A DNA stretch of 64,000 bases from Sphingobium sp. (GTDB lineage: Bacteria; Pseudomonadota; Alphaproteobacteria; Sphingomonadales; Sphingomonadaceae), in the NCBI GenBank assembly GCA_020446425.1, contig JAGRES010000010.1, positions 22,518 to 86,517 on the forward strand. Direction: 5' to 3'. The position numbers were made by a program, and so were the translations under genes. The notes beneath the pieces were generated by a model that saw nothing but the letters and a program-made list of their open reading frames with translations, ran no database searches and had not been told where the DNA came from. Numbering within the stretch: the stretch's first letter is position 1; each line of letters begins with the position of its first letter. Shown here in pieces: positions 1 to 64,000 of the stretch.

Positions 1-228
1 CGCCAGCTCGCCATGGCGCCAAGCAGCCTGCAGGGTTTCATCGCCAATGTGCGGGAAAGCTATGACCGGCTGGCCGGGGAAGGCGAGATTCCGTGCATAT
101 TGACCAACCCGGCGATCCGCCCGTTCGTACGCTCGATCATCGAGCGCGTGCGGCCCGCCACCACCGTGCTGTCGCAGAATGAAATCCATCCGCGCGCCCG
201 GATTCGCGCGTTGGGAACCATCGGATGA
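1..228 (+). CDS. flhA: FlhA, C-terminal end (partial)
   Basis: This is the last 75 codons of the flagellar type III export gate protein FlhA, cut off by the window start. The frame is open from base 1 to a TGA at 226-228. The segment matches the end of the cytoplasmic nonamer-ring domain: a PC(I/L)LT-PAIRP-VRSIIER stretch, then VLSQNEI at about residues 53-59 of the visible part, which is one of the best conserved signatures of the family. FlhA docks export chaperones and switches substrate class. The stop overlaps the first possible ATG of fliK (225), so the two may be translationally coupled. Confidence 0.93.
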   Translation, partial: RQLAMAPSSLQGFIANVRESYDRLAGEGEIPCILTNPAIRPFVRSIIERVRPATTVLSQNEIHPRARIRALGTIG

Positions 229-1568
229 GGGATATTCATCCTATAATGGAAAGAGCGTCTGCGCCCATGCATGAGAAAGACATGACCCCAACCGGTATCG
301 GCACTGTTTCACCTCCTCCATCGGCTGTTTCAGCCAGTTCGATACCGTCCGGTGCGGCGGCGGAGGCCTTTGCCGCTCTGTTGGGTGCTGTCGCCCCGCC
401 AGTTGCACCCCCAGTTGCGCCTGCCGCGTCGGGCCAGACCGGTCCCACGGCGGAAACCGCATCCTTGCTGCCGCTGCCGACAGCCAAAGCCGAAGGTTCA
501 GGAATACCGCCTGAAACAACAGATGCAGAGACAGCGCCCACTCCTGTAAAAACAGACGCGCCAAAAACCACTGCGGAAGTGGCGGATGCAATTGTGGAAA
601 CAGTCACACCGGCAGAAGAACAACAGACATCCGGGCAGCTGGAAGCGGACGATATCATAGCCCCGGACCTCAATGATCCGGCGCATGAACCGCTGGCGAC
701 CGGCAAAGGCGATACCGATCCAGCCGGTCGTTCGTCTGAGCATGAGATTGCCGCCCGCGATGGCGATAATGAGGTAGCTACCGGCTCAGAAACGCCGGAG
801 CTGACCGCCCCTGATCGCGCACTGCCTCTGCACGCCGTTGCCACTCCCTCCACTCCCGACAAGGGGAACAGCGACAAGGCTGCGCCTGTCGAGAACGGGG
901 ATGACGATCCTGTAAAGGTGGCCACCTCTGAAAACAGGCGGGCCATTGTCCCAACAGACACACGGCTACCGCCAACGATAGCAGCATCGCCCGTCAGCGG
1001 TCATGAATCTGCGCAGCCGGAGGATGGCAAAGCCCGCGTTCTGCCGGAGCAGGCCCAGCCGGCACTTGGCGCAATGGACGACACGCCCATCACGTCCAGC
1101 CGTTCCAGCCATATCGAAAGCGCCCCTGCCCTGTCCGTGCGCTCGGCGCGTTTCGGCGAAGAGCTGGGCATCGCCATTGCCCGCCACGCCAGCCAGAGCG
1201 CGGAGGCCCGGTCTGAAATATTGACGCTGCGCCTCGATCCGCCCGAGCATGGCCGCATCGAGGTGAAACTGACATTCGAGGACGGCAGCCCGCTGCGCGC
1301 ATCGGTCCTCACCAGCAACCCCGGCACGCTCGATCTGCTGCGCCGGGAAAGTGCGGACCTGTTCCGCGCGCTGGGGCAGGCAGGCCTTGACGCCAACACA
1401 CAATCTTTCAGCTTCGACAGCCGTGCGCAAAATGGCGGTCAGCAACAGCGTAGCAGCAACGATAGCCTTTTCACGACCGAGGACGGCGTGATGGACGATT
1501 TCGCCGCGAGCGAAGAGACGCGCTACCGGTCCATCCGGTCAGCCGGCACGATAAACCTCATCACCTGA
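225..1568 (+). CDS. fliK: FliK, flagellar hook-length control protein
   Basis: A long Ala/Pro/Glu/Thr-rich, low-complexity N-terminal part (residues ~1-310) is followed by a compact C-terminal hook-length domain (~325-415) with the typical LTLRLDPPEHGRIEV opening. FliK is exported, measures the hook and triggers the switch to filament substrates. Flanking flhA and flgD fit. The start is uncertain. ATG 225 overlaps the flhA stop, but a promoter-like TATAAT dyad at 235-251 lies just inside this extension. ATG 267 or ATG 282 (preceded by GAGAAAG) would give a short leader from that promoter. Both modes could operate. The N-terminal sequence is poorly conserved in the family, so identity rests on the C-terminal domain and context. 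Confidence 0.88.
   Translation: MRDIHPIMERASAPMHEKDMTPTGIGTVSPPPSAVSASSIPSGAAAEAFAALLGAVAPPVAPPVAPAASGQTGPTAETASLLPLPTAKAEGSGIPPETTDAETAPTPVKTDAPKTTAEVADAIVETVTPAEEQQTSGQLEADDIIAPDLNDPAHEPLATGKGDTDPAGRSSEHEIAARDGDNEVATGSETPELTAPDRALPLHAVATPSTPDKGNSDKAAPVENGDDDPVKVATSENRRAIVPTDTRLPPTIAASPVSGHESAQPEDGKARVLPEQAQPALGAMDDTPITSSRSSHIESAPALSVRSARFGEELGIAIARHASQSAEARSEILTLRLDPPEHGRIEVKLTFEDGSPLRASVLTSNPGTLDLLRRESADLFRALGQAGLDANTQSFSFDSRAQNGGQQQRSSNDSLFTTEDGVMDDFAASEETRYRSIRSAGTINLIT
234..251 (+). promoter_or_regulatory. TCCTATAAT dyad, copy A (fliK)
   Basis: ATTCATCCTATAATGGAA contains a perfect TATAAT (242-247) flanked by near-inverted TTCAT/ATGGA arms. It shares an 18-base run, GATATTCATCCTATAATG, with copy B at 2277. 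It sits 20-35 bases before the downstream fliK start candidates (267, 282), where a -10 element would be expected. I see no TTGACA-like -35. Confidence 0.6.
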
Positions 1569-1578
1569 AAGGACGCCC

Positions 1579-2250
1579 ATGGCCACCGATCCCATTGCCG
1601 CGCAATCCGGCGCCAGCGCCGCGCCGCAGGATAATGCCATCGCGCAATTATCGAGCGATTATACGATGTTCCTGCGCCTGCTGACCACGCAGATGCAAAA
1701 TCAGGATCCGCTCGATCCGCTCGATACCAGTCAATATACCCAGCAGTTGGTCCAATATTCGCAGGTCGAGCAATCCATCCAGCAGACCAAGGCGCTGAAA
1801 GACATATTGGCGCGATTGTCGGCGCAGGACATGGTCCAGGCATCGTCCCTGATCGGGCGGGAAGCGAGCTATGCCGATCCGGTGGCCGGACTGTCCGCTG
1901 CCGTGCCCGCGCGCTGGCAATGGCGCCTCGATGGCCAGCCCGCCAGCCTGATCGCCACCATCAGCGACGCATCGGGCCAGGTGGTCGACACACGCATATT
2001 GACGCCAGACACGCGGTCGCTGAGCTGGGATGGCCTGCTGGCGACGGGCGCCCTGGCGCAACCCGGCCTCTACAGCCTGTCGCTCGACGCGCGTGACACC
2101 AGCGGCAACACGATGACGTCGGAGACAGAATCCCTCGGCATCGTGCAGTCGGTTTCGCAGCAGGACGGCGTGCTGAATTTCACGGTCGGCGGTGTACCGG
2201 TGACCGCAGATGCCCTGCGCAATATCGCCCTGCCGCCAAGCGGCAATTAA
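1579..2250 (+). CDS. flgD: FlgD, hook-capping/scaffolding protein
   Basis: FlgD caps the growing rod and hook and guides FlgE polymerisation outside the cell envelope. The N-terminal part (residues ~15-75) has the family pattern: FLRLLTTQMQNQDPLDPLDTSQ followed by a Q-rich QLVQYSQVEQ segment. The rest (~85-220) fits the FlgD Ig/tudor-like region, with an SW-DG-L-TGA motif. At 223 aa it has the usual length. The start has an AAAGGACG ribosome site and lies 10 bases after the fliK stop, so it is cotranscribed with fliK. A hairpin-rich intergenic region follows. Confidence 0.93.
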   Translation: MATDPIAAQSGASAAPQDNAIAQLSSDYTMFLRLLTTQMQNQDPLDPLDTSQYTQQLVQYSQVEQSIQQTKALKDILARLSAQDMVQASSLIGREASYADPVAGLSAAVPARWQWRLDGQPASLIATISDASGQVVDTRILTPDTRSLSWDGLLATGALAQPGLYSLSLDARDTSGNTMTSETESLGIVQSVSQQDGVLNFTVGGVPVTADALRNIALPPSGN

Positions 2251-2253
2251 ATA

Positions 2254-2266
2254 TCCTCCAATAGGA
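2254..2266. promoter_or_regulatory. Variant dyad TCCTCCAATAGGA
   Basis: This 13-mer differs at two central bases from TCCTATAATAGGA (copy C, 7708-7720). It lies directly after the flgD stop and 31 bases (about three helical turns) before copy B. It could be a second half of a composite operator, or a weak hairpin after flgD. No T-tract follows. Confidence 0.35.
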
Positions 2267-2280
2267 GGGTGAAGCCGATA

Positions 2281-2296
2281 TTCATCCTATAATGAA
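2281..2296 (+). promoter_or_regulatory. TCCTATAAT dyad, copy B (sRNA candidate promoter)
   Basis: TTCATCCTATAATGAA is a near-perfect inverted repeat (TTCAT/ATGAA) around CCTATA, with TATAAT at 2288-2293. GCCG lies 10 bases upstream of TATAAT, as in copies C, D and F. No protein gene follows on this strand before 2598. The only thing downstream is the structured segment ending at 2431. Confidence 0.6.
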
Positions 2297-2299
2297 AAT

Positions 2300-2431
2300 G
2301 TGAGGCACGTTCCCAGCCAGTCCAGTCCCCAAACCGGGATACTGCCTTACCGCTCTGATCCGATCAGATAGCGTGCCAGGAGCCAGCGGGCCTGTCCCCC
2401 ACTACTAAGTCCGCTGGCTCCATTTTCGCTT
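2300..2431 (+). ncRNA. Candidate structured small RNA
   Basis: A segment of ~130 nt has no convincing reading frame but strong nested pairing. A closing stem GGCACG (2304-2309)/CGTGCC (2372-2377) encloses two hairpins. The first is CAGTCCC (2323-2329) with GGG(AT)ACTG (2336-2344); the second is TCTGATC (2354-2360)/GATCAGA (2362-2368). It ends in an 11-bp stem GGAGCCAGCGG (2379-2389)/CCGCTGGCTCC (2411-2421) followed by ATTTTCGCTT, which looks like an intrinsic terminator. The promoter-like copy B precedes it by a few bases. The structure is seen in the sequence; that it is an expressed, flagellum-coordinated regulatory RNA is inference. An alternative is an attenuated leader or the flgD 3' UTR terminator. 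Confidence 0.5.
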
Positions 2432-2473
2432 GCAGAACTGCGGATCCCGCCCACTTTCCCCCACCTTCCCTAC

Positions 2474-2529
2474 ATAAAAAACACCCCGGCCTTTCCGGCG
2501 CATGTGGGGCTGCGCCTGAAAGACCGGGG
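2474..2529 (-). terminator. Terminator for the 2599-3003 gene
   Basis: CCCCGGCCTTTC pairs with GAAAGACCGGGG with one mismatch. Read on the minus strand, the stem ends in a T6 run (AAAAAA on the plus strand at about 2475-2480). A second hairpin, GGCGGAGCC (2536-2544)/GGCTCCGCC (2566-2574), lies between it and the gene. Together with the sRNA candidate these account for the 348-base gene-free stretch 2251-2598. Confidence 0.65.
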
Positions 2530-2598
2530 GACAAGGGCGGAGCCGTTTACGGGGTTGAAAGGAGGGGCTCCGCCGATCACATGCCGCTATGCTGTCCG

Positions 2599-3003
2599 CT
2601 ATTTGCCTCCAGCCGAATGTTTCGCGGATATTTTCGATTTGAGATCGGTCATATAGGCCGCCCCGGCAGGCCGCGATGTGCGCTTGCGCGCACCTTCGGC
2701 GGACGCAGCTGCGGACTGAGCCGGCACAATCGCAAATGCCTCATAGGTGCAACCCGGCAGATCGCGCGGCCCGACTAGCATGGCGATACAGTCCGCCACG
2801 GAGGGGTCCTCCATCAGGCCGAGCATATCCTCGATATCAATGTCGTCACATTCGGAAAAAGTCAGCGCATAAGCCGCTGCGGCTCGCCACAACATCGCCC
2901 GGTCGCTGACCGAGATGTGGATTGCAATGTCATAACGATTTGACGCTGTAACTGCCTCGGCATTCATTCTGGCCCTGTCTTCAGGATACCGTAACATGTT
3001 CAT
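2599..3003 (-). CDS. Unrecognised small protein in the flagellar cluster
   Basis: I do not recognise this 134-aa protein. It is acidic in the middle, where an FSECDDIDIEDMLGLMEDPSVADCIAML-like helical region spans about residues 55-85. It ends in an Ala/Lys/Ser-rich tail and has no signal peptide or membrane segment. ATG 3003 is chosen over ATG 3024 because a GGGGGG run lies just upstream of it; ATG 2997 is also possible. It lies between flgD and flagellin on the flagellin strand, with the palindromic terminator of the next gene 100 bases upstream and its own terminator downstream. A flagellar or motility role is suggested only by position. Confidence 0.6.
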   Translation of the reverse strand: MNMLRYPEDRARMNAEAVTASNRYDIAIHISVSDRAMLWRAAAAYALTFSECDDIDIEDMLGLMEDPSVADCIAMLVGPRDLPGCTYEAFAIVPAQSAAASAEGARKRTSRPAGAAYMTDLKSKISAKHSAGGK

Positions 3004-3103
3004 CACCCGCCCCCCAATTTCCATTGGTATTGCCGCGTATCCCGAAAGGTCTTTTTATCTGTGCAGAGCATGAGCGAAGAGATTCTCCGTAACAATCAGT
3101 GCA

Positions 3104-3133
3104 AAACCCCTATGGAACATTCCATAAGGGTTT
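3104..3133 (-). terminator. Long near-perfect palindrome/terminator
   Basis: AAACCC-C-TATGGAA, CA, TTCCATA-A-GGGTTT forms a 13-bp stem with one mismatch. On the minus strand it follows the stop of the 3138-3539 gene by 4 bases and ends in GGGGTTTTG, so it can act as a terminator. Its symmetry and position before the next leftward gene would also suit an operator. Confidence 0.6.
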
Positions 3134-3137
3134 CGAC

Positions 3138-3539
3138 TCAGTGCAGCGACATTTCCGCCCGCCGCGCAAGCTCTCGCCCATGCGCGGTGACGAGGCATAA
3201 TTCGGCGTAGAGCCGGTCCCATAACGGCGCATCTATAACCAGCGGAAAGGACTCGTCCTGCTCCACCACGACCCGCGCAGTCGGTTGATAATCCAGATGA
3301 AAGCGCGAAGAGAACGGGGTGTCGGTGGCCTCGTCAGGCAGCATGTCCGGTCCCGCGAGCCGGGCCGACATGATGAAGCCCAGCAGAAGCTCCGCCCCAT
3401 AGAGGTTCAACGATATGGAGGGGCGGTGCTGCTGGTCCCGCCGCTCCAGCGTAACCAGCGCGCCCGATGGATGCGACGCAACCGTCACCCGCAGGCATGC
3501 CCCCAGATCATTGGTGATATCTCGTGTGCGACTATACAT
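3138..3539 (-). CDS. Unrecognised small protein upstream of 2599-3003
   Basis: This 133-aa protein is not recognised. It has an all-beta look: alternating hydrophobic strands such as LRVTVASHPSGALVTLER, SISLNLYGAELLLGFIM and ARVVVEQDESFPLVI. A helical end contains LWDRLYAELCLVTAHGRELARRAE. There is no signal peptide. ATG 3539 is preferred over ATG 3557 because GGGAGG sits 6 bases upstream of it. It lies between the flagellin terminator and the second unknown gene, on the same strand as both. The pair 3138/2599 may be co-regulated with the flagellum; nothing in the sequence fixes a function. Confidence 0.62.
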   Translation of the reverse strand: MYSRTRDITNDLGACLRVTVASHPSGALVTLERRDQQHRPSISLNLYGAELLLGFIMSARLAGPDMLPDEATDTPFSSRFHLDYQPTARVVVEQDESFPLVIDAPLWDRLYAELCLVTAHGRELARRAEMSLH

Positions 3540-3613
3540 TTTCGGCCTCCCGAACACATCGCCTGAACGCGTCAGTGATGGGGCTCTGAAATATTATCTC
3601 TGTCAGCCCAAAA

Positions 3614-3640
3614 AGGGGCCGGGGTCATGCCCGGCCCCTC
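3614..3640 (-). terminator. Flagellin terminator
   Basis: GGGGCCGGG (3615-3623) and CCCGGCCCC (3630-3638) form a 9-bp GC stem. Read on the minus strand it is followed by TTTTTGGGC, a classic intrinsic terminator 60 bases after the flagellin stop. Confidence 0.85.
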
Positions 3641-3698
3641 AGGGGTGATGGTGACAGTCCCGATCGAGAGGAAACCGCCCCGGTCACGCCATCCGCGA

Positions 3699-4553
3699 TT
3701 AACGGAACAGCGAGATGATGGTCGACGGCGCCTGATTGGCGATCGACAGAGCCTGCACGCCAAGCTGCTGCTTGACCTGAAGAGCCTGCAGTTTCGCCGA
3801 TTCCTTGGCAAGATCGGCATCGACCAAGTTACCGATACCGGCCTCCACCACGTCAGAGAGCTTGCCGGTGAACGACTGCTGCGCCTCGATCTGACGCGAA
3901 GCCGCGCCAAGGGTCGAGAGCGAAGTCGCCAGGTTGCTCTGGGTCGTGGTGAGCGTGTCGAGCATCGTCTGCGCATTGGCCTGCGTGTCGACAGCACCAG
4001 TCGTCGCAACTGTGACGACAGTACCGCCAAGGTCGAGACCCTGGTTGGCGACCGCCAGAGAGTCCGGCTGATAACCGGCCGTTACGCTGTCACCGTCCTT
4101 CAGAGACTGAAGCGCGGTAACGGTGCCGCCACCGGCCGCCAGCAGGTTGGTGCCGTTGAAGTCCGACGAATTGACGATCGTGGTGATCTGGTCACGCAGA
4201 GCGATAAAGTCGGAGTTGATAGCGGCACGGCTGTTGGCGTCGATACCGGCGTCGGCAGCCTGATAGGCTTTCGCTTTCATCTGGTTGATGACGTCGGAAA
4301 TCTGCTCGGCACCCGCAATAGCCACGTCGGTGACGCTCTTGGCACGGCTCAGCGACGAGCTGACGGCTTTCAGGCCGCCCAGGTCACCGCGCAGGGTCTG
4401 CGCAATGGCGTAGGACGCCGAGTCATCCTTGGTGGACGAAACGGACAGGCCGGTGTTGATGCGGCTCTGCACTTGCGAGAGACCGCGGTTGGTTTCATTC
4501 AGGCTCTGCAGCGCGGCCATCGCGCCCAGGTTGGTGTTAACGGAAAAACCCAT
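3699..4553 (-). CDS. fliC: Flagellin
   Basis: This is the filament subunit, exported through the flagellar type III system and polymerised outside the cell. The 284-aa protein is the short alphaproteobacterial type. The conserved N-terminal D0/D1 helices (residues ~1-140, with INTGLSV and SVTDVAIAGAEQISDVINQMK) and C-terminal D1/D0 helices (~195-284, ending in a SIANQAPSTIISLFR-like tail) are joined by a minimal variable region. A GGGAAG ribosome site precedes the ATG. A 7-bp hairpin in the leader and flbT in the same cluster point to translational control. A strong terminator follows. It is the only flagellin in the window. Confidence 0.96.
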   Translation of the reverse strand: MGFSVNTNLGAMAALQSLNETNRGLSQVQSRINTGLSVSSTKDDSASYAIAQTLRGDLGGLKAVSSSLSRAKSVTDVAIAGAEQISDVINQMKAKAYQAADAGIDANSRAAINSDFIALRDQITTIVNSSDFNGTNLLAAGGGTVTALQSLKDGDSVTAGYQPDSLAVANQGLDLGGTVVTVATTGAVDTQANAQTMLDTLTTTQSNLATSLSTLGAASRQIEAQQSFTGKLSDVVEAGIGNLVDADLAKESAKLQALQVKQQLGVQALSIANQAPSTIISLFR

Positions 4554-4594
4554 CTTCTTCCCTTTCTAGGAATACGGATCGCTTCTGCGTTCCG

Positions 4595-4613
4595 GGGCCG
4601 GAAACGCCGGCCC
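4595..4613 (-). promoter_or_regulatory. Hairpin in the flagellin leader (possible FlbT target)
   Basis: GGGCCGG (4595-4601) pairs with CCGGCCC (4607-4613) around a 5-nt loop, 42 bases upstream of the flagellin ATG, so it would lie in the 5' UTR. In Caulobacter FlbT acts on the flagellin mRNA leader, and flbT is present here. That this hairpin is its target is inference. The rest of 4614-4763 holds no clear sigma-54 or sigma-28 promoter in the flagellin direction. Confidence 0.4.
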
Positions 4614-4763
4614 GCGATGTGCCGCATGGCGCGGCTCACCTATCCATTTTGGGAAGGATTGAACGATGGCCGAAATGGATTGCGCATTATTCGTAGTTAA
4701 TTTCCCGTTGAGCATGGGAAGGCATGAAATCCGCCGATAAATTCATGCAAAAAAATGGAAAAT

Positions 4764-5501
4764 TCAGAAGGGCGACAGCACATCCAGCAGTTGCTGGCCC
4801 CAGCGGGCCTGCTGAGCGTCGGTCAACTGCCCCTTGCCGCCATAGCTGATCCGCGCTTCAGCGATCTGGGTATGGCGGATGCTGTTGTCGCGGGCAATGT
4901 CCTGGGGCCGCACGATCCCGCTGACCAACAGCTCGCGCAGCTCGAAATTGACGCGCGTTTCCTGTCGCCCGCGAATGATCAGATTGCCATTGGGCAGTAC
5001 GGCGGTGACGATGGCCGCCATCGTCATGCTGATGGTTTCGCTGCGGCTGGTGCTGCCCTTGCCGGATGAGGAGGAACTGGTCTGGCTGCCAACCAGATTG
5101 GCGGTGTCGACGCCGACAATGTCCTTGACGATCTTCTCCAGCCCGAAAATCGCGCTGGCGCCGCCGCTTTCCGATCCGTCCCGGGTGCGGCTGGTCGAAT
5201 TGCTGACGCTCGCCTTGTCGGAAATGTCGATCCGGATCGTCAGAATATCGCCCGCCTTCGCCGCGCGCTGGTCCTGGAACAATGCGCCGGAGCCGGTGCG
5301 GAACAGCGAAGCCGACGGGGAGGCAATTCCAGCAGGTGGCGGCGCAGCGGCGCGGTCGCGTGCAAGCGACGCCTCGACATCGGGAACCGCGACCTGTTCC
5401 ACCTCGCTCATCTTGGGCGCGCGTCCGACATGGCCCAACCGGCCCATGGTGCCACATCCGGCAAGCGAGACCAGCATGGCGCAAAGCAGCAATTTTCTCA
5501 T
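4764..5501 (-). CDS. flgH: FlgH, flagellar L-ring lipoprotein
   Basis: FlgH forms the outer-membrane L-ring bushing around the rod. The 245-aa protein starts with a lipoprotein signal (LLLCAMLVSLAGC, lipobox Cys16). It carries the family core with SLF-TGSGALFQDQRA--GDILTI-I (about residues 65-95) and a C-terminal GNLIIRGRQETRVNFELRELLVSGIVRP-DI block (~170-200) followed by a conserved DARISYGGKG-like end. Its ATG overlaps the flgA stop, so the flgF-flgG-flgA-flgH unit is probably translationally coupled here. Lipidation would need Lgt (48137). The gene is intact and of normal length. Confidence 0.95.
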   Translation of the reverse strand: MRKLLLCAMLVSLAGCGTMGRLGHVGRAPKMSEVEQVAVPDVEASLARDRAAAPPPAGIASPSASLFRTGSGALFQDQRAAKAGDILTIRIDISDKASVSNSTSRTRDGSESGGASAIFGLEKIVKDIVGVDTANLVGSQTSSSSSGKGSTSRSETISMTMAAIVTAVLPNGNLIIRGRQETRVNFELRELLVSGIVRPQDIARDNSIRHTQIAEARISYGGKGQLTDAQQARWGQQLLDVLSPF

Positions 5502-5965
5502 GGCGCGACAACCCCTACTTCCCCGCGCGCCAGCACATGCGCATCAATCGTCTTGCTGGTCGCAAGATTGACGACCCGCACAGCCTCTCCCGATGCTCCA
5601 TCGCCCAGCGCCTTGCCAGGTGCTGTGATTTTCAGCCTGCCCTTCACGAGGGTAAGCACCACTGCATCGCCGCGCCGCACCAGCGCTGGCTGGGTAACAT
5701 CACTGGCGCGTAATATTGCGCCTGCCGCCAATGTGCGCCGCGCCTCCATCCCGTCGGCATGCTCCGCGCGCAGGGCAAAACGCAACTGCGCGGCGGGCAT
5801 GGCGCGCGTCTCGAAATCCTCGGCGCGCAAAATCTCGCCGCGCGAAACGGCGCGTACCAGAACATCCCCTTCCATCAGCGGTGCGGATGCGGGCTGCGCG
5901 TGAGCGGCGGGCGATAATGCCGCCAGCGCAGTGGAACCAAGCATCATTGTCATTGCGCGGATCAT
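5498..5965 (-). CDS. flgA: FlgA, P-ring assembly chaperone
   Basis: FlgA is a periplasmic chaperone for FlgI polymerisation into the P-ring. The 155-aa protein has a signal peptide (to about residue 24, AHA-QP) followed by a SAF-like domain with VLVRAVSRGEIL, AGAILRASDV, and a C-terminal LTLVKGRLKITAPGKALGDG-VRV-N segment. It is shorter than enterobacterial FlgA and lacks an N-terminal extension, as is usual in alphaproteobacteria. ATG overlaps the flgG stop and the stop overlaps the flgH ATG. Its client FlgI is not in this window. Confidence 0.88.
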   Translation of the reverse strand: MIRAMTMMLGSTALAALSPAAHAQPASAPLMEGDVLVRAVSRGEILRAEDFETRAMPAAQLRFALRAEHADGMEARRTLAAGAILRASDVTQPALVRRGDAVVLTLVKGRLKITAPGKALGDGASGEAVRVVNLATSKTIDAHVLARGEVGVVAP

Positions 5966-6747
5966 CGCAGCTGGCTCGACGTCGACAGCATTTCATCGAC
6001 CGTCTTCACCACACGGCTGTTCATTTCATAGGCGCGTTGCGCGGAGATGAGGGCGGTGATTTCCTCGACCGGATTGACGTTCGATCCCTCGACAAACCCC
6101 TGCGTCACCATACCAAAGCCGGGTTCACCGGGGTTGGCGAGGCTCGCCTGCCCCGACGCAGCGGTTTCGATCAGCAGATTATCGCCCATCGCTTCCAGAC
6201 CCGCATCGTTGATGAAGGTCGCGAGCTGGATCTGCCCGACCGTCTGCGGTGCGGGATCGTCGGACGTGCGCACCTGCACCTCGCCGGTGCGCGATATGCT
6301 GACGTCTATCGCGCCTTCCGGAATGGTGATGCCGGGCTGCACCTGCAAACCCTGCGCCGTCACCAGTTCGCCCTGATCAGAAAGCTGAAAACTGCCGTCG
6401 CGGGTATAGGCGGTCTCGCCGCTGGGCAGCGTGATCGGGAAATAGCCGCGCCCCTCAATCGCGATATCGTAGCGATTGCCGGTCTGCTGGAGCGAACCCT
6501 GCTGCTCGATCCGGTAGACCGCGCCGGTTTTCACGCCCGCGCCGATCTGAATGCCCGACGGTACGCGGCTGTCATTGCCGCCCGCCGACGTGCCAGGGCG
6601 CACCTCATGCTGATAGAGCAGGTCCTGAAACTCGGCGCGTTGCCGTTTGAACCCGGTCGTGTTCATGTTCGCGATATTGTGGGAAATCACGTCCACATTG
6701 GTCTGCTGCGCGAGCATGCCCGACGCCGCGATAGAGAGAGAACGCAT
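5962..6747 (-). CDS. flgG: FlgG, distal rod protein
   Basis: FlgG builds the distal rod that crosses the periplasm. At 261 aa it shows the family ends: MRSLSIAASGMLAQQTNVDVISHNIANMNTTGFK at the N terminus and EEITALISAQRAYEMNSRVVKTVDEML at the C terminus, which form the D0 coiled coil. The middle contains GIQIGAG and the TQG-L--TGN-like LQQTGNRYDIAI segment. The ribosome site is excellent (GAAGGAGATT). It is separated from flgF by an inverted-repeat element (6771-6849), unlike the coupled genes downstream. Confidence 0.96.
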   Translation of the reverse strand: MRSLSIAASGMLAQQTNVDVISHNIANMNTTGFKRQRAEFQDLLYQHEVRPGTSAGGNDSRVPSGIQIGAGVKTGAVYRIEQQGSLQQTGNRYDIAIEGRGYFPITLPSGETAYTRDGSFQLSDQGELVTAQGLQVQPGITIPEGAIDVSISRTGEVQVRTSDDPAPQTVGQIQLATFINDAGLEAMGDNLLIETAASGQASLANPGEPGFGMVTQGFVEGSNVNPVEEITALISAQRAYEMNSRVVKTVDEMLSTSSQLR

Positions 6748-6770
6748 TGCTAATCTCCTTCGGAAGGTTT

Positions 6771-6849
6771 CGGCACCGGCCCTCTCCCCCTCCCGACCTC
6801 CCAGATTCTACCCTGTCGGGAGGTTGGGAGGGGGAGAGGGCCGGTGCCG
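6771..6849. repeat. Hairpin repeat element, copy 1
   Basis: The left arm (6771-6802) and right arm (6818-6849) are almost perfect inverse complements over about 32 bases (CGGCACCGGCCC...GGGCCGGTGCCG). They enclose a 15-base loop containing TACCCTGT. Copy 2 at 8427-8503 has the same outer arms and the same loop octamer, so this is a dispersed REP-like element, not a simple terminator. It sits between flgG and flgF. Confidence 0.85.
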
Positions 6850-6878
6850 CTCATCCGCGTGAGCGGATCAAAAAATCA

Positions 6879-7634
6879 TCACCCCAGCCTGCTCAACCGC
6901 TCGATGGCGCGGCGGCGCATGTCATCGAGCGCCGCCGTCATCCGCATGCTCGATTGATAGGTACGTAATATGTCGACCAGCTCGGTGGTCTCGACGATGG
7001 GCTGAACGTTGGAGCTTTCGACCCCGCCGCTCTTGATCTTCGTCTCGGCGGCGTCCAGCACGCGCCCGTCCGTTCCGTCGGTCAGGCCGTCGCCGCGCGG
7101 AACAAGCGCGGATTCATCATCGAATGCCGTAACGCCGATCCGTCCCAATGGTCCGGTTATGGTCGATACCGTGCCGTCCGGCGCGATGGAGAGGCTCGCA
7201 CGATCATCAGGCGGTACGGCAATCGGCCCGCCGCCTTCATCCAATATGCGTTGCCCGCCCGAGGTCACCAGCTCCCCTGCCTCGTTGACCTTGATAAAGC
7301 CCGCACGTGTATAGGCGGTGCCGCCGCCGGGAGCCTCCACCGCGAACCAGCCTGGGCCGTCGATCATCACATCGAGCGGATTGCCGGTCGCCTGAAACTC
7401 GCCCTGCCGGTTATCCTGCGTCGCGCGATAATCCTGCACGAAGGATGCATTGCGGGAGTCGCGCGGCATATCATCGCCCGGCGCGCGGTCCATCCGCTCG
7501 ACATATTCGTGGAACACCGGGCGTTCCTTGCGGAAACCGGCGGTGTTGCTGTTGGTCATATTGTTGGCGGCGATGTCCAGCCTGCGCCGCAGCGCCTGTT
7601 CGTGGCTCAACAATATATAGCTCGAAATATCCAT
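6879..7634 (-). CDS. flgF: FlgF, proximal rod protein
   Basis: FlgF is a proximal rod subunit. The start at 7634 (MDISSYILLS, with GAGAG upstream) gives 251 aa and matches where FlgF proteins begin; ATG 7652 is six codons upstream. The N terminus has LDIAANNMTNSNTAGFRKERP, the middle has DRQGEFQATGNPLDVMIDGPGWF, and the C terminus has GGVESSNVQPIVETTELVDILRTYQSSMRM. These distinguish it from FlgG by the shorter middle. The gene is divergent from fliL, with dyad copy C between them, which may serve both directions. Confidence 0.93.
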   Translation of the reverse strand: MDISSYILLSHEQALRRRLDIAANNMTNSNTAGFRKERPVFHEYVERMDRAPGDDMPRDSRNASFVQDYRATQDNRQGEFQATGNPLDVMIDGPGWFAVEAPGGGTAYTRAGFIKVNEAGELVTSGGQRILDEGGGPIAVPPDDRASLSIAPDGTVSTITGPLGRIGVTAFDDESALVPRGDGLTDGTDGRVLDAAETKIKSGGVESSNVQPIVETTELVDILRTYQSSMRMTAALDDMRRRAIERLSRLG

Positions 7635-7706
7635 TGCGCTCTCGCTTCCCATCCCGGCAAAATTTTCACCTTTTGGGCGCGGCCCGGAAATTTTTGCCGC
7701 CCTTCG

Positions 7707-7724
7707 TTCCTATAATAGGAGGAA
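7707..7724. promoter_or_regulatory. TCCTATAAT dyad, copy C (flgF/fliL divergent)
   Basis: TTCCTATAATAGGAGGAA holds a perfect 13-base palindrome TCCTAT-A-ATAGGA. TATAAT is at 7711-7716 and GCCG lies 11 bases upstream, within TTTTGCCG; the same TTTTGCCG-N11-TATAAT arrangement occurs at copy F. It lies 63 bases before fliL and about 75 before flgF. Being symmetric, it could drive both. Confidence 0.65.
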
Positions 7725-7778
7725 ATCGGACCAGCGCGGCGAACCCCGCGTATTTTGTTGAACGGAGCGGGCACGCAC

Positions 7779-8408
7779 ATGGCCACCAAGAAAAAGCCTC
7801 AGGAACAAGCGCCACCGCCTGCTCCGGATGACGCGGACGACAGCGGCATCATCGACCTGGGCCCCGATGCGCCGCCGATACCGGCGGGCAAATTCGCCTT
7901 CCTGAAAAACAAAAAGCTGGTGATCGGCGCGCTGGCGGCGCTGCTGTTGCTCGGCGGCGGAGGCGGAGCCGCCATGTTCCTGATGGGCGGCGATGCCGCG
8001 CCTGCGCATAGCGAGGCCGCTGATAATACGCATGCCGAAGAAGCGGCGGAAGAGGAGGCCGCCGAGGAAGAGGAGGAGAGCAGCGAGGAAGGCAAGGACG
8101 GCGAACTGCCGCTGGTCGATGTGCCGCCCATGGTCGTCAACATGCGCTCCGCCGATGGCACCGCGCGCTACCTCAAGCTGCGCTTCATGCTGGAGGCGAA
8201 ATCCGCCGACAAGGTCGACAAGGTAAAGGCCAAGCTGCCCGCGATCATCGACGCCTATCAGCCATTCCTGCGCGAATTGCGGCCAGAGGACATTTCCGGT
8301 TCTGCCGCCGTGTTCCGCATCAAGGAGGAGATGCTCGTCCGCGCCATCGAAATCACCGGCAAGGGGATGGTGAAGGATGTGCTGATCCAGGATCTGGTGC
8401 AGCAATGA
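7779..8408 (+). CDS. fliL: FliL, stator-associated basal-body protein
   Basis: FliL surrounds the stator and supports motor torque. ATG 7779 (CGGAGCGG upstream) gives 209 aa. The order is a cytoplasmic Pro/Asp-rich head (1-40), one membrane helix (KLVIGALAALLLLGGGG, ~47-65), a very acidic Glu/Ala linker (~85-105), and the periplasmic FliL domain (~110-209) with LVDVPPMVVNM, YLKLRFMLEAK and a C-terminal REEMLVRAIE-like stretch ending in VKDVLIQDLVQQ. Divergent from flgF; fliM follows after repeat element copy 2. Confidence 0.93.
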   Translation: MATKKKPQEQAPPPAPDDADDSGIIDLGPDAPPIPAGKFAFLKNKKLVIGALAALLLLGGGGGAAMFLMGGDAAPAHSEAADNTHAEEAAEEEAAEEEEESSEEGKDGELPLVDVPPMVVNMRSADGTARYLKLRFMLEAKSADKVDKVKAKLPAIIDAYQPFLRELRPEDISGSAAVFRIKEEMLVRAIEITGKGMVKDVLIQDLVQQ

Positions 8409-8426
8409 GCGTCTTTGCTTGGAACC

Positions 8427-8503
8427 GCACCAGCCCGCTCCCCCACCCGACCTCCCACTTAGCGTACCCTGTTGGGAGGTCGGGTGGGGGAGTGGGCCGG
8501 TGC
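8427..8503. repeat. Hairpin repeat element, copy 2
   Basis: The left arm at about 8427-8457 and right arm at 8473-8503 are complementary at all but about two positions. The loop contains TACCCTGT, as in copy 1 (6771-6849). The element lies between fliL and fliM and could modulate expression of the downstream genes. The two copies flank the flgF/fliL divergent promoter on either side, each one gene away. Confidence 0.85.
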
Positions 8504-8522
8504 CGGACAGAAAGCCAAAAAA

Positions 8523-9539
8523 ATGAGCGATGACGATTTCGAGGATTTCGACCTGCCCGATCCGCCCGCCGGTGAAGCGAACGAGTTCGACAGGTTCGAC
8601 CAGGCAGGCATCGACGCGCTGTTCGGCGGTGGCGGCCCTGCTCAGGCGGCGCGGGTCGGCCTGCGCGCCGTTCTCGAGTCCGAAATCATCAATCATGAGC
8701 GCCTGCCGATGCTGGAGGTGGTGTGCGAACGCATGGTGCGCTCGCTCTCCACCTCGATGCGCAACCTGACGTCCGACAGTATCGACATCAGCCTCGATGA
8801 TGTCACGACGGCGCGCTTCGGCGACTTCATGGACCGCGTGACCCTGCCCGCGATGCTGGCAGTCATCCGCATCGAGGAATGGGAAAATTACGGCATCATC
8901 ACCGTCGACAGCGGCCTGATCTATGCCGTGGTCGATGCACTGCTGGGCGGCAGGCGCGGCTTTGAAGTGATGATCGACGGGCGTGAATATACCACCATCG
9001 AAACCGCACTGGTCGCGCGCATGCTGACACTGGTGATCGCCGAGTTCATGAGCGCACTGTCCCCCATCGCCAAGGCGACGATCAAGCTGGAGCGGATCGA
9101 GACCAACCCGCGCTTCGCCGCAATCGCGCGGCCCAGCAACATCGGCGCGGTGTGCACCTTTCGTGTCGATATTGACGGGCGCGGCGGGCGCTTTGCAATG
9201 ATGCTGCCCTACGCCACGCTGGAGCCCGTGCGCGAGAAACTGGTGCAGCGCTTCATGGGCGAGAAGCTGGGGCGCGAGAATATCTGGCCCCAGCATATGG
9301 ACCAGCAGATGCGCGCGACCGAGGTGGAGGTCAGCGTCATCATGGGCGAGACCATATTGACGCTGGAACAGGTCAAGGCGCTGGAGGCGGGGCAGAACAT
9401 CAATTTCTCCACCTCGCCCGATCAACCCATGGCCGTGCAATGCGGCGGCCTGACACTGGCGCAGGCGCGCGCGGGCCAGCGCCACGGCCATGTCGCCGTC
9501 AGCCTGAACAGCCCGATCAGCCGGAGGACGGAACAATGA
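8523..9539 (+). CDS. fliM: FliM, flagellar motor switch protein
   Basis: FliM is the C-ring switch component that binds phosphorylated CheY and sets rotation direction. The start at 8523 (MSDDDFEDFDLPD) gives 338 aa. An acidic N terminus leads to FDQAGIDALF (~residues 26-35). The middle domain contains the GG-like LLGGRRG turn after GLIYAVVDALLGG and the TxIE-TA motif (TTIETALV). The C-terminal SpoA domain is ~255-330. Only a weak AGAAAG ribosome site is visible, directly after the hairpin repeat. Its stop overlaps the next gene's ATG. Confidence 0.95.
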   Translation: MSDDDFEDFDLPDPPAGEANEFDRFDQAGIDALFGGGGPAQAARVGLRAVLESEIINHERLPMLEVVCERMVRSLSTSMRNLTSDSIDISLDDVTTARFGDFMDRVTLPAMLAVIRIEEWENYGIITVDSGLIYAVVDALLGGRRGFEVMIDGREYTTIETALVARMLTLVIAEFMSALSPIAKATIKLERIETNPRFAAIARPSNIGAVCTFRVDIDGRGGRFAMMLPYATLEPVREKLVQRFMGEKLGRENIWPQHMDQQMRATEVEVSVIMGETILTLEQVKALEAGQNINFSTSPDQPMAVQCGGLTLAQARAGQRHGHVAVSLNSPISRRTEQ

Positions 9540-9946
9540 CTGTTGCGACGATGAGCAATATAGCGCTCGCCATTTTATGCTTTGGTGTCATCATCCAATC
9601 CCTGCGCCTGTCGAAGCGCCTGCGCGCCGTCGCCGACGGCAGCATCGGACGCACGGTGACCTCGCTGGATCATGCAACGAATGAAGCGCGCACCGTGTTG
9701 GAAGGGCTGCGCCACACATTGAGCGGTGAAGGGGCAGAGGTCGCGCAGCAGGTCAACGCCGCGCGCGAACTGGCCGAGGAGCTGGGCGTGATGGTCGGCA
9801 TCGCGGACGCCATGGCCAATCGCCTGAGCGAAGCGGGTAAGAAGGACGAGCAGCCCGTCGATGACCACAGCCCGGTACGCCGCCGCCGCAGAGGTTGCAG
9901 AGGCGGTCGCCGCAACAGGCGCAGAGCGGCCATGGAGTCATCATGA
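9536..9946 (+). CDS. DUF6468-like membrane protein
   Basis: The 136-aa protein has one N-terminal membrane helix ([20 protein letters not shown]). A helical region follows with [24 protein letters not shown], and the tail is very Arg-rich. It resembles the DUF6468 family, which I associate with alphaproteobacterial flagellar clusters between fliM and motE. The name rests on motif recall and position. ATGA overlaps join it to fliM upstream and to the MotE-like gene downstream, so it is almost certainly co-translated with them. Molecular role unknown; a stator or basal-body partner is plausible. Confidence 0.72.
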
Positions 9947-10554
9947 AATTCACCCGCCCCAGCATGTTGCTCGGCCTGATGGCTGCTGCCGCCGCCCTGT
10001 CGCTCGGCTTGCATATGGAAGCGGCGATCGCTTCGGCGGATACTGCGGCGGCCAAGGAGAAAAGCGCTCCTCCTCCAGCGAAAGCCCCTGCCACCCGCAT
10101 GGGTGCGATGCTGGCCGACGACATCGCCAAGCGCGAGGCGCAAAAGAAGGCGGAAGCCCGCACCGCAGACCTGCGCGAACAGGCGGCCAAGGCCGCACAG
10201 GCGCGCCTTGACGCCGCGCTGAAAGCCAAGCAGCAGCAAAACACACCCAGCGACAAGACGGCCTCTCCCGATGCAAAGCCGAAGAGCAAGGACAGCGAAG
10301 CGCCCGATCAATATGAGGCGCTGGCCCGTATCTTTCAGGCGATGAAACCGGCCAAGGCCGCACCGGTGTTCGAGCAGCTCGATCTGGGTGTTCAGACCCG
10401 CGTCGCGCGGAACATGCGCGAACGCTCAACCGCGCTGATCATGGCATCCATGACGCCCAGAGGCGCGGCACGGCTCAGCATGGCGCTTGCGGGGAACAAG
10501 GAAAGCCTGCCAGCGGAAGCCAAGCCAGCGACACCGGTCAAGGCAGGAAAATAG
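9943..10554 (+). CDS. MotE-like flagellar protein (MgtE N-terminal-like domain)
   Basis: The 203-aa exported or membrane-anchored protein has an N-terminal hydrophobic helix (residues ~8-27). A charged Ala/Lys-rich helical linker follows (~45-115). The C-terminal domain reads [37 protein letters not shown], the pattern of the MgtE N-terminal-like domain found in MotE. In rhizobia MotE is a periplasmic chaperone for the stator-associated MotC. ATG overlaps the stop of the DUF6468-like gene. No motA/motB is in the window. The domain call is good; the MotE function is inferred. Confidence 0.75.
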
Positions 10555-10563
10555 GCCCCGTCT

Positions 10564-10998
10564 TCATTTTGCCGCCGCGCCGACGCGCACGATCAGCGCC
10601 TGCTCGACGCCCGGCTCGGCTTTCTTGAGGGCCGCATCGAGCGCCATGGCGAGCTGCGCCACATCGACGGCACGATAGGGCGAGGCGCGCATCCGGGCGA
10701 AATCGAGGCCCGCTACCAATGCGGCGGAACGCAACCGCACGATCTGGCGCGTGATATCGGCGGCAGCAGCATCGTCATGCGCGCGCAGCACCAGGGTAAA
10801 GCGCAATATCCCCTCCAGCCGTGCGCCGTCGAGGATCGGCACCGCGATTTCCTCCATCGGCACCAGCGCCGGAGCGCCGTCTTCGCCTCCACCGCCCGCC
10901 GCCTGTGACGGACTGGCAAGCAGGCCCGTACCGGCAAGCATCGTCATCATTCCCGCCAACATTTTGCGCTTTTTTCTGCGGGACGAACGGGATGCCAT
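10564..10998 (-). CDS. Exported protein with a FliL-like region
   Basis: The 144-aa protein begins with a strongly basic stretch and a signal sequence (RRKKRKMLAG...LLASPSQA, residues ~7-33). The mature part reads VPMEEIAVPILDGARLEGILRFTLVLRAHD followed by helices, which is reminiscent of the periplasmic domain of FliL or related stator proteins. It is convergent with the MotE-like gene (10 bases apart) and divergent from the 82-aa gene across dyad copy D, so it is probably part of the flagellar regulon. A good AAAGG ribosome site is present. Identity is tentative. Confidence 0.6.
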   Translation of the reverse strand: MASRSSRRKKRKMLAGMMTMLAGTGLLASPSQAAGGGGEDGAPALVPMEEIAVPILDGARLEGILRFTLVLRAHDDAAAADITRQIVRLRSAALVAGLDFARMRASPYRAVDVAQLAMALDAALKKAEPGVEQALIVRVGAAAK

Positions 10999-11039
10999 CT
11001 ACTGCCTTTCTGATGCCGGGGGGCCGGAACAGCCGCCCC

Positions 11040-11056
11040 TTCCTCTATAATAGGAA
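11040..11056 (+). promoter_or_regulatory. TCCTATAAT dyad, copy D
   Basis: TTCCTCTATAATAGGAA has TTCCT/AGGAA arms around CTATAAT, with TATAAT at 11046-11051 and GCCG 10 bases upstream (11032-11035). It is 38 bases before the 82-aa gene at 11089 and about 45 bases from the divergent gene start at 10998. Confidence 0.6.
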
Positions 11057-11088
11057 GAAAGCCTTCCATTGCGCAGCGCAGGAAAAAG

Positions 11089-11337
11089 ATGAGCCAGGAC
11101 AAACGCCCCGCCCCGGTCCGCACGGTGTCCGTTGCCAGCGAGAATGGTGACGGCGAACCCGCCGGAGAAGAGGAAACCGTCGCCGCGATATCCGGCGATG
11201 ACAGTTCGGATGCACAGGCGGAAACGAAGTCCGGTTTGCCCGTGACGAGCATGCTGCTGTTCCTGATCGGCTGCGCGGCGGGGGGAGCGGTTATCGCCGC
11301 CCTGCCGCACTATATGCAGGGCCTGAGCGGCCATTAA
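11089..11337 (+). CDS. Small single-pass membrane protein
   Basis: The 82-aa protein has an acidic, disordered-looking N-terminal part (residues 1-48) and one transmembrane helix (TSMLLFLIGCAAGGAVIAAL, ~53-72). The C-terminal tail is short. It has a clear AGGAAAAAG ribosome site and lies 3 bases before the TPR gene start, so the two are one operon under dyad copy D. I do not recognise the family. A membrane anchor or partner for the TPR protein is a reasonable guess from the pairing. Confidence 0.72.
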   Translation: MSQDKRPAPVRTVSVASENGDGEPAGEEETVAAISGDDSSDAQAETKSGLPVTSMLLFLIGCAAGGAVIAALPHYMQGLSGH

Positions 11338-11340
11338 ACC

Positions 11341-13296
11341 ATGATGCGCCTTCGCCCTCTTCTCTTTCCCATGTCCCTGTGCGCGTTGCTTGTCATGGCC
11401 AATGCGGCGCCGGAGGCTCCTCATGAAGCCATGCATGAGGAGCACAATGAAACAGCGCATCCACCCGCGCCCGCTCCTGCCCCGCCCGTCGCGCCGGAAC
11501 CGTCCACCGTCATCCCGCTGACATCGGCGCGTCTGCCCGGTTTCGCGGCGACGCTCGCCGAGCAAATGCTGCCGCGCGGACCGAAATTATGGGATGCACC
11601 ACCGATAGAAAGCGCGCGGGCGGCACTCGCCAGCGCTGTGCCGGACCAGCGGCAGGCGGCGCGATGGAATTATGCCCATGCCCAGATGACGCACGGCCTT
11701 GTGCCCGAAGCGCTGGGCGCGTTCGACGTGATGCTTGCCGACGATGCGGATATGGCGCTGGTACCCGCCTTTCGCCTCGCGCGTGGCGTGGCGCTGGCGC
11801 GGTTGAACCGTAGCGAGCAGGCCATTGCGATGCTGACCGATCCGATGCTGGCGGTACATCCGGAAGCCTGCGCATGGCGCATGCGAGCCTATGAACAGAC
11901 GGGATCCGATGTGCGCGCACTGGCCGAGGTGCCCTGCGCCGTGCATGCGATCAACCGGCGCACGCGCAGCGACGCCGCTCCGTTCATTCACGCCGCCAGC
12001 AATGCCGCGATCAACCAGAAACAATATCGCCGCGCGCTGAGGTGGCTCAAATTGCTGCCCGACAGGGATCCGCAGGCCAATATATTGCGCGGACGGGCGC
12101 TGATCGCGCTGGGCAACCTGCCCTCGGGCCGCCTGCGGCTCGATCGCGTGCGCACGTCGGGCACCTATGAGCAGCGCCTCGACGCGGAACTGACGCTGGT
12201 CGAAGCGCTCACCGCGCAACACCAGATACCGCCCGGCGAAGCCCTGCAGCGCACGGAGCGCACATTGTTCCTGTGGCGCGGCGGCGCGCTGGAAGAACGC
12301 GCACTGACCCTCGCCTATGATCTGGCCAGCCGTCAGAAGAATGGCGCGGCCATATTGCGCTATGGCGGCATGCTGCTGCGCTATACGGATACAGGCGCCC
12401 GGGGCCGGGGCATATTGGAGCAATGCCAGCAACAGCTCTTTGCCATTTTGTCCCCGGAAAACGGCCTGAAGCTGCCACAGGCCGCCGGGCTGTTCTGGGA
12501 CAATCGCGACCTCGCCCCTACGGGCAGCGAAGGTGACCGCCTGCTCAACCTGCTGACCGACAGGCTGGCTCAGGCGGGGCTGTATGAACGCGCGGCGGAG
12601 CTATTGTCCTACCAGATGCGCGCACGCGCCAAGGATATCGAAAAAGGCCCGGTGTCCGAGCAGGTGGCGCGCTATTATCTGCTCGCGGGCTATCCCGGCA
12701 AGGCGCTGCTCGCGCTGCGGGAAAGCGACCAGCCCGCCTATCCGCCCGCCATGCTCGACGCCCGGCACAGGGTGGAAGCCATCGCCCTCTATCAGCTCGG
12801 CAAGACCGACCAGGCGATGGCGATATTGGAAGCGATGCCGGATATGGACTCGCTGCGCGGCGAAATGCTGTGGCGGCGGCGCGACTGGCAGGGCCTGATC
12901 GCGAAGCTGGGCGATCTGCCCAAGGGCAAGACGCTATCCGGCGTCGAGCAGGCGCTGATATTGCGCCATGCGGTGGCGCTGGCGATGACCGGGAACGAAA
13001 CCGCGCTCGGCGACCTCCGGACGCGCTATCAGTCCGCCTTTGCGAAACTGCCTTCCGCCGCCGCGTTCGAGCTGTTGACCGGCCCGGTCGATAATATGAC
13101 GAGCGCCGGCATCAGCCGGGCGATGGCCGCCATTCCATCGGCATCGGTCGCGGGGGAATATGACGCCCTGCTCGACCGGCAGCGTCAGGCGAATGACAGC
13201 GCCCTGCCGATCACCACCCCGGCACAGCCCGCCAAAATAGCGGCTGCATCAATGGCGACGGACAAGCCCAAGCCGGAAGCGGCTAATCACAAATAG
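11341..13296 (+). CDS. Exported TPR-repeat protein of the flagellar cluster
   Basis: The 651-aa protein has a signal peptide (residues ~1-23), a His/Pro/Glu-rich linker and then a long alpha-helical solenoid with tetratricopeptide-like units (for example ALGAFDVMLADDADMALVPAFRLARGVALARLNR, and around 475-500 RVEAIALYQLGKTDQAMAILEAM). It ends in a Lys/Pro/Ala-rich tail. Large periplasmic TPR proteins occur in other alphaproteobacterial flagellar clusters, so a scaffold or assembly role is likely but unproven. Its last 10 bases overlap the end of the convergent flgL gene (13287-13296). Confidence 0.75.
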   Translation: MMRLRPLLFPMSLCALLVMANAAPEAPHEAMHEEHNETAHPPAPAPAPPVAPEPSTVIPLTSARLPGFAATLAEQMLPRGPKLWDAPPIESARAALASAVPDQRQAARWNYAHAQMTHGLVPEALGAFDVMLADDADMALVPAFRLARGVALARLNRSEQAIAMLTDPMLAVHPEACAWRMRAYEQTGSDVRALAEVPCAVHAINRRTRSDAAPFIHAASNAAINQKQYRRALRWLKLLPDRDPQANILRGRALIALGNLPSGRLRLDRVRTSGTYEQRLDAELTLVEALTAQHQIPPGEALQRTERTLFLWRGGALEERALTLAYDLASRQKNGAAILRYGGMLLRYTDTGARGRGILEQCQQQLFAILSPENGLKLPQAAGLFWDNRDLAPTGSEGDRLLNLLTDRLAQAGLYERAAELLSYQMRARAKDIEKGPVSEQVARYYLLAGYPGKALLALRESDQPAYPPAMLDARHRVEAIALYQLGKTDQAMAILEAMPDMDSLRGEMLWRRRDWQGLIAKLGDLPKGKTLSGVEQALILRHAVALAMTGNETALGDLRTRYQSAFAKLPSAAAFELLTGPVDNMTSAGISRAMAAIPSASVAGEYDALLDRQRQANDSALPITTPAQPAKIAAASMATDKPKPEAANHK

Positions 13297-14192
13297 GATA
13301 GCAGGCTCAGTTTCGAGAGCTGGGCAAAGACCGAGTAGCTGGCCTCCAGCACCATTTTCTGGCGCGTCAGGTCAATGGCGACCTGCGCCAGATCGGCATC
13401 CTCGTTGCGCGAGACAATGTCCTGCCACAACAGGCTGCGCTCGTCGGACCGGGTCGCCAATGTCTCGACCTCGGCCAGCTTGCGGCCATTGTCGGCATTG
13501 ACGGTGCGCAACTGCGCAAGGCCGCTGTCCATATAGCCCATGGCCTCGTTGAGCTTGGCCGATTGCGCCGCCGTCGGCGTCGTACCAATCGGACCTGCCT
13601 CTGCCAGCGCGCGAAAGGCGAGATAGAGATCGTTTCCAGCTTCGCTCGCCAGCACGCCATATTGGACCTTCAGCCCTTCGGACACTTCGGCACTTGCCTT
13701 GACCTGATCGTTGCCGAATACGGTGGACGCCGTGGTGCCGACCAGATTGGCGAGCTGATCCACCTTGAAGGGGATATCCTGCGTCTGCGCCCCGCCGAAC
13801 AGGGCAACGCCGCGCTCCGTGGTATTGAGGCTGTTGCGGAACTGGTGAAACGCGCTGTCGATCACCGCCTGAAGCCCGGTGGTCTGGCCGGTGCCGATCG
13901 CCTGCAACATAGTCTGGCGCAGGCTGCCGACCGCGCTGTCGATCGTACCCATGCTGGCGTCGTAGATGGACAGCGTCGTTGTCACCTGCTTGCCAACGGC
14001 GGCATGCGCATCGGCGCGCGCGATCATCGACCTGGCGGAAAGGATGCGCGGCGCCTGCGTGCCCAGATCGGAATAATCGAGCGCCTTCTTGCCCGTGGCG
14101 ATGCGCTGCTGCGTAACCGCGAGATCGCCCTGTGCACGGCTGATCGCGCTCGCCATAGTGGTCTGAAGGGGGATTGTCGCTACCCGGTTCAT
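13287..14192 (-). CDS. flgL: FlgL, hook-filament junction protein
   Basis: FlgL is HAP3, the last junction protein between hook and filament, and is flagellin-like. The 301-aa protein has an N-terminal D0/D1 region (SAISRAQGDLAVTQQRIATGKKALDYSDLGTQAPRIL, residues ~15-52) and a C-terminal flagellin-type coiled coil with SRNEDADLAQVAIDLTRQKMVLEASYSVFAQLSKLSLLSYL. Its ATG overlaps the flgK stop, so they are coupled. It converges with the TPR gene with a 10-bp overlap of coding ends and no room for a separate terminator. Confidence 0.93.
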   Translation of the reverse strand: MNRVATIPLQTTMASAISRAQGDLAVTQQRIATGKKALDYSDLGTQAPRILSARSMIARADAHAAVGKQVTTTLSIYDASMGTIDSAVGSLRQTMLQAIGTGQTTGLQAVIDSAFHQFRNSLNTTERGVALFGGAQTQDIPFKVDQLANLVGTTASTVFGNDQVKASAEVSEGLKVQYGVLASEAGNDLYLAFRALAEAGPIGTTPTAAQSAKLNEAMGYMDSGLAQLRTVNADNGRKLAEVETLATRSDERSLLWQDIVSRNEDADLAQVAIDLTRQKMVLEASYSVFAQLSKLSLLSYL

Positions 14193-16288
14193 CGCATCAT
14201 TCCAATCAATGTGTCGTACATTTCCCGCGCGGCGGTCATCACGCGCGCAGCGGCGCTATAGCTGTTCTGCAAGACGACCATCTGCGCCAGTTCCTCGTCC
14301 AGGTTGACGCCCGAAAAGCTGTCGCGCCGGTTGATCGCATCGTCCCGGCGCGCGGTAGCGTCGGTCAGACGGTCTTCGGCCTGCGCAGCGGCAGTGCCTA
14401 TATTGCCCATCAGGTCGCTGGTGTACCGGTCCAGCGTGGCCACGCCGTGCCCCGCGAAATCGCGCACAGCGGCGAGATTGTCGACCACCGCCAGTGCGCC
14501 GCTGATGTCGCCGCTACCCAGAGCGCGCTGGCCCACGGCGATACCCGGTTGCAGGGTGGCGAGCGGCAGGCGGCCGGGATTGCCGACCAGTTCCTTGCGC
14601 ACCTCGGCCTGAGACAGTGCGGCCCAGCGCCCGGTCAGGCCGGATAGCGCGGTAAAGCTGCGCCCGGTGCCCGCACGGTCAGTCGAGTCCGACGGAATGG
14701 AAAGCGAGGCTCCGGCAAAGCTGGCATGCGGCGAAAAGGTGAAACGACCCTGCCCATCGAGCGCGAACGTGCCATATTGGCCAACCGCGCCGCCATTGAG
14801 GCTGGTCACCAGATCGCCGACCGTGCCACCGGCCGCTGGTGCCAATGTCGCACTGGCCAGAGTCTTGCCGCTTGCATCGCGCAGCAGCAGCTCTGCCGTC
14901 TGGCCCGCGGCAAATCCATGCGGGTCGCTAGCGACAAAACCGGGCGGCGCGAGCGTGCTGCCCGCGCTGACGACAATATCGTTGAGGCCGAAGAACTGCG
15001 AGAATCCGGTCCCCGCCCGGTCGCTCGGCGGTGTACCCTGCCCTATCGAAACGCCATTGAGCGTCGAGGCGGCAGTGAAAGTGAGGACACCACCGGCATC
15101 AATGCTGGCGGTCGCCGCGCCGCCAAGACCGGCGTTGATCGCGGTAACCGCATCGTTGATGGTCGCCGCCGGACCCAGCGCATCGAAATCGACCACCGTG
15201 CTGGCGATCAGCGTTCCCTGCTTGTCTGTCACGGCGAATTGCGCCTGCCCGGTGAAGCCGAGCCGGTCGGTTCCGGTGAACCCGGTCGCACGGCCCATCA
15301 GCATGGCTGGCGGCGGCATCGCAGTGGATGTGTTGGACGCGGTATTGACAGCTTCGCTCAGCGAGCCGAACAATAGGCCAACCTTGTCCGAAAATCCGGG
15401 CAGAAGATTGTCACGCATATTGATGAGGCCGCCCAGCGCTCCGCCGCTCGCCGGGCCGGAAAGCTGCTCGCCGGTAAGCGCGCCGGGGTTGCCCGCATCG
15501 TCGGCGAAGCGCAGGGCAACGGGCGGATAATTATCCTGCGCGACACCGCCGCCGGGCATCGCGTAATCGAGCTGGCGCAGCCGCCGGTCGAGCAGCACGA
15601 CGCCGTCGGCGCTGTCGATGGTGATGCGTCCGTCCGGCTGGTGCCGTACCTCTATGCCGACAAGGCCGGACAGTTCTTCTACTGCAGCCATGCGCTGGTC
15701 CGCCGCGCCCGCCGAACTGCGCCCGAGACCATCGAGCCGCGCGACCGTGCCGTTGAGTTCATGGATACGGGTGAGCAGGGTATTGACGCGCTCGACCGTG
15801 TAACCGACTTCGGCTTCGACATCGGATTTGATCTGATCGGTATCGCGGCTCAGCTGCTGCAACGAGGCGATGGTGTCCTGAACGGTGCTGATGAACGCGC
15901 CCGCGGTTTGCGGCGAATTGGGCAGGCCCGTCATCGCCACGGCGGCGGCAGAGACCGCATTGATGCGCGCCGGGATGCTGCCTTCCGATCCGGGCTGGCC
16001 CAACAGGGCCTGCATACGGTCGAGATAGGTCGCCTCCGCATCGGAGCGGCCCACATCGCCCGCCCGCGCATAGACGCTGTCCTCCAGGAAACGGTCGGCG
16101 ACGCGCGTAGGCTCACCAACATTCACGCCGGTGACGCGCCCCTGCACCACGGCAGTGGTCAGCGTCACACGCTCACGCGCATATCCGGGAGTGCCGACAT
16201 TGGCGATATTGGTTGAAACGGTCTTGAGTGCCGTCTGCGCAGCGGTAAGGCCGGAATGCGCCGCGCCCAAAATGTCGTTCAGCGACAT
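14189..16288 (-). CDS. flgK: FlgK, hook-associated protein 1
   Basis: FlgK is HAP1, joining hook to filament. The 699-aa protein is on the long side for the family. The N terminus has MSLNDILGAAHSGLTAAQTALKTVSTNIANVGTPGYARERV, and the C terminus has SGVNLDEELAQMVVLQNSYSAAARVMTAAREMYDTLIGMM. These are the rod-hook-family D0 helices. The extra length is in the middle (residues ~300-560), where two similar beta-rich segments (GTLIASTVVDFDALGPAATINDAV and GKTLASATLAPAAGGTVGDLV) look like an internal duplication. Downstream flgL is coupled by ATGA. Confidence 0.93.
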   Translation of the reverse strand: MSLNDILGAAHSGLTAAQTALKTVSTNIANVGTPGYARERVTLTTAVVQGRVTGVNVGEPTRVADRFLEDSVYARAGDVGRSDAEATYLDRMQALLGQPGSEGSIPARINAVSAAAVAMTGLPNSPQTAGAFISTVQDTIASLQQLSRDTDQIKSDVEAEVGYTVERVNTLLTRIHELNGTVARLDGLGRSSAGAADQRMAAVEELSGLVGIEVRHQPDGRITIDSADGVVLLDRRLRQLDYAMPGGGVAQDNYPPVALRFADDAGNPGALTGEQLSGPASGGALGGLINMRDNLLPGFSDKVGLLFGSLSEAVNTASNTSTAMPPPAMLMGRATGFTGTDRLGFTGQAQFAVTDKQGTLIASTVVDFDALGPAATINDAVTAINAGLGGAATASIDAGGVLTFTAASTLNGVSIGQGTPPSDRAGTGFSQFFGLNDIVVSAGSTLAPPGFVASDPHGFAAGQTAELLLRDASGKTLASATLAPAAGGTVGDLVTSLNGGAVGQYGTFALDGQGRFTFSPHASFAGASLSIPSDSTDRAGTGRSFTALSGLTGRWAALSQAEVRKELVGNPGRLPLATLQPGIAVGQRALGSGDISGALAVVDNLAAVRDFAGHGVATLDRYTSDLMGNIGTAAAQAEDRLTDATARRDDAINRRDSFSGVNLDEELAQMVVLQNSYSAAARVMTAAREMYDTLIGMMR

Positions 16289-16295
16289 GTTTGTG

Positions 16296-16348
16296 CTCCA
16301 CTGCGTGGAGCAAGCCCGCGCCGAACGGTTCCGGCAACGCCGGAACCA
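16296..16348 (-). other. Two hairpins between flgE and flgK
   Basis: GCTCCAC-TGC-GTGGAGC (16295-16311) and GGTTCCGGC-AAC-GCCGGAACC (16328-16348) lie in the 91-base gap between the flgE stop and the flgK start. Neither is followed by a clean T-tract in the reading direction. They may act as attenuators or RNA-stability elements separating flgE from flgKL. Confidence 0.5.
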
Positions 16349-16379
16349 ACGAAAAACCGTTCAAGGCGCGCCAGCACTG

Positions 16380-17681
16380 TCATCGCTTGAGGTTGCTCAC
16401 TTCCTGAAGCATGTCGTCGACGGTCGTGATGATGCGCGAGGCCGCGCTGTAGGCGCGCTGAAAGCGGATCATGTTGGTGAACTCACCCGCCAGATCGACC
16501 GTCGAACCTTCGAGCGCGCCCGATGCTATTGCGCCCGCGCCCAGCACCGTCGGCTCATTGAGCGACGCGCTGCCCGAAGCGTCGGACGTCGCATAGCCAT
16601 TGCCCGGCAGGCGCGTCAGGCCATCGGGATTGGGGAAGGTCGCGAGCGGCAACTGATACAGCGCGCGGGAGGTACCGTCCTCGAAAATGGCGCTCAGCAC
16701 GCCCTGCTTGCTGACCTCAACCGACGCAATATTGCCCAGCAATCCGCCATTGACGATGGAAGAGATCATCGCGCTGGAGCTGCCGAACTGGGTCAGGCCA
16801 TCGAGGCCATTCTGACTGCCCAGCTCCAGCTGGATCGGGTCGGAACCCGCGCTGTTGGTCCATGTGACAGACAGCGTGCCAAACAGCGCTGGTGAGGAAT
16901 TGGCGACGTCCAGGCTGCCGTCCGGGTTGAACGCCACCACGCCGCTGGCCAGCAGGCCATTGGCCGCGGTCACGTCGCTGGCCGGTTCGGCATAGATTTC
17001 CGCGACCCAGCCGTTGGGGTCAGTCTTGAGGAAGGAAAGCGTCAGGCGGTGCGGGCCGCCCTGCGCATCATAAACATCGAGCGAGCGGCTGAAATGCGGG
17101 GTTACCGTGCCTGTCGCCATGTCACCGGCGGCATAGACGCCGGTATAGAGCGCCGTGGTCGATTGCAGGTTCGCGCGCATCTGCAAGCGCGTCGTGGCCG
17201 TCGCGGTGCCGGTCAGCTCACCCACGCGCACCGCGCTGAGCGCCGATAGATTGCCGGTGTTGACATAATTGCCCGAGCTGTCGAGCGCCCAACCCTGCAG
17301 ATAATAGCCTGCAGTATTGCGCAGATAGCCCTCTTCGTCGGGTCGGAAGGCGCCCGCGCGGGTAAAGGCGACGGCGTCATCGACGCCCGTTCCGGCGCGG
17401 GTCACGAAAAATCCGGCCCCGTCTATGCCGAGGTCGGTCGTGCTGCTCGACGCCTGAAGCAGGCCCTGCTTGGATATGAGCGCATGCGGGGCAGCGGCCA
17501 CGCCGCCCGCCGAATAGGACCCGACGATAGTACCGTCGGTTACCAGCGTGCGGAACTGCGCCTCGACCTCCTTGTAGCCGACCGTGTTGATGTTGGTGAT
17601 ATTGTCGGCAACCGTCGCCATTGCGCTCGATTGCGCGGACAGGCCGGAAACGCCGGCATATAAAGCGGAATACAAGCTCAC
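16380..17681 (-). CDS. flgE: FlgE, hook protein
   Basis: This is the hook subunit. The 433-aa protein begins MSLYSALYAGVSGLSAQSSAMATVADNITNINTVGYK and ends with GSTVDLAGEFTNMIRFQRAYSAASRIITTVDDMLQEVSNLKR, the D0 signature. Between are the FlgE body domains with a GNLSALSAVRVGEL segment and YQLPLATFPNPDGLTRLPGNGYATSDASG before the C-terminal helix. The length is normal. Dyad copy E lies 50 bases upstream in the correct orientation. The hook scaffold FlgD and ruler FliK are in the first 2.3 kb of the window. Confidence 0.96.
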   Translation of the reverse strand: MSLYSALYAGVSGLSAQSSAMATVADNITNINTVGYKEVEAQFRTLVTDGTIVGSYSAGGVAAAPHALISKQGLLQASSSTTDLGIDGAGFFVTRAGTGVDDAVAFTRAGAFRPDEEGYLRNTAGYYLQGWALDSSGNYVNTGNLSALSAVRVGELTGTATATTRLQMRANLQSTTALYTGVYAAGDMATGTVTPHFSRSLDVYDAQGGPHRLTLSFLKTDPNGWVAEIYAEPASDVTAANGLLASGVVAFNPDGSLDVANSSPALFGTLSVTWTNSAGSDPIQLELGSQNGLDGLTQFGSSSAMISSIVNGGLLGNIASVEVSKQGVLSAIFEDGTSRALYQLPLATFPNPDGLTRLPGNGYATSDASGSASLNEPTVLGAGAIASGALEGSTVDLAGEFTNMIRFQRAYSAASRIITTVDDMLQEVSNLKR

Positions 17682-17728
17682 CTATGCTCTCCCTCAGAGC
17701 GGGAGGGCGACATGCACATTCCCGCACA

Positions 17729-17744
17729 GCTATTATAGGAAGAG
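17729..17744 (-). promoter_or_regulatory. TCCTATAAT dyad, copy E (flgE)
   Basis: On the minus strand this reads CTCTTCCTATAATAGC, with TATAAT at 17737-17732, about 50 bases before the flgE ATG. It faces leftward, away from copy F. The two copies lie about 100 bases apart and face the divergent flgE and flbT transcripts. Confidence 0.62.
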
Positions 17745-17833
17745 CGCGTAACCCGCCCCAAATAGGCGCGCGTTTTTGTCGGCACGCCCAAAAACCGGCA
17801 AAAAATGCCGATGCGGCAAATTTTGCCGACCAA

Positions 17834-17847
17834 TCATCCTATAATGA
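17834..17847 (+). promoter_or_regulatory. TCCTATAAT dyad, copy F (flbT-fliI-fliJ)
   Basis: TCATCCTATAATGA is a perfect TCAT/ATGA inverted repeat around CCTATA. TATAAT is at 17840-17845, and TTTTGCCG ends 11 bases upstream, as at copy C. A transcript from here would start near 17852 and supports a flbT start at 17865-17877, not farther upstream. Confidence 0.65.
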
Positions 17848-17876
17848 GAACATCCCCCGGTCAGATGGGAATGGAC

Positions 17877-18281
17877 ATGCTGAAAATTCGCCTGCGTAAC
17901 GGAGAGAAGATGGTCGTGAACGGCGCTGTGCTGCGCGCCGCGAGCGCCACGACGCTCTGGCTGGAAAGCGACGCGGCGATATTGCGCGGGCGGGAGGTTA
18001 TGCGTCCTGAGGAAGCGAACACTCCCGCCCGCCGACTCTATTTCGCGTGCATGATGGCCTATATCGACGCGGAGGGCCGTCCGGCGCATCAGCAGCAGCT
18101 TGTCGGGCTGCTCGGCGACCTGATGAACGCCATCGAATCGCCGCACGCCAAGGCAGCCTGTACCGCGCTGGCGCATGACCTTGCCTCCGCCCAATATTAT
18201 CGCGCCCTCACCCATTGCCGCAGCCTGATCGACCATGAAGACGCCCTGATGGCGGAAGCGGCGCGCCACGCTCAGCACTGA
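17877..18281 (+). CDS. flbT: FlbT, flagellin translation regulator
   Basis: The 134-aa form begins MLKIRLRNGEKMVVNGAVLRAAS, the characteristic FlbT start. It continues with an ESDAAILRGREVMRPEEANTPARRLYFACMMAYID segment and a helical C-terminal half. In Caulobacter FlbT represses or destabilises flagellin mRNA until the hook is complete; its usual partner FlaF is not visible beside it here. ATGs at 17865 and 17871 are also possible. Longer versions are unlikely because dyad copy F (17834-17847) would fall inside them. It leads the fliI-fliJ-transglycosylase operon. Confidence 0.87.
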   Translation: MLKIRLRNGEKMVVNGAVLRAASATTLWLESDAAILRGREVMRPEEANTPARRLYFACMMAYIDAEGRPAHQQQLVGLLGDLMNAIESPHAKAACTALAHDLASAQYYRALTHCRSLIDHEDALMAEAARHAQH

Positions 18282-18290
18282 GCCTGTACC

Positions 18291-19640
18291 ATGCGCCCTT
18301 CGCTTTCAGAAATAGCCCATGCCGTACGGCAGCTGCCAATTGACAGCGCCTATGGCCAGGTCGCAGCGGTCCAGGGCGCGATGATCGAGGTTGAGGGCCT
18401 GCTCGAACGCGCAGCCATTGGCGCGCACCTGCGCATCGACTGCGGCGCGGAGATGCTGGATGCGGAAATTACCGGGCTGGACAGGGGCGTCGCGCATTGC
18501 CTGCCCTTCACGGAACCACGCGGCCTTTCCACAGGCGCGAAGGTCCACGTCGTCGCGGGGCAGGACCTGATCCGCCCGTCGCGCCGCTGGCTGGGACGCA
18601 TGATCGACGGGCTCGGTAGGCCGGTCGACGGCAAGGGGCCGCTGCCGCAAGGTGGCATGGCGCGGCCCGTTCGCGCCGAACCGCCCCCCGCGGCATCCCG
18701 TGAGCGGGTGGGCGACCGCATCGAAACCGGCGTGCGCGCACTCGATATGTTTGCGCCGCTGTGCATCGGCCAGCGCCTCGGCCTGTTCGCGGGCAGCGGC
18801 GTGGGCAAGTCGGTGCTGCTCTCCATGCTCGCGCGCTGGACGCAATGCGATATCGCGGTCATCGGCCTTATCGGCGAGCGCGGCCGCGAGGTGCAGGAAT
18901 TTGTCGAGGACGATCTTGGCCCTGAGGGTCTGGAACGTTCCGTGCTGGTGGTCGCGACATCCGATGCGCCCGCCCTGATGCGGCGGCAGGCGGCATGGAC
19001 CACATTGGCGGTGGCCGAGCATTTCCGGGATCAGGGGCTGCATGTGCTGTGCCTGATGGACTCGGTGACGCGCTTCGCCATGGCCCAGCGTGAGATCGGC
19101 CTCGCCAATGGCGAGCCGCCCGCCTCGCGCGGCTATACGCCCTCGGTCTTTGCCGAGCTGCCGCGCCTGCTGGAGCGCGCGGGGCCGGGTATGATTGGTC
19201 AGGGGTCTATCACTGGCCTGTTCACGGTGCTTGTCGACGGCGGCGATCATGACGAACCCGTCGCGGACGCCGTGCGCGGCATATTGGACGGGCATATCGT
19301 CCTGTCGCGCAGCATCGCGGAGCAAGGACGCTATCCCGCCATCGACCTGCTCAAATCGGTATCGCGCACCCTGCCGCACTGCCTCCAACCGTCGCAAAAT
19401 GCACTGCGGATGGAGGCGCGCAGCCTGTTGTCGCTCTATGGCGACATGGAGGAGATGGTGCGGCTCGGCGCCTATCGGTCGGGCAGCAATCCCGAAGTCG
19501 ACCGCGCTATGGCGCTGGCCCCGCAGATCGAGCAGATGCTGCGGCAGGACAAGCAGGATCGCGGCAATGCAGACGGCGCATTCACGCATCTCTCCGAAAT
19601 TATTGCGCCGCCTCCATCCGATGACGGGGATGATGCATGA
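18291..19640 (+). CDS. fliI: FliI, flagellar export ATPase
   Basis: FliI is the cytoplasmic ATPase of flagellar type III export, related to F1-beta. The 449-aa protein has the Walker A motif GSGVGKS at about residues 168-174 and an IGLIGERGREVQEFVEDDLG stretch. The LCLMDSVTRFAMAQREIGLANGEPPASRGYTPSVFAELPRLLERAG block is diagnostic for FliI/SctN ATPases. The C-terminal helical domain has SLYGDMEEMVRLGAYRSGSNPEVDRAM. It is complete. The stop overlaps the fliJ start (ATGA). Confidence 0.97.
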   Translation: MRPSLSEIAHAVRQLPIDSAYGQVAAVQGAMIEVEGLLERAAIGAHLRIDCGAEMLDAEITGLDRGVAHCLPFTEPRGLSTGAKVHVVAGQDLIRPSRRWLGRMIDGLGRPVDGKGPLPQGGMARPVRAEPPPAASRERVGDRIETGVRALDMFAPLCIGQRLGLFAGSGVGKSVLLSMLARWTQCDIAVIGLIGERGREVQEFVEDDLGPEGLERSVLVVATSDAPALMRRQAAWTTLAVAEHFRDQGLHVLCLMDSVTRFAMAQREIGLANGEPPASRGYTPSVFAELPRLLERAGPGMIGQGSITGLFTVLVDGGDHDEPVADAVRGILDGHIVLSRSIAEQGRYPAIDLLKSVSRTLPHCLQPSQNALRMEARSLLSLYGDMEEMVRLGAYRSGSNPEVDRAMALAPQIEQMLRQDKQDRGNADGAFTHLSEIIAPPPSDDGDDA

Positions 19641-20095
19641 AAACGCCGTTCGACCCCGCCATCCGCATCGGCAGGCGCAAAGTCGACGCTATTCGCCTGC
19701 GCATAAAAGCGGAGATCGAATGCGTATCGCATTATGAAAGCGCGCTCTCGGCACTGGAACAGGAGCGCAAAGAGGAATGCACGCGCGCTGGCGGCGACTG
19801 GACGATCTCAACCTATGAATGGCTGCGTGCGCGGCAGGCGCAGGCACACATATTGGCCGAGCAGCGCATGGAGGCAAGCGAACGGCTGGAGCGCTTGCGT
19901 GAAGAGGCGACGCAGACCTATGGCCAGTGCCGCGCTCTTGAAAAGGCCGCCGACGCCCGCAGGGAGCAGGAACGGCAATCCGTAATGCGCAAGGCGCAGG
20001 CAGAAGCCGACGATCTCAGCAATGCGCGCCGGTTGCTGAAGCTGCGCGCCGCAGCCGCAGCAAGGAAACGGGACGGTCATGACCCAGCCGGTTGA
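19637..20095 (+). CDS. fliJ: FliJ, flagellar export stalk protein
   Basis: The 152-aa protein is almost entirely a charged antiparallel coiled coil, Gln/Glu/Arg/Ala-rich, as expected for FliJ. FliJ inserts into the FliI hexamer and links it to FlhA. Sequence conservation of FliJ is low, so the call rests on coiled-coil character, length and position directly after fliI with an ATGA overlap. The 3' end overlaps the following transglycosylase gene by 17 bases. Confidence 0.86.
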   Translation: MKTPFDPAIRIGRRKVDAIRLRIKAEIECVSHYESALSALEQERKEECTRAGGDWTISTYEWLRARQAQAHILAEQRMEASERLERLREEATQTYGQCRALEKAADARREQERQSVMRKAQAEADDLSNARRLLKLRAAAAARKRDGHDPAG

Positions 20096-21089
20096 GTATC
20101 GCGCACTGACGCCGCAGCAGCGCGCCAGGGTCATATTGTCCACCGCGCGCGCGGAAACGGCGTCGCAGCTCTGGCGCGCCGCCTTGGGGACCGACGTATT
20201 GGCCACGGCACCGACAGGATGGTCACCCCCGAAGTTCACGCAGAATGCGGGATCCGGCAATGCGCTCGCCGCGCTGCTCGCGGGCAGCCTGTCGCCCGCA
20301 CCCCAGCCCGGCTCCTCCTATATATCCGGCGGTGTGGCGCCGACGGGCAGCATCGATAGGGCAAAGACTTCTGCACTGCCGGAAATCATGGCCGGGCTTC
20401 ACCCGCCTCTGGAAGGTCTGGGCGCCAATACGCGCTATGCCGGTGCCCTGCAGGCAGCGAGCCAGCGGACATCCATTCCGGCAGGGGCGATTGCCGCCAT
20501 CATAGACGCCGAAGCGGCGCGGCTGGGCGATGGCAGCTGGAACCCGCATTCCCGTAACCCCCGTTCCAGCGCCGCCGGGCTGGGCCAGTTTCTCTCCGGC
20601 ACATGGATATCCATGGCGCGTGACAAGGGCTCGGCGCTTCACGCAATGGCGCGCGATCACGGCCTTGTCAGCGCCACTGGCGATATTGCGCCGGGTGCCC
20701 GCTCGCGCTTGCTGGCATTGCGGTATGATCCTGCCGCAGCCATTGCCGCAGTTGCCGATTATGCCCGCGCCAATCTGGAGCTTCTCAAGAGCAAGGGCAT
20801 CGCCATCGGCCATGATCCCCGCTCAGTCGCCCGCGCCGCCTATATCGGCCATCATCTCGGACCCGGCGATGCGCTCCGCTATTACCGCGGCACCCTGGAC
20901 CAGGAGCGCGCGCGCCTGTTGCTGACGGCGCAAGTCGGCTCTCAACGCGCAGAGCATTATATATCGAAAACTGGAAATCCTATAATTTCACATCGAAATT
21001 GGTTGGATGACTATATCGCAAAACGCGTGCAGCCGCATAGATATTATAGCAATATCAATACTATGCCGCGCAATTCATCTGCCTCATAA
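20079..21089 (+). CDS. Lytic transglycosylase-like muramidase in the fliIJ operon
   Basis: The 336-aa protein has a lysozyme-like SLT fold at about residues 115-215. A helix reads IPAGAIAAIIDAEAARLGDGSWNP with a candidate catalytic Glu, then SSAAGLGQFLSGTWISMA, the GLGQF-TW motif of SLT/peptidoglycan hydrolases. No signal peptide is evident. It probably opens the cell wall for the rod, a job done in many bacteria by FlgJ's hydrolase domain, which is absent here; that role is inferred. ATG has GGGACGG upstream. The last ~45 codons are conspicuously AT-rich and contain dyad copy G, so the C-terminal tail may be a recent extension into regulatory DNA. Confidence 0.78.
   Translation: MTQPVEYRALTPQQRARVILSTARAETASQLWRAALGTDVLATAPTGWSPPKFTQNAGSGNALAALLAGSLSPAPQPGSSYISGGVAPTGSIDRAKTSALPEIMAGLHPPLEGLGANTRYAGALQAASQRTSIPAGAIAAIIDAEAARLGDGSWNPHSRNPRSSAAGLGQFLSGTWISMARDKGSALHAMARDHGLVSATGDIAPGARSRLLALRYDPAAAIAAVADYARANLELLKSKGIAIGHDPRSVARAAYIGHHLGPGDALRYYRGTLDQERARLLLTAQVGSQRAEHYISKTGNPIISHRNWLDDYIAKRVQPHRYYSNINTMPRNSSAS
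20974..20989. promoter_or_regulatory. TCCTATAAT dyad, copy G (inside the transglycosylase 3' end)
   Basis: GAAATCCTATAATTTC is a perfect 16-base palindrome around CCTATA, about 215 bases before the sigma-factor start. Only the central CCTATAAT is shared with other copies, but the symmetry is retained. The surrounding DNA is AT-rich, unlike the rest of the gene. Confidence 0.55.
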
Positions 21090-21092
21090 AAT

Positions 21093-21123
21093 TTATAGGA
21101 TAGGTATTCCTACTTATAGGATG
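21093..21123 (-). promoter_or_regulatory. Two reversed TCCTATAA sites before the sigma gene
   Basis: TTATAGGAT occurs at 21093 and again at 21114, exactly 21 bp (two helical turns) apart on the same face. They read ATCCTATAA on the minus strand. TAGG-TATT-CCTA (21101-21112) lies between them. The arrangement fits cooperative binding and autoregulation of the sigma gene at 21205. Confidence 0.55.
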
Positions 21124-21204
21124 TTTTAGCGGACGGTGAATCCCCCCTGATACACCGGTCAGCAACAGCACAATCGCTGTGCCGCATTGTTCAGGGGATA
21201 ACCA

Positions 21205-22221
21205 ATGTCGAAAACTACCGACCTGCTCGAAATTGCCGTTGCCGACGTTATTGCAAATCGACCCGCCGAGGGACAAAAGCCCAGCGCGCGCCAACGTGCC
21301 GCCGTCGACCGGGCCTTTGTCAGCGTGATGAAAATCATCGCACCGCGCGTCCGTCACTTCATCAAGCAATATGGTCTAATGCAGCATTGGGAGGATGCCG
21401 AGCAGGTCTGCGCCATAGGCGTTCATCGCGCCATCGAAGCCTATGACCCTGACAAGGCGAAATTCACGACCTTCGTCAACTGGCAGCTGCGTGGCGAGCT
21501 TCAGGGCCTGCGATTCCGCCTGATGGACGACCAGCGCCCGTCCGCGAAAAAGGTCGAGGCGACGACCATATCGCTCAATACTACGGAGCGCGGCCCGGAT
21601 GGCGAGGAAATGCCGCTGGAAACCATGATCGAGGACGAGGGCGCCCTGGAACGTACCGAGGGCTCAGCCTGCAATCACATGGCCGAGCAAACCGGCGAAG
21701 CGCTGATCGACGAATATGTCCGGCACCTGCGCAGCGTCGGCATTGCCCAGCTCAAACGGAAATCGCGCACCGGCCGCAACATCCGGAAGCGGCGCAATGC
21801 GGACTCTTCGCTGCCCAAATATGTGCACAGCCCCTTGCCCCATATCGACCCGGAAGAGCTGAGAAAGCTGGAGGAACGCATCGAACGCGATCGCGATATC
21901 GTGGCGCGCCACCTGTTCGGCCAGACAGAGACGGATCTGGACGCCGAGCTGGATGCGGGGCTGACCAAGGAGCGGATCCGCCAGATTACGCGCCGGGCCG
22001 CGCGCCTGATCAGCGAACTTGCCTCCGGCAATCCTCGTTTCAGCGGAGACGAAACCGCAGCGGAGATTTCCTTTGAAGAGCGGAAAGCCAATATGCTGCC
22101 CGCCGCCAATGATGATGGGCAAAAGCATTCCGCCCAGGTGACGGACCCCGATGTCGCGGAATTTGACACACTGATGGCCGCGACACAGACAGCCGCCCGG
22201 ACATCGCATTTGCGGCACTGA
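21205..22221 (+). CDS. Sigma-70-family factor linked to the flagellar cluster
   Basis: The 338-aa protein has a sigma region 2 at about residues 60-110 (HWEDAEQVCAIGVHRAIEAYDPDKAKFTTFVNWQLRGEL, the polymerase-binding and -10-melting signature). It has a region 4 helix-turn-helix at ~225-272 with GLTKERIRQITRRAARLI. Between them is a long non-canonical linker with a basic KRKSRTGRNIRKRR patch (~184-197) in place of an obvious region 3. It is neither FliA nor RpoH by motif. A good AGGGG ribosome site precedes ATG 21205. Reversed TCCTATAA sites upstream suggest feedback. A specialised flagellar sigma is the natural inference. Confidence 0.82.
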   Translation: MSKTTDLLEIAVADVIANRPAEGQKPSARQRAAVDRAFVSVMKIIAPRVRHFIKQYGLMQHWEDAEQVCAIGVHRAIEAYDPDKAKFTTFVNWQLRGELQGLRFRLMDDQRPSAKKVEATTISLNTTERGPDGEEMPLETMIEDEGALERTEGSACNHMAEQTGEALIDEYVRHLRSVGIAQLKRKSRTGRNIRKRRNADSSLPKYVHSPLPHIDPEELRKLEERIERDRDIVARHLFGQTETDLDAELDAGLTKERIRQITRRAARLISELASGNPRFSGDETAAEISFEERKANMLPAANDDGQKHSAQVTDPDVAEFDTLMAATQTAARTSHLRH

Positions 22222-22242
22222 TCGCCATATTTTCCATATTAC

Positions 22243-22296
22243 AGGATAGGCGCGGTTCCTGCTGGAGCGGCGCCTATCCTATATCATCCTAAAAAT
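22243..22296. promoter_or_regulatory. Dyad and CCTATA variants before the XRE gene
   Basis: AGGATAGGCGC (22243-22253) and GCGCCTATCCT (22270-22280) form an 11-bp inverted repeat with a 16-base spacer. They are followed at once by ATATCATCCTAAAA. The arms and the following CATCCTAAAA resemble the flagellar dyad core. The repeat may end the sigma transcript, but no T-tract follows, so an operator for the XRE gene is at least as likely. The rest of 22297-22428 contains a small ACGAC/GTCGT hairpin and a GATAGGATTC near-match at 22351, nothing else evident. Confidence 0.5.
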
Positions 22297-22428
22297 ATGC
22301 ACCATTTACGACCTAAAAGTCGTCAATGAGCATTTCCGCCAACGTACCGCCATGATAGGATTCGACTGCTTTTGACTGAAGCAAGCGGATTTATGGAAGC
22401 ATTTCGTACGGGGCCAGAGCGGTAGATC

Positions 22429-23643
22429 ATGAGCAGTACAGCCGCAAACGCGCCGTCCCGCGCGAAGGGGAAACGCAAGCCGAAGGGCCTCAGCCCCAGC
22501 TATAAACAGCAGATGGTGGGCCATACGCCCTCTGCGCCCGGCCGCCCCGGCGAGATAGCGATTGATCCATACCGGGCATATCCTTTCCCGAACGCCATCC
22601 GCGAAGAGCGCAAGCGTGCGGGGTACAGCTCTTTGCTGGCGCTCTCGCAGAAGATGCCGGAAATACCCTATATACGCCTGTCCAAGATCGAGCGCGGCGA
22701 GGTGTTCGCCAAGCCTGCCGAGCTATTGTCCATCGCCGCCACGCTGGGGCTGGAAGACGCCTCACGGCTGCTCGTTGATGTGGAAGACAGTGATTTTTCC
22801 GTAGCGCTATGGGCGGGGCTGAGCGGTGAAAAAATAGAGCTTAATCGCGAAGCGGAAGAACTCGCCATGCTGATGGCCGCCGCGCTGCGTTCACGCCGCG
22901 CCCAGGATCCGGAGCTCACACTTGCGCGGCTGAACGAGGAATTCAGCCTGCCTGCCGTTATCGTATCGCGCATCGAGAATGCCGCCAAAGCGTTCGACCG
23001 CTGGAACGCCAACACGCTCTCTTCGGTATGCGCCATATTGGGCGTCAAGAGCCGCAAGGATCTGGCCCAGCACCTGAGAGCCTCGCTCGAGCGCGGAGAG
23101 CTGGCCGCCTGGCTGAACCGGATTCCCGGCGCACCGGAGCGTGAAGCGCGCACGCGGCACAAGATGGCGGAACTGCGCACGAAGCTGGGGCAGCTGGAAG
23201 AACGATATTCATCCTATAAAGCTTCCGCCTCCAGCCACGGCAATGAGCCAGCCAAGCGCACGCCGCAGGCTGCTTCGGACCCCCTCACTCTGCAGGTTCT
23301 CGGTGTCCCGCTGGGCGATGGCCTGATCGAGCCCTATCCCAACCCGCATCATGTCCACGCGCCCGATGGTTCGGGACCCAATGCCTATGCGCTGCGCATG
23401 TGCCGCGCATCACTGGGCGCCGCCATTCCCGCACAGGCCATATTGATCGTCGATCCCGACCGCACCCCACTCAGCAGCGGCCTCGCCATATTGCGCGAAA
23501 AGGAAGGGCTGAGGGTATTGGCGGTCACGACCGACCGGGAAGGCCGCCTCTATGGTCATAGCAGCAACCCGGAAAAAGATATTGCGCTCGATACTATGGC
23601 GCCGTCGGACCTTCAGCTGGTCACCGCGATACTGCTTAGCTGA
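22429..23643 (+). CDS. Regulator with two XRE-type HTH regions and an S24-like C-terminal part
   Basis: The 404-aa protein has a basic N terminus and a first XRE-like helix-turn-helix at ~55-115 (IREERKRAGYSSLLALSQKM...RLSKIERGE). A second similar unit is at ~150-212 (LTLARLNEEFSLPAVIVSRIENAAK). A coiled coil spans ~235-265. The C-terminal domain (~285-404) reads like the S24/LexA-cI beta fold (ILIVDPDRTPLSSGLAILREKEGLRVLAVTTDREGRLYGH) without a clear Ser-Lys catalytic dyad. A phage-repressor-like architecture next to a sigma factor and palindromic sites points to flagellar gene control. Its 3' end overlaps the convergent CinA-like gene by 8 bases. Confidence 0.8.
   Translation: MSSTAANAPSRAKGKRKPKGLSPSYKQQMVGHTPSAPGRPGEIAIDPYRAYPFPNAIREERKRAGYSSLLALSQKMPEIPYIRLSKIERGEVFAKPAELLSIAATLGLEDASRLLVDVEDSDFSVALWAGLSGEKIELNREAEELAMLMAAALRSRRAQDPELTLARLNEEFSLPAVIVSRIENAAKAFDRWNANTLSSVCAILGVKSRKDLAQHLRASLERGELAAWLNRIPGAPEREARTRHKMAELRTKLGQLEERYSSYKASASSHGNEPAKRTPQAASDPLTLQVLGVPLGDGLIEPYPNPHHVHAPDGSGPNAYALRMCRASLGAAIPAQAILIVDPDRTPLSSGLAILREKEGLRVLAVTTDREGRLYGHSSNPEKDIALDTMAPSDLQLVTAILLS
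23204..23219 (+). promoter_or_regulatory. GATATTCATCCTATAA inside the XRE gene
   Basis: This 16-mer is identical to 231-246 (copy A) and 2277-2292 (copy B) but lies in coding sequence, where it encodes part of RYSSYK near residues 259-264. TATAAT is changed to TATAAA. The match is far longer than expected by chance in GC-rich DNA, so an internal regulatory site is possible. Confidence 0.4.
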
Positions 23644-24394
23644 TACCGCCGACTATCGCAGGCCATCCGCCCGCCTCCAGCCTCTCGGCGAGATCCGCGG
23701 CGCAGGCGTCGAGCACGTCCTGGCTGGTAGAGCGCACAACGAAATTGCAACCGACCCGTCCTTCGCGAAAGAAGGGGTAGCTGCCGATCTGGCTGCCGTC
23801 ATGCGTTCTTTCGGTGGCGCTCAGCAGGTCCGCTATCTCGCTTTCGGCCACCCAGCATCCGACCTGCATCGAAAGCACGGGATCGCCCCCTTCGAGTGTG
23901 CCTGTCAGCGCATCCAGCATGCCCGCCGTGATCGCCGGCACGCCCGCCATCACGAAAACAGTGCCGCAGCGGATGCCCGGCGCGCCCGAATAGCGATTCG
24001 GTATGAGCTCGGCTCCTTCGGGCACGCGCGCCATGCGCAGACGCATGTCGTTCAGGCCGCCTCGCGTTTCATAATAGGCCTCCAGCACCGCGCGTGCTTC
24101 CGGGTGAACAATCACGCCGACCCCCAGCGCTTTGGCCACGGCATCGACGGTGATGTCGTCATGTGTCGGGCCTATGCCGCCTGTCGTGAACAGATAATCA
24201 TTACGCGCGCGCAGCTGGTTCACGGCCTCGACAATGGCGTCTTCGACATCGGGAACGACCCGGACCTCACGCAGCCTGATGCCCTGGACATTGAGCCAGC
24301 TGGCGAGCTGCGCAATATTCTTGTCCTGCGTGCGGCCCGACAATATCTCGTCGCCAATGACGACAAGCGCGGCTGTCCAGATACGCTCGTTCAT
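23636..24394 (-). CDS. CinA N-terminal-like molybdopterin-binding protein
   Basis: The 252-aa protein belongs to the competence/damage-inducible CinA N-terminal (MoaB/MogA fold) family. It has ALVVIGDEILSGRTQDKN at the start (residues ~9-26) and the LFTTGGIGPTHDDITVDAVAKALG loop (~67-90) that binds the pterin or nucleotide ligand. The amidase domain of full-length CinA is absent, as in many alphaproteobacterial homologues. The role may be nucleotide or pyridine-nucleotide salvage; it is not established for this short form. ATG overlaps the stop of the GFA gene (24391). It converges on the XRE gene. Confidence 0.88.
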   Translation of the reverse strand: MNERIWTAALVVIGDEILSGRTQDKNIAQLASWLNVQGIRLREVRVVPDVEDAIVEAVNQLRARNDYLFTTGGIGPTHDDITVDAVAKALGVGVIVHPEARAVLEAYYETRGGLNDMRLRMARVPEGAELIPNRYSGAPGIRCGTVFVMAGVPAITAGMLDALTGTLEGGDPVLSMQVGCWVAESEIADLLSATERTHDGSQIGSYPFFREGRVGCNFVVRSTSQDVLDACAADLAERLEAGGWPAIVGGIS

Positions 24395-24879
24395 CGGCCT
24401 GCCGCCTTTGCCGCCAGACGCTTCAGGCGTTCAAACCTCTCGGGCGGCAGCAGCTCGGCAGGCGAATATTGGGTTTCAAATGCCGGTATGCCCTCGGGCA
24501 ACGTCACCCAGGGCATGCGTTCCGACACATAAATGGCGGCATCGGGCGTAACGCTGGCGGGATCGTCGAGTGTGCCCGCGCGTATGCCGGCGGCAAACTC
24601 GCCGAGCCGCGGATAATGGCTCCACATCGCCGTGCCGCACTGTGCGCATCGCACGATGACATGATCGCCGCCGCTTCCCGCTTTCACGACATGCCTGCTG
24701 GTGTCACCCGATAATTGCGTCAGATATTCCGCCTCATAGAACATGTTGACGACAGAGGTAGAGCCGGTCTGCTTCTGGCACTGCGAACAGTGACAGTTAT
24801 TGACGAATATCGGCTCGCCGCTCACGCGATACCGCAAAGCGCCGCAAGCGCAGCCTCCTTCTCTCACGGTATCGGGCAT
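24391..24879 (-). CDS. GFA-family zinc-binding protein
   Basis: The 162-aa protein has the glutathione-dependent formaldehyde-activating (GFA) Cys pattern: GGCACGALRY (CxC), NNCHCSQCQKQTGS (CxCxxC) and VRCAQCGTAMWSH (CxxC). These make up the Zn sites. Many GFA proteins have unknown substrates, so formaldehyde handling is only a family label. ATG 24879 is chosen because AGGAGACAGG lies directly upstream; an upstream ATG at 24936 would add 19 residues. It is coupled to the CinA-like gene by an ATGA overlap and divergent from methionine aminopeptidase. Confidence 0.88.
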   Translation of the reverse strand: MPDTVREGGCACGALRYRVSGEPIFVNNCHCSQCQKQTGSTSVVNMFYEAEYLTQLSGDTSRHVVKAGSGGDHVIVRCAQCGTAMWSHYPRLGEFAAGIRAGTLDDPASVTPDAAIYVSERMPWVTLPEGIPAFETQYSPAELLPPERFERLKRLAAKAAGR

Positions 24880-24978
24880 ATCCTGTCTCCTGGACGGCGT
24901 AGCCTCCTCCTTGCCCGCTTGTCCGGAGCCGATCAAGCCCCCCTCGCAATATCGGAGAATAGCGGCTATATCATCGCC

Positions 24979-25806
24979 ATGACCGATTATATGACGATGA
25001 CGGCAGATAGCCTGCCCACGCGCTCGACCGCGATAAAGCTGTATGATGAGAGCGGCTTTGAGGGCATGCGCAAGGCCGGGCGGCTGGCCGCCGATATATT
25101 GGACGCGCTTCCGGCCTATGTCGTTCCGGGCGTCACCACTGGCGAACTAGACGATATCGTACGCCGCCTGACAGTGGAAGGCGGCGGCGTTCCCGCGACC
25201 ATGGGGTATCGCGGCTATCAGCATAGCTGCTGCACGTCGATCAACAATGTCATTTGCCACGGCATTCCCGGCGACCGGGAGCTGAAGGAGGGCGATATCG
25301 TCAATATCGACGTGACGCCGACAATCGACGGCTGGCATGGCGACAGCAGCCGTATGTACATCGCGGGCGATGCGCCGATCAAGGCGCGCCGCCTGATAGA
25401 CGTTACTTACGAGTGCCTGATGCTGGGCATAGAGCAGGCCAAGCCTGGCAATCATCTGGGCGATATCGGCCATGCCATCCAGACACATGCGGAAAAGCAC
25501 CGCTATGGCGTGGTGCGCGACTTTTGCGGCCATGGTCTGGGCCGCGTGTTCCATGATGCACCGGAAGTCGTGCATGTCGGCACGCCGGGCAGCGGACCGG
25601 AGCTGAAACCCGGCATGTTCTTCACCATCGAGCCGATGATCAATATCGGCAAACCCGGTGTGCGCCTGCTCGACGATGGCTGGACCGCCGTCACGCGCGA
25701 CCGCACCTTGTCGGCGCAGTTTGAACACAGCATCGGCATTACCGAAACCGGGTGCGAGATTTTCACGAAGAGCGCCAAGGGACTGGACTGCCCGCCCTAC
25801 GCCTGA
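24979..25806 (+). CDS. map: Methionine aminopeptidase type I
   Basis: The enzyme removes initiator methionine from nascent proteins. The 275-aa form from ATG 24979 has the MetAP-I metal ligands in order. These are the NIDVTPTIDGWHGDSSRMY region (Asp pair), CGHGLGRVFHDAPEVVH (His), FTIEPMI (Glu), and TAVTRDRTLSAQFEHSIGITETG (Glu). CTSINNVICHGIP is the substrate His region. Alternative ATGs at 24988 and 24994 are close. It stands alone, with a bidirectional terminator between it and the chemotaxis locus. Confidence 0.95.
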   Translation: MTDYMTMTADSLPTRSTAIKLYDESGFEGMRKAGRLAADILDALPAYVVPGVTTGELDDIVRRLTVEGGGVPATMGYRGYQHSCCTSINNVICHGIPGDRELKEGDIVNIDVTPTIDGWHGDSSRMYIAGDAPIKARRLIDVTYECLMLGIEQAKPGNHLGDIGHAIQTHAEKHRYGVVRDFCGHGLGRVFHDAPEVVHVGTPGSGPELKPGMFFTIEPMINIGKPGVRLLDDGWTAVTRDRTLSAQFEHSIGITETGCEIFTKSAKGLDCPPYA

Positions 25807-25830
25807 CCCCGGAACATAGCCCCAAATGAA

Positions 25831-25852
25831 AAGGGGCCCGCAGGCCCCATTT
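25831..25852. terminator. Bidirectional terminator between map and the chemotaxis locus
   Basis: GGGGCC (25833-25838) and GGCCCC (25843-25848) form a GC stem. It is flanked by ATTTTC on the plus side and by CCCCTTTTCATTT on the minus side, so it can end both convergent transcripts. Confidence 0.8.
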
Positions 25853-26164
25853 TCAGCGTTTCAACCTCTCAGCCAGAGACTGCAGGGTGATGTCAGGTAT
25901 CACCTCATTGGGGTCTTCCGCCCTCAGCAACGCCGCGAGCCAATTGCTGCGCTGGCCCATTTCGTCGAGCCGCTGCAGATAGGACATGCACCGCAGCATC
26001 ACCTCTTCATCGAGGCACAGCTGTACGCCAATCTCTTCCATATCTTCGCGCAACTGATCGAGCTCCGCGGCGATCTTGTCCCGCAATCGCATGCAGGAGA
26101 TCACTGGCGGCGCCGTTGAACTGCTTGATTGATCGAATTTAGGCAGCAAGATCTTTTTCCTCAC
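25853..26164 (-). CDS. Small helical protein at the end of the chemotaxis operon
   Basis: The 103-aa protein is unrecognised. It is acidic, helical and Leu/Glu-rich (AAELDQLREDMEEIGVQLCLDEEVMLRCMSYLQRLDEMGQRSNWLAALLRA), with no membrane segment. The longest frame uses a GTG at 26164 and overlaps the upstream CheB-like gene by 26 bases; an internal ATG at 26092 would give 79 aa. As the last gene before the terminator it is probably part of the chemotaxis operon. A small adaptor or partner for the CheB-like protein is conceivable but unproven. Confidence 0.6.
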   Translation of the reverse strand: MRKKILLPKFDQSSSSTAPPVISCMRLRDKIAAELDQLREDMEEIGVQLCLDEEVMLRCMSYLQRLDEMGQRSNWLAALLRAEDPNEVIPDITLQSLAERLKR

Positions 26165-27233
26165 AGCGGGCCAGAATGGCCTGGGCCAGATCGGGTATGG
26201 AAAGCTGCGCCTCGACGGCGCCCTTCGCGATGGCAGCGGCCGAAGCCTCGAAAACCATCGCGCTTTCCCGATCCTGGCAGAGGGTCAAGCCACCAAGTTG
26301 CTTGACCGCTCCGAGCCCTGCGGCACCATCGGTACCCGCGCCAGAGAGGATCACACCCACAGCTTTATCGCGCGCTGATTTAGCCAGCGTCGTCAACAAA
26401 AGATCGGCGGAAGGCCGCACACCATTAACAGGGTCGCGCGCAACCAACCGTATCGTACCACCGGGCCAGCGGTCAATCAGACCATGCTTGTCCGGCGCAG
26501 AGAGAATATAGACGCAGCCCTGCTGCAACGGCAGGCCGTCTTCGGCCAGCTTGACGTCCGGCGCAATCGCATCGTTGAGACGTGCGGCAAACGGTTCCGC
26601 CAGGCCTTCCTCGAGCTGTTGCAACACAATGGTCGGCGGGCAGTTGGCCGGCCAGGCCCTCAGCAATTCCGTGACAGCGGGGCCGCCGCCCGTCGATGCC
26701 GACAGGGCCACGAGGGAGCCATTCCACTTATAGGCTTTGGTCGTCGTCGCCTGAGTAGCGGTCTGTTCCTGCACGGCAGCCGTATTGGCCGCAGCCGCTG
26801 CAGCTACTGCTTCAGGGTCATATTTCTTGACTTTGCTCTTCGCCGCCGTCGCCACCAGCTTGCATAGCTTTCCGGAGATCTTGGCGAATTCGTCAGGCGT
26901 TGCCTTGGTAGGTTTCGGGAAACAGTCGACAGCGCCGATTTCCAGCGCCTTCAGCGTCACCTCGGCGCCCTTCTGGGTCAGCGTGGAGAGCATGACAATC
27001 GGCATCGGCTTGGTCGTCATGATCTCTTCGAGGAAATCAATGCCGTTCATGCCCGGCATTTCGATATCCAGCGTGACTACGTCCGGGCGCATGTCCGCGA
27101 TCATCTCACGCGCTTCATTGGCATCGGCTGCCGCGCCCACTACGACGAGGTCGTTTGAACGCTCCAGCGCGCTGGAAAACAGAGCGCGCATCGTGATGGA
27201 GTCGTCCACAACCAGAACTTTAATCGCGGCCAT
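26139..27233 (-). CDS. CheB-like protein lacking the catalytic histidine
   Basis: The 364-aa protein has the CheB layout. An N-terminal receiver runs over residues ~4-120 with phospho-acceptor Asp56 in TLDIEMPGMNG. An Ala-rich linker (~140-168) and a methylesterase domain (~172-355) follow. Of the Ser-His-Asp triad, Ser180 (ASTGG) and Asp302 (GTDG) are present. The His of the usual VQH motif is Gln206 (VLQQL), GMG is GAG, and GHRPS is GVRPS. The esterase is therefore probably inactive, and the protein may work as a phospho-receiver, a deamidase-like form or a receptor-binding decoy. A complete CheB lies at 28726-29796. A GGGACAGG ribosome site is present. Confidence 0.88.
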   Translation of the reverse strand: MAAIKVLVVDDSITMRALFSSALERSNDLVVVGAAADANEAREMIADMRPDVVTLDIEMPGMNGIDFLEEIMTTKPMPIVMLSTLTQKGAEVTLKALEIGAVDCFPKPTKATPDEFAKISGKLCKLVATAAKSKVKKYDPEAVAAAAAANTAAVQEQTATQATTTKAYKWNGSLVALSASTGGGPAVTELLRAWPANCPPTIVLQQLEEGLAEPFAARLNDAIAPDVKLAEDGLPLQQGCVYILSAPDKHGLIDRWPGGTIRLVARDPVNGVRPSADLLLTTLAKSARDKAVGVILSGAGTDGAAGLGAVKQLGGLTLCQDRESAMVFEASAAAIAKGAVEAQLSIPDLAQAILARCEEKDLAA

Positions 27234-27299
27234 TATGCCTGTCCCTTTCCGGATCTTTCTAGCATTGAATATTCAAAAAACTGTGCGCCCCAATGATGA

Positions 27300-27740
27300 T
27301 TACGCGGCCTCCGGCAGATCCGCATCCGCGGTCAGACCAGGCAGATCGAGAACCATTACCATGCGATCCTCCTGCGCCACGAGGCCTTCGAGATAAGGCA
27401 CGACCGCGTCTGTGCTGGTGGCCGGCGGCGGCTGGATATCTTCGTCCTGCGCCGTCACGATATCGCTCACGGCGTCGACGATCAGGCCGCGAAGCTGGCC
27501 GGCGATCTGCGCCACGATGATGACATGGCGCTCGGTCGGCGAGGTCGGTTCCCAGCCAAGACGCGCCGCCAGGTCTATGACCGGCAACACCGTACCGCGC
27601 AGGTTCACCACACCGGCCACATAATGCGGCACATGCGGCAAACGCGTCGTCGGCGACCAAGCGCGAATCTCGCGAATGGCCATGATGTCGAGGCCGAAGC
27701 TCTGTGTTCCCAGATGGAAAGTGATCAATTGACGTGCCAT
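27300..27740 (-). CDS. cheW: CheW, chemotaxis coupling protein
   Basis: CheW couples receptors to CheA. ATG 27740 (GGAGAGAAACA upstream) gives 146 aa starting MARQLITFHLGTQSFGLDI. The family core follows with IREIRAWSPTTRLPHVPHYVAGVVNLRGTVLPVIDLAARLG and IVAQIAGQLRGLIVDAVSDIV. The length is normal. It lies between cheY (29 bases upstream) and the degenerate cheB-like gene in a single leftward operon. Confidence 0.95.
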   Translation of the reverse strand: MARQLITFHLGTQSFGLDIMAIREIRAWSPTTRLPHVPHYVAGVVNLRGTVLPVIDLAARLGWEPTSPTERHVIIVAQIAGQLRGLIVDAVSDIVTAQDEDIQPPPATSTDAVVPYLEGLVAQEDRMVMVLDLPGLTADADLPEAA

Positions 27741-27768
27741 TGTTTCTCTCCAGTCCCCCAATATCAAA

Positions 27769-28146
27769 TCAGTGCGTCACGCGGCGCAGCGCCGAGTCCA
27801 GTTTTTCCGCGTCGAACGGCTTGACGATCCAGCCCGTCGCGCCAGCCGAACGGGCCCGCGCTTTCTTCTCGTCAGAGCTTTCGGTGGACAAGACCAGTAT
27901 CGGGCAGTCACGGAAACGCGATTGCTCACGCAGCGCTTCGATAAGGCCAAAACCGTCCATGCGCGGCATGTTGATATCGGTCACGATGACGTCGATACCG
28001 CCGTTATTGTCGGCCAGCCATTCGAGTGCAGCCACGCCATCCTCTGCCTGCGACACATTATAGCCTCGCGAAGTCAAGGCCGCCCGCAGCAGCGCTCGCA
28101 TGCTCGCGCTGTCGTCCACGGTCAGGACATGAATATTCTCGGACAT
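27769..28146 (-). CDS. cheY: CheY-type single-domain response regulator
   Basis: The 125-aa protein is a lone receiver: VLTVDDSASMRALLRAAL with the acidic pair at residues ~10-11, phospho-Asp in VIVTDINMPRMDGFGLIEAL (~57), VLSTESS with the switch Ser/Thr, and WIVKPFDAEKL with the conserved Lys. When phosphorylated by CheA it would bind FliM (8523-9539). It sits between cheD and cheW. Confidence 0.94.
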   Translation of the reverse strand: MSENIHVLTVDDSASMRALLRAALTSRGYNVSQAEDGVAALEWLADNNGGIDVIVTDINMPRMDGFGLIEALREQSRFRDCPILVLSTESSDEKKARARSAGATGWIVKPFDAEKLDSALRRVTH

Positions 28147-28167
28147 ATAACCGCCTCTTCTTCCTTA

Positions 28168-28719
28168 TTAAAACAGTTCAACTTCACCACCGCCCGTCTG
28201 CGGAGCAACGACCGGCTTGGGCGCCGGCGCCGCAACGGGCTCAACCGTCCTGCACCGTGTCCGGCCCATTACCGGGTCGAAATCGACACGCCGCGCCGAC
28301 TCTCCGCCTACGTCCATACGCAGGATCGGGATCTTCTCCTCGGCGAGGAAATTCTTGGCAAACCGCGCATTGGCATCGCCAATACGGGTCATCCCGACAT
28401 GCATGTTCGCTCCCCCGTAGACATGAGCTTTCATTCGAGACTTTACACCGCCACGTGTCATCATTTGGTTAATGAGCAGCTCCATCAGATAAATGCCGTA
28501 ATTTTGATCGGCGACGGTGCCGCTGCCCGGTGACGGTTCGGCGAGAAGGAAGTGATTCATGCCGCCGACACGGGCCAGCGGGTCGTACAGGCAGCAGGCA
28601 ATGCAGCTTCCCAGTACAGTGGTCAGTATTTCGTTCGCTCCGGTACCAACATACACCTGGCCCTGCATCACCGTGATGCGCTGGGGAAGGTTGATCGCCG
28701 TTTCGGGATTGTGGAACAT
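28168..28719 (-). CDS. cheD: CheD, receptor glutamine deamidase
   Basis: CheD deamidates receptor glutamines and in some species stimulates CheC. The 183-aa protein has the catalytic Cys in TTVLGSCIACCLYD (residues ~33-46) and the His in GGMNHFLLAE (~52-61). AHVYGGANM and IGDANARFAKNFLAEEKIPI complete the family core. A Pro/Val-rich tail ends in GGGEVELF; the acidic residues plus terminal Phe are reminiscent of the WxxF tails of the two local MCPs. It lies 6 bases after cheB. Confidence 0.93.
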   Translation of the reverse strand: MFHNPETAINLPQRITVMQGQVYVGTGANEILTTVLGSCIACCLYDPLARVGGMNHFLLAEPSPGSGTVADQNYGIYLMELLINQMMTRGGVKSRMKAHVYGGANMHVGMTRIGDANARFAKNFLAEEKIPILRMDVGGESARRVDFDPVMGRTRCRTVEPVAAPAPKPVVAPQTGGGEVELF

Positions 28720-28725
28720 GACCCG

Positions 28726-29796
28726 TTACAACCCCGCCACCGACAATGCGCGTTCCGCGATGCGCGGCAACGGAAGTATTTTTTCAGCAGCGCCCATATC
28801 GGCGGCGGCGCGCGGCATGCCATAGACCGTGCTGGTCGCCTCATCCTGCGCGATGGTCCGGCCACCTGCGCGGCGCATCGCCAGCAGGCCGCGCGCGCCA
28901 TCCTGTCCCATGCCGGTCAGCAGAATGCCAACGGCGGCGGGGCCGAGTTTCTGCGCGACCGATTCGAACAGCGCATCAATGCTGGGGCGATGACCGGATA
29001 TCAGATCTCCCGGCATCAGCTTGGCCAGAATCTTGTTCGCTCCGCCGCCGATAACGGCGTGCTTATCGTTTCCGGGCGTCACATATATATATCCCGGCTG
29101 CAGGATCGAACCGGACTCGAGCAACCGAACCTTCGCCGTGCACTGCTTGTCCAGGCGCTCCGCCATTGCAGGCGCAAAAGCGGCGCTGATATGCTGAACG
29201 ATAACGGTCGGCGGACAGTTGGCCGGGAAAGCTGGCAATATATGATGCAGCGCTTCCACGCCGCCGGTCGATGCGCCGATCGCGATCAGCCGTACGCCAG
29301 CATCATCGCCTTGCGACGCTGCGATGGTCTGACGCGCTACAGGATTATGCGCAACAGGCGCACGTGGCGCGGCGGGCGCGTTCGGAACGCGTACGAAACG
29401 CACGCGGGCGGCCTCGCGCACCATGCGGGCCAAAGTGCCGCCATCGCTTTCGATCAGATTGCTGACCGAGCCATCGGGTTTTGCATAACAATTGACCGCG
29501 CCAAGCTCGAGCGCGCGAATGGTGGTATCGCACCCTTTTTGCGTGATGCCGGATACGATGACGACCGGCATCGGCCGCAACTGCATGATCTTGGCCAGGA
29601 AATCGAGGCCATTCATGCCGGGCATTTCGATGTCGAGGGTGACGACATCGGGGTTGAGCTCACGGATCATGCCGCGCGCCTGCATGGCATCAGCCGCCGC
29701 CCCTATGACTTCGATATCCGGTTCGCTGCTCAACATGCGCGTCAATATGGCGCGCATGGTAGCGGAATCATCGACGATCAACACACGTGTGCTCAC
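28726..29796 (-). CDS. cheB: CheB, protein-glutamate methylesterase
   Basis: This is the adaptation enzyme that removes methyl groups from MCP glutamates when phosphorylated. The 356-aa protein has a receiver (residues ~4-120, Asp55 in TLDIEMPGMNG). Its methylesterase domain is intact, with Ser in IGASTGG, His in VQHIS and Asp in GMGQDG. This contrasts with the CheB-like protein at 26139-27233. ATG overlaps the cheR stop, so CheR and CheB are produced together. Confidence 0.96.
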   Translation of the reverse strand: MSTRVLIVDDSATMRAILTRMLSSEPDIEVIGAAADAMQARGMIRELNPDVVTLDIEMPGMNGLDFLAKIMQLRPMPVVIVSGITQKGCDTTIRALELGAVNCYAKPDGSVSNLIESDGGTLARMVREAARVRFVRVPNAPAAPRAPVAHNPVARQTIAASQGDDAGVRLIAIGASTGGVEALHHILPAFPANCPPTVIVQHISAAFAPAMAERLDKQCTAKVRLLESGSILQPGYIYVTPGNDKHAVIGGGANKILAKLMPGDLISGHRPSIDALFESVAQKLGPAAVGILLTGMGQDGARGLLAMRRAGGRTIAQDEATSTVYGMPRAAADMGAAEKILPLPRIAERALSVAGL

Positions 29797-30674
29797 GCCT
29801 TACCCTTTCGATATATTGTGCTCCCCACGAGCGACATGATATTCTGCGCATCGCCGCCGACGCGCTCACTATGGCCGATATACAAATGCCCCCCGGGCAG
29901 GAGTTGATCGGCGAACCGGGCGACCAGCCGGTCTTTTGTCGGCTGGTCGAAATAGATCATCACATTGCGGCAGAAGATGACATCAAAGCCGCGCTGCATC
30001 GGCCACGGCCCCAGAAGGTTGAGGCGTTTGACGCGGATCATGCCGCACAGCTCGGGCGCGATATGAGCCTCGTCGTCCACTTTCTTCACCCAGGTCCGCA
30101 CCAGATCGGGCGGGACATCCTTGAGTGCCTCATAGGGGTAACGCGCCGCCTTGGCGCCAGCCACAGCGTGATCGGCGAGATCCGTGGCCAGGATCATGAC
30201 GTCCTTGTCGAGAAAGGCACGCGCTTCGCGCTTGTCCGGCCCCAGCAAGGTCATCGCCAGTGAATAGAGTTCTTCGCCGGTCGAACAGCCAGCCGACCAG
30301 ATGCGCACAGGCTTTCCAGCCTTCGCCTTGGCCATCAGCATCGGTCGCGTAACATTGGCCAGATGCTCGAAATGATGGCTTTCGCGATAGAAGAAGGTGT
30401 GGTTGGTGGTCAGCGCATTGATCGTCTTGCGGCGCTCGCCGTCGTCCTTGCGGATCATATCAATATAGCGCGCGAAGGTTTGCTGTCCGCTTTCGCGCAC
30501 CAGCGGCGCGAGGCGTGAGTAGACAAGGGTGGCCTTGCCCGGTGGCAGCACGATACCCGCGATATCATAGACAATATCGCGTACCGCCTCGAAATCCTTG
30601 CGCGAGTATACCTGCGCGCTGATGCCTGGGAACGGCGTAAAATTATTTTCCGCCAGCGCCTGCTGCATTGTCAT
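29793..30674 (-). CDS. cheR: CheR, MCP methyltransferase
   Basis: CheR transfers methyl groups from SAM to MCP glutamates. The 293-aa protein has an N-terminal helical domain (~25-90) with TNHTFFYRESHHF. A SAM-binding Rossmann domain follows with RIWSAGCSTGEELYSLAM (motif I, ~125-142), ILATDLADHAVAGAKAARYP, and FDVIFCRNVMIYFDQPTKDRLVARFADQLLPGGHLYIGHSE. The gene overlaps both neighbours by 4 bases (cheA stop, cheB start), indicating tight translational coupling. Confidence 0.96.
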   Translation of the reverse strand: MTMQQALAENNFTPFPGISAQVYSRKDFEAVRDIVYDIAGIVLPPGKATLVYSRLAPLVRESGQQTFARYIDMIRKDDGERRKTINALTTNHTFFYRESHHFEHLANVTRPMLMAKAKAGKPVRIWSAGCSTGEELYSLAMTLLGPDKREARAFLDKDVMILATDLADHAVAGAKAARYPYEALKDVPPDLVRTWVKKVDDEAHIAPELCGMIRVKRLNLLGPWPMQRGFDVIFCRNVMIYFDQPTKDRLVARFADQLLPGGHLYIGHSERVGGDAQNIMSLVGSTIYRKGKA

Positions 30675-33061
30675 GCCGCCGCCAGAGCAGCGCCATGATT
30701 GGCGAAATTATCCGCAACCAGCGTATCCACATCGAGGATCAGCGCGACCTTGCCATCGCCCAATATGGTGGCGCCCGCCACGCCGATCACCGGCTGGTAA
30801 TGCGCTTCCAGGCTCTTGATGACGAACTGGCGCTGATCGACGATGCTGTCGACCATCAGCACGGCCTGCCCATGACTTTCCGTATCGACAACGATCAGCA
30901 CAGCTTCCGCTGGCGTATTGGCTGCGCCGCTCGCGCCGACCGCGTGGTCGAGGCGAACGATGGGCAGGAACTTGCCCCGGCTGTTCAGTACCATCAGGTC
31001 CTTGCCGATATATTTGACGTCGGCTTCCTCGGGACGCATGCTTTCGAGCACATGGGTGAGCGGCACGACGATCGTCTGGTCGCCCACGGTCACGATCATG
31101 CCGTCGGCAATGGCCAGCGTGAGGGGAAGAGCCAGCGTGAATGTGCAGCCTTTGCCCGGATGGGACTCGATCGAGATACGACCGCCCAGATCCTTGACGT
31201 TCTGACGGACCACATCCATGCCGACGCCGCGTCCTGAAATATTGGATACCGTTTCCGCAGTCGAGAAACCGGGCGCGAAAATGAGGTTGTCGATCTCTTC
31301 GTTCGACAGTTGCGCACCCTGTGCGACGATGCCCTTGTCGAGAGCCTTTTGCAGCACCTTCTCACGGTTGATGCCTGCGCCGTCATCCGACAGCGATATG
31401 ACAATGCGGCCAGAGCGCTGCTCGGCGGACAGGTGTAGATTGCCCTCGGCGGGCTTGCCATTGGCGACGCGTACTTCGGGAGTTTCGATACCATGATCAA
31501 CCGCGTTGCGGATCAAGTGTGTCAAAGGCTCGCCAAGGCGTTCCACGACGGTCTTGTCGAGTTCGGTGCCCTCGCCGCTCATGGTCAGCGCAACACGCTT
31601 GCCGGTATCGGTTTCCAGCTCGCGGACGATACGCGGCACGCGCGAGAACACCGAACCGATCGGCTGCGCGCGGATCGACATCGTGCTTTCCTGAATGTCG
31701 CGGGTGAGCAGGTCGAGCATGCCCATTTCATCAATCGCGGTCAGGCCATGGCTGGCCAGGCGCTGCGCCATCATCGCCTGCGCGATCACTAGCTCGCCAA
31801 CCGTGTCGATCAACTTATCCAGCTTGGCGAGGTCAACGCGAACGGTCTGCCCGACTGAGCTGACCTGCCGCGCCTGCGCCGGCGTGGCGGGCGCGACCGG
31901 CGCCTTGGCTCCGGCGGCCTCGGGAGCCTCCGGCTTGGCGGCATTGGTTTTGGCTGGCGCCGCATCCTTCGCATCGGCGGCTTTCACTGCCGCTTCTTGC
32001 GGTGCATCGCTTTTTTCCGGCTGCTGCTGCGGCAGGACTTCAGCAAGTTTGACGACAATGCCTTCCCTCTGCACCGGAGCGGAGAGGGACTCGAATTTCA
32101 GCTCGCATTCGTCGCCGATGAAATCGAAAATCTCTTCGACTTCCTTTTTGTCGGCATGCGGCGGAATATAGAATGTCCAGGCGAGATACGCCTTCTCTAC
32201 GTCGAGCTTGTCGAGGGTCGGGACATCCCCTGCATCGACAGCGATGCACAGGCCACCCATTTCCTCAAGTTCACGCAGCATGAGCAGCGGCTCACTGCCG
32301 TTGGCCAGCGCCCCGTCGCGGAAGCGGATATGCAGATTGCGGCCATAAGCCTCGCCGCGATTTTCATCGGCTTCCGCAGCAGCTTCCTGGCGGGCCTGTT
32401 CTTTCGCGACCACTTTCGCATCGGCGGCACGTTCCACCTCGGCAGCGGCAGCTTCAAAGGCCGCAGCCTCTTCCTCGCTGACGGCCAGATCGCCCATCAG
32501 GTCATCGAGGTCGAAATCCAGGCCCATATCGTCGACGGGACTTGCGAGTTCTGCGAGTTCCTCCGCTTGCTCGACAGGAGCTTCGTCAGCTGCGACGGTT
32601 TCCTCGACTGTCTCGGCGGGTGCCTCATCTACCGGAGGCGCAGCAGGAGCGCTGTCTTCATCAAAAGCCGGTTGTCCGGCCGCTGCGCGTTCCGCTATTT
32701 CTTCAAGCTGCTGGCTGATCGCCGCATCGTCAGGCACCTCGCCCTCGCCGCGCGCCGCCGCCACATGATCGGCCAGCACATCGAACGCGCGCAGCATCAG
32801 CGTCGTAAGAGAGTCGCTCAGGCCCAGCTCGCCGTCGCGCACATAGGAAAGTACAGTTTCGAACTTGTGGGTAAACGCCTGCAGCACGGTGAAGCTGAAC
32901 GCTCCAACGCCGCCTTTGATCGAGTGAACCGCACGGAAAATGCCGTTGACCGTTTCGGAGTCCGCTTCACCGGACTGACAGGCCATCAACCCTTCTTCGG
33001 CTCCCGCTAATGCCTCTTCGCATTCCAGGAAGAAGATGTTCTGGATTTCCTCATTGGTCAT
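30671..33061 (-). CDS. cheA: CheA, chemotaxis histidine kinase
   Basis: The 796-aa kinase has a P1 HPt domain (residues ~1-105, phospho-His46 in AVHSIKGG) and a long Ala/Glu-rich linker. A P2-like segment spans ~225-335. A second Ala/Pro linker (~345-395) leads to the P3 dimerisation helices ([25 protein letters not shown]). The P4 ATPase has [25 protein letters not shown] and GRGVGMDVV. The C-terminal P5 CheW-like domain includes [10 protein letters not shown]. All kinase boxes are present. It overlaps the STAS gene by 11 bases and cheR by 4. Confidence 0.96.
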
Positions 33062-33335
33062 CGCTGTGTCCCGTCCATTTCATTACGCTGGCCAGACCCG
33101 CCATTTGAGCCGCGCTGGCCATGGCGGGCGAAGCGTGTACGGTCATGTCGACCGAGCGCGCCAACGCCGTTTGCTGAATGCTCAGCAACAACTGCAAACC
33201 CGATTGTCCGATGCGCGTTACATCCCGTCCCTCAATCGTAACCGGTTTTCCGGCTTCAAGGCTCTGAGCGATATGATCGACAAGGGCACCCGCCGTTGTC
33301 CGGTCAATCACACTGGGAAGGGTTATCATCGTCAT
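33051..33335 (-). CDS. STAS-domain protein in the chemotaxis operon
   Basis: The 94-aa protein is a stand-alone STAS domain: [55 protein letters not shown]. The phospho-acceptor Ser of anti-anti-sigma factors aligns near GQSGLQ (residues ~43-48). STAS proteins next to CheA occur in several alphaproteobacterial chemotaxis loci, but their role is not settled. It lies between an MCP and cheA and overlaps the cheA start by 11 bases, so it is made in step with CheA. Confidence 0.85.
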
Positions 33336-33361
33336 GCTTTACGATCCTCAATCAGCAATTC

Positions 33362-34771
33362 TTAAAATTCCGACCAGTCATCCTCGTCCACCTTCAACGC
33401 AAGGTTGCCGCTGACTGCCGGACCCGAAGAGGTTTTGGCCGGTGCCGCGGTTGTACGCGCGGGGCTCGCCTTGACCGCCATCTCCGGCGAGGCGGCCATG
33501 CCGCCAAGTTTGAAACGGCCGACCAGATGTGAAAGCTCGTCAGCCTGGGATGCGAGACTGCGCGCGGCCGCCGTCGATTCCTCGACCATCGCCGCATTCT
33601 GCTGGGTCACCTTGTCCATATCGCTGACGGCGGAGTTGACCTGTTGCAGCCCGGCTGCCTGAACTTCCGTCGACTTCGAAATCGACGCGATCAATTCGCT
33701 GATCTCACCGACGCGGCCGACAATGCGTTCCAGCATCGAGCCGGTTTCGCCGACAAGCCCGACGCCTTCCTCGACCTGCTGTGCGCTGGTCATGATCAGC
33801 GCCTTGATATCCTTGGCGGCTTCGGCGCTGCGCTGCGCCAGAGCGCGCACTTCGTTGGCGACGACTGCGAACCCCTTGCCCGCATCGCCCGCACGCGCGG
33901 CCTCGACACCGGCGTTGAGCGCCAGAAGATTGGTCTGAAACGCGATGCCGTCGATCACATTGATGATCTGGGTGATTTCCTGCGCGGATTTTTCGATCGC
34001 GCCCATTGCATTAACGGCTTTTTCAACGACCACCCCGCCTTCGCTGGCTTCACGGTGGGCGTCATTGATCGCAGAGGTTACCTGATTGGCACTCTGCGCG
34101 GTATTTTTGACCATGCCGGTGATGTCGTTCATCGACGTTGCAGACTCTTCCAGCGAAGCAGCCTGTTGCTCGGTGCGCTGGGAAAGGTCATGAGAAGCAG
34201 TGCGAATTTCGCTCGCGCTGGCATGAATGGTGCGCGATGTCTGGGTGACTGAACCCATAGTGTCGGACAGGCTGTCCATTGCGCGATTGAAATCGCCGCG
34301 CAGGCTTTCATACTCACGCGGAAAGCTCTGGTTGATACGGTAGGCCAGGTCGCCTTCGGCCAATTTGGAGAGACCGGCGCCAAGAACCTGCACTATATGG
34401 TCCTGATTCTGGGCCCCATCATTGATAGTGCGCGCATTGTCGCGGAATGCCGACATGGCCGCCACCATGCGGCCTACACAGTCGCTATGATCTGAATAGG
34501 CGATAGGGCTGTCGAGATCGCCCGCAGCAAGACCTTCCATACGCACGACTGTATCGACATAGGGATCGCAGATCAGACGGCCGGAAAGAAGTACCGTGGC
34601 GAGAGAACCGGCCAGCGCTATAGCCCCTGCCGCAAAACCCGCCATCGTCATCGCATTGGATGCCAGATACACGCCTGCAACGCCGATAATGCTCCACACC
34701 GCATGTATCGCCAGCAAAGCCTTGAATTTGACCCGTATCGGGGCCTGCTTCTTGAACCAGTCCAACATAAA
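33362..34771 (-). CDS. Methyl-accepting chemotaxis protein without a periplasmic sensor
   Basis: From ATG 34771 the protein is 469 aa. Two closely spaced membrane helices (residues ~18-65) are separated by only a few residues, so there is no periplasmic ligand domain. A HAMP-like region (~70-175) follows. The signalling domain (~190-430) has the hairpin tip [43 protein letters not shown]. The C terminus ends DEDDWSEF, an acidic WxxF tail likely to dock CheR/CheB. It probably senses a membrane or cytoplasmic cue. ATG 34819 would add 16 residues without clear support. Confidence 0.92.
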
Positions 34772-34931
34772 TACCTTACGCTCCCCACAACCCTGAATCA
34801 CGACTGTCCCTTCGTGCATCAGGCTGAAATAGTTTCAGAATAGTGCTATATTAAATTGGTTAACGGACCGTATCGCCCGGACTGTTCACGCGGCGGTCAC
34901 GAAAATTCCGGGCCGCCGCGCCGAACCGTTT

Positions 34932-36755
34932 TCAGAAATCGTCCCAGTCGTCCTCATCGACCGACAGAGCGAGGTTGCCTGCCGCCATGGGAGCAGACTG
35001 CCGCTGTTTAGCCGGAACGGCTTTTCCACTCCCGGCTGAGCGCGGCTTTTCCATCGCGCCACCAAGCTGGAAGCGGGACACCAGCTGCTTCAGGCTCTGC
35101 GCTTCGCTGGCCAAGCTGCGCGCCGCTGCGGTGGTTTCTTCGACCATCGCCGCGTTTTGCTGGGTCATCTTGTCCATGTCATGCACGGAGCCGTTGACCT
35201 GTTCCATATTGCGCGCCTGAGTATCGCTCGAATTGGCGATATCGTTGATCAGCTGGCTGACTTCACCGACGCGCGTCACGATGGTGCTGAGCACCGAACC
35301 GGTCTCGCCCACCAGGGCAACACCATTTTCAACCTGTTGCGCGCTGGTCGTGATCAGCTTCTTGATATCGTTGGCGGCATCGGCGCTGCGCTGCGCCAAG
35401 GCACGCACTTCGTTGGCGACGACAGCAAAACCCTTGCCAGCATCGCCCGCACGGGCGGCTTCGACACCGGCATTGAGTGCCAGCAAATTGGTCTGGAACG
35501 CGATGCCGTCAATGACGTCGATTATCTGCGTGATTTCCTGCGCACTATGCTCGATGGCACCCATGGCAGCCACGGCCTTTTCGACCACTGCGCCACCATT
35601 GCCCGCCTCGCGCTCGGCCTCGTCGATTGCATGGCGTACACCGGCCCGTGCCTGTGCCGTTGACAGAGCCAGTTCGGTCGTCTGGTTGATGGCCGCCGCT
35701 GTTTCTTCCAGAGCCGCGGCCTGCTGCTCCGTGCGCATCGAGAGGTCGTCCGCCGCAGAGCGAATCTGCACGGCACCCGTGTCGACATTAGCCGCCGATG
35801 CGGTGACATGCCCCAAAGTGACGGACAGTTCGTTCATGGTGCTGTTGAAGCTGGTGCGCAGGCCTTCATATTCCGGCGCGAAAGGCTCGTTGATACGATA
35901 GGTCATGTTGCCGGCGGAAAGCTGGCTCAGCCCCTGGTCAAGGTCAGCGACCACGCGCTGCTGCTTTGCATCCGCTTCCGCCTTGGCGATGCCGGTTTCG
36001 CGGAATACCTTCATCGCAGATGCCATCTGGCCAATTTCATCGTCCCGGCCAGCGCCATGAATATGCACGTTGAAATCGCCACTGGCCATACGGCGCATTT
36101 CCTCGGAGGTTTCGTCAATAGGGTCGATCACCTGACGGCGCAGCCGCAAACCGGCAGCATTGATGAAAAAGATCAGCGCGCCCGCAACCAGCAACAGTGC
36201 GCCAACCGACGCATAGGTGATCAGGCTGCTATGGTCGGCCAGTTTCTTTTGCGCATCGCCCGCCATCACGACCAGTTGGTCGATATCAGCGCGGTGCGCC
36301 TTGTAAAGCTGGGTGAGGCTGCTGGTATGAATGGCATCGGCGCCGGCAAAGTCGCCGCGTTGCAGCGCGGGGATGAAGCTCCCCTCGACTTCCGTCCAGA
36401 AAGCATCCGCCGATGTATTGGCAACAGCCATCTGCGCCTTGAGCGCAGCGTCCAGCTCCGACGTCTGCCAATAGGCCTTGCGCTCTTCATATTGCTTGCG
36501 CAGCTCGGCAAGGCGAGCGACATGGAGGTCTACCTGCTCGTCCTTGACGGCAATGGTCGTCTCCAGAAAGGGCTCAATGATATATTCGGGCGGCGGAAGA
36601 ATATCCGCAACCAGATCGCTTTGCATCTGCCCTTCTTTGTGAAGCGGTCCGCCCATGCTGATTTCACGGATGGAAATGCCTGCTACGATGATGGCGAAGG
36701 CCACCAGCCCGATCAGTATCCGTACGCCCCGAAGCGTCGATTGTTTTATGGTCAT
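34932..36755 (-). CDS. Methyl-accepting chemotaxis protein with a periplasmic four-helix-type sensor
   Basis: From ATG 36755 (CAGGGGCAA upstream) the protein is 607 aa. TM1 is at ~9-30 and a helical periplasmic domain at ~35-180 (rich in Leu/Lys/Asp, four-helix-bundle type). TM2 is at ~185-205, with HAMP following ([23 protein letters not shown]). The signalling domain carries the same tip as the neighbouring MCP ([44 protein letters not shown]). The tail DEDDWDDF again resembles a CheR-docking peptide. It is the first gene of the chemotaxis locus. Confidence 0.94.
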
Positions 36756-36840
36756 TTGCCCCTGCACTTGAATTATGATTGCACAGGGGAAAGCTTTATA
36801 GAGGAGCGTGGTCAACAACCGGTTAAACAGGCCGAAAAAT

Positions 36841-38388
36841 TCATTCCATCAGTGACATCTCGGCACGGCCAATATCTGCCTTGGACTTCTTGATGAACAA
36901 CGCCATTGGGACGAAGGAAATTGTGATCAACAATAAGATATGGAAAACATTGATATATGCGATCATGCTTGCCTGACGGGTCACTTCCATATTCATCATT
37001 GTCAAGCCTGCCTGAGTCGCATCAGACCGGATCAACCAGCTTGGATCAAAATACATGGAATAGGGCGTTATATGGGCTGCAAGACCTTCGTGACTGGCAC
37101 TGCTGCTGCGACTAAGTATTGTAATCACAAAAGAAATCCCTGCCGATGATCCGATAGAACGCGTCAGGTTCATTATGCTCGCGCCGTCTGTTCGCAATGA
37201 TGCAGGAAGGGTCGAATAGGCCATCAGTGTGATCGGGACGAAAAGCAGCCCCATGCCCAGGCCCTGAACAAAACCATTTACAACAAAATACAGATTGCTG
37301 GTTTCGAGGTTCCACAGAGACATTTCATAAAAGGAAGCGGCGATTATGAGCAGCCCTACAGAGATGATCGCCCTGATATCCAGACGCGCCGCCAGACGCC
37401 CGGCTAGCCCCATGGTTGTCATGACGCCTAAGCCGCGCGATGCCATGATAATACCGGTATCGATCACGGGGTAACCGAACAGGGACTGGAGCATGATCGG
37501 TAACAACGCCATTGTGGCAATCAGGATCATGCCTAAGATGATCATCAACGCAGAACCCACGACCAGATTACGGTTCGCAATCAGCTCCTTGTGGAAAATC
37601 GGATTGCTGGAAGTCGCGATATGAACGCAGAACATCCAGAAAGCGGATAACGCGATCAGCAGCTCCAGCCATATCTCGATACTTTCAAACCATTCCTTAT
37701 GCTGTCCACGGTCCAGCATGAGTTGGAGGGCAGCCAGACTGATTCCCAGCAGGATAAAACCGGTTATATCGAACGGTCGCGACCGCTCGCGGAGCTCCGG
37801 CAGAATGACCGCTACACCCGCGAGAGCGACAATACCAATCGGGACGTTGACGAAAAATACCCAGCGCCAATCCAGATATTCCGTCAGAAAACCGCCTAAT
37901 ATCGGCCCGAGGATCGGACCTATCATGACGCCCATTCCGAACATCGCCATGGCCTGCCCGCGCTGTTTTTCCGGCGTAAAATCGAACATTACGGTCTGGG
38001 CCATCGGCGACAGGAAAGCCCCCGAAACACCCTGCAAAATGCGAAATATGACCATCTCTTCTATGGTGGTCGCTATTCCGCACAGCACGGACGAAACCAT
38101 AAAAACAAATATCGCCAATGAGAAAAGCGTTCGCCTCCCCAGATGGTTGGAAAGCCATCCCGTTGCCGGCAAAGCAATGGCCGAGGCGACGATATAACTG
38201 GTCAGCACCCAGCTTACGCTCTCCTGATTGGCGCCAAGCGCCGCCTGCATATGCGGCAGGGCGACATTGGCGATCGTCATATCCAGCACCTGCATCACCG
38301 CAGCCAGCATGGCCGCAATCTTCAACAGGACGATCTTGCTGCTGGAAAGCCCCTGCAGGTGCGCGCCGGAAAAGTCAGTCGCTGACAT
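36841..38388 (-). CDS. emrB: EmrB/QacA-type MFS multidrug exporter
   Basis: The 515-aa protein has about 14 predicted membrane helices, typical of the DHA2 drug:H+ antiporter family. It carries the conserved motif A region [11 protein letters not shown] (residues ~80) and motif [36 protein letters not shown] (~150-185). EmrB pumps hydrophobic drugs through the EmrA adaptor and an outer-membrane channel. Its start overlaps the emrA end by 14 bases. The local regulator is the MarR protein at 39429. Confidence 0.94.
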
Positions 38389-39436
38389 TGACCGTTACGT
38401 CGATGCTCAGGCCCGCAATCAGAGGGCGAGGCGACTCTTCATCAATCACGATACGCACCGGAACCCTTTGCGTCACCTTCACCCAGTTACCATTGGCGTT
38501 CTGCGCGGGAAGAATGGAGAATTGGGACCCCGTGCCGCCACCAATGCTGGCAACATGGCCTTTCAGCTCCAGGCCGCCATAGGCATCGACTTCGATTGTT
38601 GCCGGCTGCCCGGACCGGAGCCGGTTCAACTGGGTTTCCTTGAAGTTCGCTTCTACCCAGCTGCTGGCATTTTCAACGATACTGACGACCGGCAAGGCGG
38701 TGATCATCATCTGACCGACCTGCAGCCTGTCAATCTGGCTGATCCGCCCCGCAACGGGCGCTCGGACTTCCGTTCTTTCCAGATCAAGCAAAGCCTTGGC
38801 GCGCTGCGCACGGGCAGCAGCCAGTTGCGGATTGACGCCGGGCACCTGCCCGCCCGTTGCCAGCGCGCTGCGCGCCTCGACGGCATCTGCCCTGGCGGTT
38901 CGCAAGCTGGCCTCCGCCACATCAAGCGCATGCCGTGCGGCATCCAGACGGGCCTTGGTCGTAAATCCCTTGTCGGACAGCTGACGCTGGCGGTCATATT
39001 CGCTTTGCGCGAAGGCGATATCCTTGCGCGCCTTGGCGATATCGACGTTCGTGCCGCTATATTTCGCCTGTAATTCACCGACGCCAACCTGAGCCGCTGC
39101 AATCGCCGCGTCCGCCTGCGCCAAGGCAACGCGATACGGCTCCGGGTCGATACGGAACAGCAGATTGCCCTCTTTTACTTGTTGGTTTTCTCGCACCGCC
39201 ACTTCGACAATGCGCCCGGAGACCTCCGCGCTGACAGAAACGATGTCCTGCTTCACATAGGCGTTGTCAGTGCTGACCTTGTCATGATTCCAGTACCAAT
39301 ACGCCGCAGCAGCGACAGCCAGCACTGCCGGAACGGAAATCATCATGAGGAGGCGCTTGCGCCGCGATGGCTTGCCTCCATTCTCGTTACCGGCCTGAAT
39401 ATCATGCTTGGACATCATGGGATCCGCTTCAGCCAT
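38375..39436 (-). CDS. emrA: EmrA-like membrane fusion protein (HlyD family)
   Basis: The 353-aa periplasmic adaptor has one N-terminal membrane anchor (LLMMISVPAVLAVAAAAYWYW, ~29-50). A lipoyl half (VSAEVSGRIVEVAVRENQQVKEGNLLFRIDPEPYRVAL), a coiled-coil hairpin (~105-215) and the returning half (VRAPVAGRISQIDRLQVGQMM) follow. ATG 39436 has GGGAGCG six bases upstream and overlaps the marR end by 8 bases. It would couple EmrB to an outer-membrane factor such as TolC, not present here. Confidence 0.93.
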   Translation of the reverse strand: MAEADPMMSKHDIQAGNENGGKPSRRKRLLMMISVPAVLAVAAAAYWYWNHDKVSTDNAYVKQDIVSVSAEVSGRIVEVAVRENQQVKEGNLLFRIDPEPYRVALAQADAAIAAAQVGVGELQAKYSGTNVDIAKARKDIAFAQSEYDRQRQLSDKGFTTKARLDAARHALDVAEASLRTARADAVEARSALATGGQVPGVNPQLAAARAQRAKALLDLERTEVRAPVAGRISQIDRLQVGQMMITALPVVSIVENASSWVEANFKETQLNRLRSGQPATIEVDAYGGLELKGHVASIGGGTGSQFSILPAQNANGNWVKVTQRVPVRIVIDEESPRPLIAGLSIDVTVNVSD

Positions 39437-39884
39437 GTTTCGCTCCCAAAAGCTCTGCCGGCTCCTCCATTTTCAGCAAATTACCACGAACATGGTTGAG
39501 TAAGGCACGAAGTTGTTCGACCTGGTCCTGATTTAGGTCCTTGATGATACGATCCAATATCGAAAACCCTATTTGCTGAAGATCTTCCACTACAGGTTCC
39601 GCCGCCTCGGTCAGGAAAAGCTGCCAGGCGCGCCTGTCCGCAGGGTCACGCCTGCGCTCCACGAAGCCGGCCTGTTCCAGCCGGTCGACCATCCGGCAGA
39701 CGGTCATCGGCTCCACATCCATATATTCCGCCAATGCGCCTTGGGTCAGCCCAGGGGATCGACGCAATATCAATAGAGTGCGCCATTGCGCACCGGTCGC
39801 TCCGACCACACGCGCCGCCTCGTCCAGCTGCTTACGCAGCAGACGCGACACATCCATACACAGAAATGCAATATTGTCTTCCAT
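39429..39884 (-). CDS. MarR-family regulator of the Emr efflux operon
   Basis: The 151-aa protein is a winged-helix MarR member: a dimer helix at the N terminus, GATGAQWRTLLILRRSPGLTQGALAEYMDVEPMTVCRMVDRLEQAGFVERRRDPADRRAWQLFLT (residues ~29-93, recognition helix and DxRxx wing), and a C-terminal dimerisation helix. By analogy with EmrR it should repress marR-emrA-emrB and be released by phenolic ligands or drugs. It leads the operon, and an AT-rich region with an inverted repeat lies upstream. Confidence 0.92.
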   Translation of the reverse strand: MEDNIAFLCMDVSRLLRKQLDEAARVVGATGAQWRTLLILRRSPGLTQGALAEYMDVEPMTVCRMVDRLEQAGFVERRRDPADRRAWQLFLTEAAEPVVEDLQQIGFSILDRIIKDLNQDQVEQLRALLNHVRGNLLKMEEPAELLGAKHG

Positions 39885-39888
39885 AGCT

Positions 39889-39935
39889 GCGATATAATAA
39901 GCATATATATATTAATCAATTGCAAAATATGCACA
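39889..39935 (-). promoter_or_regulatory. AT-rich promoter/operator region of marR-emrAB
   Basis: The stretch is strikingly AT-rich. It contains TATAATAAGCATATATATAT and an ATATGC/GCATAT pair at about 39900 and 39928, separated by roughly 20 bases. It lies immediately before the marR start and is a likely site for promoter binding and MarR autorepression. The rest of 39936-40116 shows only a weak CATGCA/TGCATG repeat. Confidence 0.5.
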
Positions 39936-40116
39936 TGGACAATCGGCAATGTTATTTGAGCGTTCCGGACCTGCCATCATATTGGCGGCACATGCAATGG
40001 GTCTGCATGCTGCTTGCTTCGACCATATCGAGGCAGCGCATGGACATATGACAGGGCTAATATGTAGAGGTTACCGTGCCATGGAGCATCATGGCCCGTG
40101 CTGGAGGTAATGCGCC

Positions 40117-41535
40117 TCAGGCAGGTACCTTGTCTTTTTCCCGGACTTTGGCCCGGCCTTCATCGCCGCCGGTAAGTGCGTCGACAAAGGAATTCAGCCA
40201 CCAGTTCACATCTTCCTTGCGCAAGATATCCATCATCGCCTGCCAGCGTTCGATCCTCTCGCTCTTGTCCATATTGAGCGCGCGCGCGATCGCATCGGCC
40301 ACATCCTCTGCGCTGTGCGGATTGACCAGCAGCGCCTGCTTGAGCTGGTGCGCGGCACCCGCGAAGGAGGAGAGGATCAGCACACCGGGATCTTCCGGGT
40401 CCTGCGCGGCGACATATTCCTTGGCCACGAGGTTCATGCCGTCACGCAGCGGCGTGACCAGACAGGCCGCCGCCGCACGATACATGCCGGCGAGTGCACC
40501 GCGCGGATATCCCTTGTTCACATAACGGATTGGTACCCATTCAGCGCTGGCAAGCTCGCCATTGATGCGGCCCGACAACGTATCGAGCTGGTTGCGGATC
40601 TCCTGATAGCTTTGCACATCACCGCGCGAAGGCGGCGCGATCTGCAGCATGAAGACCTTTTCCTGCATCTCGGGATGTTCCTTGAGGAAGCGTTCATACC
40701 CCCAGAAACGCTCCTCCAGTCCCTTGGAATAATCCAGCCGGTCGACGCCCAGGATCATCGCGCGCCCTTCGGCGCTGCGGCGCATGCTGTCGCACGCCTG
40801 AATAGCGAGCTCCTGATTGGCCATGTCCTGAAACGCGGCGGCGTCAATGCCGATCGGGCAGGCAATCGCCCTGAGTACGCGGCCCTGATAGGACAGGCAG
40901 CCATCCTCCAGTATCTCGGCGCCAAGCTGCGTCTGCGCATAATGGAGGAAGGAATCCAGCCATTCCTGCGTCTGCAAGCCGACAACGTCATAGAAGAAGA
41001 GCGATTCGACCAGCTCCCGGTGATGCGGCAGGGACAGCAGCAGGCGCGTGGGCGGCCATGGAATATGCAGGAAAAAGCCGATGCGGTTTTGTATGCCCTG
41101 GCGCCGCAACTCCCGGCCCAACGGGATCATATGATAGTCATGGATCCACACCAGGTCATCGGGCTCGATCAGCGGGCTGAGCGTATCCGCGAAGCGCAGA
41201 TTGACGCGGGCATAACCGCCCTCGAAACCGCGCTGGAACTCGGCCAAGTCGATCCGGTCGTGAAATAGCGGCCAGAGCGTGCGGTTGGCATATCCGTTAT
41301 AATATTCCTCGGTATCCTGCGGCTCGAGATCAATCGTGGCAGTGGTGACCCCGTGATTGCGCTGAAAATTGATGTGGCCGGTGAAGCTCTCTGTTTCCTG
41401 TCCAGACCATCCGAACCACATCCCGTTGCTTTCCCGCAGCGCCGCCGACAGCGCAACAGCCAGCCCGCCCTGATTGGCTTCCCCCTCACCCACCGGCGGC
41501 TGTACGCGGTTCGAAACGACTAAGAGGCGGCTCAT
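40117..41535 (-). CDS. otsA: OtsA, trehalose-6-phosphate synthase
   Basis: The GT20 enzyme joins UDP-glucose (or ADP-glucose) and glucose-6-phosphate. From ATG 41535 (GGAG upstream) it is 472 aa. It has LLVVSNRVQPP, the RNHGVTTATIDLEPQDTEEYYNGYANRTLWPLFH block, LVWIHDYHMIPLGRELRR, GFFLHIPWPP, ILGVDRLDYSKGLEERFWGYERFL and the C-terminal PLRDGMNLVAKEYVAAQ, all diagnostic for OtsA. ATG overlaps the stop of the GH15 gene (41532). It is the last gene of otsB-GH15-otsA. Confidence 0.96.
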   Translation of the reverse strand: MSRLLVVSNRVQPPVGEGEANQGGLAVALSAALRESNGMWFGWSGQETESFTGHINFQRNHGVTTATIDLEPQDTEEYYNGYANRTLWPLFHDRIDLAEFQRGFEGGYARVNLRFADTLSPLIEPDDLVWIHDYHMIPLGRELRRQGIQNRIGFFLHIPWPPTRLLLSLPHHRELVESLFFYDVVGLQTQEWLDSFLHYAQTQLGAEILEDGCLSYQGRVLRAIACPIGIDAAAFQDMANQELAIQACDSMRRSAEGRAMILGVDRLDYSKGLEERFWGYERFLKEHPEMQEKVFMLQIAPPSRGDVQSYQEIRNQLDTLSGRINGELASAEWVPIRYVNKGYPRGALAGMYRAAAACLVTPLRDGMNLVAKEYVAAQDPEDPGVLILSSFAGAAHQLKQALLVNPHSAEDVADAIARALNMDKSERIERWQAMMDILRKEDVNWWLNSFVDALTGGDEGRAKVREKDKVPA

Positions 41536-43328
41536 CGGACTGTACTCCATGGCTCGCTGAGCAAAACAGCGCAGTTGATCGTCCCCACCAACGAGTAGGT
41601 CTGGGGATAGTTGCCCCAAAGCTCGCCTGAATGCGGGTCGATATCCTCGGACAACAACCCGGCTCCGGTCCGGCGGCGCATCATTTCTTCGAAGAGCGTC
41701 CGCGCATCCTCTAATCTATCTGTAGCATGAAGTGCCTCGATTAGCCAAAAAGTGCATACGTTGAATGCCGTTTCGGGCAGGCCGAAATCGTCTTCGGTCG
41801 CATAGCGCAGCATATGGCTGCCGCGCCGCAATCCTTCCTCTACGGCCTGCAAAGTCGTACGAAAACGCGGGTCGTCGGGCGGCAGAAACTGCATGTCGAG
41901 CAGCTGGATCAGACTGGCGTCCAGATCGTCGCCGCCGAAAGTCGCGGATATGCGCTGGCTGTCCTCGCGCCAGGCCTGGCTCTCGATATGTTCGCGAATC
42001 ATGCCCGCCCGCTCGGTCCAGAAATCGCTTCGATCATCCAACCCCAACTGGCGCGCTATGATGGCCAGCCGGTCGCATGCCGCCCAGCACATCGCCACGG
42101 AATAGGTGTGGACCGAGCTGCGCGTGCGCAATTCCCACAGGCCGGCATCGGGCTTGTCATGTACGGCCCAGGCACGCTCGCCAATGGACTCAAGCGCGTG
42201 AAAGTCCTCGACGCCGCACATGCGGAACAGCCGCTGGTCGAAAAACGCCTGCGCGTTCGACAGGATGATCTGACCATAGGCGTCGTGCTGGATCTGCTCA
42301 TAGGCCTGATTGCCAACCCGCACCGGCCCCATACCGCGATAGCCGGACAAGCCATGGGCGATCCATTCCTCCAGCTTGACCTCGCCGCCCACACCATAGA
42401 GCGGCTGGATATGCCCGCCTTTGGCGCTGTCGACGATATTGCGCAGATATTGGAGATACCCCTCCAGCACATCGAGCGCACCAAGCCGGTTGAGGGCCTG
42501 AACCGTGTAATAGGCGTCGCGAATCCAGCAATAACGATAGTCCCAGTTACGGCCTGAATCCGCATGTTCGGGGATCGAAGTGGTCAGTGCCGCCACGATA
42601 GCCCCGGTTTCCTCATGCTGGCACAGCTTGAGAGCGATGGCGGCGCGGATCACTTCCTCCTGCCATTCCACCGGTGTGGCCAGCCCGCGTACCCAGCTGC
42701 GCCATTCATTGACTGTGCGGTCCATCATGGTCTCGACGGTGTGGCGCACGTCGCCCTGAAAGCTCTCATCCGGACCGAGGAAGAAATAATGCGGCGATTC
42801 GACGCGGAACATATGTTCGTCCTCGATCCAGCCCACCGGCGCGGTGGTGGTGAGGCGCAGCGTCATTTCGTTGGTGATATAGCGTATATGGTTGGACCCG
42901 CGCGTACGCGGGCAATCCTCGCTACCCCAATGGCGTGCCGGACGCAGGCGCACCTTGATACGCGGCGACCCTTCGAGCGGACGCACGATGCGTGCGAACG
43001 CGACCGGGCGATACATGCGTCCCTCGCCGCGATAGCGCGGACAGAAGTCGATCACTTCGATCGCATTGCCCTCCTGGTCGCGATGCTGCGTAACCAGTAC
43101 AGGCGTGTTGCGGCGATAATATTGGGTGGTCTCGACACAATTTTCGAGGTCGATCTCCCAGAAGCCACGTGCGCCATCGGCGCCGCGCGGCGCGGCATCG
43201 AGCAGGGACGAGAAAACCGGCTCTCCATCGACACGCGGCACGCACCCCCAGACAAACCGCCCGGCCCGATCCACCAGAGCAGAAACCTGGCAATTGCCGA
43301 TCGGCCAAAGGTCCATCGTCGCGGTCAT
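41532..43328 (-). CDS. GH15 glucoamylase/trehalase-family hydrolase
   Basis: The 598-aa protein has the GH15 layout. An N-terminal beta domain (~1-215) precedes an (alpha/alpha)6 barrel with SGRNWDYRYCWIRDAYYTVQALNRLG (~258-283), GYRGMGPVRVGNQAYEQIQHDAYGQ and a C-terminal EDFGLPETAFNVCTFWLIEAL. Members of this clade include true trehalases and glucoamylases, so the substrate cannot be set here. Its place between otsB and otsA, with 4-base ATGA overlaps on both sides, strongly suggests trehalose or maltooligosaccharide turnover in the same pathway. No signal peptide is seen. Confidence 0.9.
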   Translation of the reverse strand: MTATMDLWPIGNCQVSALVDRAGRFVWGCVPRVDGEPVFSSLLDAAPRGADGARGFWEIDLENCVETTQYYRRNTPVLVTQHRDQEGNAIEVIDFCPRYRGEGRMYRPVAFARIVRPLEGSPRIKVRLRPARHWGSEDCPRTRGSNHIRYITNEMTLRLTTTAPVGWIEDEHMFRVESPHYFFLGPDESFQGDVRHTVETMMDRTVNEWRSWVRGLATPVEWQEEVIRAAIALKLCQHEETGAIVAALTTSIPEHADSGRNWDYRYCWIRDAYYTVQALNRLGALDVLEGYLQYLRNIVDSAKGGHIQPLYGVGGEVKLEEWIAHGLSGYRGMGPVRVGNQAYEQIQHDAYGQIILSNAQAFFDQRLFRMCGVEDFHALESIGERAWAVHDKPDAGLWELRTRSSVHTYSVAMCWAACDRLAIIARQLGLDDRSDFWTERAGMIREHIESQAWREDSQRISATFGGDDLDASLIQLLDMQFLPPDDPRFRTTLQAVEEGLRRGSHMLRYATEDDFGLPETAFNVCTFWLIEALHATDRLEDARTLFEEMMRRRTGAGLLSEDIDPHSGELWGNYPQTYSLVGTINCAVLLSEPWSTVR

Positions 43329-44119
43329 GAAAGCAATTCCTCCAGCCAGTTTCGGACAGCATCCGGGTTTGAGAGATTATAATGCGCCGCGCTGTACCGC
43401 GGCGTGCCCACCAATATGCCATAGCCGCCCATTGCGGCGGCGGCCTCGAACCCATGTTCATCGGTCACATCGTCACCCACGAACACAGGCGTCGATCCGC
43501 CCAGGTCCGGTTTGCCCATCAGGTGGCGGATCGCGCCGCCCTTGTCGTGACCGCCGGGGCGCAGTTCCACCATCATCTTGCCTTCTTGCAGGAAAAGGCC
43601 GAGCTCCCGCGACAATTGATTGGCCAGCGCCTGCGCCTCGGATTCGATTTGCGGAAATACCCGGTAATGCAAGGCGACGCCGAAACTCTTGTCCTCCAAC
43701 AGGACGGCATCATGGGCGGCGGCGAATTTCACGAATTCCTCACGCGCGGCATCCAGCGCCGCCGGACGTGCCGGCGATTCCTCGACGCCCTGCCAGCGAT
43801 ATTCGGTGCCGTGACTGCCCGACAGGCCGAGCTCCTGCGCCGCCGCGCCCAATATTTCGTCGAGCTGTGCCAGCGAGCGGCCGCTCACGATCGCCAGCCG
43901 CCCCTCCAGCCGGCGATGCACGGCCAGCAAGGTGGCGCGCAGTTCCGCGTCGGCGCGCACTTCATCGGGCCGGTCGATAAGGTCGACCAGGGTACCGTCA
44001 AGATCGAGAAAAAGACTGGAGTCGCCACCCAGGCGGGGGGGCAGGACAGGAAGCGTAGCGGTCGTTTCTGCGGCCGTTATGGCTTTTCTCCACATGATAT
44101 TCGGGTAGCATGCCCGCAT
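43325..44119 (-). CDS. otsB: OtsB, trehalose-6-phosphate phosphatase
   Basis: The HAD-superfamily enzyme dephosphorylates trehalose-6-phosphate. The 264-aa protein has motif I SLFLDLDGTLVDL (~35-47), LAIVSGRSLAQLDEIL, a GSHGTEYRW segment, RPGGHDKGGAIRHLM and motif IV VFVGDDVTDEHGFEAA. The first ATG (44119) lacks a clear ribosome site, and ATG 44095 is an alternative. Its stop overlaps the GH15 start. Trehalose made by this operon would act in osmotic and desiccation tolerance. Confidence 0.94.
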   Translation of the reverse strand: MRACYPNIMWRKAITAAETTATLPVLPPRLGGDSSLFLDLDGTLVDLIDRPDEVRADAELRATLLAVHRRLEGRLAIVSGRSLAQLDEILGAAAQELGLSGSHGTEYRWQGVEESPARPAALDAAREEFVKFAAAHDAVLLEDKSFGVALHYRVFPQIESEAQALANQLSRELGLFLQEGKMMVELRPGGHDKGGAIRHLMGKPDLGGSTPVFVGDDVTDEHGFEAAAAMGGYGILVGTPRYSAAHYNLSNPDAVRNWLEELLS

Positions 44120-44220
44120 GAAAACGGGTGGCTGTCGATTGCTCCCTTCACCATTGCCACAGTTGCGCTATATCTCACAAGCCTTCGAAAGGCCGTTATC
44201 GCCCCGAAAGACAGGAAATT

Positions 44221-45783
44221 ATGACTACCCCCCTTCCCAGCCCCACCAAATTGTTCGGCCGCGACCACTGGCTGGGCGGTCCGATTTATAATTGGTGGCA
44301 TAATAATGTCGTCGAAACCGTCGACCATGCGCATGTCATCAAGAAAATCTTCTCCGACAATGGCTGGTCGCCCCGCTACCTGTTCCTGACGCTGATGTCG
44401 GCGGGAATCGCTGTGCTCGGCCTGCTGCTGTCGTCGCCAGCCGTCGTCATCGGCGCGATGCTGCTGTCCCCGCTGATGACGCCGATCATCGGCCTGGGGT
44501 TCAGCCTGGCATTGTTCGATTACAAGGAAATGCGCGAATCCCTGATCAGCCTGGCCGCGGGGGCCGGAGCGGCGATATTGTTCACCGCCCTGATCGTGCT
44601 GATGTCGCCGCTGCAGGCGCCGACAACAGAAATCATCGCACGCACGCGCCCCAACCTGTTCGATTTGGGCGTGGCGATGTTCGCGGCGCTGGCCGGCGCA
44701 TTCGCGGTTATCCGCGGACGGGGCGAAACCATTGTGGGCGTCGCCATCGCCACCGCATTGATGCCGCCACTGGCCGTGGTCGGCTATGGCCTTGCGACCT
44801 GGAATGCGCCGGTGCTGGGCGGTGCATTCGCACTGTTCCTCACCAACCTCTTCACCATTGCGCTGTCTGCAACCGTGATGGCGCGTTTCTATGGCTTCGG
44901 CTTTACTCTCTCCAGCCAGCAAAGCTGGACCCAGACGGGATTGCTGCTCGGTGTGTTCATCATCATGGCCGTTCCGCTCGGCATATCGCTCAAGCAGATA
45001 GCGGGCGAAGCCCTGACCGTGCGTGAAGTGCGCAGCGTGCTGACCAGCCGCTATGGCGGCACATCGCGCGTGACGCAGCTCGATGTCGATTTCGATTCGG
45101 AGCCGATCACCGTCCGGTCGGTGGTCATCACACCAGCCGATCAGGTGCAGAAAATCGCCGATGTGCAGGGCGAGCTCTCCCGCCGTCTCGGCCAGCCCAT
45201 CAACCTGCAGATGGATCAGGTGGTTTTGCAGGCGGGCGCGAGCGCCCTGGCGGCGCAGCGCGAGGAGATGCGGCAGGCAACCGAGCTCGCCAACCAGCAG
45301 AATATGGCGGTCAATACTCTGGCGCACACGGTCGCTCTGGCCGCGGGCGTCGATGCCGATGAAGTCACCATAGACCGCGAACGCCGCCGCGCCACCGCCA
45401 ATGCCGCGCCTTTGCCGGGAGCCCGCCTTGCCACCTATCATGCGCTGGAACAGCGGGTAGCGACAGACAATAGCGGATGGAACATCAATATTATTCCGCC
45501 CCGCCTGTCCATGCCGACGATCACATTTGAAGATGACGAAGATACCGTTACGGGCCCGACGAAGGATAATGTGCTTCTGTCCATATGGGCGGCCAAACGC
45601 TGGAACACCCCTGCCCTGTCCGTCCCCGGCCTGGTCGAAACACCGCCCGAAAATCCCAATATCGCGCAAAGGCGCGCGCTGGCCATCGCCATGATGCTGC
45701 GGCAGGAGGGAATTTCACCGGTTCCCGCAAGAGCACAGGGCTCTTCCTTCCGCCTGACACAACCGGTACAGTCAGCCGAATAG
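44221..45783 (+). CDS. DUF389-family membrane protein
   Basis: From ATG 44221 (ACAGGAAATT upstream) the protein is 520 aa. A short cytoplasmic head precedes a bundle of about 8-10 membrane helices (~55-265) with the DUF389 signature: SSPAVVIGAMLLSPLMTPIIGLGFSLALFD, then IVGVAIATALMPPLAVVGYGLA. A large soluble C-terminal domain (~270-520) follows. The function of DUF389 proteins is unknown. It is divergent from otsB and 13 bases upstream of the SLC13 permease gene, so the two are probably one operon. Confidence 0.88.
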   Translation: MTTPLPSPTKLFGRDHWLGGPIYNWWHNNVVETVDHAHVIKKIFSDNGWSPRYLFLTLMSAGIAVLGLLLSSPAVVIGAMLLSPLMTPIIGLGFSLALFDYKEMRESLISLAAGAGAAILFTALIVLMSPLQAPTTEIIARTRPNLFDLGVAMFAALAGAFAVIRGRGETIVGVAIATALMPPLAVVGYGLATWNAPVLGGAFALFLTNLFTIALSATVMARFYGFGFTLSSQQSWTQTGLLLGVFIIMAVPLGISLKQIAGEALTVREVRSVLTSRYGGTSRVTQLDVDFDSEPITVRSVVITPADQVQKIADVQGELSRRLGQPINLQMDQVVLQAGASALAAQREEMRQATELANQQNMAVNTLAHTVALAAGVDADEVTIDRERRRATANAAPLPGARLATYHALEQRVATDNSGWNINIIPPRLSMPTITFEDDEDTVTGPTKDNVLLSIWAAKRWNTPALSVPGLVETPPENPNIAQRRALAIAMMLRQEGISPVPARAQGSSFRLTQPVQSAE

Positions 45784-45796
45784 AAAACGGGACAGG

Positions 45797-47527
45797 ATGA
45801 CACCGGCACTTCTCAGCGCATTGATATTGGGCGGCGCATTGGTGCTGTTCGTCAGCGAACGGGTCCGCCATGATCTGGTGGCGCTGGCCGCCCTGTTTGC
45901 ATGCCTGCTGACCGGGCTGGTAACGCCGCAAAACGCTTTCGCCGGTTTCGCCGATCCGGCCGTGCTTGCCGTCGCCGCCATATTGGTCGTGGGCCGCGCG
46001 GTCGAGCTGTCCGGCGCCGCATCTGCGATTGCCCGCGTCGCCATCCCCCACAGCGCGGGGTTCAATATCCGGCTTGGCGCGCTGCTGGCTGTCGCCATGC
46101 TGCTGTCGGCATTCATGAACAACATCGCCGCGCTGGTCATCACCATGCCAGTTGCCAGCGAGATCGCCCGCGATGCCAAGAAGCCTGTGGGCGCGACCCT
46201 GATGCCGCTCGCCTTCGCCAGCATATTGGGCGGCATGACGACGTTGATCGGCACGCCCGCCAACCTGATCCTGTCGTCGATACGGCGCACGGAGCTGGGC
46301 GCGCCCTTCGGCTTTTTCACAATGACACCGGTGGGCGTGGCCGTGGCAGCGCTGGGCCTGGTATATCTCGTTTTTCTGGGCTGGCGGCTGCTGCCGGTAC
46401 GGGAAAAGGCGGAAAAGCAGCAGAAACTGCCTTGGCGTATCTTTGAACTCTACGTCCCCGGGCCGAAAGACATGCGCCTCGCCAAATTGCGCGCCGCGTT
46501 GCGCGATGCATCCGCGCGCATGCTGGCCGCCTTCCGCTTTGGCGAGCGCCTCTATGTCGGACGCGATTTCCGGCTGGAGCCGGGCGACCGGCTGCTCATC
46601 ATGTCGCGCAACGACCAGACCAGCGTCGCAAGCAAGAGCAATCTCGCGGAAAACTGGCATGAGGAAGATGCGCCGGGCAGCGTGACCGCCCATGTTGTCG
46701 TCGGTCATGGCTCCTATCTTGCGGGCGGCGGCTATGACGAAGTGCGCACCAGCAGCGACAATCACCTTCGCGTCGTCGCCGTGGGTCCGCGTGCCGCGCG
46801 CGAGAAAAAGCCTCTGGCGCATCTGCGCGTTCGCCCCGGCGACCAGCTGTTCGTGCGCGGTCCGCAACAGGAGCTGGCCAAGTTCCTGACCGGCGCCCGT
46901 CTGCTGGAAATCGACCGGCTCGACCCAATGCCGGTAAAAGCAAGCAATTCCACGATCATCATCGGCATATTCGCCGTCGCGATATTGGCGATCGTGCTGG
47001 CCGGCGCCTCGCCCGCGCTGGCGTTTCTGGGAGCCGCCGCCATCCTGGCCGCCAGCCGCCTGATCCCCAGCGAAGATATTTACCGCTCGATCGACTGGAG
47101 CGTTATCGTGCTGCTCGCGGCCATGATCCCGGTGGGCCAGAGCTTCGAGGATAGCGGCGCGGCGCGCATTGCCGCCCAGTGGCTGGGCGAACTATTGTCG
47201 GGGCAGGCGCTGCCCGTCATATTGGCGGCGATATGCGGCGTTACCCTGCTGCTGTCGATCTTTCTCAACAATGTCGCCACCGCCGTCATCATGGGACCGC
47301 TCGCCATCGACACCGCCCATCTGATCGGCATCAATCCCGATGCGGCTTTGCTCGCCGTGCTGATCGGAGCGTCGTCCGATTTCCTCACGCCCATCGGTCA
47401 CCAGAATAATCTGCTGGTAATGGGGCCGGGCGGATACCGCTTCACCGATTATATCCGTATGGGTGGATTGCTGGTCGTGATTGTTATTGCGACTGCCGCG
47501 TTCGTGCTTTCCGCGCTTTATGCCTGA
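45797..47527 (+). CDS. SLC13-type anion permease with RCK_C domains
   Basis: The 576-aa protein has the divalent anion:Na+ symporter layout. An N-terminal helix set (~1-200) contains FADPAVLAVAAILVVGRAVE and AFMNNIAALVITMPVA. Two TrkA_C/RCK_C-like cytoplasmic domains (~215-375) include FRLEPGDRLLIMSRN and LRVRPGDQLFVRG. A second helix set (~385-576) has FLNNVATAVIMGPLA and SSDFLTPIGHQNNLLVMGPGGY. Members transport sulfate, dicarboxylates or similar anions; the substrate here is not determinable. Confidence 0.9.
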   Translation: MTPALLSALILGGALVLFVSERVRHDLVALAALFACLLTGLVTPQNAFAGFADPAVLAVAAILVVGRAVELSGAASAIARVAIPHSAGFNIRLGALLAVAMLLSAFMNNIAALVITMPVASEIARDAKKPVGATLMPLAFASILGGMTTLIGTPANLILSSIRRTELGAPFGFFTMTPVGVAVAALGLVYLVFLGWRLLPVREKAEKQQKLPWRIFELYVPGPKDMRLAKLRAALRDASARMLAAFRFGERLYVGRDFRLEPGDRLLIMSRNDQTSVASKSNLAENWHEEDAPGSVTAHVVVGHGSYLAGGGYDEVRTSSDNHLRVVAVGPRAAREKKPLAHLRVRPGDQLFVRGPQQELAKFLTGARLLEIDRLDPMPVKASNSTIIIGIFAVAILAIVLAGASPALAFLGAAAILAASRLIPSEDIYRSIDWSVIVLLAAMIPVGQSFEDSGAARIAAQWLGELLSGQALPVILAAICGVTLLLSIFLNNVATAVIMGPLAIDTAHLIGINPDAALLAVLIGASSDFLTPIGHQNNLLVMGPGGYRFTDYIRMGGLLVVIVIATAAFVLSALYA

Positions 47528-47569
47528 TTGCGATTTTATTCGCTGGCAGGCGGGTTTATAGATGGCCGC

Positions 47570-48067
47570 ATGAACGTTGTGCTTCTCATCCTCCTCTATG
47601 TAGCGACGGTCATCGGCATGGAAGCATTTGCCTATGCGATGCATCGCTGGGTGATGCACGGCCTCGGCTGGTTCCTGCATGCCAGCCACCACCGCCCGCG
47701 CACCGGATATTGGGAATGGAACGACCTCTATTTCGTCATCTTCGCCCTGCCGTCCATACTGATGCTGGCGGGCGGCGTGCGCTGGGGCTGGGGTGATTGG
47801 GCGACCGCCATCGGCGCGGGCATCGCAACCTACGGCATGATCTACCTGATCTTCCATGACGTCATGGTGCACGGTCGCGTGCCGCACCGTTATGTGCCGC
47901 GCAGTGCCTATATGAAGCGCATCATGCAGGCGCACCGGCTGCACCATGTCGTCGAAACCAAGGAAGGCACGGTCAGCTTCGGCTTTATCGTCGCGCCACC
48001 GCCGGAAGTGCTGAAGGCCCGGCTCGCTGCCAACGGCAAGGCGGGGGTGCGCGCGCCTACGGGCTGA
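47570..48067 (+). CDS. crtZ: CrtZ-type beta-carotene hydroxylase
   Basis: The di-iron membrane enzyme 3-hydroxylates the beta-rings of carotenoids to give zeaxanthin. From ATG 47570 the protein is 165 aa. The His-box set is complete: HRWVMHG (~25-31), LHASHHRPRTG, YLIFHDVMVHGR-PHRY and RIMQAHRLHHV. About four membrane helices are present. The ORF extends upstream to a TTG at 47528 without support. Other carotenoid genes are not in the window. Yellow carotenoids are a hallmark of sphingomonads. Confidence 0.93.
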   Translation: MNVVLLILLYVATVIGMEAFAYAMHRWVMHGLGWFLHASHHRPRTGYWEWNDLYFVIFALPSILMLAGGVRWGWGDWATAIGAGIATYGMIYLIFHDVMVHGRVPHRYVPRSAYMKRIMQAHRLHHVVETKEGTVSFGFIVAPPPEVLKARLAANGKAGVRAPTG

Positions 48068-48136
48068 ATTTTACACGCATCCTTCCCATGCAGGTTGGCC
48101 TGTTATATGGGAGGCGTACATTTCCGGGGACTGACC

Positions 48137-49006
48137 TTGATCGACACCATATTAGCCGCCGCGGCAAGCGGCCCCATCCGTTTCGAAAATCTGGGGCTGG
48201 ACCCTGTCGCCATCGACTTCGGCGTGATCAGCATCAAATGGTACAGCCTCGCCTATCTGTCCGGTATCCTGATCGGATACTGGTATCTGCTGCGCCTGAT
48301 CCGCGAACCGGGTTCGCCCATGGCCCGCCGCCATGCCGACGACATGATCTTTTACGCGACACTGGGCATCATCATCGGCGGGCGTCTGGCCTATGTGCTC
48401 TTCTACCAGCCGGAAATCCTCAAAAATCCGATTGATATCCTCAAACTGTGGAATGGAGGCATGTCCTTCCATGGCGGCGTGATCGGCGTGACCTGCGCCA
48501 TCATATGGATGTCCTACAGGGAAAAGCTCAATTGGCTGCGCGTACATGATTATGTCGCCTGCTGCGTGCCCTTCGGCCTGCTTTTCGGGCGCCTCGCCAA
48601 TTTCGTGAATGGCGAACTGTGGGGCAAGGAAACCGATGTTTCCTGGGCGATCATCTTCCCGACCGGGGGTCCCGTACCGCGCCATCCCAGCCAGCTTTAT
48701 GAGGCCGGTCTGGAGGGACTGCTATTGTTCCTCATCCTGTGGATCGCCTTCTGGAAGACCAAGGCGCGTTATGAACCCGGCAAGCTGGTCGGTATTTTCC
48801 TGCTCGGTTACGGTCTCGCCCGTTTCGGCGTCGAATATGTGCGGGAAGCCGATGCGCAGCTGATGGAATTCGCGGATCGCACTGGTCTGCATATGGGCCA
48901 GTGGCTGACGCTGCCGATGATCGCGGGCGGACTTTACCTGATCGTCACCGCCAAGCGCCGCCGCGCGCGCGTGGAACCGGTGTCGGGCACGGCCAGTGTC
49001 AGCTGA
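48137..49006 (+). CDS. lgt: Lgt, prolipoprotein diacylglyceryl transferase
   Basis: Lgt attaches diacylglycerol to the lipobox Cys of lipoproteins such as FlgH and the PqiC-like lipoprotein in this window. About seven membrane helices carry the Lgt signatures: [38 protein letters not shown] with the catalytic His, [18 protein letters not shown], and [21 protein letters not shown] 48137 (GGGGACTGACC upstream) gives 289 aa beginning LIDT. ATG 48107 would add 10 residues. The stop lies 8 bases inside the next gene. Confidence 0.95.
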
Positions 49007-50069
49007 GGGCTTTGGCAAGCGCGAACTGAGTTTTTCCGAGCGGCTGGCGCGCAGTATCGCAGGCGGCGGGCCAATCTCCCTGTCGCATTATATGGCGCAG
49101 GCCAACACGCAGTATTACGCCATGCGCGATCCGCTGGGCGCAGCGGGCGATTTCACCACCGCGCCGGAAATAAGCCAGATGTTCGGCGAAATGATCGGCC
49201 TGTGCCTGGCCGATATCTGGCAGCGCACAGGTCAGGCGCAGATGCCCTATTATGTCGAGCTGGGGCCGGGGCGCGGTACGCTGGCCGCCGATGCGTTGCG
49301 CGCGATGGAGCAGGCCCGCCTCGCGCCCGTCGCGCATCTCGTCGAAACCAGCCCCGTGCTGCGCGCGCAGCAACGTATACGTGTCCAGCACGCGCATTTC
49401 CACGATGCGGTTGAAACCCTGCCACGCGACCGGCCGCTGCTGATCGTCGCCAATGAGTTTTTCGATGCGCTGCCGATCCAGCAGGCAGTGAAAACCGAAG
49501 CTGGCTGGCGCGAAATGATGGTCGGGCTGGGGCAGGATACGCCCTTCGCCCCGGTTGTGGGCGAGCGCCCGGCCGATGCCCGCATTCCCGAGGCGCTGCG
49601 CGATGCGCCTGACGGGTCCATATATGAAAGCTGCCCGGCGGGGGCCGCGATCATGCTTGAACTGGCGTACAGGCTGCAAAAGCAGGGTGGCGCGATGATC
49701 GTAATCGATTATGGCTATGCTGGGCCAGCGCTTGGCGACACACTGCAAGCTTTATGTAATCATCAATACACAAATGTTTTCGACAATGCGGGCGGGGTCG
49801 ACCTGACGGCTCATGTCGATTTCTCGATGCTGGCCGCCGCCGCGCAGCAGGGCGGGCTCACGACCTATGGGCCCACTGCTCAGGGCGATTTCCTGACCCG
49901 GCTTGGCATTCACGCCCGCGCCCAGTCCTTGGCGCGCGGCACGCCGGATAAAGCGCGGGACATCGAAACCGCGTTGACGCGCCTTGTTTCGCCGGAGCAG
50001 ATGGGAACCCTGTTCAAGGTAATGATGGCCATGCATCCCGCATGGCCGGTGCCGGAGGGTTTTGCATGA
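48996..50069 (+). CDS. NDUFAF7/MidA-like SAM-dependent methyltransferase
   Basis: The 357-aa protein (GTG start overlapping lgt) is a DUF185 methyltransferase. It has [53 protein letters not shown] (~25-80), the SAM motif [17 protein letters not shown] (~87-103), [14 protein letters not shown] and [19 protein letters not shown]. The mitochondrial homologue methylates an arginine of complex I subunit NDUFS2. A similar role on bacterial complex I is plausible but unproven. It overlaps pgeF by 4 bases. Confidence 0.9.
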
Positions 50070-50842
50070 AAATGGCCGCAAATGATGTGGCGATCTGGCA
50101 CAGCGATATGCTGTCAGGCCTGCCGCATGGCTTTCTCGGCCGGGTGGGCGGCGTTTCCGGCGGTATCCACGCAGGACTCAATGTCGGGCTGGGGTCTGAC
50201 GATGATCGCGCCGCAATAGAGGAAAACCGCCGCCGCGCCGTTGAGGCCGTGCTGCCCGGCGCGCGGCTGGTGACGTTGCATCAGGTGCATTCGCCCGATG
50301 CCATAGCGGTAACAACGCCTTATGCCGATGACGCGCGCCCGCATGCCGACGCGCTGGTCACGACGACGCCCGGCCTGCTGCTCGGCATGTTAACCGCCGA
50401 TTGCGTGCCGGTACTGTTCGCGGACCGCAAAGCAGGCGTGATCGGTGCGGCGCATGCCGGATGGAAGGGCGCAATCAGCGGCGTAACCGACCGCACCCTA
50501 GAAGCCATGACAGAGCTGGGCGCGAGTATCGCGAACATCGCCTGCGCCATCGGACCATGCATCGGCCGTGCGTCCTATGAAGTGGATCTTGGCTTCGTCG
50601 ACCGTTTCATGGCCGACGATCCCGCCAATGAGCGCTTCTTTGCCGATGGCCGCTCTGGCCATGCACAATTCGACATAGAAGCCTATGTCGCCGCGCGACT
50701 GGCTGCGGCGGGTGTGACACGCATCGAGGCACTGGGTCAGGACACATACAGCCAGCCGGAATCCTTCTACAGCTATCGCCGGTCCTGCCATAAGCAGGAA
50801 CCCAGCTATGGGCGGCAGATCTCATTGATTGGGCTAAGATAA
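50066..50842 (+). CDS. pgeF: PgeF/YfiH-type laccase-domain protein
   Basis: The 258-aa protein belongs to the LACC1/YfiH family, members of which act on purine nucleosides and peptidoglycan precursors (editing of UDP-MurNAc-L-Ser in E. coli). Metal-site residues are present: VTLHQVHSPDA (His), LTADCVPVLFADRKAGVIGAAHAGWKGAISGV (Cys and His), and ACAIGPCIGRASYEV. ATG overlaps the upstream stop, so lgt, the methyltransferase and pgeF form one operon ending near the repeat at 50846. Confidence 0.92.
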   Translation: MKMAANDVAIWHSDMLSGLPHGFLGRVGGVSGGIHAGLNVGLGSDDDRAAIEENRRRAVEAVLPGARLVTLHQVHSPDAIAVTTPYADDARPHADALVTTTPGLLLGMLTADCVPVLFADRKAGVIGAAHAGWKGAISGVTDRTLEAMTELGASIANIACAIGPCIGRASYEVDLGFVDRFMADDPANERFFADGRSGHAQFDIEAYVAARLAAAGVTRIEALGQDTYSQPESFYSYRRSCHKQEPSYGRQISLIGLR

Positions 50843-50845
50843 GAC

Positions 50846-50915
50846 CCGTTCGTGTCGAGCGCAGTCCAGACACGGCTTCAGACCATCGCCTCTCGACTTC
50901 GCTCGAGGCGAACGG
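50846..50915. repeat. REP-like intergenic repeat (double hairpin)
   Basis: Outer arms CCGTTCG (50846-50852) and CGAACGG (50909-50915) enclose CGTGTC/GACACG (50851-50874) and GCCTC/GAGGC around TCGACTTCGCTC. CTCGACTTCGCTCGAG-type hairpins with GAACGG edges are common between genes in sphingomonads as far as I recall. Only one copy is in this window. Confidence 0.7.
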
Positions 50916-50939
50916 AATATGAGATGTTCCAGTGAACCA

Positions 50940-50962
50940 TGAAGTTGCGCCGCGCAACTTCA
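50940..50962 (-). terminator. Hairpin after the HAD phosphatase gene
   Basis: TGAAGTTGCGC-C-GCGCAACTTCA is an 11-bp near-perfect palindrome 8 bases beyond the stop of the leftward HAD gene. No long T-tract follows, so it is a probable terminator or 3' stabiliser for the converging genes. Confidence 0.5.
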
Positions 50963-50969
50963 CCCAAAC

Positions 50970-51656
50970 TCAATCCCAGTCCACCCGCGGCCATCCCTTT
51001 TCCACAGCCAGCTTCGCCAGGGGCGGATGCGGATTGGCGGCATAGGGCTCGTCCGCGAAGATCAACATCGGTTCGTCCGACACATGGTCAGAATAAGCGC
51101 GGATATGCGCTTCATCCCGATCCACGCCTTCTCTCGCCATCCATTCGCGGATCATCGTCAGCTTGGCAACATCGTAGCAATTTTCACCCGCGATTCTGGC
51201 ACGGACATAATCCATATCCTGCCCCAGATGATCGGTGGCGATCACATCGTCGAAACCCAGCCTGCGCGCTATCGCCTCGACATAGAGGCGGTAGGACGCC
51301 GTCGCCATCACAAGGCGGCAGCCGTCCTGCCGGTCCTGCGCAATGCGCTCCAGCGCGCCCGCGCGAACATTGCCCTGCATCACCTTGTCGGCGAAACTTT
51401 CGATATGGGGTTCGAGTTTTTCACGCAGCACATGTGAGCCGATCATTAGCCGCTGGTTGAATTCCTTGAGCTGCTTGCGTGAGATAAGCTTGAGCACATA
51501 GGCCAGCATCGCAAAGGGGACTATCGGCGCAAGCAACAGCCGCCACGGCGCCATGTTGCGCGCGACGTGCAGCAGGAACGGAGTGTAGGTGCCGCGAAAG
51601 GTGATAGTGCGGTCCATGTCATAAATAGCCAGTTTGACAGGCCGGTTCACACTCAT
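50970..51656 (-). CDS. HAD-IB family phosphatase
   Basis: The 228-aa protein is a SerB-like HAD hydrolase. Motif I is AIYDMDRTIT (~10-19), with a helical cap (~45-100) that includes a hydrophobic stretch LLLAPIVPFAMLAYVLKL. Motif II is RLVMATASY. A Lys follows in YDVAKLTMI, and motif III/IV is AYSDHVSDEPMLIFAD. The DMDRT variant of DxDGT occurs in HAD-IB proteins acting on phosphoserine, phospholipid-type or unknown substrates. The substrate is unknown. It is divergent from the Mla operon, which could hint at a phospholipid link. Confidence 0.88.
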   Translation of the reverse strand: MSVNRPVKLAIYDMDRTITFRGTYTPFLLHVARNMAPWRLLLAPIVPFAMLAYVLKLISRKQLKEFNQRLMIGSHVLREKLEPHIESFADKVMQGNVRAGALERIAQDRQDGCRLVMATASYRLYVEAIARRLGFDDVIATDHLGQDMDYVRARIAGENCYDVAKLTMIREWMAREGVDRDEAHIRAYSDHVSDEPMLIFADEPYAANPHPPLAKLAVEKGWPRVDWD

Positions 51657-51753
51657 ATCATTGGCAACCTTATGCTATTTCGCGCATTCTATCGTGCGGA
51701 TGGGCCGTTTCGGCTTGCCGCGCAACCGATATTGGACCACTAATCGCTCCTTG

Positions 51754-52878
51754 ATGAACCAGCCAGCGCAATTTTCCATCGAACCTGGACAGGAAGGCCA
51801 AGGCGACCGCCTGTGCTTTACCGGTTCCTTGTCGATCAGCAGCCTGGGCGATCTCTCCAACGAACTGGAACAGCTATCGGGTCCAATCGGTACCATAGAT
51901 ATCGGCCAGATCGAGCATATCGACACAATCGGCGCATGGATTGTGCACAGCCAGTCGGTCAAATGGCAATGCCCGGTCAACGGCGCGGATGCCGACGCGC
52001 AGCGCCTAATCGACGCCGTGCAGGTCGGTGACGAAGGCGCGGATTCAGCAGGGCTCCGTGCGCGCCAATTGCCTCCTTTGCAGCGGATATTGGGCGAAAT
52101 CGGTGAATCCGTATCCCTGGCCGGCCATACATTGCTCGGCCTGATCGGTTTTCTGGGCGCAACACTGCTCACCATGGGCACGCTGATCCGCCACCCCTCG
52201 CATATGCGCTGGAACGCGGTGATCCAGCGTTTCGAGGTCGTCGGCGTGAAGGCGCTCGGCATTATCGGCCTGATGAGCTTCCTGATCGGCATTGTCATCG
52301 CCCAGCAAGGCGCGGTGCAGCTGCGCCAGTTCGGCATGGAGGTGCTGACCGTCAACCTGGTCGGGCGGCTGACCTTTCGTGAACTCGGCGTGCTGATGAC
52401 AGCGATCATGGTCGCGGGGCGTTCCGGCTCCGCCTTTGCCGCGCAGATCGGCACGATGAAGCTGACCGAAGAGATTGACGCAATGCGCACGATCGGCGTC
52501 TCACCGATGGAGGCGCTCATCATGCCGCGCATCATGGCGTCGGTGGTGATGATGCCGCTGCTCGGTTTCTATTCCTCGATCATTGCGATCATCGGCGGCG
52601 GGTTTCTGTGCGCCGTGTCGCTCGATATTCCGCCCGTCACCTTCATCCAGCGCCTGCGTGAGGTCGTGCCGCTGCACGACATATGGATCGGACTGATCAA
52701 GGCGCCGGTTTTCGGCCTTATCATCGGCATGACCGGCTGTTTCCAGGGTTTGCAGGTCAAGGCCAATGCAGAGGAAGTCGGCCTGCGCACCACAGCCGCC
52801 GTCGTGCAGGCAATTTTCATGGTGATCGTGCTGGATGCGGTATTCGCCGTGCTGTTCACCTGGGTGGGATGGACATGA
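51754..52878 (+). CDS. mlaE: MlaE-family ABC permease with N-terminal STAS-like domain
   Basis: From ATG 51754 the protein is 374 aa. An N-terminal STAS-like segment (~15-105, with IGTIDIGQIEHIDTIGAWIVHSQS) is fused to the MlaE permease domain (~130-374, five membrane helices, FEVVGVKALGIIGLMSFLIGIVIAQQGAVQLRQFG, MVAGRSGSAFAAQIGTMKLTEEIDAMRTIG). In E. coli the STAS protein MlaB is separate; the fusion is common in alphaproteobacteria. The complex moves phospholipids between membranes. The ribosome site is weak, and the frame is open to 51634. Stop overlaps the mlaF ATG. Confidence 0.92.
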   Translation: MNQPAQFSIEPGQEGQGDRLCFTGSLSISSLGDLSNELEQLSGPIGTIDIGQIEHIDTIGAWIVHSQSVKWQCPVNGADADAQRLIDAVQVGDEGADSAGLRARQLPPLQRILGEIGESVSLAGHTLLGLIGFLGATLLTMGTLIRHPSHMRWNAVIQRFEVVGVKALGIIGLMSFLIGIVIAQQGAVQLRQFGMEVLTVNLVGRLTFRELGVLMTAIMVAGRSGSAFAAQIGTMKLTEEIDAMRTIGVSPMEALIMPRIMASVVMMPLLGFYSSIIAIIGGGFLCAVSLDIPPVTFIQRLREVVPLHDIWIGLIKAPVFGLIIGMTGCFQGLQVKANAEEVGLRTTAAVVQAIFMVIVLDAVFAVLFTWVGWT

Positions 52879-53702
52879 GCGCCGCAGAACCGGAAATCGC
52901 GATCCGTGTGCGCGGGCTGCGCACCAGTTTCGGCGAGCATGTCGTGCACGAAAATCTCGACCTCGACATGCACAAAGGCGAGATATTGGGCGTGGTCGGC
53001 GGATCCGGCACGGGTAAATCCGTGCTGATGCGCGCGATCATCGGATTGCAGGCAGCCGATACCGGCGAGATTTCCGTGTTCGGCGAGTCCATGATCGACC
53101 GCGACGATACCGAAACGGTGGAATTGCGCAAACGCTGGGGCGTATTGTTCCAGGGCGGTGCGCTGTTTTCCACATTGACGGTCGCCGAGAATATCGGGGT
53201 GCCGATCCGCGAATTTTACCCGCAAATCGGCGTGGAGCTGCGCGATGAAATCGCCGCCTACAAGATCCGCATGACCGGGCTGCCCGCCACTGCCGGCCCC
53301 AAATTCCCGGCGGAATTGTCAGGCGGCATGAAGAAACGCGCCGGCCTTGCCCGCGCGCTGGCCATCGACCCCGACCTGCTGTTTCTCGACGAACCGACCG
53401 CCGGGCTGGACCCGATCGGCGCGGCGGCGTTCGATGAACAGACCCGGCAATTGCAGCAAACACTGGGCCTGACGATTTTCCTGATCACGCATGACCTCGA
53501 CACACTCTACACCATATGCGACCGTGTGGCGGTAATCGCCGACAAGCGTGTGATTGCGGTGGGAACTATTGACGAGCTGCTGGCGACCGAGCATCCCTGG
53601 ATACAAGAATATTTCAATGGGCCGCGCGGGCGGGCAGCGCTTTCCTCGAAAGGCGCATCGGCCCACAAGGAACGGAAATCGACCGGAAAGGATGAAGGCT
53701 AG
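52875..53702 (+). CDS. mlaF: MlaF-type ABC transporter ATPase
   Basis: The 275-aa ATPase has Walker A GVVGGSGTGKSVLMRAI (~39-55), a Q-loop VLFQGGALFSTLTVAENI, signature ELSGGMKKRAGLARALAIDP, Walker B LLFLDEPTAGLDPIG, and the switch His in LITHDLDTLY. VLFQGGALF and the SGGMKKR signature are typical of MlaF. ATG 52875 overlaps the mlaE stop; mlaD follows 2 bases after. It powers lipid transport across the inner membrane together with MlaE. Confidence 0.95.
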   Translation: MSAAEPEIAIRVRGLRTSFGEHVVHENLDLDMHKGEILGVVGGSGTGKSVLMRAIIGLQAADTGEISVFGESMIDRDDTETVELRKRWGVLFQGGALFSTLTVAENIGVPIREFYPQIGVELRDEIAAYKIRMTGLPATAGPKFPAELSGGMKKRAGLARALAIDPDLLFLDEPTAGLDPIGAAAFDEQTRQLQQTLGLTIFLITHDLDTLYTICDRVAVIADKRVIAVGTIDELLATEHPWIQEYFNGPRGRAALSSKGASAHKERKSTGKDEG

Positions 53703-53704
53703 AT

Positions 53705-54667
53705 ATGGAAACCCGGTCCAATCATGTTTTGGTGGGCAGCGTCACCGTTGCCCTTCTGATGGCCATCATTCTCGCCGCATTCTGGTTTTCCCGCCTGTCG
53801 GACGGGCAGGACGCGCTGTATGATATTTATTTCAAGCAGTCGGTGAACGGTCTGGCCAAGGGGTCGGGCGTTTCCTATTCCGGCGTGCCATCGGGGCAGG
53901 TCAAGGAAATCGAGCTGTGGGAACGCGACCCCGGTTTCGTGCGCGTACGCATCGCGGTCAAGAACGATACGCCGGTGTTGCAGGGCACGACCGCAACCAT
54001 ACAGGGCGTCGGTTTCACCGGCGTTTCCGAGATCGTGCTCGATGGCGCGGTCAAGGGCGCGCCGCCGATCACCTGCCCGGACGGCGATGCCAAGAGCGCA
54101 TGCCCCAATGGCGTTCCCGTTATTCCGACCAAGCCCGGCGCACTGGGTGAGCTGCTCAACAATGCGCCGCAATTGCTCCAGCGCCTCACGACGCTGACCG
54201 AGCGGTTGACCGAGCTGCTCAACGACGACAACCAGAAAAGCATCGGCGGCATATTGGCCAATCTTGAAAAGGTGACCGGCGCGCTCGCGACGCGCAGCCC
54301 GGATATGGCGGCGGCGATTACCGAGACGCGCAAAACGCTAGAGAACGTCAGTGCGGCAGCCGCAGAGGTGACGAAGATGGTCGGCACCACCAACGCCTTG
54401 CTCGACGAACAGGGCAAGCCGCTGCTGCAGGATCTGCGTAATACGATGCAGTCGGCCAATCGCAGCCTCGACACGCTCGACAAGACCATCGCCGATGCGC
54501 GGCCGGGCGTGAAGACATTCTCGCGCGATACCGTGCCGGAGATCAGCCTGCTGGTGCGCGACCTGCGTGAGATGAGCCGCAGCCTGCGCGCCATCTCTGA
54601 AAAGATCGACCAGCAGGGCGCGGGCACCTTGCTCGGCGACCCGCCACTGCCGGATTACAAGGACTGA
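53705..54667 (+). CDS. mlaD: MlaD-type MCE-domain protein
   Basis: The 320-aa periplasmic substrate-binding subunit is anchored by one N-terminal helix (HVLVGSVTVALLMAIILAAFWF, ~6-27). Its MCE domain (~40-120) has YDIYFKQSVNGLAKGSGVSYSGVPSGQVKEI and TATIQGVGFTGVSEIVLDG. A long helical coiled-coil tail (~145-300) rich in Thr/Leu/Asn repeats likely forms the hexamer core or a tunnel extension. It is longer than E. coli MlaD (about 180 aa), as usual in alphaproteobacteria. Confidence 0.93.
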   Translation: METRSNHVLVGSVTVALLMAIILAAFWFSRLSDGQDALYDIYFKQSVNGLAKGSGVSYSGVPSGQVKEIELWERDPGFVRVRIAVKNDTPVLQGTTATIQGVGFTGVSEIVLDGAVKGAPPITCPDGDAKSACPNGVPVIPTKPGALGELLNNAPQLLQRLTTLTERLTELLNDDNQKSIGGILANLEKVTGALATRSPDMAAAITETRKTLENVSAAAAEVTKMVGTTNALLDEQGKPLLQDLRNTMQSANRSLDTLDKTIADARPGVKTFSRDTVPEISLLVRDLREMSRSLRAISEKIDQQGAGTLLGDPPLPDYKD

Positions 54668-54669
54668 GG

Positions 54670-55287
54670 ATGATGATGCTACGCTCCAGACTATCCGCAT
54701 TGGCCGCACCGGCCGCCATGGGCGCGGCAGCCCTGATGCTTTCGGGCTGCGTCAAGTTCGGCACGAAACCGCCGCCGCAATTGCTGACCGTTACCGCCGC
54801 GAAACAACCAGACGCCGGCGCAAGCCTGACCAGCGAGAATGTGCCGAGCCTGACCGTGATGATGCCCGAGGTGCCGCGCAAGCTCGCCAATGTGCGCGTG
54901 CCGGTGCAGGTCAACGCAACCACCGTCGCCTATGTGAAGGACGCGCAATGGACCGAGGCGCCGCGTGCGCTGTTCCGCGAACTGCTGGCGCAGACGATTG
55001 CGGCGGATGGGCAATTCTTCGTGCTTGCGGAAACCCAATATAGCGTGAAGCCGGGGCAGAAGCTCTCCGGCGAGCTGGTCGATTTCAGCATCGACGCGCA
55101 AACCGAGGAAGCGGTCGTCACCTATGACGCAATCCTGATAATCGGTGACGGCGCGCCCGCGCGCAAACAGCGCTTCACCGCCCGCATGCCCGTGCGTTCC
55201 ATCAAGGCGAAATATGTGGCCCAGCCGATCAATGAAGCGGCGAACGATGTCGCCGCGCAGGTGGCGGAGTGGGTGAAGGGGGAGTGA
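54670..55287 (+). CDS. PqiC-like ABC auxiliary lipoprotein
   Basis: The 205-aa protein has a lipoprotein signal (APAAMGAAALMLSGC, lipobox Cys near 27). The mature domain (~35-200) resembles the ABC_trans_aux/PqiC family: LTVMMPEVPRKLANVRVPVQVNATTVAYVKDAQWTEAPRALFRELLAQTI, then a beta-rich LSGELVDFSIDAQTEEAVVTYDAILI. It likely links the MlaEFD pump to the outer membrane. It is the last gene of the operon, 2 bases after mlaD. The following 178 bases (55288-55465) show only a small CCGC/GCGG hairpin near 55342. Confidence 0.87.
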   Translation: MMMLRSRLSALAAPAAMGAAALMLSGCVKFGTKPPPQLLTVTAAKQPDAGASLTSENVPSLTVMMPEVPRKLANVRVPVQVNATTVAYVKDAQWTEAPRALFRELLAQTIAADGQFFVLAETQYSVKPGQKLSGELVDFSIDAQTEEAVVTYDAILIIGDGAPARKQRFTARMPVRSIKAKYVAQPINEAANDVAAQVAEWVKGE

Positions 55288-55465
55288 GGTAGGCGGTTAA
55301 GTTGCCGATTGCGGAACTTCTGATTTTGGCTCTACCGATCCGCGAAGCGGACATCTATTTGACCAGTTTGCGAATTCAACGCCAGGTAAATTGGCTAAGG
55401 TAATAATCGAAGAACAGCGTTATTCGCACGTGTGTCGGTATCACTACGATAGAATATCCAACACC

Positions 55466-56548
55466 CTAGATTTTCTGAAGCTGAACGCCAAGGTGTTCGC
55501 TAAGAATTTTGACACGCTCTTTAATACTCGAAGCGTCATTCGTCCCTTGCTGATTAAGGCGATCAAATTCGAGCAAATCAAACGAGGCCCCCTCATAATT
55601 CTTGATCGCAGCTTCGCGATTTTCGGCCAATCTCTGCCTGAAATCCAGGAGACGGCGGCGGGTAACCTTTGCTTCCTCACCATGAGCGATTGCCGATCGG
55701 AAAATTAGATAATAGACTACGAGAATGCCCTGTGCGAGCAGGAGCTCGTCATTGGCAGCGAATTCCGCCTTCATCCGATCTAAGATAAGCTGCACTGCAG
55801 ACTTAAGACCGTTGACCAGAGGCTGATGTCCATCGCGATATCGCTTCGCGAGCGAATCGAGATAAACTTTCTTCGTGTCGACGATCTGGCCGGACGTTTT
55901 AAGACTGTCCTCAACAAGCAAAAACCGTGCCGCGGCCTCGCGATGCTGGTAGCGGTTGTTACGGAATTTCACGCGGCCAGTGAAAAAATCGTGCTGGGAC
56001 ACATCGGCGATTGCTCGAACAACGTCGCCGCCAATCGCGTTGCGCTTCTCTGCCGCATTCAGTGGCACGGCTTCGTTAAGCCGGGAGAACATATCTTCAA
56101 TCAGATCGATGTCATTACCCTCTATCGACACCGTGACTACCGGCAGGACGAAGGAATCGAACTTCACGCGAATTTTGGGATACTGTTTCGCAATATCTTC
56201 ATAGCTTAGACCGCCAAGATTGAGTTGCGGGTCACGCTGATATTCAAAGTCTGAAGCGAGAGTAAAGTCGCCGTCCATGAATCCCCAGATCGCCTCGAGA
56301 CGTTGACGACCATCGACGACCGCAAAACGAAATCCAGATTGAGATACCTCATCCGGACTGAGAGAGTGGAAGTATATTTTCGGCAGATCGTAATCATTAA
56401 GGATGGAGTCGATTAACAGCCGTCGCTTCTCTATGGTCCACACTCCACCCATACGCTGGTAATCTGGGCTCATATCGATTTCAGAGCGCTCTGAATAGAG
56501 CAGCATAATAGTACTATTTTTCAGAACTGACGTATCGACATAGCTCAT
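55466..56548 (-). CDS. DUF262 (GmrSD-N/ParB-like) protein
   Basis: The 360-aa protein has the DUF262 signatures: MSPDYQRMGGVWTIEKRRLLIDSILNDYDLPKIYF (~26-60) and FAVVDGRQRLEAIWGF with the DGRQR nucleotide-binding/nuclease-like motif (~79-83). DUF262 proteins such as GmrS, BrxU and SspE use NTP hydrolysis or nicking to restrict modified or foreign DNA; no C-terminal HNH (DUF1524) is visible here, and the rest is helical. It is coupled by ATGA to the FRG gene. The pair is AT-richer than its neighbours. A two-gene defence module is the leading inference. Confidence 0.85.
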   Translation of the reverse strand: MSYVDTSVLKNSTIMLLYSERSEIDMSPDYQRMGGVWTIEKRRLLIDSILNDYDLPKIYFHSLSPDEVSQSGFRFAVVDGRQRLEAIWGFMDGDFTLASDFEYQRDPQLNLGGLSYEDIAKQYPKIRVKFDSFVLPVVTVSIEGNDIDLIEDMFSRLNEAVPLNAAEKRNAIGGDVVRAIADVSQHDFFTGRVKFRNNRYQHREAAARFLLVEDSLKTSGQIVDTKKVYLDSLAKRYRDGHQPLVNGLKSAVQLILDRMKAEFAANDELLLAQGILVVYYLIFRSAIAHGEEAKVTRRRLLDFRQRLAENREAAIKNYEGASFDLLEFDRLNQQGTNDASSIKERVKILSEHLGVQLQKI

Positions 56549-57297
56549 TTCATCATGTCCTTAAGGATGGCGCCTACGCTCGCGAGTTCAGGGAATAGGC
56601 TAAACCGGGTCATGCCAAGTAGCTTCAGTTCGTCGGCAAGCGTTTGCCTGGCAGCATGGGGAATGACATATCTCGCGATGTGCGACTGATCGCCAACGTC
56701 TTCAATAGCAATCTTCTTGTTATGATGGATGGTGAAAGTACCCATCTGCGCCTGAATACGCGCATTGTTGCGCGTGGCGATGGTGGCTACAGGGAAGAGC
56801 TCAAGCCGCGTGTTCTGACGCAAGCTATCGACGGTGTAGGTCTGCAGTTCATCGTCGTCGAAGGATGGGATGTATTGTCCTTCTACTTTATCGACAATAT
56901 TAGCATTTTGATTGAGCACGGTAGGCCAAAGGCACCAGAGGGCGGCATCCGTACCTGGCTTATCCGCCCAGTTCTCTACCGCGAAATGCATGGAGATGAG
57001 CGGGCTTTCGCTCCAATCGAGCAGCCGGGTTGGGACCCCATAATGCTGCATCAAGAACGTCCAGTCGAAAGATGTCGTCGGACGCTGATCGGCAAGCATC
57101 GCCGCGCTCTGCCTGAATCTGTTGAGCAATGTCGTTTCTGACGTGTCGGACACTGATCGCATAAACCCGGGCATTAGCTTCCATGTCGCGTCCGAATGAC
57201 CTCTGAACCAAATCGTACCGGGTCGGGCAGCCTGATCGTCCCGGATGGCGGTCAGAAAGTCCGACACGCTGCTGACCTCTCGCTCAATTATCATCAT
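56545..57297 (-). CDS. FRG-domain protein
   Basis: The 250-aa protein carries the FRG domain: IWFRGHSDATWKLMPGFMR (Phe31-Arg-Gly, ~29-47) and LMQHYGVPTRLLDWSESPLISMHFAVEN (~83-110). FRG domains are common in mobile and defence contexts but have no settled biochemical role. A GAGGGG ribosome site abuts ATG 57297 and ATG 57294. It is first of the two-gene unit and overlaps the DUF262 start by 4 bases. Base composition is visibly lower in GC than pepN and the mla operon, consistent with horizontal acquisition. Confidence 0.85.
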   Translation of the reverse strand: MMIIEREVSSVSDFLTAIRDDQAARPGTIWFRGHSDATWKLMPGFMRSVSDTSETTLLNRFRQSAAMLADQRPTTSFDWTFLMQHYGVPTRLLDWSESPLISMHFAVENWADKPGTDAALWCLWPTVLNQNANIVDKVEGQYIPSFDDDELQTYTVDSLRQNTRLELFPVATIATRNNARIQAQMGTFTIHHNKKIAIEDVGDQSHIARYVIPHAARQTLADELKLLGMTRFSLFPELASVGAILKDMMK

Positions 57298-57310
57298 CCC
57301 CTCGCATGTT

Positions 57311-57330
57311 AGTCAGCACATGTCTGACGC
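57311..57330. promoter_or_regulatory. Inverted repeat before the FRG-DUF262 unit
   Basis: GTCAG (57313-57317) and CTGAC (57326-57330) form a short inverted repeat just upstream of the FRG start and could be an operator. The remaining 57331-57518 is AT-richer intergenic DNA between two leftward units, with no gene that I can support. Confidence 0.3.
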
Positions 57331-57518
57331 TGGATCCGCAAAACTCCAGTCGCAACTATGGCACGACCACGATAGCGAGCCAATGCATACCAACCCAGTT
57401 CTATTCATGTTCATATTATTTGCCAAAGAAACGGCAGCTTTCGGGATTGTGCGGCGACAGCCAGAACGACCCCTTTGTTGCGCAAACCTGACATCAAAGC
57501 ATAGCCATGTGATGCATC

Positions 57519-60116
57519 CTACTCCGCCAGGCTCTTACTCACCTGCTCGGTTACGTCCTTCGACAGCTTGGGGTTAGCCAATATGCGCTCCAGCTCGGCA
57601 CGCATCATCGCCGCGCGCGTCTCGCCAAAGCGCTTCCACCGGCCCAGCGGCGGCACGAAGCGCGCCGCGGTTTGCGGGTTGATCGGGTCGAGCGCGAGAA
57701 TGCCGTCGGCCAGAAAACGATAGCCCTCGCCTGACGCATGATGCAGCGCCCACTGGTTCGCACCGAACGCGCCATAGACCGCGCGGGCGCGGTTGGGGTT
57801 GCTGAGCGTGAAGTCCTTGTGTTTCGCCAGCGCCGCGACAATAGCCAGCGTGTCCGGGTGAAACGCCAGCGCCTGTGTCTGGAACCATTTGTCGAGCACC
57901 AGCGCATCGTCATGATAGCGGTCGTAAAATTGCGCCAGCGCATCGGCGCGCTGCGCGCACTCCATATTGGCGAGCGTGGCGAGCGCGCCCTGACGCTCGG
58001 TCATGTTATGCGCCTGCTCGAACTGGCCCAGTGCGACCTGCGCGCCATCGTCCGCGCCGCTTGTCACCAGATAGACCAGCGCGACATTGCGCAGCTTGCG
58101 CGCACCCTTGGCTTCGGGGGACAGGGCGAATTCAGCGCGAGCCGTACGCGCGTGCAGATCGCGCCAGACCGGCTCCAGCGCCTTGCCGATGGCCGCCTGC
58201 ATCTCGTCCCGCGCCGCGTGGATCGCCTGCGGGTCGACCACCAGCATCTGGTCGCCGATATAGGCCTCGCTCGGTAACCGCACCGTCTCGGCGATGAAGG
58301 CGTCGTCAAGGTCCGTATTGGTGATTGCGTTCTGAACGGCGTCGATCACGGCGCCGGTTTCGAGCATGCCGGTCGCCACGCCATCGGTCAGCGCGCCAAG
58401 CATGAGCTGCTGCATCGCCTCATAGCGGGCAAACGGATCATCGTCATGCGCGGACAGGAACGCCAGCTCATCGGAGCTGCGGGGCACATCGAGGGTGACA
58501 GGCGCCGAAAAGCCGCGATTGATCGACAGGGCTGCAGGGCCGTTGATATCGTCGAACCGGAAGCTCTGCTCGGTTTCAGTGAGCATCAGCAGGCGCTCTT
58601 CATGACGCTCTCCTGATTGCCGGTCGAACAGCGCCGTACGCAGCGGCAGCACCATCGGCTGCTTGTCCTTCTGCCCCGGCGTATCGGGGACGGCCTGCCG
58701 CATTATCAGCGTGGCGGACCGGGTATCGGCATCGTGCAACAGCCGCGCCGTCACGCGCGGCGTGCCCGCCTGGCTGTACCACAGGCGAAACTGGCCCAGA
58801 TCGGCCTTGCCACCGTCCTCCATCGCGCGGACGAAATCCTCGCAGGTCACGGCCTGCCCGTCATGGCGCTCGAAATAGAGATCGGTGCCCTTGCGATAGC
58901 CCTCCGGCCCCAGAATCTCGGCCATCATGCGGATGACTTCTGCGCCCTTGTTGTAAACGGTCGCGGTATAGAAATTGCCGATTTCCATATAGGATTCCGG
59001 GCGCACAGGGTGGGCAAGCGGCCCGGCGTCCTCGGGGAATTGCGCCGCGCGCAGCGCCCGCACATCCTCGATCCGCTTGACCGGCGGGCTGCCCATATCG
59101 GCGGAAAAGCACTGGTCGCGATAGACCGTCAGGCCCTCCTTCAGCGAAAGCTGGAACCAGTCGCGGCAGGTGACGCGGTTGCCCGACCAGTTGTGAAAAT
59201 ATTCGTGCGCGACCACCCCTTCGACATTGTCATAATCGAGGTCGGTCGCGGTTTCCGGATCGACCAATATGTAGCGGCTGTTGAAGATGTTCAGCCCCTT
59301 GTTCTCCATCGCGCCAAAGTTGAAATCGGCGACCGCAACGATGTTGAACACGTCGAGATCATATTCGCGGCCATAGACGCGCTCGTCCCATTCCATGCTG
59401 TCCTTCAATGCCGTCATCGCATGATCCGTACGCGGCAGATCCGCCTCGCGCACCCAGATGCCCAGCTTCACCTCGCGCCCGCTCATGGTCGTAAAGCTGT
59501 CGGCGTTGCAGGCAAGATCGCCCGCCACCAGCGCGAACAGGTAACAGGGTTTGAGGAACGGGTCGTTCCAGCGCGCCCAATGCCGCCCATTGGCTGCATC
59601 GCCGCTCTCCATCGGGTCGCCATTGGCGAGCAGCACCGGATAGAGCGCCTTGTCCGCCTCCATGCGCACGCTGTAGCGGCTCAATATGTCGGGCCGGTCG
59701 GAGAACCAGGTGATGCGGCGAAAGCCTTCGGCCTCGCATTGCGTGCAGAGCAGGCCCCCGCTGGCATAGAGCCCCATGAGCTGGCTGTTCTTATCGGGCG
59801 CAATGGCCACACGGGTTTCGATAACATGGTCGCCACCCGGCAGTGCGATGGTCAGAGGATCGCCCTCTCTAGGCCACTGCTCCTGCGGCAATTCCACGCC
59901 GTCGACAAGGATCGAGAGCGTTTCCAGCCCTTCGCCATCCAGCGTCAGCGGCCGGTCATGATCGCCGTTGCGCGTCACCTGCAGCCGCGTCGCGACCTCG
60001 GTCCGCGCCGCATCCAGCTGAAAATCGAGCGCGATATCCGGCACCAGCCAGTCCGGCGAGCTGTAATCCTTGCGAAAAACGATGTGGGGCGATGCGGAAG
60101 ATGAGGCGTCGAGCAT
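57519..60116 (-). CDS. pepN: PepN, M1-family aminopeptidase N
   Basis: The 865-aa zinc peptidase removes N-terminal residues from peptides. It has the exopeptidase motif FGAMENKGLN and the zinc site HEYFH at residues 304-308, with the downstream Glu in SLKEGLTVYRDQ. It has the full four-domain length of the E. coli-type enzyme, including the long C-terminal helical domain (~540-865). No signal peptide, so cytoplasmic. It runs leftward toward the FRG unit and is divergent from the epimerase gene. Confidence 0.96.
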   Translation of the reverse strand: MLDASSSASPHIVFRKDYSSPDWLVPDIALDFQLDAARTEVATRLQVTRNGDHDRPLTLDGEGLETLSILVDGVELPQEQWPREGDPLTIALPGGDHVIETRVAIAPDKNSQLMGLYASGGLLCTQCEAEGFRRITWFSDRPDILSRYSVRMEADKALYPVLLANGDPMESGDAANGRHWARWNDPFLKPCYLFALVAGDLACNADSFTTMSGREVKLGIWVREADLPRTDHAMTALKDSMEWDERVYGREYDLDVFNIVAVADFNFGAMENKGLNIFNSRYILVDPETATDLDYDNVEGVVAHEYFHNWSGNRVTCRDWFQLSLKEGLTVYRDQCFSADMGSPPVKRIEDVRALRAAQFPEDAGPLAHPVRPESYMEIGNFYTATVYNKGAEVIRMMAEILGPEGYRKGTDLYFERHDGQAVTCEDFVRAMEDGGKADLGQFRLWYSQAGTPRVTARLLHDADTRSATLIMRQAVPDTPGQKDKQPMVLPLRTALFDRQSGERHEERLLMLTETEQSFRFDDINGPAALSINRGFSAPVTLDVPRSSDELAFLSAHDDDPFARYEAMQQLMLGALTDGVATGMLETGAVIDAVQNAITNTDLDDAFIAETVRLPSEAYIGDQMLVVDPQAIHAARDEMQAAIGKALEPVWRDLHARTARAEFALSPEAKGARKLRNVALVYLVTSGADDGAQVALGQFEQAHNMTERQGALATLANMECAQRADALAQFYDRYHDDALVLDKWFQTQALAFHPDTLAIVAALAKHKDFTLSNPNRARAVYGAFGANQWALHHASGEGYRFLADGILALDPINPQTAARFVPPLGRWKRFGETRAAMMRAELERILANPKLSKDVTEQVSKSLAE

Positions 60117-60191
60117 GTTTCGCTTCTACGCATTGCGGCGGTCCAGCACAATCATCTTGCGATCCCGATGCAATGTCTTTTTAACACCATA

Positions 60192-61007
60192 ATGGCGCAG
60201 CACATGCTGATCATTGGAATGGGTTATACTGGCGGAATGCTGGCGTCAGCGCTGCGCACGCAGGGGTGGCGCGTGACAGGGGTCAAACGGGAAGCGGACG
60301 GTCCCGATATCCTGCCTTTTGCGGATGAAGGCGCCGTGCGCGACCATATCGGCCAGGCCACGCATATCCTGTCCTCCGTACCGCCCACGCGGGACGGCGA
60401 CGACCCGGTGCTGGCGCTTTATGGCGACGCCATCGCCGGCAGCGGCGCACAATGGGTCGGCTATCTCTCGTCAACCGGCGTCTATGGCGATACCGGCGGC
60501 GCCTGGGTGGATGAAGGCGCGCCCATCGGCACCGGCAGGCGCACGGCGCGCGCCGATGCGGATGCGCGCTGGCAAAAGCTGCACCCCGCCATGCGCGTTT
60601 TTCGCCTGCCCGGCATTTATGGGCCGGGGCGCAGCGCGCTGGACCGCGTACGCACGGAGAAAGCACATCGCATTGATATAGAAGGACAAATATTCAGCCG
60701 CATTCATGTCGATGATATTATAGCGGCAATTATAAAAAGCTTTGATGGCCCAGCTGGCGTCTATAATATCGCCGACGATCATCCCTGCCCGCAAAATGAT
60801 GTGATCGCATATGCTGCTGCCCTACTCGGCCTTCCCTGCCCGCCATTACAGTCCATTGAGGAGGCCGGTCTCTCACCCCAGGCGCGCGCCTTTTACGCGG
60901 AAAACCGGCGTGTCGCCAATGGCAAGGCAAAACGCCTGCTCGGCTGGCGGGCGCAATATCCGGATTATCGGCGCGGCTTGACAGCGTGCCTGAATAACGA
61001 CGAGTAA
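60192..61007 (+). CDS. SDR-family NAD(P)-dependent epimerase-like protein
   Basis: The 271-aa protein is a YeeZ-like extended/atypical SDR. The nucleotide motif is MLIIGMGYTGGMLASAL (~4-20), followed by LSSVPP, WVGYLSSTGVYGDTGGAWVDE (Ser/Tyr region), VFRLPGIYGPGRSALDRV and a C-terminal RVANGKAKRLLGWRAQYPDYRRGL. The substrate is unknown. ATG 60192 is chosen because homologues begin close to the nucleotide motif; ATG 60168 is in frame upstream. A short stretch near 60660-60780 is unusually AT-rich for this genome. Confidence 0.88.
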   Translation: MAQHMLIIGMGYTGGMLASALRTQGWRVTGVKREADGPDILPFADEGAVRDHIGQATHILSSVPPTRDGDDPVLALYGDAIAGSGAQWVGYLSSTGVYGDTGGAWVDEGAPIGTGRRTARADADARWQKLHPAMRVFRLPGIYGPGRSALDRVRTEKAHRIDIEGQIFSRIHVDDIIAAIIKSFDGPAGVYNIADDHPCPQNDVIAYAAALLGLPCPPLQSIEEAGLSPQARAFYAENRRVANGKAKRLLGWRAQYPDYRRGLTACLNNDE

Positions 61008-61152
61008 ATAGCGCCATTTTGAATGTTCCGCCGGGAAGACGACTTCCCCAATAAGTGAGACAGTGATAAGGATAGCGCTCCATACATAAGAACAGTTCGG
61101 GCGCGGTGGCCAAAATAGCGGTGCAAAATCGCATCATGGCAGGAGTTCAACT

Positions 61153-63006
61153 GTGAATCTATTTGGTGGGCGCAATTCCGTAAATGGAATGATGTTCAGC
61201 GACTCTGAACGTCTGCGCCTGCTTGTCTCCCGCATCGACGCTGTATTTTCACCGCTGCGCGTCGCGATTTCAGCCAACATCATTTGCGCCATATTATTGA
61301 CGTTTCTGCTGAGGCAGGACGAAACGAGCAGTCATCTCGACATATGGCTCGTCTGCGTTCTCGCGGTATCGGCTGCGCGTTATGCGCTCTATGTGAAGCA
61401 TAAGACTGCCCCCGATACGGCGGCGCATATCCGTATCTGGGCCGCGCTGTCGGTCATGGGATCCGGTTCGGCAGGCCTGCTATGGGGCTTTGGCGGGCTG
61501 CTGCTGTTCCCCAGCGGCACCGAACATTTATGGCTATGGAGCCTTGTCGTCGCGGGGCTGTGCGCGGGGGCGGTCGCCTCCAGCTCGGCACACCTGCCCA
61601 CCGCGCTGATCTTCATTGTCTCGGCCAGCCTGCCTCTGTTCGGCCGACTTGTACCCGAAAGCTCATTGGGCGCGCTGGCGACGGCGGGCCTGATATCGAC
61701 CTTCATCCTGTGCCTCATCGTGATCGCTTATATTGCGAGCCAGGAATTCGCGCGGACATTCTCGCTCCGGCTGATGCTGGAACAAAAGGCGGCAGAGCTC
61801 GACGCCGCCAACCAGCGCCTGACGGGCGAGATAGCCGACCACAGGGAAACGTCAGAAATACTGGATCAGGCCCGAAAAATGGAGGCGATCGGCCGTCTGA
61901 CCGCAGGCGTCGCCCATGATTTCAACAATCTGCTAGCCATCATCATGGGCAATCAGGAACTGATCCTGCTCCGCGCGGTGGACAATGACGACGTGAAGCG
62001 GCTGGCCTCGACCTCGCTGGACGCCGTAAAAAACGGGGCGCAGCTGACACACAGCCTGATCGCCTTTGCCCGTAAACAGACCCTGAAACCTGCACTGGTT
62101 GATATCAACGCGCTGCTGGGCAAGGCCCGGCCTTTGCTGACCAATGCGGTAGGAGAGAAAATCACCATCACATATGCGACGTCGAACCAGCCCCTGCCCG
62201 CGAGCATCGACGCCGCGCAGCTTCAGATCGCGCTGCTTAACCTTGTGATCAACGCTCGAGACGCCATTACGGGGCCGGGCGATATACAGATCGGCAGCCA
62301 TGCCGTGCACATAAAGGGTTCCTCCCGGCTGAACACCGGCACATTGCTGCCCGCGGGTTCCTATGCCGTGGTGACGGTTGCGGATACCGGATCGGGTATA
62401 GCGCCGGAAATCGTCGACAAGATATTCGAGCCCTTTTTCACCACCAAGGGCGTGAGCCACGGAACCGGCCTCGGCCTTTCGCAAGTATATGGATTTGTGG
62501 TTCAATCCGGTGGCGGCATTGATATTGAGACGACACCGGATCAGGGCACCTCCATCGCTCTTTATCTGCCGCTGGTTGAAAGCCTTGCGGATCAGGGGGA
62601 GCCAGTCACCGAACCACCGTCCGGCGTATCTGCTTCCAGGCGGCATGTATTGCTTGTCGACGATAATGGATGCGTCCTTGCCGGGCTGAACGACATGTTG
62701 CGGCAGGAAGGATGCGCGGTCGTGACCGCCGAAGATTGCGACGCGGCGCTCGAGCTGCTGAAACAGCATGATGACATCGGTGTGATGATCACCGACATTC
62801 ATATGCCAGTGAAGGACGGGGCCGAATTGATCGAGGCTGTGCGGACGGGCTGGCCTGACATCTCGATCATCGCCATGTCGGGCTCGCCAATGGATCAGCT
62901 GCCCGGAGACGTGGCGCTATTGCCCAAGCCCTTTACGATCCGGCAGCTGCGTGAATGCCTGGCGTCGCTCGACGAGATCCGCGCGCGCGACATAACGGCA
63001 TCCTGA
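61153..63006 (+). CDS. Hybrid sensor histidine kinase with C-terminal receiver
   Basis: The 617-aa protein starts at GTG 61153 (AGGAG 8 bases upstream). About six membrane helices (~30-200) without a large periplasmic loop suggest membrane-linked sensing. A coiled coil (~205-240) follows. The HisKA domain has phospho-His255 ([16 protein letters not shown]). The ATPase has [16 protein letters not shown] and [13 protein letters not shown]. The C-terminal receiver (~495-610) has Asp548 in [12 protein letters not shown] and the Lys in LPKPFTI. No separate response regulator gene is adjacent, so the output partner is elsewhere. Confidence 0.93.
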
Positions 63007-63035
63007 TAGTGTGGGAATATGGGGCCGAAGCCCGC

Positions 63036-63743
63036 TTAATGATCGCCTGCGCCATTATCTGCGCCGATGGAAAGCGCGCAGATGCGTGAAAGGTGCGTAT
63101 AGGGCAGGCCGGTTGCCGCAGCCCAGTCATTGAACTGCGCCTGTATCTTGCGCATATCGGACTTCGATTTGGCCTCCTCGCCAATATCCAGCCCCGCATC
63201 GCGCAGACATGCGATCACATCTTTCGATGTCACAAACCCGTCCCAGCCCAAGAAGCGCAGTAGCATCTGCCCGCTATTGCCGCCGAGCCGGTTGCCGCGT
63301 TTGGCCAGCAGATCGAGAAGGCCGATCTGGTCTGTGGCTGGCCACCCCATGAGAAACTTGCCGAAGCTGCCATGTTCATCGGCGATTTCACGCACAAAAT
63401 GGGCATTATGGCGCACAGACATGATCTTGGCGCCGTTGCGCACGATCCTTTTGTCGGCGGTCAGGGCCTCCCAATAATCATCGGGTTGAAAGGTCAGGTC
63501 GACCGGGTCGAAGCCGAAAAAGGCTTCCTCGAACCCCGGCCATTTCGCCTCGATCACATTCCACGCAAAACCCGCACAGAAAACCCGCTTGGTCATTTCC
63601 GCAAGAATGCGGTCATCGGGCATATTCTCCAGAGCCTTGCTATCGGGCACCTGCGGCAACAGCCGTGCCAGCGCATCGGCCCCGCCTTTTCGGGCCTCCG
63701 CCCGCGCTTTGATGATGTCAAAGGATTGAGTTGGCCCTGCCAT
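63036..63743 (-). CDS. 3-methyladenine DNA glycosylase I-like protein
   Basis: From ATG 63743 (GGAGAGCG upstream) the protein is 235 aa. The core resembles Tag: MTKRVFCAGFAWNVIEAKWPGFEEAFFGFDPVDLTF (~55-90), ALTADKRIVRNGAKIMSVRHNAHFVREI (~100-127) and a helical C-terminal half with GGNSGQMLLRFLGWDGFVTSKDVIACL. The N-terminal zinc-coordinating residues of classical Tag are not obvious, so it is a divergent family member that may have another base substrate. It converges on the kinase gene. Confidence 0.85.
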   Translation of the reverse strand: MAGPTQSFDIIKARAEARKGGADALARLLPQVPDSKALENMPDDRILAEMTKRVFCAGFAWNVIEAKWPGFEEAFFGFDPVDLTFQPDDYWEALTADKRIVRNGAKIMSVRHNAHFVREIADEHGSFGKFLMGWPATDQIGLLDLLAKRGNRLGGNSGQMLLRFLGWDGFVTSKDVIACLRDAGLDIGEEAKSKSDMRKIQAQFNDWAAATGLPYTHLSRICALSIGADNGAGDH

Positions 63744-63824
63744 TACACGCTCTCCGGTGTCACAGACATGGTCGACCGCCATGTAATGGAGCAAAGTGTA
63801 GAACATCGGCGCGGTGAGCCCAAC

Positions 63825-63854
63825 AAAAACCCGGCGTAAAGCCGGGTTGTTTTG
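63825..63854. terminator. Bidirectional-type terminator at the right end
   Basis: AACCCGGC (63828-63835), loop GTAAA, GCCGGGTT (63841-63848) is followed by GTTTTG on the plus strand and preceded by AAAAA, which becomes TTTTT on the minus strand. It most likely ends a leftward transcript entering from beyond the window. Confidence 0.75.
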
Positions 63855-63874
63855 TCCATGAGCTGTGTGAAGCT

Positions 63875-64000
63875 TGGTTGCGGGGGCTGGATCTAATCTT
63901 CACTTGTTGCCCGAGCAAGTAAAGATGGTTGCGGGGACCGGCATCGATCACAACTTGCAATCGACGCCGGTAAAGATGGTTGCGGGAGGCTGCAACCACC
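63875..64000. repeat. 51-bp tandem repeat array (truncated by window end)
   Basis: TGGTTGCGGG occurs at 63875, 63926 and 63977, exactly 51 bases apart. Units 2 and 3 are preceded by TAAAGA. The interiors differ but each carries its own inverted repeat: ACTTG/CAAGT in unit 1, ACCGGCATCGAT/ATCGACGCCGGT in unit 2 and GGTTGC/GCAACC in unit 3. In the reverse frame they encode a 17-residue PRNHLY-containing repeat, which may be incidental. The array continues past the window. Confidence 0.75.

Follow-up and report, generated by a model that had tools for sequence, protein, structure and literature searches.

A TCC-TAYAAT promoter-like element at the flagellar genes of Sphingobium and a candidate sigma factor to read it

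The window analysed here, a 64,000-nucleotide stretch of a Sphingobium sp. contig, carries a flagellar gene cluster in which a nine-nucleotide element recurs at putative promoters. Its relevant features, in window coordinates, are as follows.

239..247, plus strand: putative promoter element at the flhA/fliK junction, exact TCCTATAAT; fliK matches PF02120 and its start codon is uncertain, with in-frame ATG codons at 225, 246, 267 and 282
2285..2293, plus strand: putative promoter element, exact TCCTATAAT, behind flgD, of a probable small non-coding RNA
2379..2421, plus strand: strong hairpin followed by ATTTT, a possible terminator of the 2285 unit (−27.7 kcal/mol for a 50-nt slice)
3699..4553, minus strand: flagellin gene; its top NCBIfam matches are flagellin models, each of those shown scoring under its cut-off
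4646..4654, minus strand: −10-like element of flagellin, TCCCAAAAT
4670..4674, minus strand: TTCGG, 15 bases further up from the flagellin −10-like element
7686..7698, plus strand: dyad GGAAATTTTTGCC upstream of fliL, a probable FlbD site
7708..7716, plus strand: putative fliL-fliM promoter element, exact TCCTATAAT
11043..11051, plus strand: putative promoter element of the 11089 operon, CTCTATAAT
17732..17740, minus strand: putative flgE promoter element, exact TCCTATAAT
17815..17827, plus strand: dyad GGCAAATTTTGCC between flgE and flbT
17837..17845, plus strand: putative flbT-fliI promoter element, exact TCCTATAAT
21092..21121, minus strand: two one-mismatch copies, TCCTATAAA and TCCTATAAG, in reverse orientation upstream of sigX
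21205..22221, plus strand: sigX, a sigma-70-family protein of 338 aa (PF04542) behind flbT-fliI-fliJ-rod
22429..23643, plus strand: XRE-like protein without a family match, which follows sigX in many relatives

Exact TCCTATAAT occurs six times in the window (239+, 2285+, 7708+, 17732−, 17837+ and 20978+) against 0.12 expected, a count reached by none of 100 shuffles. Five of the six copies stand at flagellar genes; the remaining one, at 20978, falls within the gene spanning 20079-21089 and is missing from the initial annotation. That annotation had listed six sites, numbered 1 to 6 below in order of position, of which five proved to be exact copies, while the site at 11040-11056 reads CTCTATAAT, two letters off. 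It had also seen no copies in the later part of the window, which holds for exact copies (none beyond 20986) but not when one mismatch is allowed, where two places appear in 24501-64000 as against 16 in 1-24500; two of those 16, 7712− and 11047−, are sites 3 and 4 read on the other strand. TATAAT by itself has 22 occurrences in the window against 6.8 expected. The genome-wide scan that had been proposed gave a divided answer: TCCTATAAT is found at 18 places, against 17 for a reversed control pattern, and its total is therefore not enriched, but its placement is skewed, with 6 of the 18 copies in the 2.3% of the genome covered by the window. The initial annotation had named equal motif density away from flagellar genes as grounds for refutation, and its reading passed this test. 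Twelve further sites lie elsewhere in the genome, all covered by Pfam save L003 and L002 (which repeats the sequence of L016 where a contig ends). Among them are sites at two MCP genes, fliG, motA, a hemerythrin and a single-domain response regulator; L003 is unassigned, and no connection with motility is apparent for those at globin, a TonB receptor and cinA or for one within a FAD gene.

The sites had been described as dyads with symmetric arms around TATAAT, a description that their alignment contradicts. With positions measured from the initial T of TATAAT, the best dyad centres fall at 0.5 or 3.0 (site 1), 0.5 (site 2), 4.5 or 3.0 (site 3), 2.0 (site 4), 0.0 (site 5) and 4.5 or 0.5 (site 6), so that sites 1, 2 and 6 could have 0.5 in common; a single palindromic operator was rejected, there being no centre common to all six. 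Because no dyad centre fits all sites, the element is an asymmetric −10-like TCC-TAYAAT and not one palindromic operator. This block is prominent in profiles of 65 flbT and 68 flgE promoters, in which other single positions reach up to about 1 bit and no mirror-image arm is found 3' of the block; only promoters matching 7 or more of the 9 letters (6 or more for orf11089) entered the profiles, and the information of the block thus arises partly by construction. Free of this selection is the match count in 59 relatives (65 loci with flgE and flbT, minus six with a distance above 600), where at least 8 of the 9 letters of TCC-TAYAAT are present at flbT in 41 and at flgE in 43, compared with about 2% of Markov sequences. 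The earlier idea of one regulator's site fused to a −10 is therefore retained in its regulon-specific, −10-based and flagellar character, and abandoned as to shared symmetry and a mirror arm. AG directly follows the box at fliL, orf11089 and some fliF or fliG promoters. No standard TTGACA −35 box was found in the promoter profiles or in a scan of 2200-3600; a weak −35-like TTTGG lies 15 bases above the −10 at hook and flagellin genes, and 15 flagellin promoters give the profile TTtgG-N15-TcCCAGAATG.

In this genome and its relatives the element, exact or variant, recurs at fliF, fliG, fliL, motA and chemoreceptor genes. TCCTAYAAT was counted 125 times in 65 cluster loci, against 6 for the reversed pattern, and in six relatives most exact sites (28 of 43) are concentrated at the flagellar cluster, within a single span of 15-55 kb; order-level FlgE loci, which differ in gene order, were left out of footprinting. 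At least one exact copy is present in 18 of 21 cluster stretches with sigX; G190, G303 and G346 have sigX and variants only, with no exact copy in the scanned stretch. Clusters without sigX (G274, G249, G053 and G233) contain no exact element. For the candidate small RNA behind flgD, six other genomes were compared: a variant element with a hairpin is present in G437 and G303, G327 has the element with no clear terminator, and G518, G355 and L163 lack the element. The hairpin at 2379..2421 fails the rules of our terminator scan and was not called by it, and Rfam gave no family at gathering score on 2200-2620, the best being an sRNA family at 26.7 of 50 bits.

By its sequence, sigX is a diverged member of the sigma-70 family: region 2 matches PF04542 at E 1.2e-5 (25.5 bits, cut-off 24), and region 4, as an A2 alignment profile, matches RpoS and SigA chains. 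With the AF2 model, the first 11 Foldseek matches were chain F of initiation complexes, which we take from the chain naming to be the sigma chain, with no E-value below 0.001. The gene lies behind rod in its own genome and in 20 of 21 relatives, and 65 of the 80 named loci have it together with flgE and flbT. Relatives of sigX exist away from flagellar genes too. In the sigX genomes G327, G190 and G303, a search for FliA gave no match over cut-off and none above 111 bits. The FlgE tree is consistent with a single origin of sigX (one change, support 45/82), so its associations may count one event. Co-variation between sigX and the −10 letters of flbT and flgE, with FliI distance removed, was weak, with r 0.10 (p 0.09) for region 2 and r 0.12 (p 0.03) for the whole protein; FliI given sigX did as well (r 0.13, p 0.02), in a sample of 80 rows that includes near copies.

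The presence of sigX coincides with decay of FlbD. The GAFTGA loop is kept in all five genomes without sigX and in none of the 21 with it; all 21 have a FlbD without the loop or without the whole AAA+ domain, which is entirely gone in 12. The Sphingobium FlbD consists of a receiver and HTH_8 (49.8 bits) only, and no AAA+ sigma-54 activator domain was found on its flagellar contig. The HTH_8 C-terminus could be aligned in all informative rows but one (25 of 26), and in G249 it appears only as a separate frame; this table leaves out G456 (a weak match with another HTH type), has no row for G233, and keeps both G249, whose completeness is 86% and whose FlbD frame is broken, and G260, which is 67% complete. 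As the GAFTGA loop or the AAA+ domain is missing, FlbD in the sigX clade appears no longer able to activate sigma-54. rpoN is present in all 12 genomes checked. A scan for the sigma-54 box TGGCAC-N5-TTGCW gave counts resembling those of Markov sequences in 21 sigX clusters and in four without sigX alike. The GCCG that the initial annotation placed 10-11 bases above TATAAT is indeed present at sites 2, 3, 4 and 6, and is half of a separate dyad, GGCAA-N3-TTGCC, that lies in or above the −35 region at fliF, fliL and the flgE/flbT gap. The dyad, exact or near, also occurs upstream of fliF in three relatives without the element, and a GGCA-type dyad, which may correspond to the FlbD ftr site, was found by pattern in seven of eight fliF regions, the eighth (G274) having GGCAATTTTTTCC. 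GGCAA-N3-TTGCC is probably the FlbD site.

Upstream of sigX itself, 26 of the 69 regions contain TATAGGAT, the reverse of ATCCTATA, at a distance of 89-122 nt from the start, and ATCCTATA on either strand precedes 18 of 46 xre genes against 0.1 expected. The CtrA half-site TTAACCAT is present upstream of sigX in 18 of 69 regions (Markov 0.0) and in none of 59 flgE/flbT regions; for GTTAAC the counts are 28 of 69 (3.1 expected) and 2 of 59. The full CtrA box is found upstream of sigX in 0 of 69 regions exactly and in 22 with one mismatch (7.9 expected). The sigX region of the Sphingobium genome has no half-site, and CtrA control of sigX is therefore only suggestive here. TTTAC repeats were noticed, by eye only, at fliF of genomes without sigX.

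We propose, with a probability of roughly 0.68, that TCCTATAAT, with the consensus TCC-TAYAAT-g, serves as the −10 in a class of promoters specific to motility genes and read by sigX, which would have replaced the sigma-54/FlbD hierarchy. The product of sigX, the gene that closes the flagellar cluster, would recognise TCC-TAYAAT, and FlbD would be kept as a DNA-binding modulator. The element, its conservation and genomic specificity, the linkage of sigX and the decay of FlbD are observed; that sigX reads the element, that FlbD binds the dyad and in which sense FlbD acts are inferred. Points against the proposal are that TATAAT also serves as the housekeeping −10, that rpoN is retained, that sigX-less clusters show no excess of sigma-54 boxes either, that sigX relatives turn up away from flagellar genes, that three sigX genomes have variants only, that several sites elsewhere in the genome lack a motility link, that sigX may have arisen once, and that the co-variation is weak. 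A broader history, to which we give a little better than even odds, is a handover from sigma-54/FlbD to sigX in one sphingomonad lineage, in which FlbD decayed stepwise, its loop lost first and the AAA+ domain then deleted (apparently at least twice by the FlgE tree), and CtrA may have ceased to control the early flagellar promoters and come to control the gene of the new sigma factor.

Could the housekeeping sigma factor suffice? These would then be sigma-70 promoters without a −35, the TCC incidental, set apart from other promoters by an activator, either CtrA or FlbD at the dyad, that switches them on. In favour of this, the box matches the sigma-70 −10 perfectly, the dyad overlies the −35 region at fliL, FlbD retains its DNA-binding domain, and activators of the bEBP class lacking GAFTGA are described as active at sigma-70 promoters: NtrC of R. 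capsulatus and Caulobacter, and VspR of V. cholerae (PMC10274813). Such an account is nevertheless doubtful, since no dyad is found in the 35-45 bases above the box at fliG, motA and the MCP genes, TCC stands before just one of the 101 TATAAT in a 360 kb sample of the same genome, the element is absent from that genome's second, FliA-type flagellar cluster, and the constant presence of sigX is left unexplained. An operator overlapping the −10, as the initial annotation had it, and bound by a dedicated repressor or activator, such as the XRE-like protein, would suit the copies above sigX and xre, where a promoter reading is less natural, but is improbable given the lack of a common dyad centre, the missing mirror arm at flbT and flgE, and an xre relative in only 40 of the 65 cluster loci. 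That sigX is simply a diverged FliA (sigma-28, whose promoters have a −35 TAAA and a −10 GCCGATAA) is very hard to credit: a dedicated flagellar sigma factor follows the same logic, GCCGATAA and TCCTATAA have CC.A.AA in common and a 15-base spacer, as at flgE and flagellin, would suit FliA, but sigX scores 22.2 bits against a cut-off of 189.6 for TIGR02479 (FliA_WhiG), several sigma models match it equally poorly, the promoter profiles do not follow the FliA pattern, the element or a variant stands at early genes (fliF, fliG) as well as late ones, and a true FliA sits in the other flagellar cluster.

Motility promoters read by sigX would resemble the FliA system of enterics and others in devoting a sigma-70-family factor to flagellin, motA and MCPs, and would differ in a −10 of TCCTAYAAT, in the inclusion of early genes, and in a factor that fails the FliA model and is encoded behind rod in an alphaproteobacterial cluster. 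With the Caulobacter hierarchy of CtrA, FlbD/FliX and sigma-54 the cluster shares flbT, flbD and probably an FlbD-type site at fliF, where the Caulobacter site is ftr4 (PMC3930126); unlike Caulobacter, FlbD lacks GAFTGA or AAA+, and a sigma-70-family gene with its −10 seems to replace sigma-54. The GAFTGA-less bEBPs have likewise lost the sigma-54 contact loop, but here the protein is FlbD and the AAA+ domain can be wholly gone. A 2022 paper on Sphingomonas sp. WG names FlbD as a sigma-54 activator, reports no fliA in the flagellar clusters and likens the gene order to that of strain S2M10 (PMC8921679); S2M10 is one of our sigX loci (L158). Among open-licence PMC papers we found no report of a flagellar sigX/TCC-TAYAAT system. 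Sphingomonad flagellar control has so far been described by analogy to Caulobacter. If our reading is true, the flagellar cascade depends on a sigma factor not studied so far, the clade preserves intermediate stages, with the loop changed or the domain deleted, in a switch from ATP-driven sigma-54 to sigma-70-type control, and the element would provide a motif for predicting motility genes.

The window is C5:22518-86517 (C5 being a contig) of a 2.73 Mb sphingomonad genome, here G000; judged by sigX, its nearest named relatives are Sphingobium records (61-68% identity). The features concerned are as follows; the names flgH, flgA, flgG, fliJ, rod and XRE are presumptive, given from gene position and inspection by eye.

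Window 1-23643: most of a flagellar cluster, comprising the flhA end, fliK, flgD, flagellin, flgH, flgA, flgG, flgF, fliL, fliM, flgL, flgK, flgE, flbT, fliI, fliJ, a rod/transglycosylase-like gene, sigX and an XRE-like gene
Window 21205-22221, + strand: sigX, a diverged sigma-70-family gene
Window 22429-23643: the XRE-like gene
C5:19962-20531, upstream of the window: flbD, 190-residue product

FlgE of the G000 type (E 1e-90) was found in none of ten same-genus genomes searched (G123, G171, G188, G211, G223, G224, G479, G494, G508, G521); for its genus as sampled, G000 therefore has an unusual flagellar set. Two HTH-like stretches were seen by eye in the XRE-like protein, for which a family search gave no match; an xre relative adjoins sigX in 40 of 65 cluster loci.

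The window contains six copies of TCCTATAAT (consensus TCC-TAYAAT, a -10-like block), where 0.12 are expected. Six flagellar sites had been proposed in the initial annotation: five are exact copies at flagellar genes, the fourth is instead CTCTATAAT, and the remaining exact copy lies within the rod gene (20978). The symmetric dyad proposed to be fused to the -10 element did not hold, no centre being common to all sites. In profiles of distinct promoters picked by their match to the box (65 flbT, 68 flgE, 16 fliL, 15 flagellin, 15 orf11089), the third letter (C) through AA is near-invariant, Y and its like excepted; the two preceding letters carry 0.8-2.0 bits, and isolated positions outside the block attain roughly 1 bit. 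The flagellin profile shows TCCCAGAAT, and those of fliL and orf11089 show TATAATAG. A weak TTTGG lies 15 bases farther upstream of the box at flgE and flagellin, and at fliL the dyad GGCAAAATTTGCC occupies the -35 region.

Behind flgD (window 2285-2425), a TCCTATAAT promoter is followed about 90 bases downstream by a strong hairpin, probably a flagellar small RNA; among six other genomes examined at this place, G437 and G303 show a variant element together with a hairpin, G327 has an element, and G518, G355 and locus L163 have no element. Reverse-oriented one-mismatch copies occur upstream of sigX (window 21092-21121) and in the sigX-xre space (22238-22360), perhaps an autoregulatory site; of 69 regions preceding sigX in relatives, 26 contain TATAGGAT at 89-122 nt from the gene.

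G000 as a whole has 18 exact copies, or 17 if a pair at contig ends (C3 start, C11 end) is one. Those outside the window lie at two MCP genes, fliG, motA, a response regulator, hemerythrin, globin, a TonB receptor and a cinA-like gene start, and within a FAD gene, with one unassigned. The cluster's fliF promoter, on C5 upstream of the window, carries ATTCTATAATAG, above which lies a dyad. Elsewhere in G000, a 360 kb sample has TCC ahead of 1 of its 101 TATAAT. A second, FliA-type flagellar cluster (contig C30 75000-108531; L225, L226), which has two flagellins and a motA-like gene of its own, encodes a true FliA (216 bits); TCCTATAAT is absent from its 33.5 kb and from the remainder of C30.

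In relatives, exact copies falling within one 15-55 kb flagellar-cluster span number 4/4 in G327, 4/4 in G437, 5/8 in G518, 8/11 in G355 (one of the eight adjoining an xre relative, ~28 kb from the flgE stretch), 7/13 in G259 and 0/3 in G190, which has CTATAATAG, TCTATAGTG and CCTATGATG in place of the exact element. G327 and G355 have the exact element ahead of fliF and of an MCP gene, and G355 has it ahead of motA as well; G327 motA carries CCCTATAAT, and fliG in these two genomes carries CTATAATAG or TCCTATAAG. Of 127 sigX loci found, 80 named loci were kept, 65 with flgE and flbT. Across these 65 (1.34 Mb), TCCTAYAAT occurs 125 times versus 6 for the reversed pattern, and it occurs once in 218 kb of 12 sigX loci without rod, fliI and flgE, three of which end at a contig edge adjoining sigX. 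Among the 59 of 65 loci with a flgE/flbT space short enough for comparison, matches of at least 8 of 9 letters were found at flbT in 41 and at flgE in 43, versus 2% of Markov sequences.

SigX barely exceeds the Pfam cut-off in region 2, resembles region 4 in its C-terminal part and reaches no FliA-level match. Its AlphaFold model (pLDDT 79.7, pTM 0.45) has initiation-complex sigma chains as its first 11 Foldseek matches, with weak E-values (at least 0.012). The gene follows rod in G000 and, among relatives, in 20 of 21; the exception, G233, has a distant profile match remote from the flagellar cluster. Profile searches did not find sigX in G274, G249 or G053, and G260 and G276 gave borderline region 4 matches and nothing more. 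At least one exact element occurs in 18 of 21 sigX cluster stretches (none in G190, G303, G346), and none in the flagellar clusters of G274, G249, G053 and G233; that of G053 has seven one-mismatch copies against five expected. The FlgE tree is compatible with a single sigX origin (support 45/82), to which the sigX-element association possibly traces. Over 80 rows, near copies included and FliI distance removed, sigX co-varies weakly with the -10 letters of flbT and flgE (region 2 r 0.10, p 0.09; whole protein r 0.12, p 0.03), and FliI given sigX performs equally well (r 0.13, p 0.02). Eight sigX relatives outside flagellar clusters (L147, L150, L169, L174, L180, L181, L189, L196) look like second copies, since by strain name their genomes also have a cluster sigX; tested frames near L147 and L180 that gave matches were acetyltransferase, oxidoreductase and peptidase. 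L048 (G138) and L167 (Citromicrobium UBA3494) have sigX and a rod-like gene with no other panel flagellar gene in the stretch, possibly remnants of flagellar loss.

The FlbD GAFTGA loop contacts sigma-54. Among 26 informative genomes, it is kept in all five without sigX (G274, G249, G053, G260, G276) and in none of 21 with sigX; nine of the latter retain the AAA+ domain with an altered loop (GAFPGA, GDFPGA, GAFAAA or deletion), and twelve have no AAA+ domain. FlbD of G000 has a receiver-like part and HTH_8 and lacks an AAA+ domain. Because the FlgE tree groups G000 with genomes retaining a degenerate AAA+ domain (93/96), these comparisons suggest that the domain was deleted more than once. rpoN was found in 12 of 12 genomes checked, so the loss seems limited to flagellar use. 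One report describes proteins without GAFTGA active at sigma-70 promoters (PMC10274813).

Pattern matching placed a GGCA-type dyad upstream of fliF in seven of eight genomes, and the remaining one has an imperfect copy; sigX is missing from three of these eight. By analogy with the ftr consensus, the dyad is a putative FlbD site. In 20 of 21 sigX cluster stretches, GGCAA-N3-TTGCC (at most one mismatch) is more frequent than its Markov mean; over 360 kb of G000 sequence the looser GGCA-N5-TGCC was counted 11 times. Caulobacter FlbD is reported to act on a site lying upstream of fliF (PMC3930126).

CtrA half-sites occur upstream of sigX in many relatives and nowhere there in G000; CtrA possibly controls sigX. 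We propose that SigX would bring RNA polymerase to TCC-TAYAAT promoters, its putative targets being basal-body, hook, flagellin, motor and chemoreceptor genes, and that FlbD may modulate those of these promoters that have the dyad.
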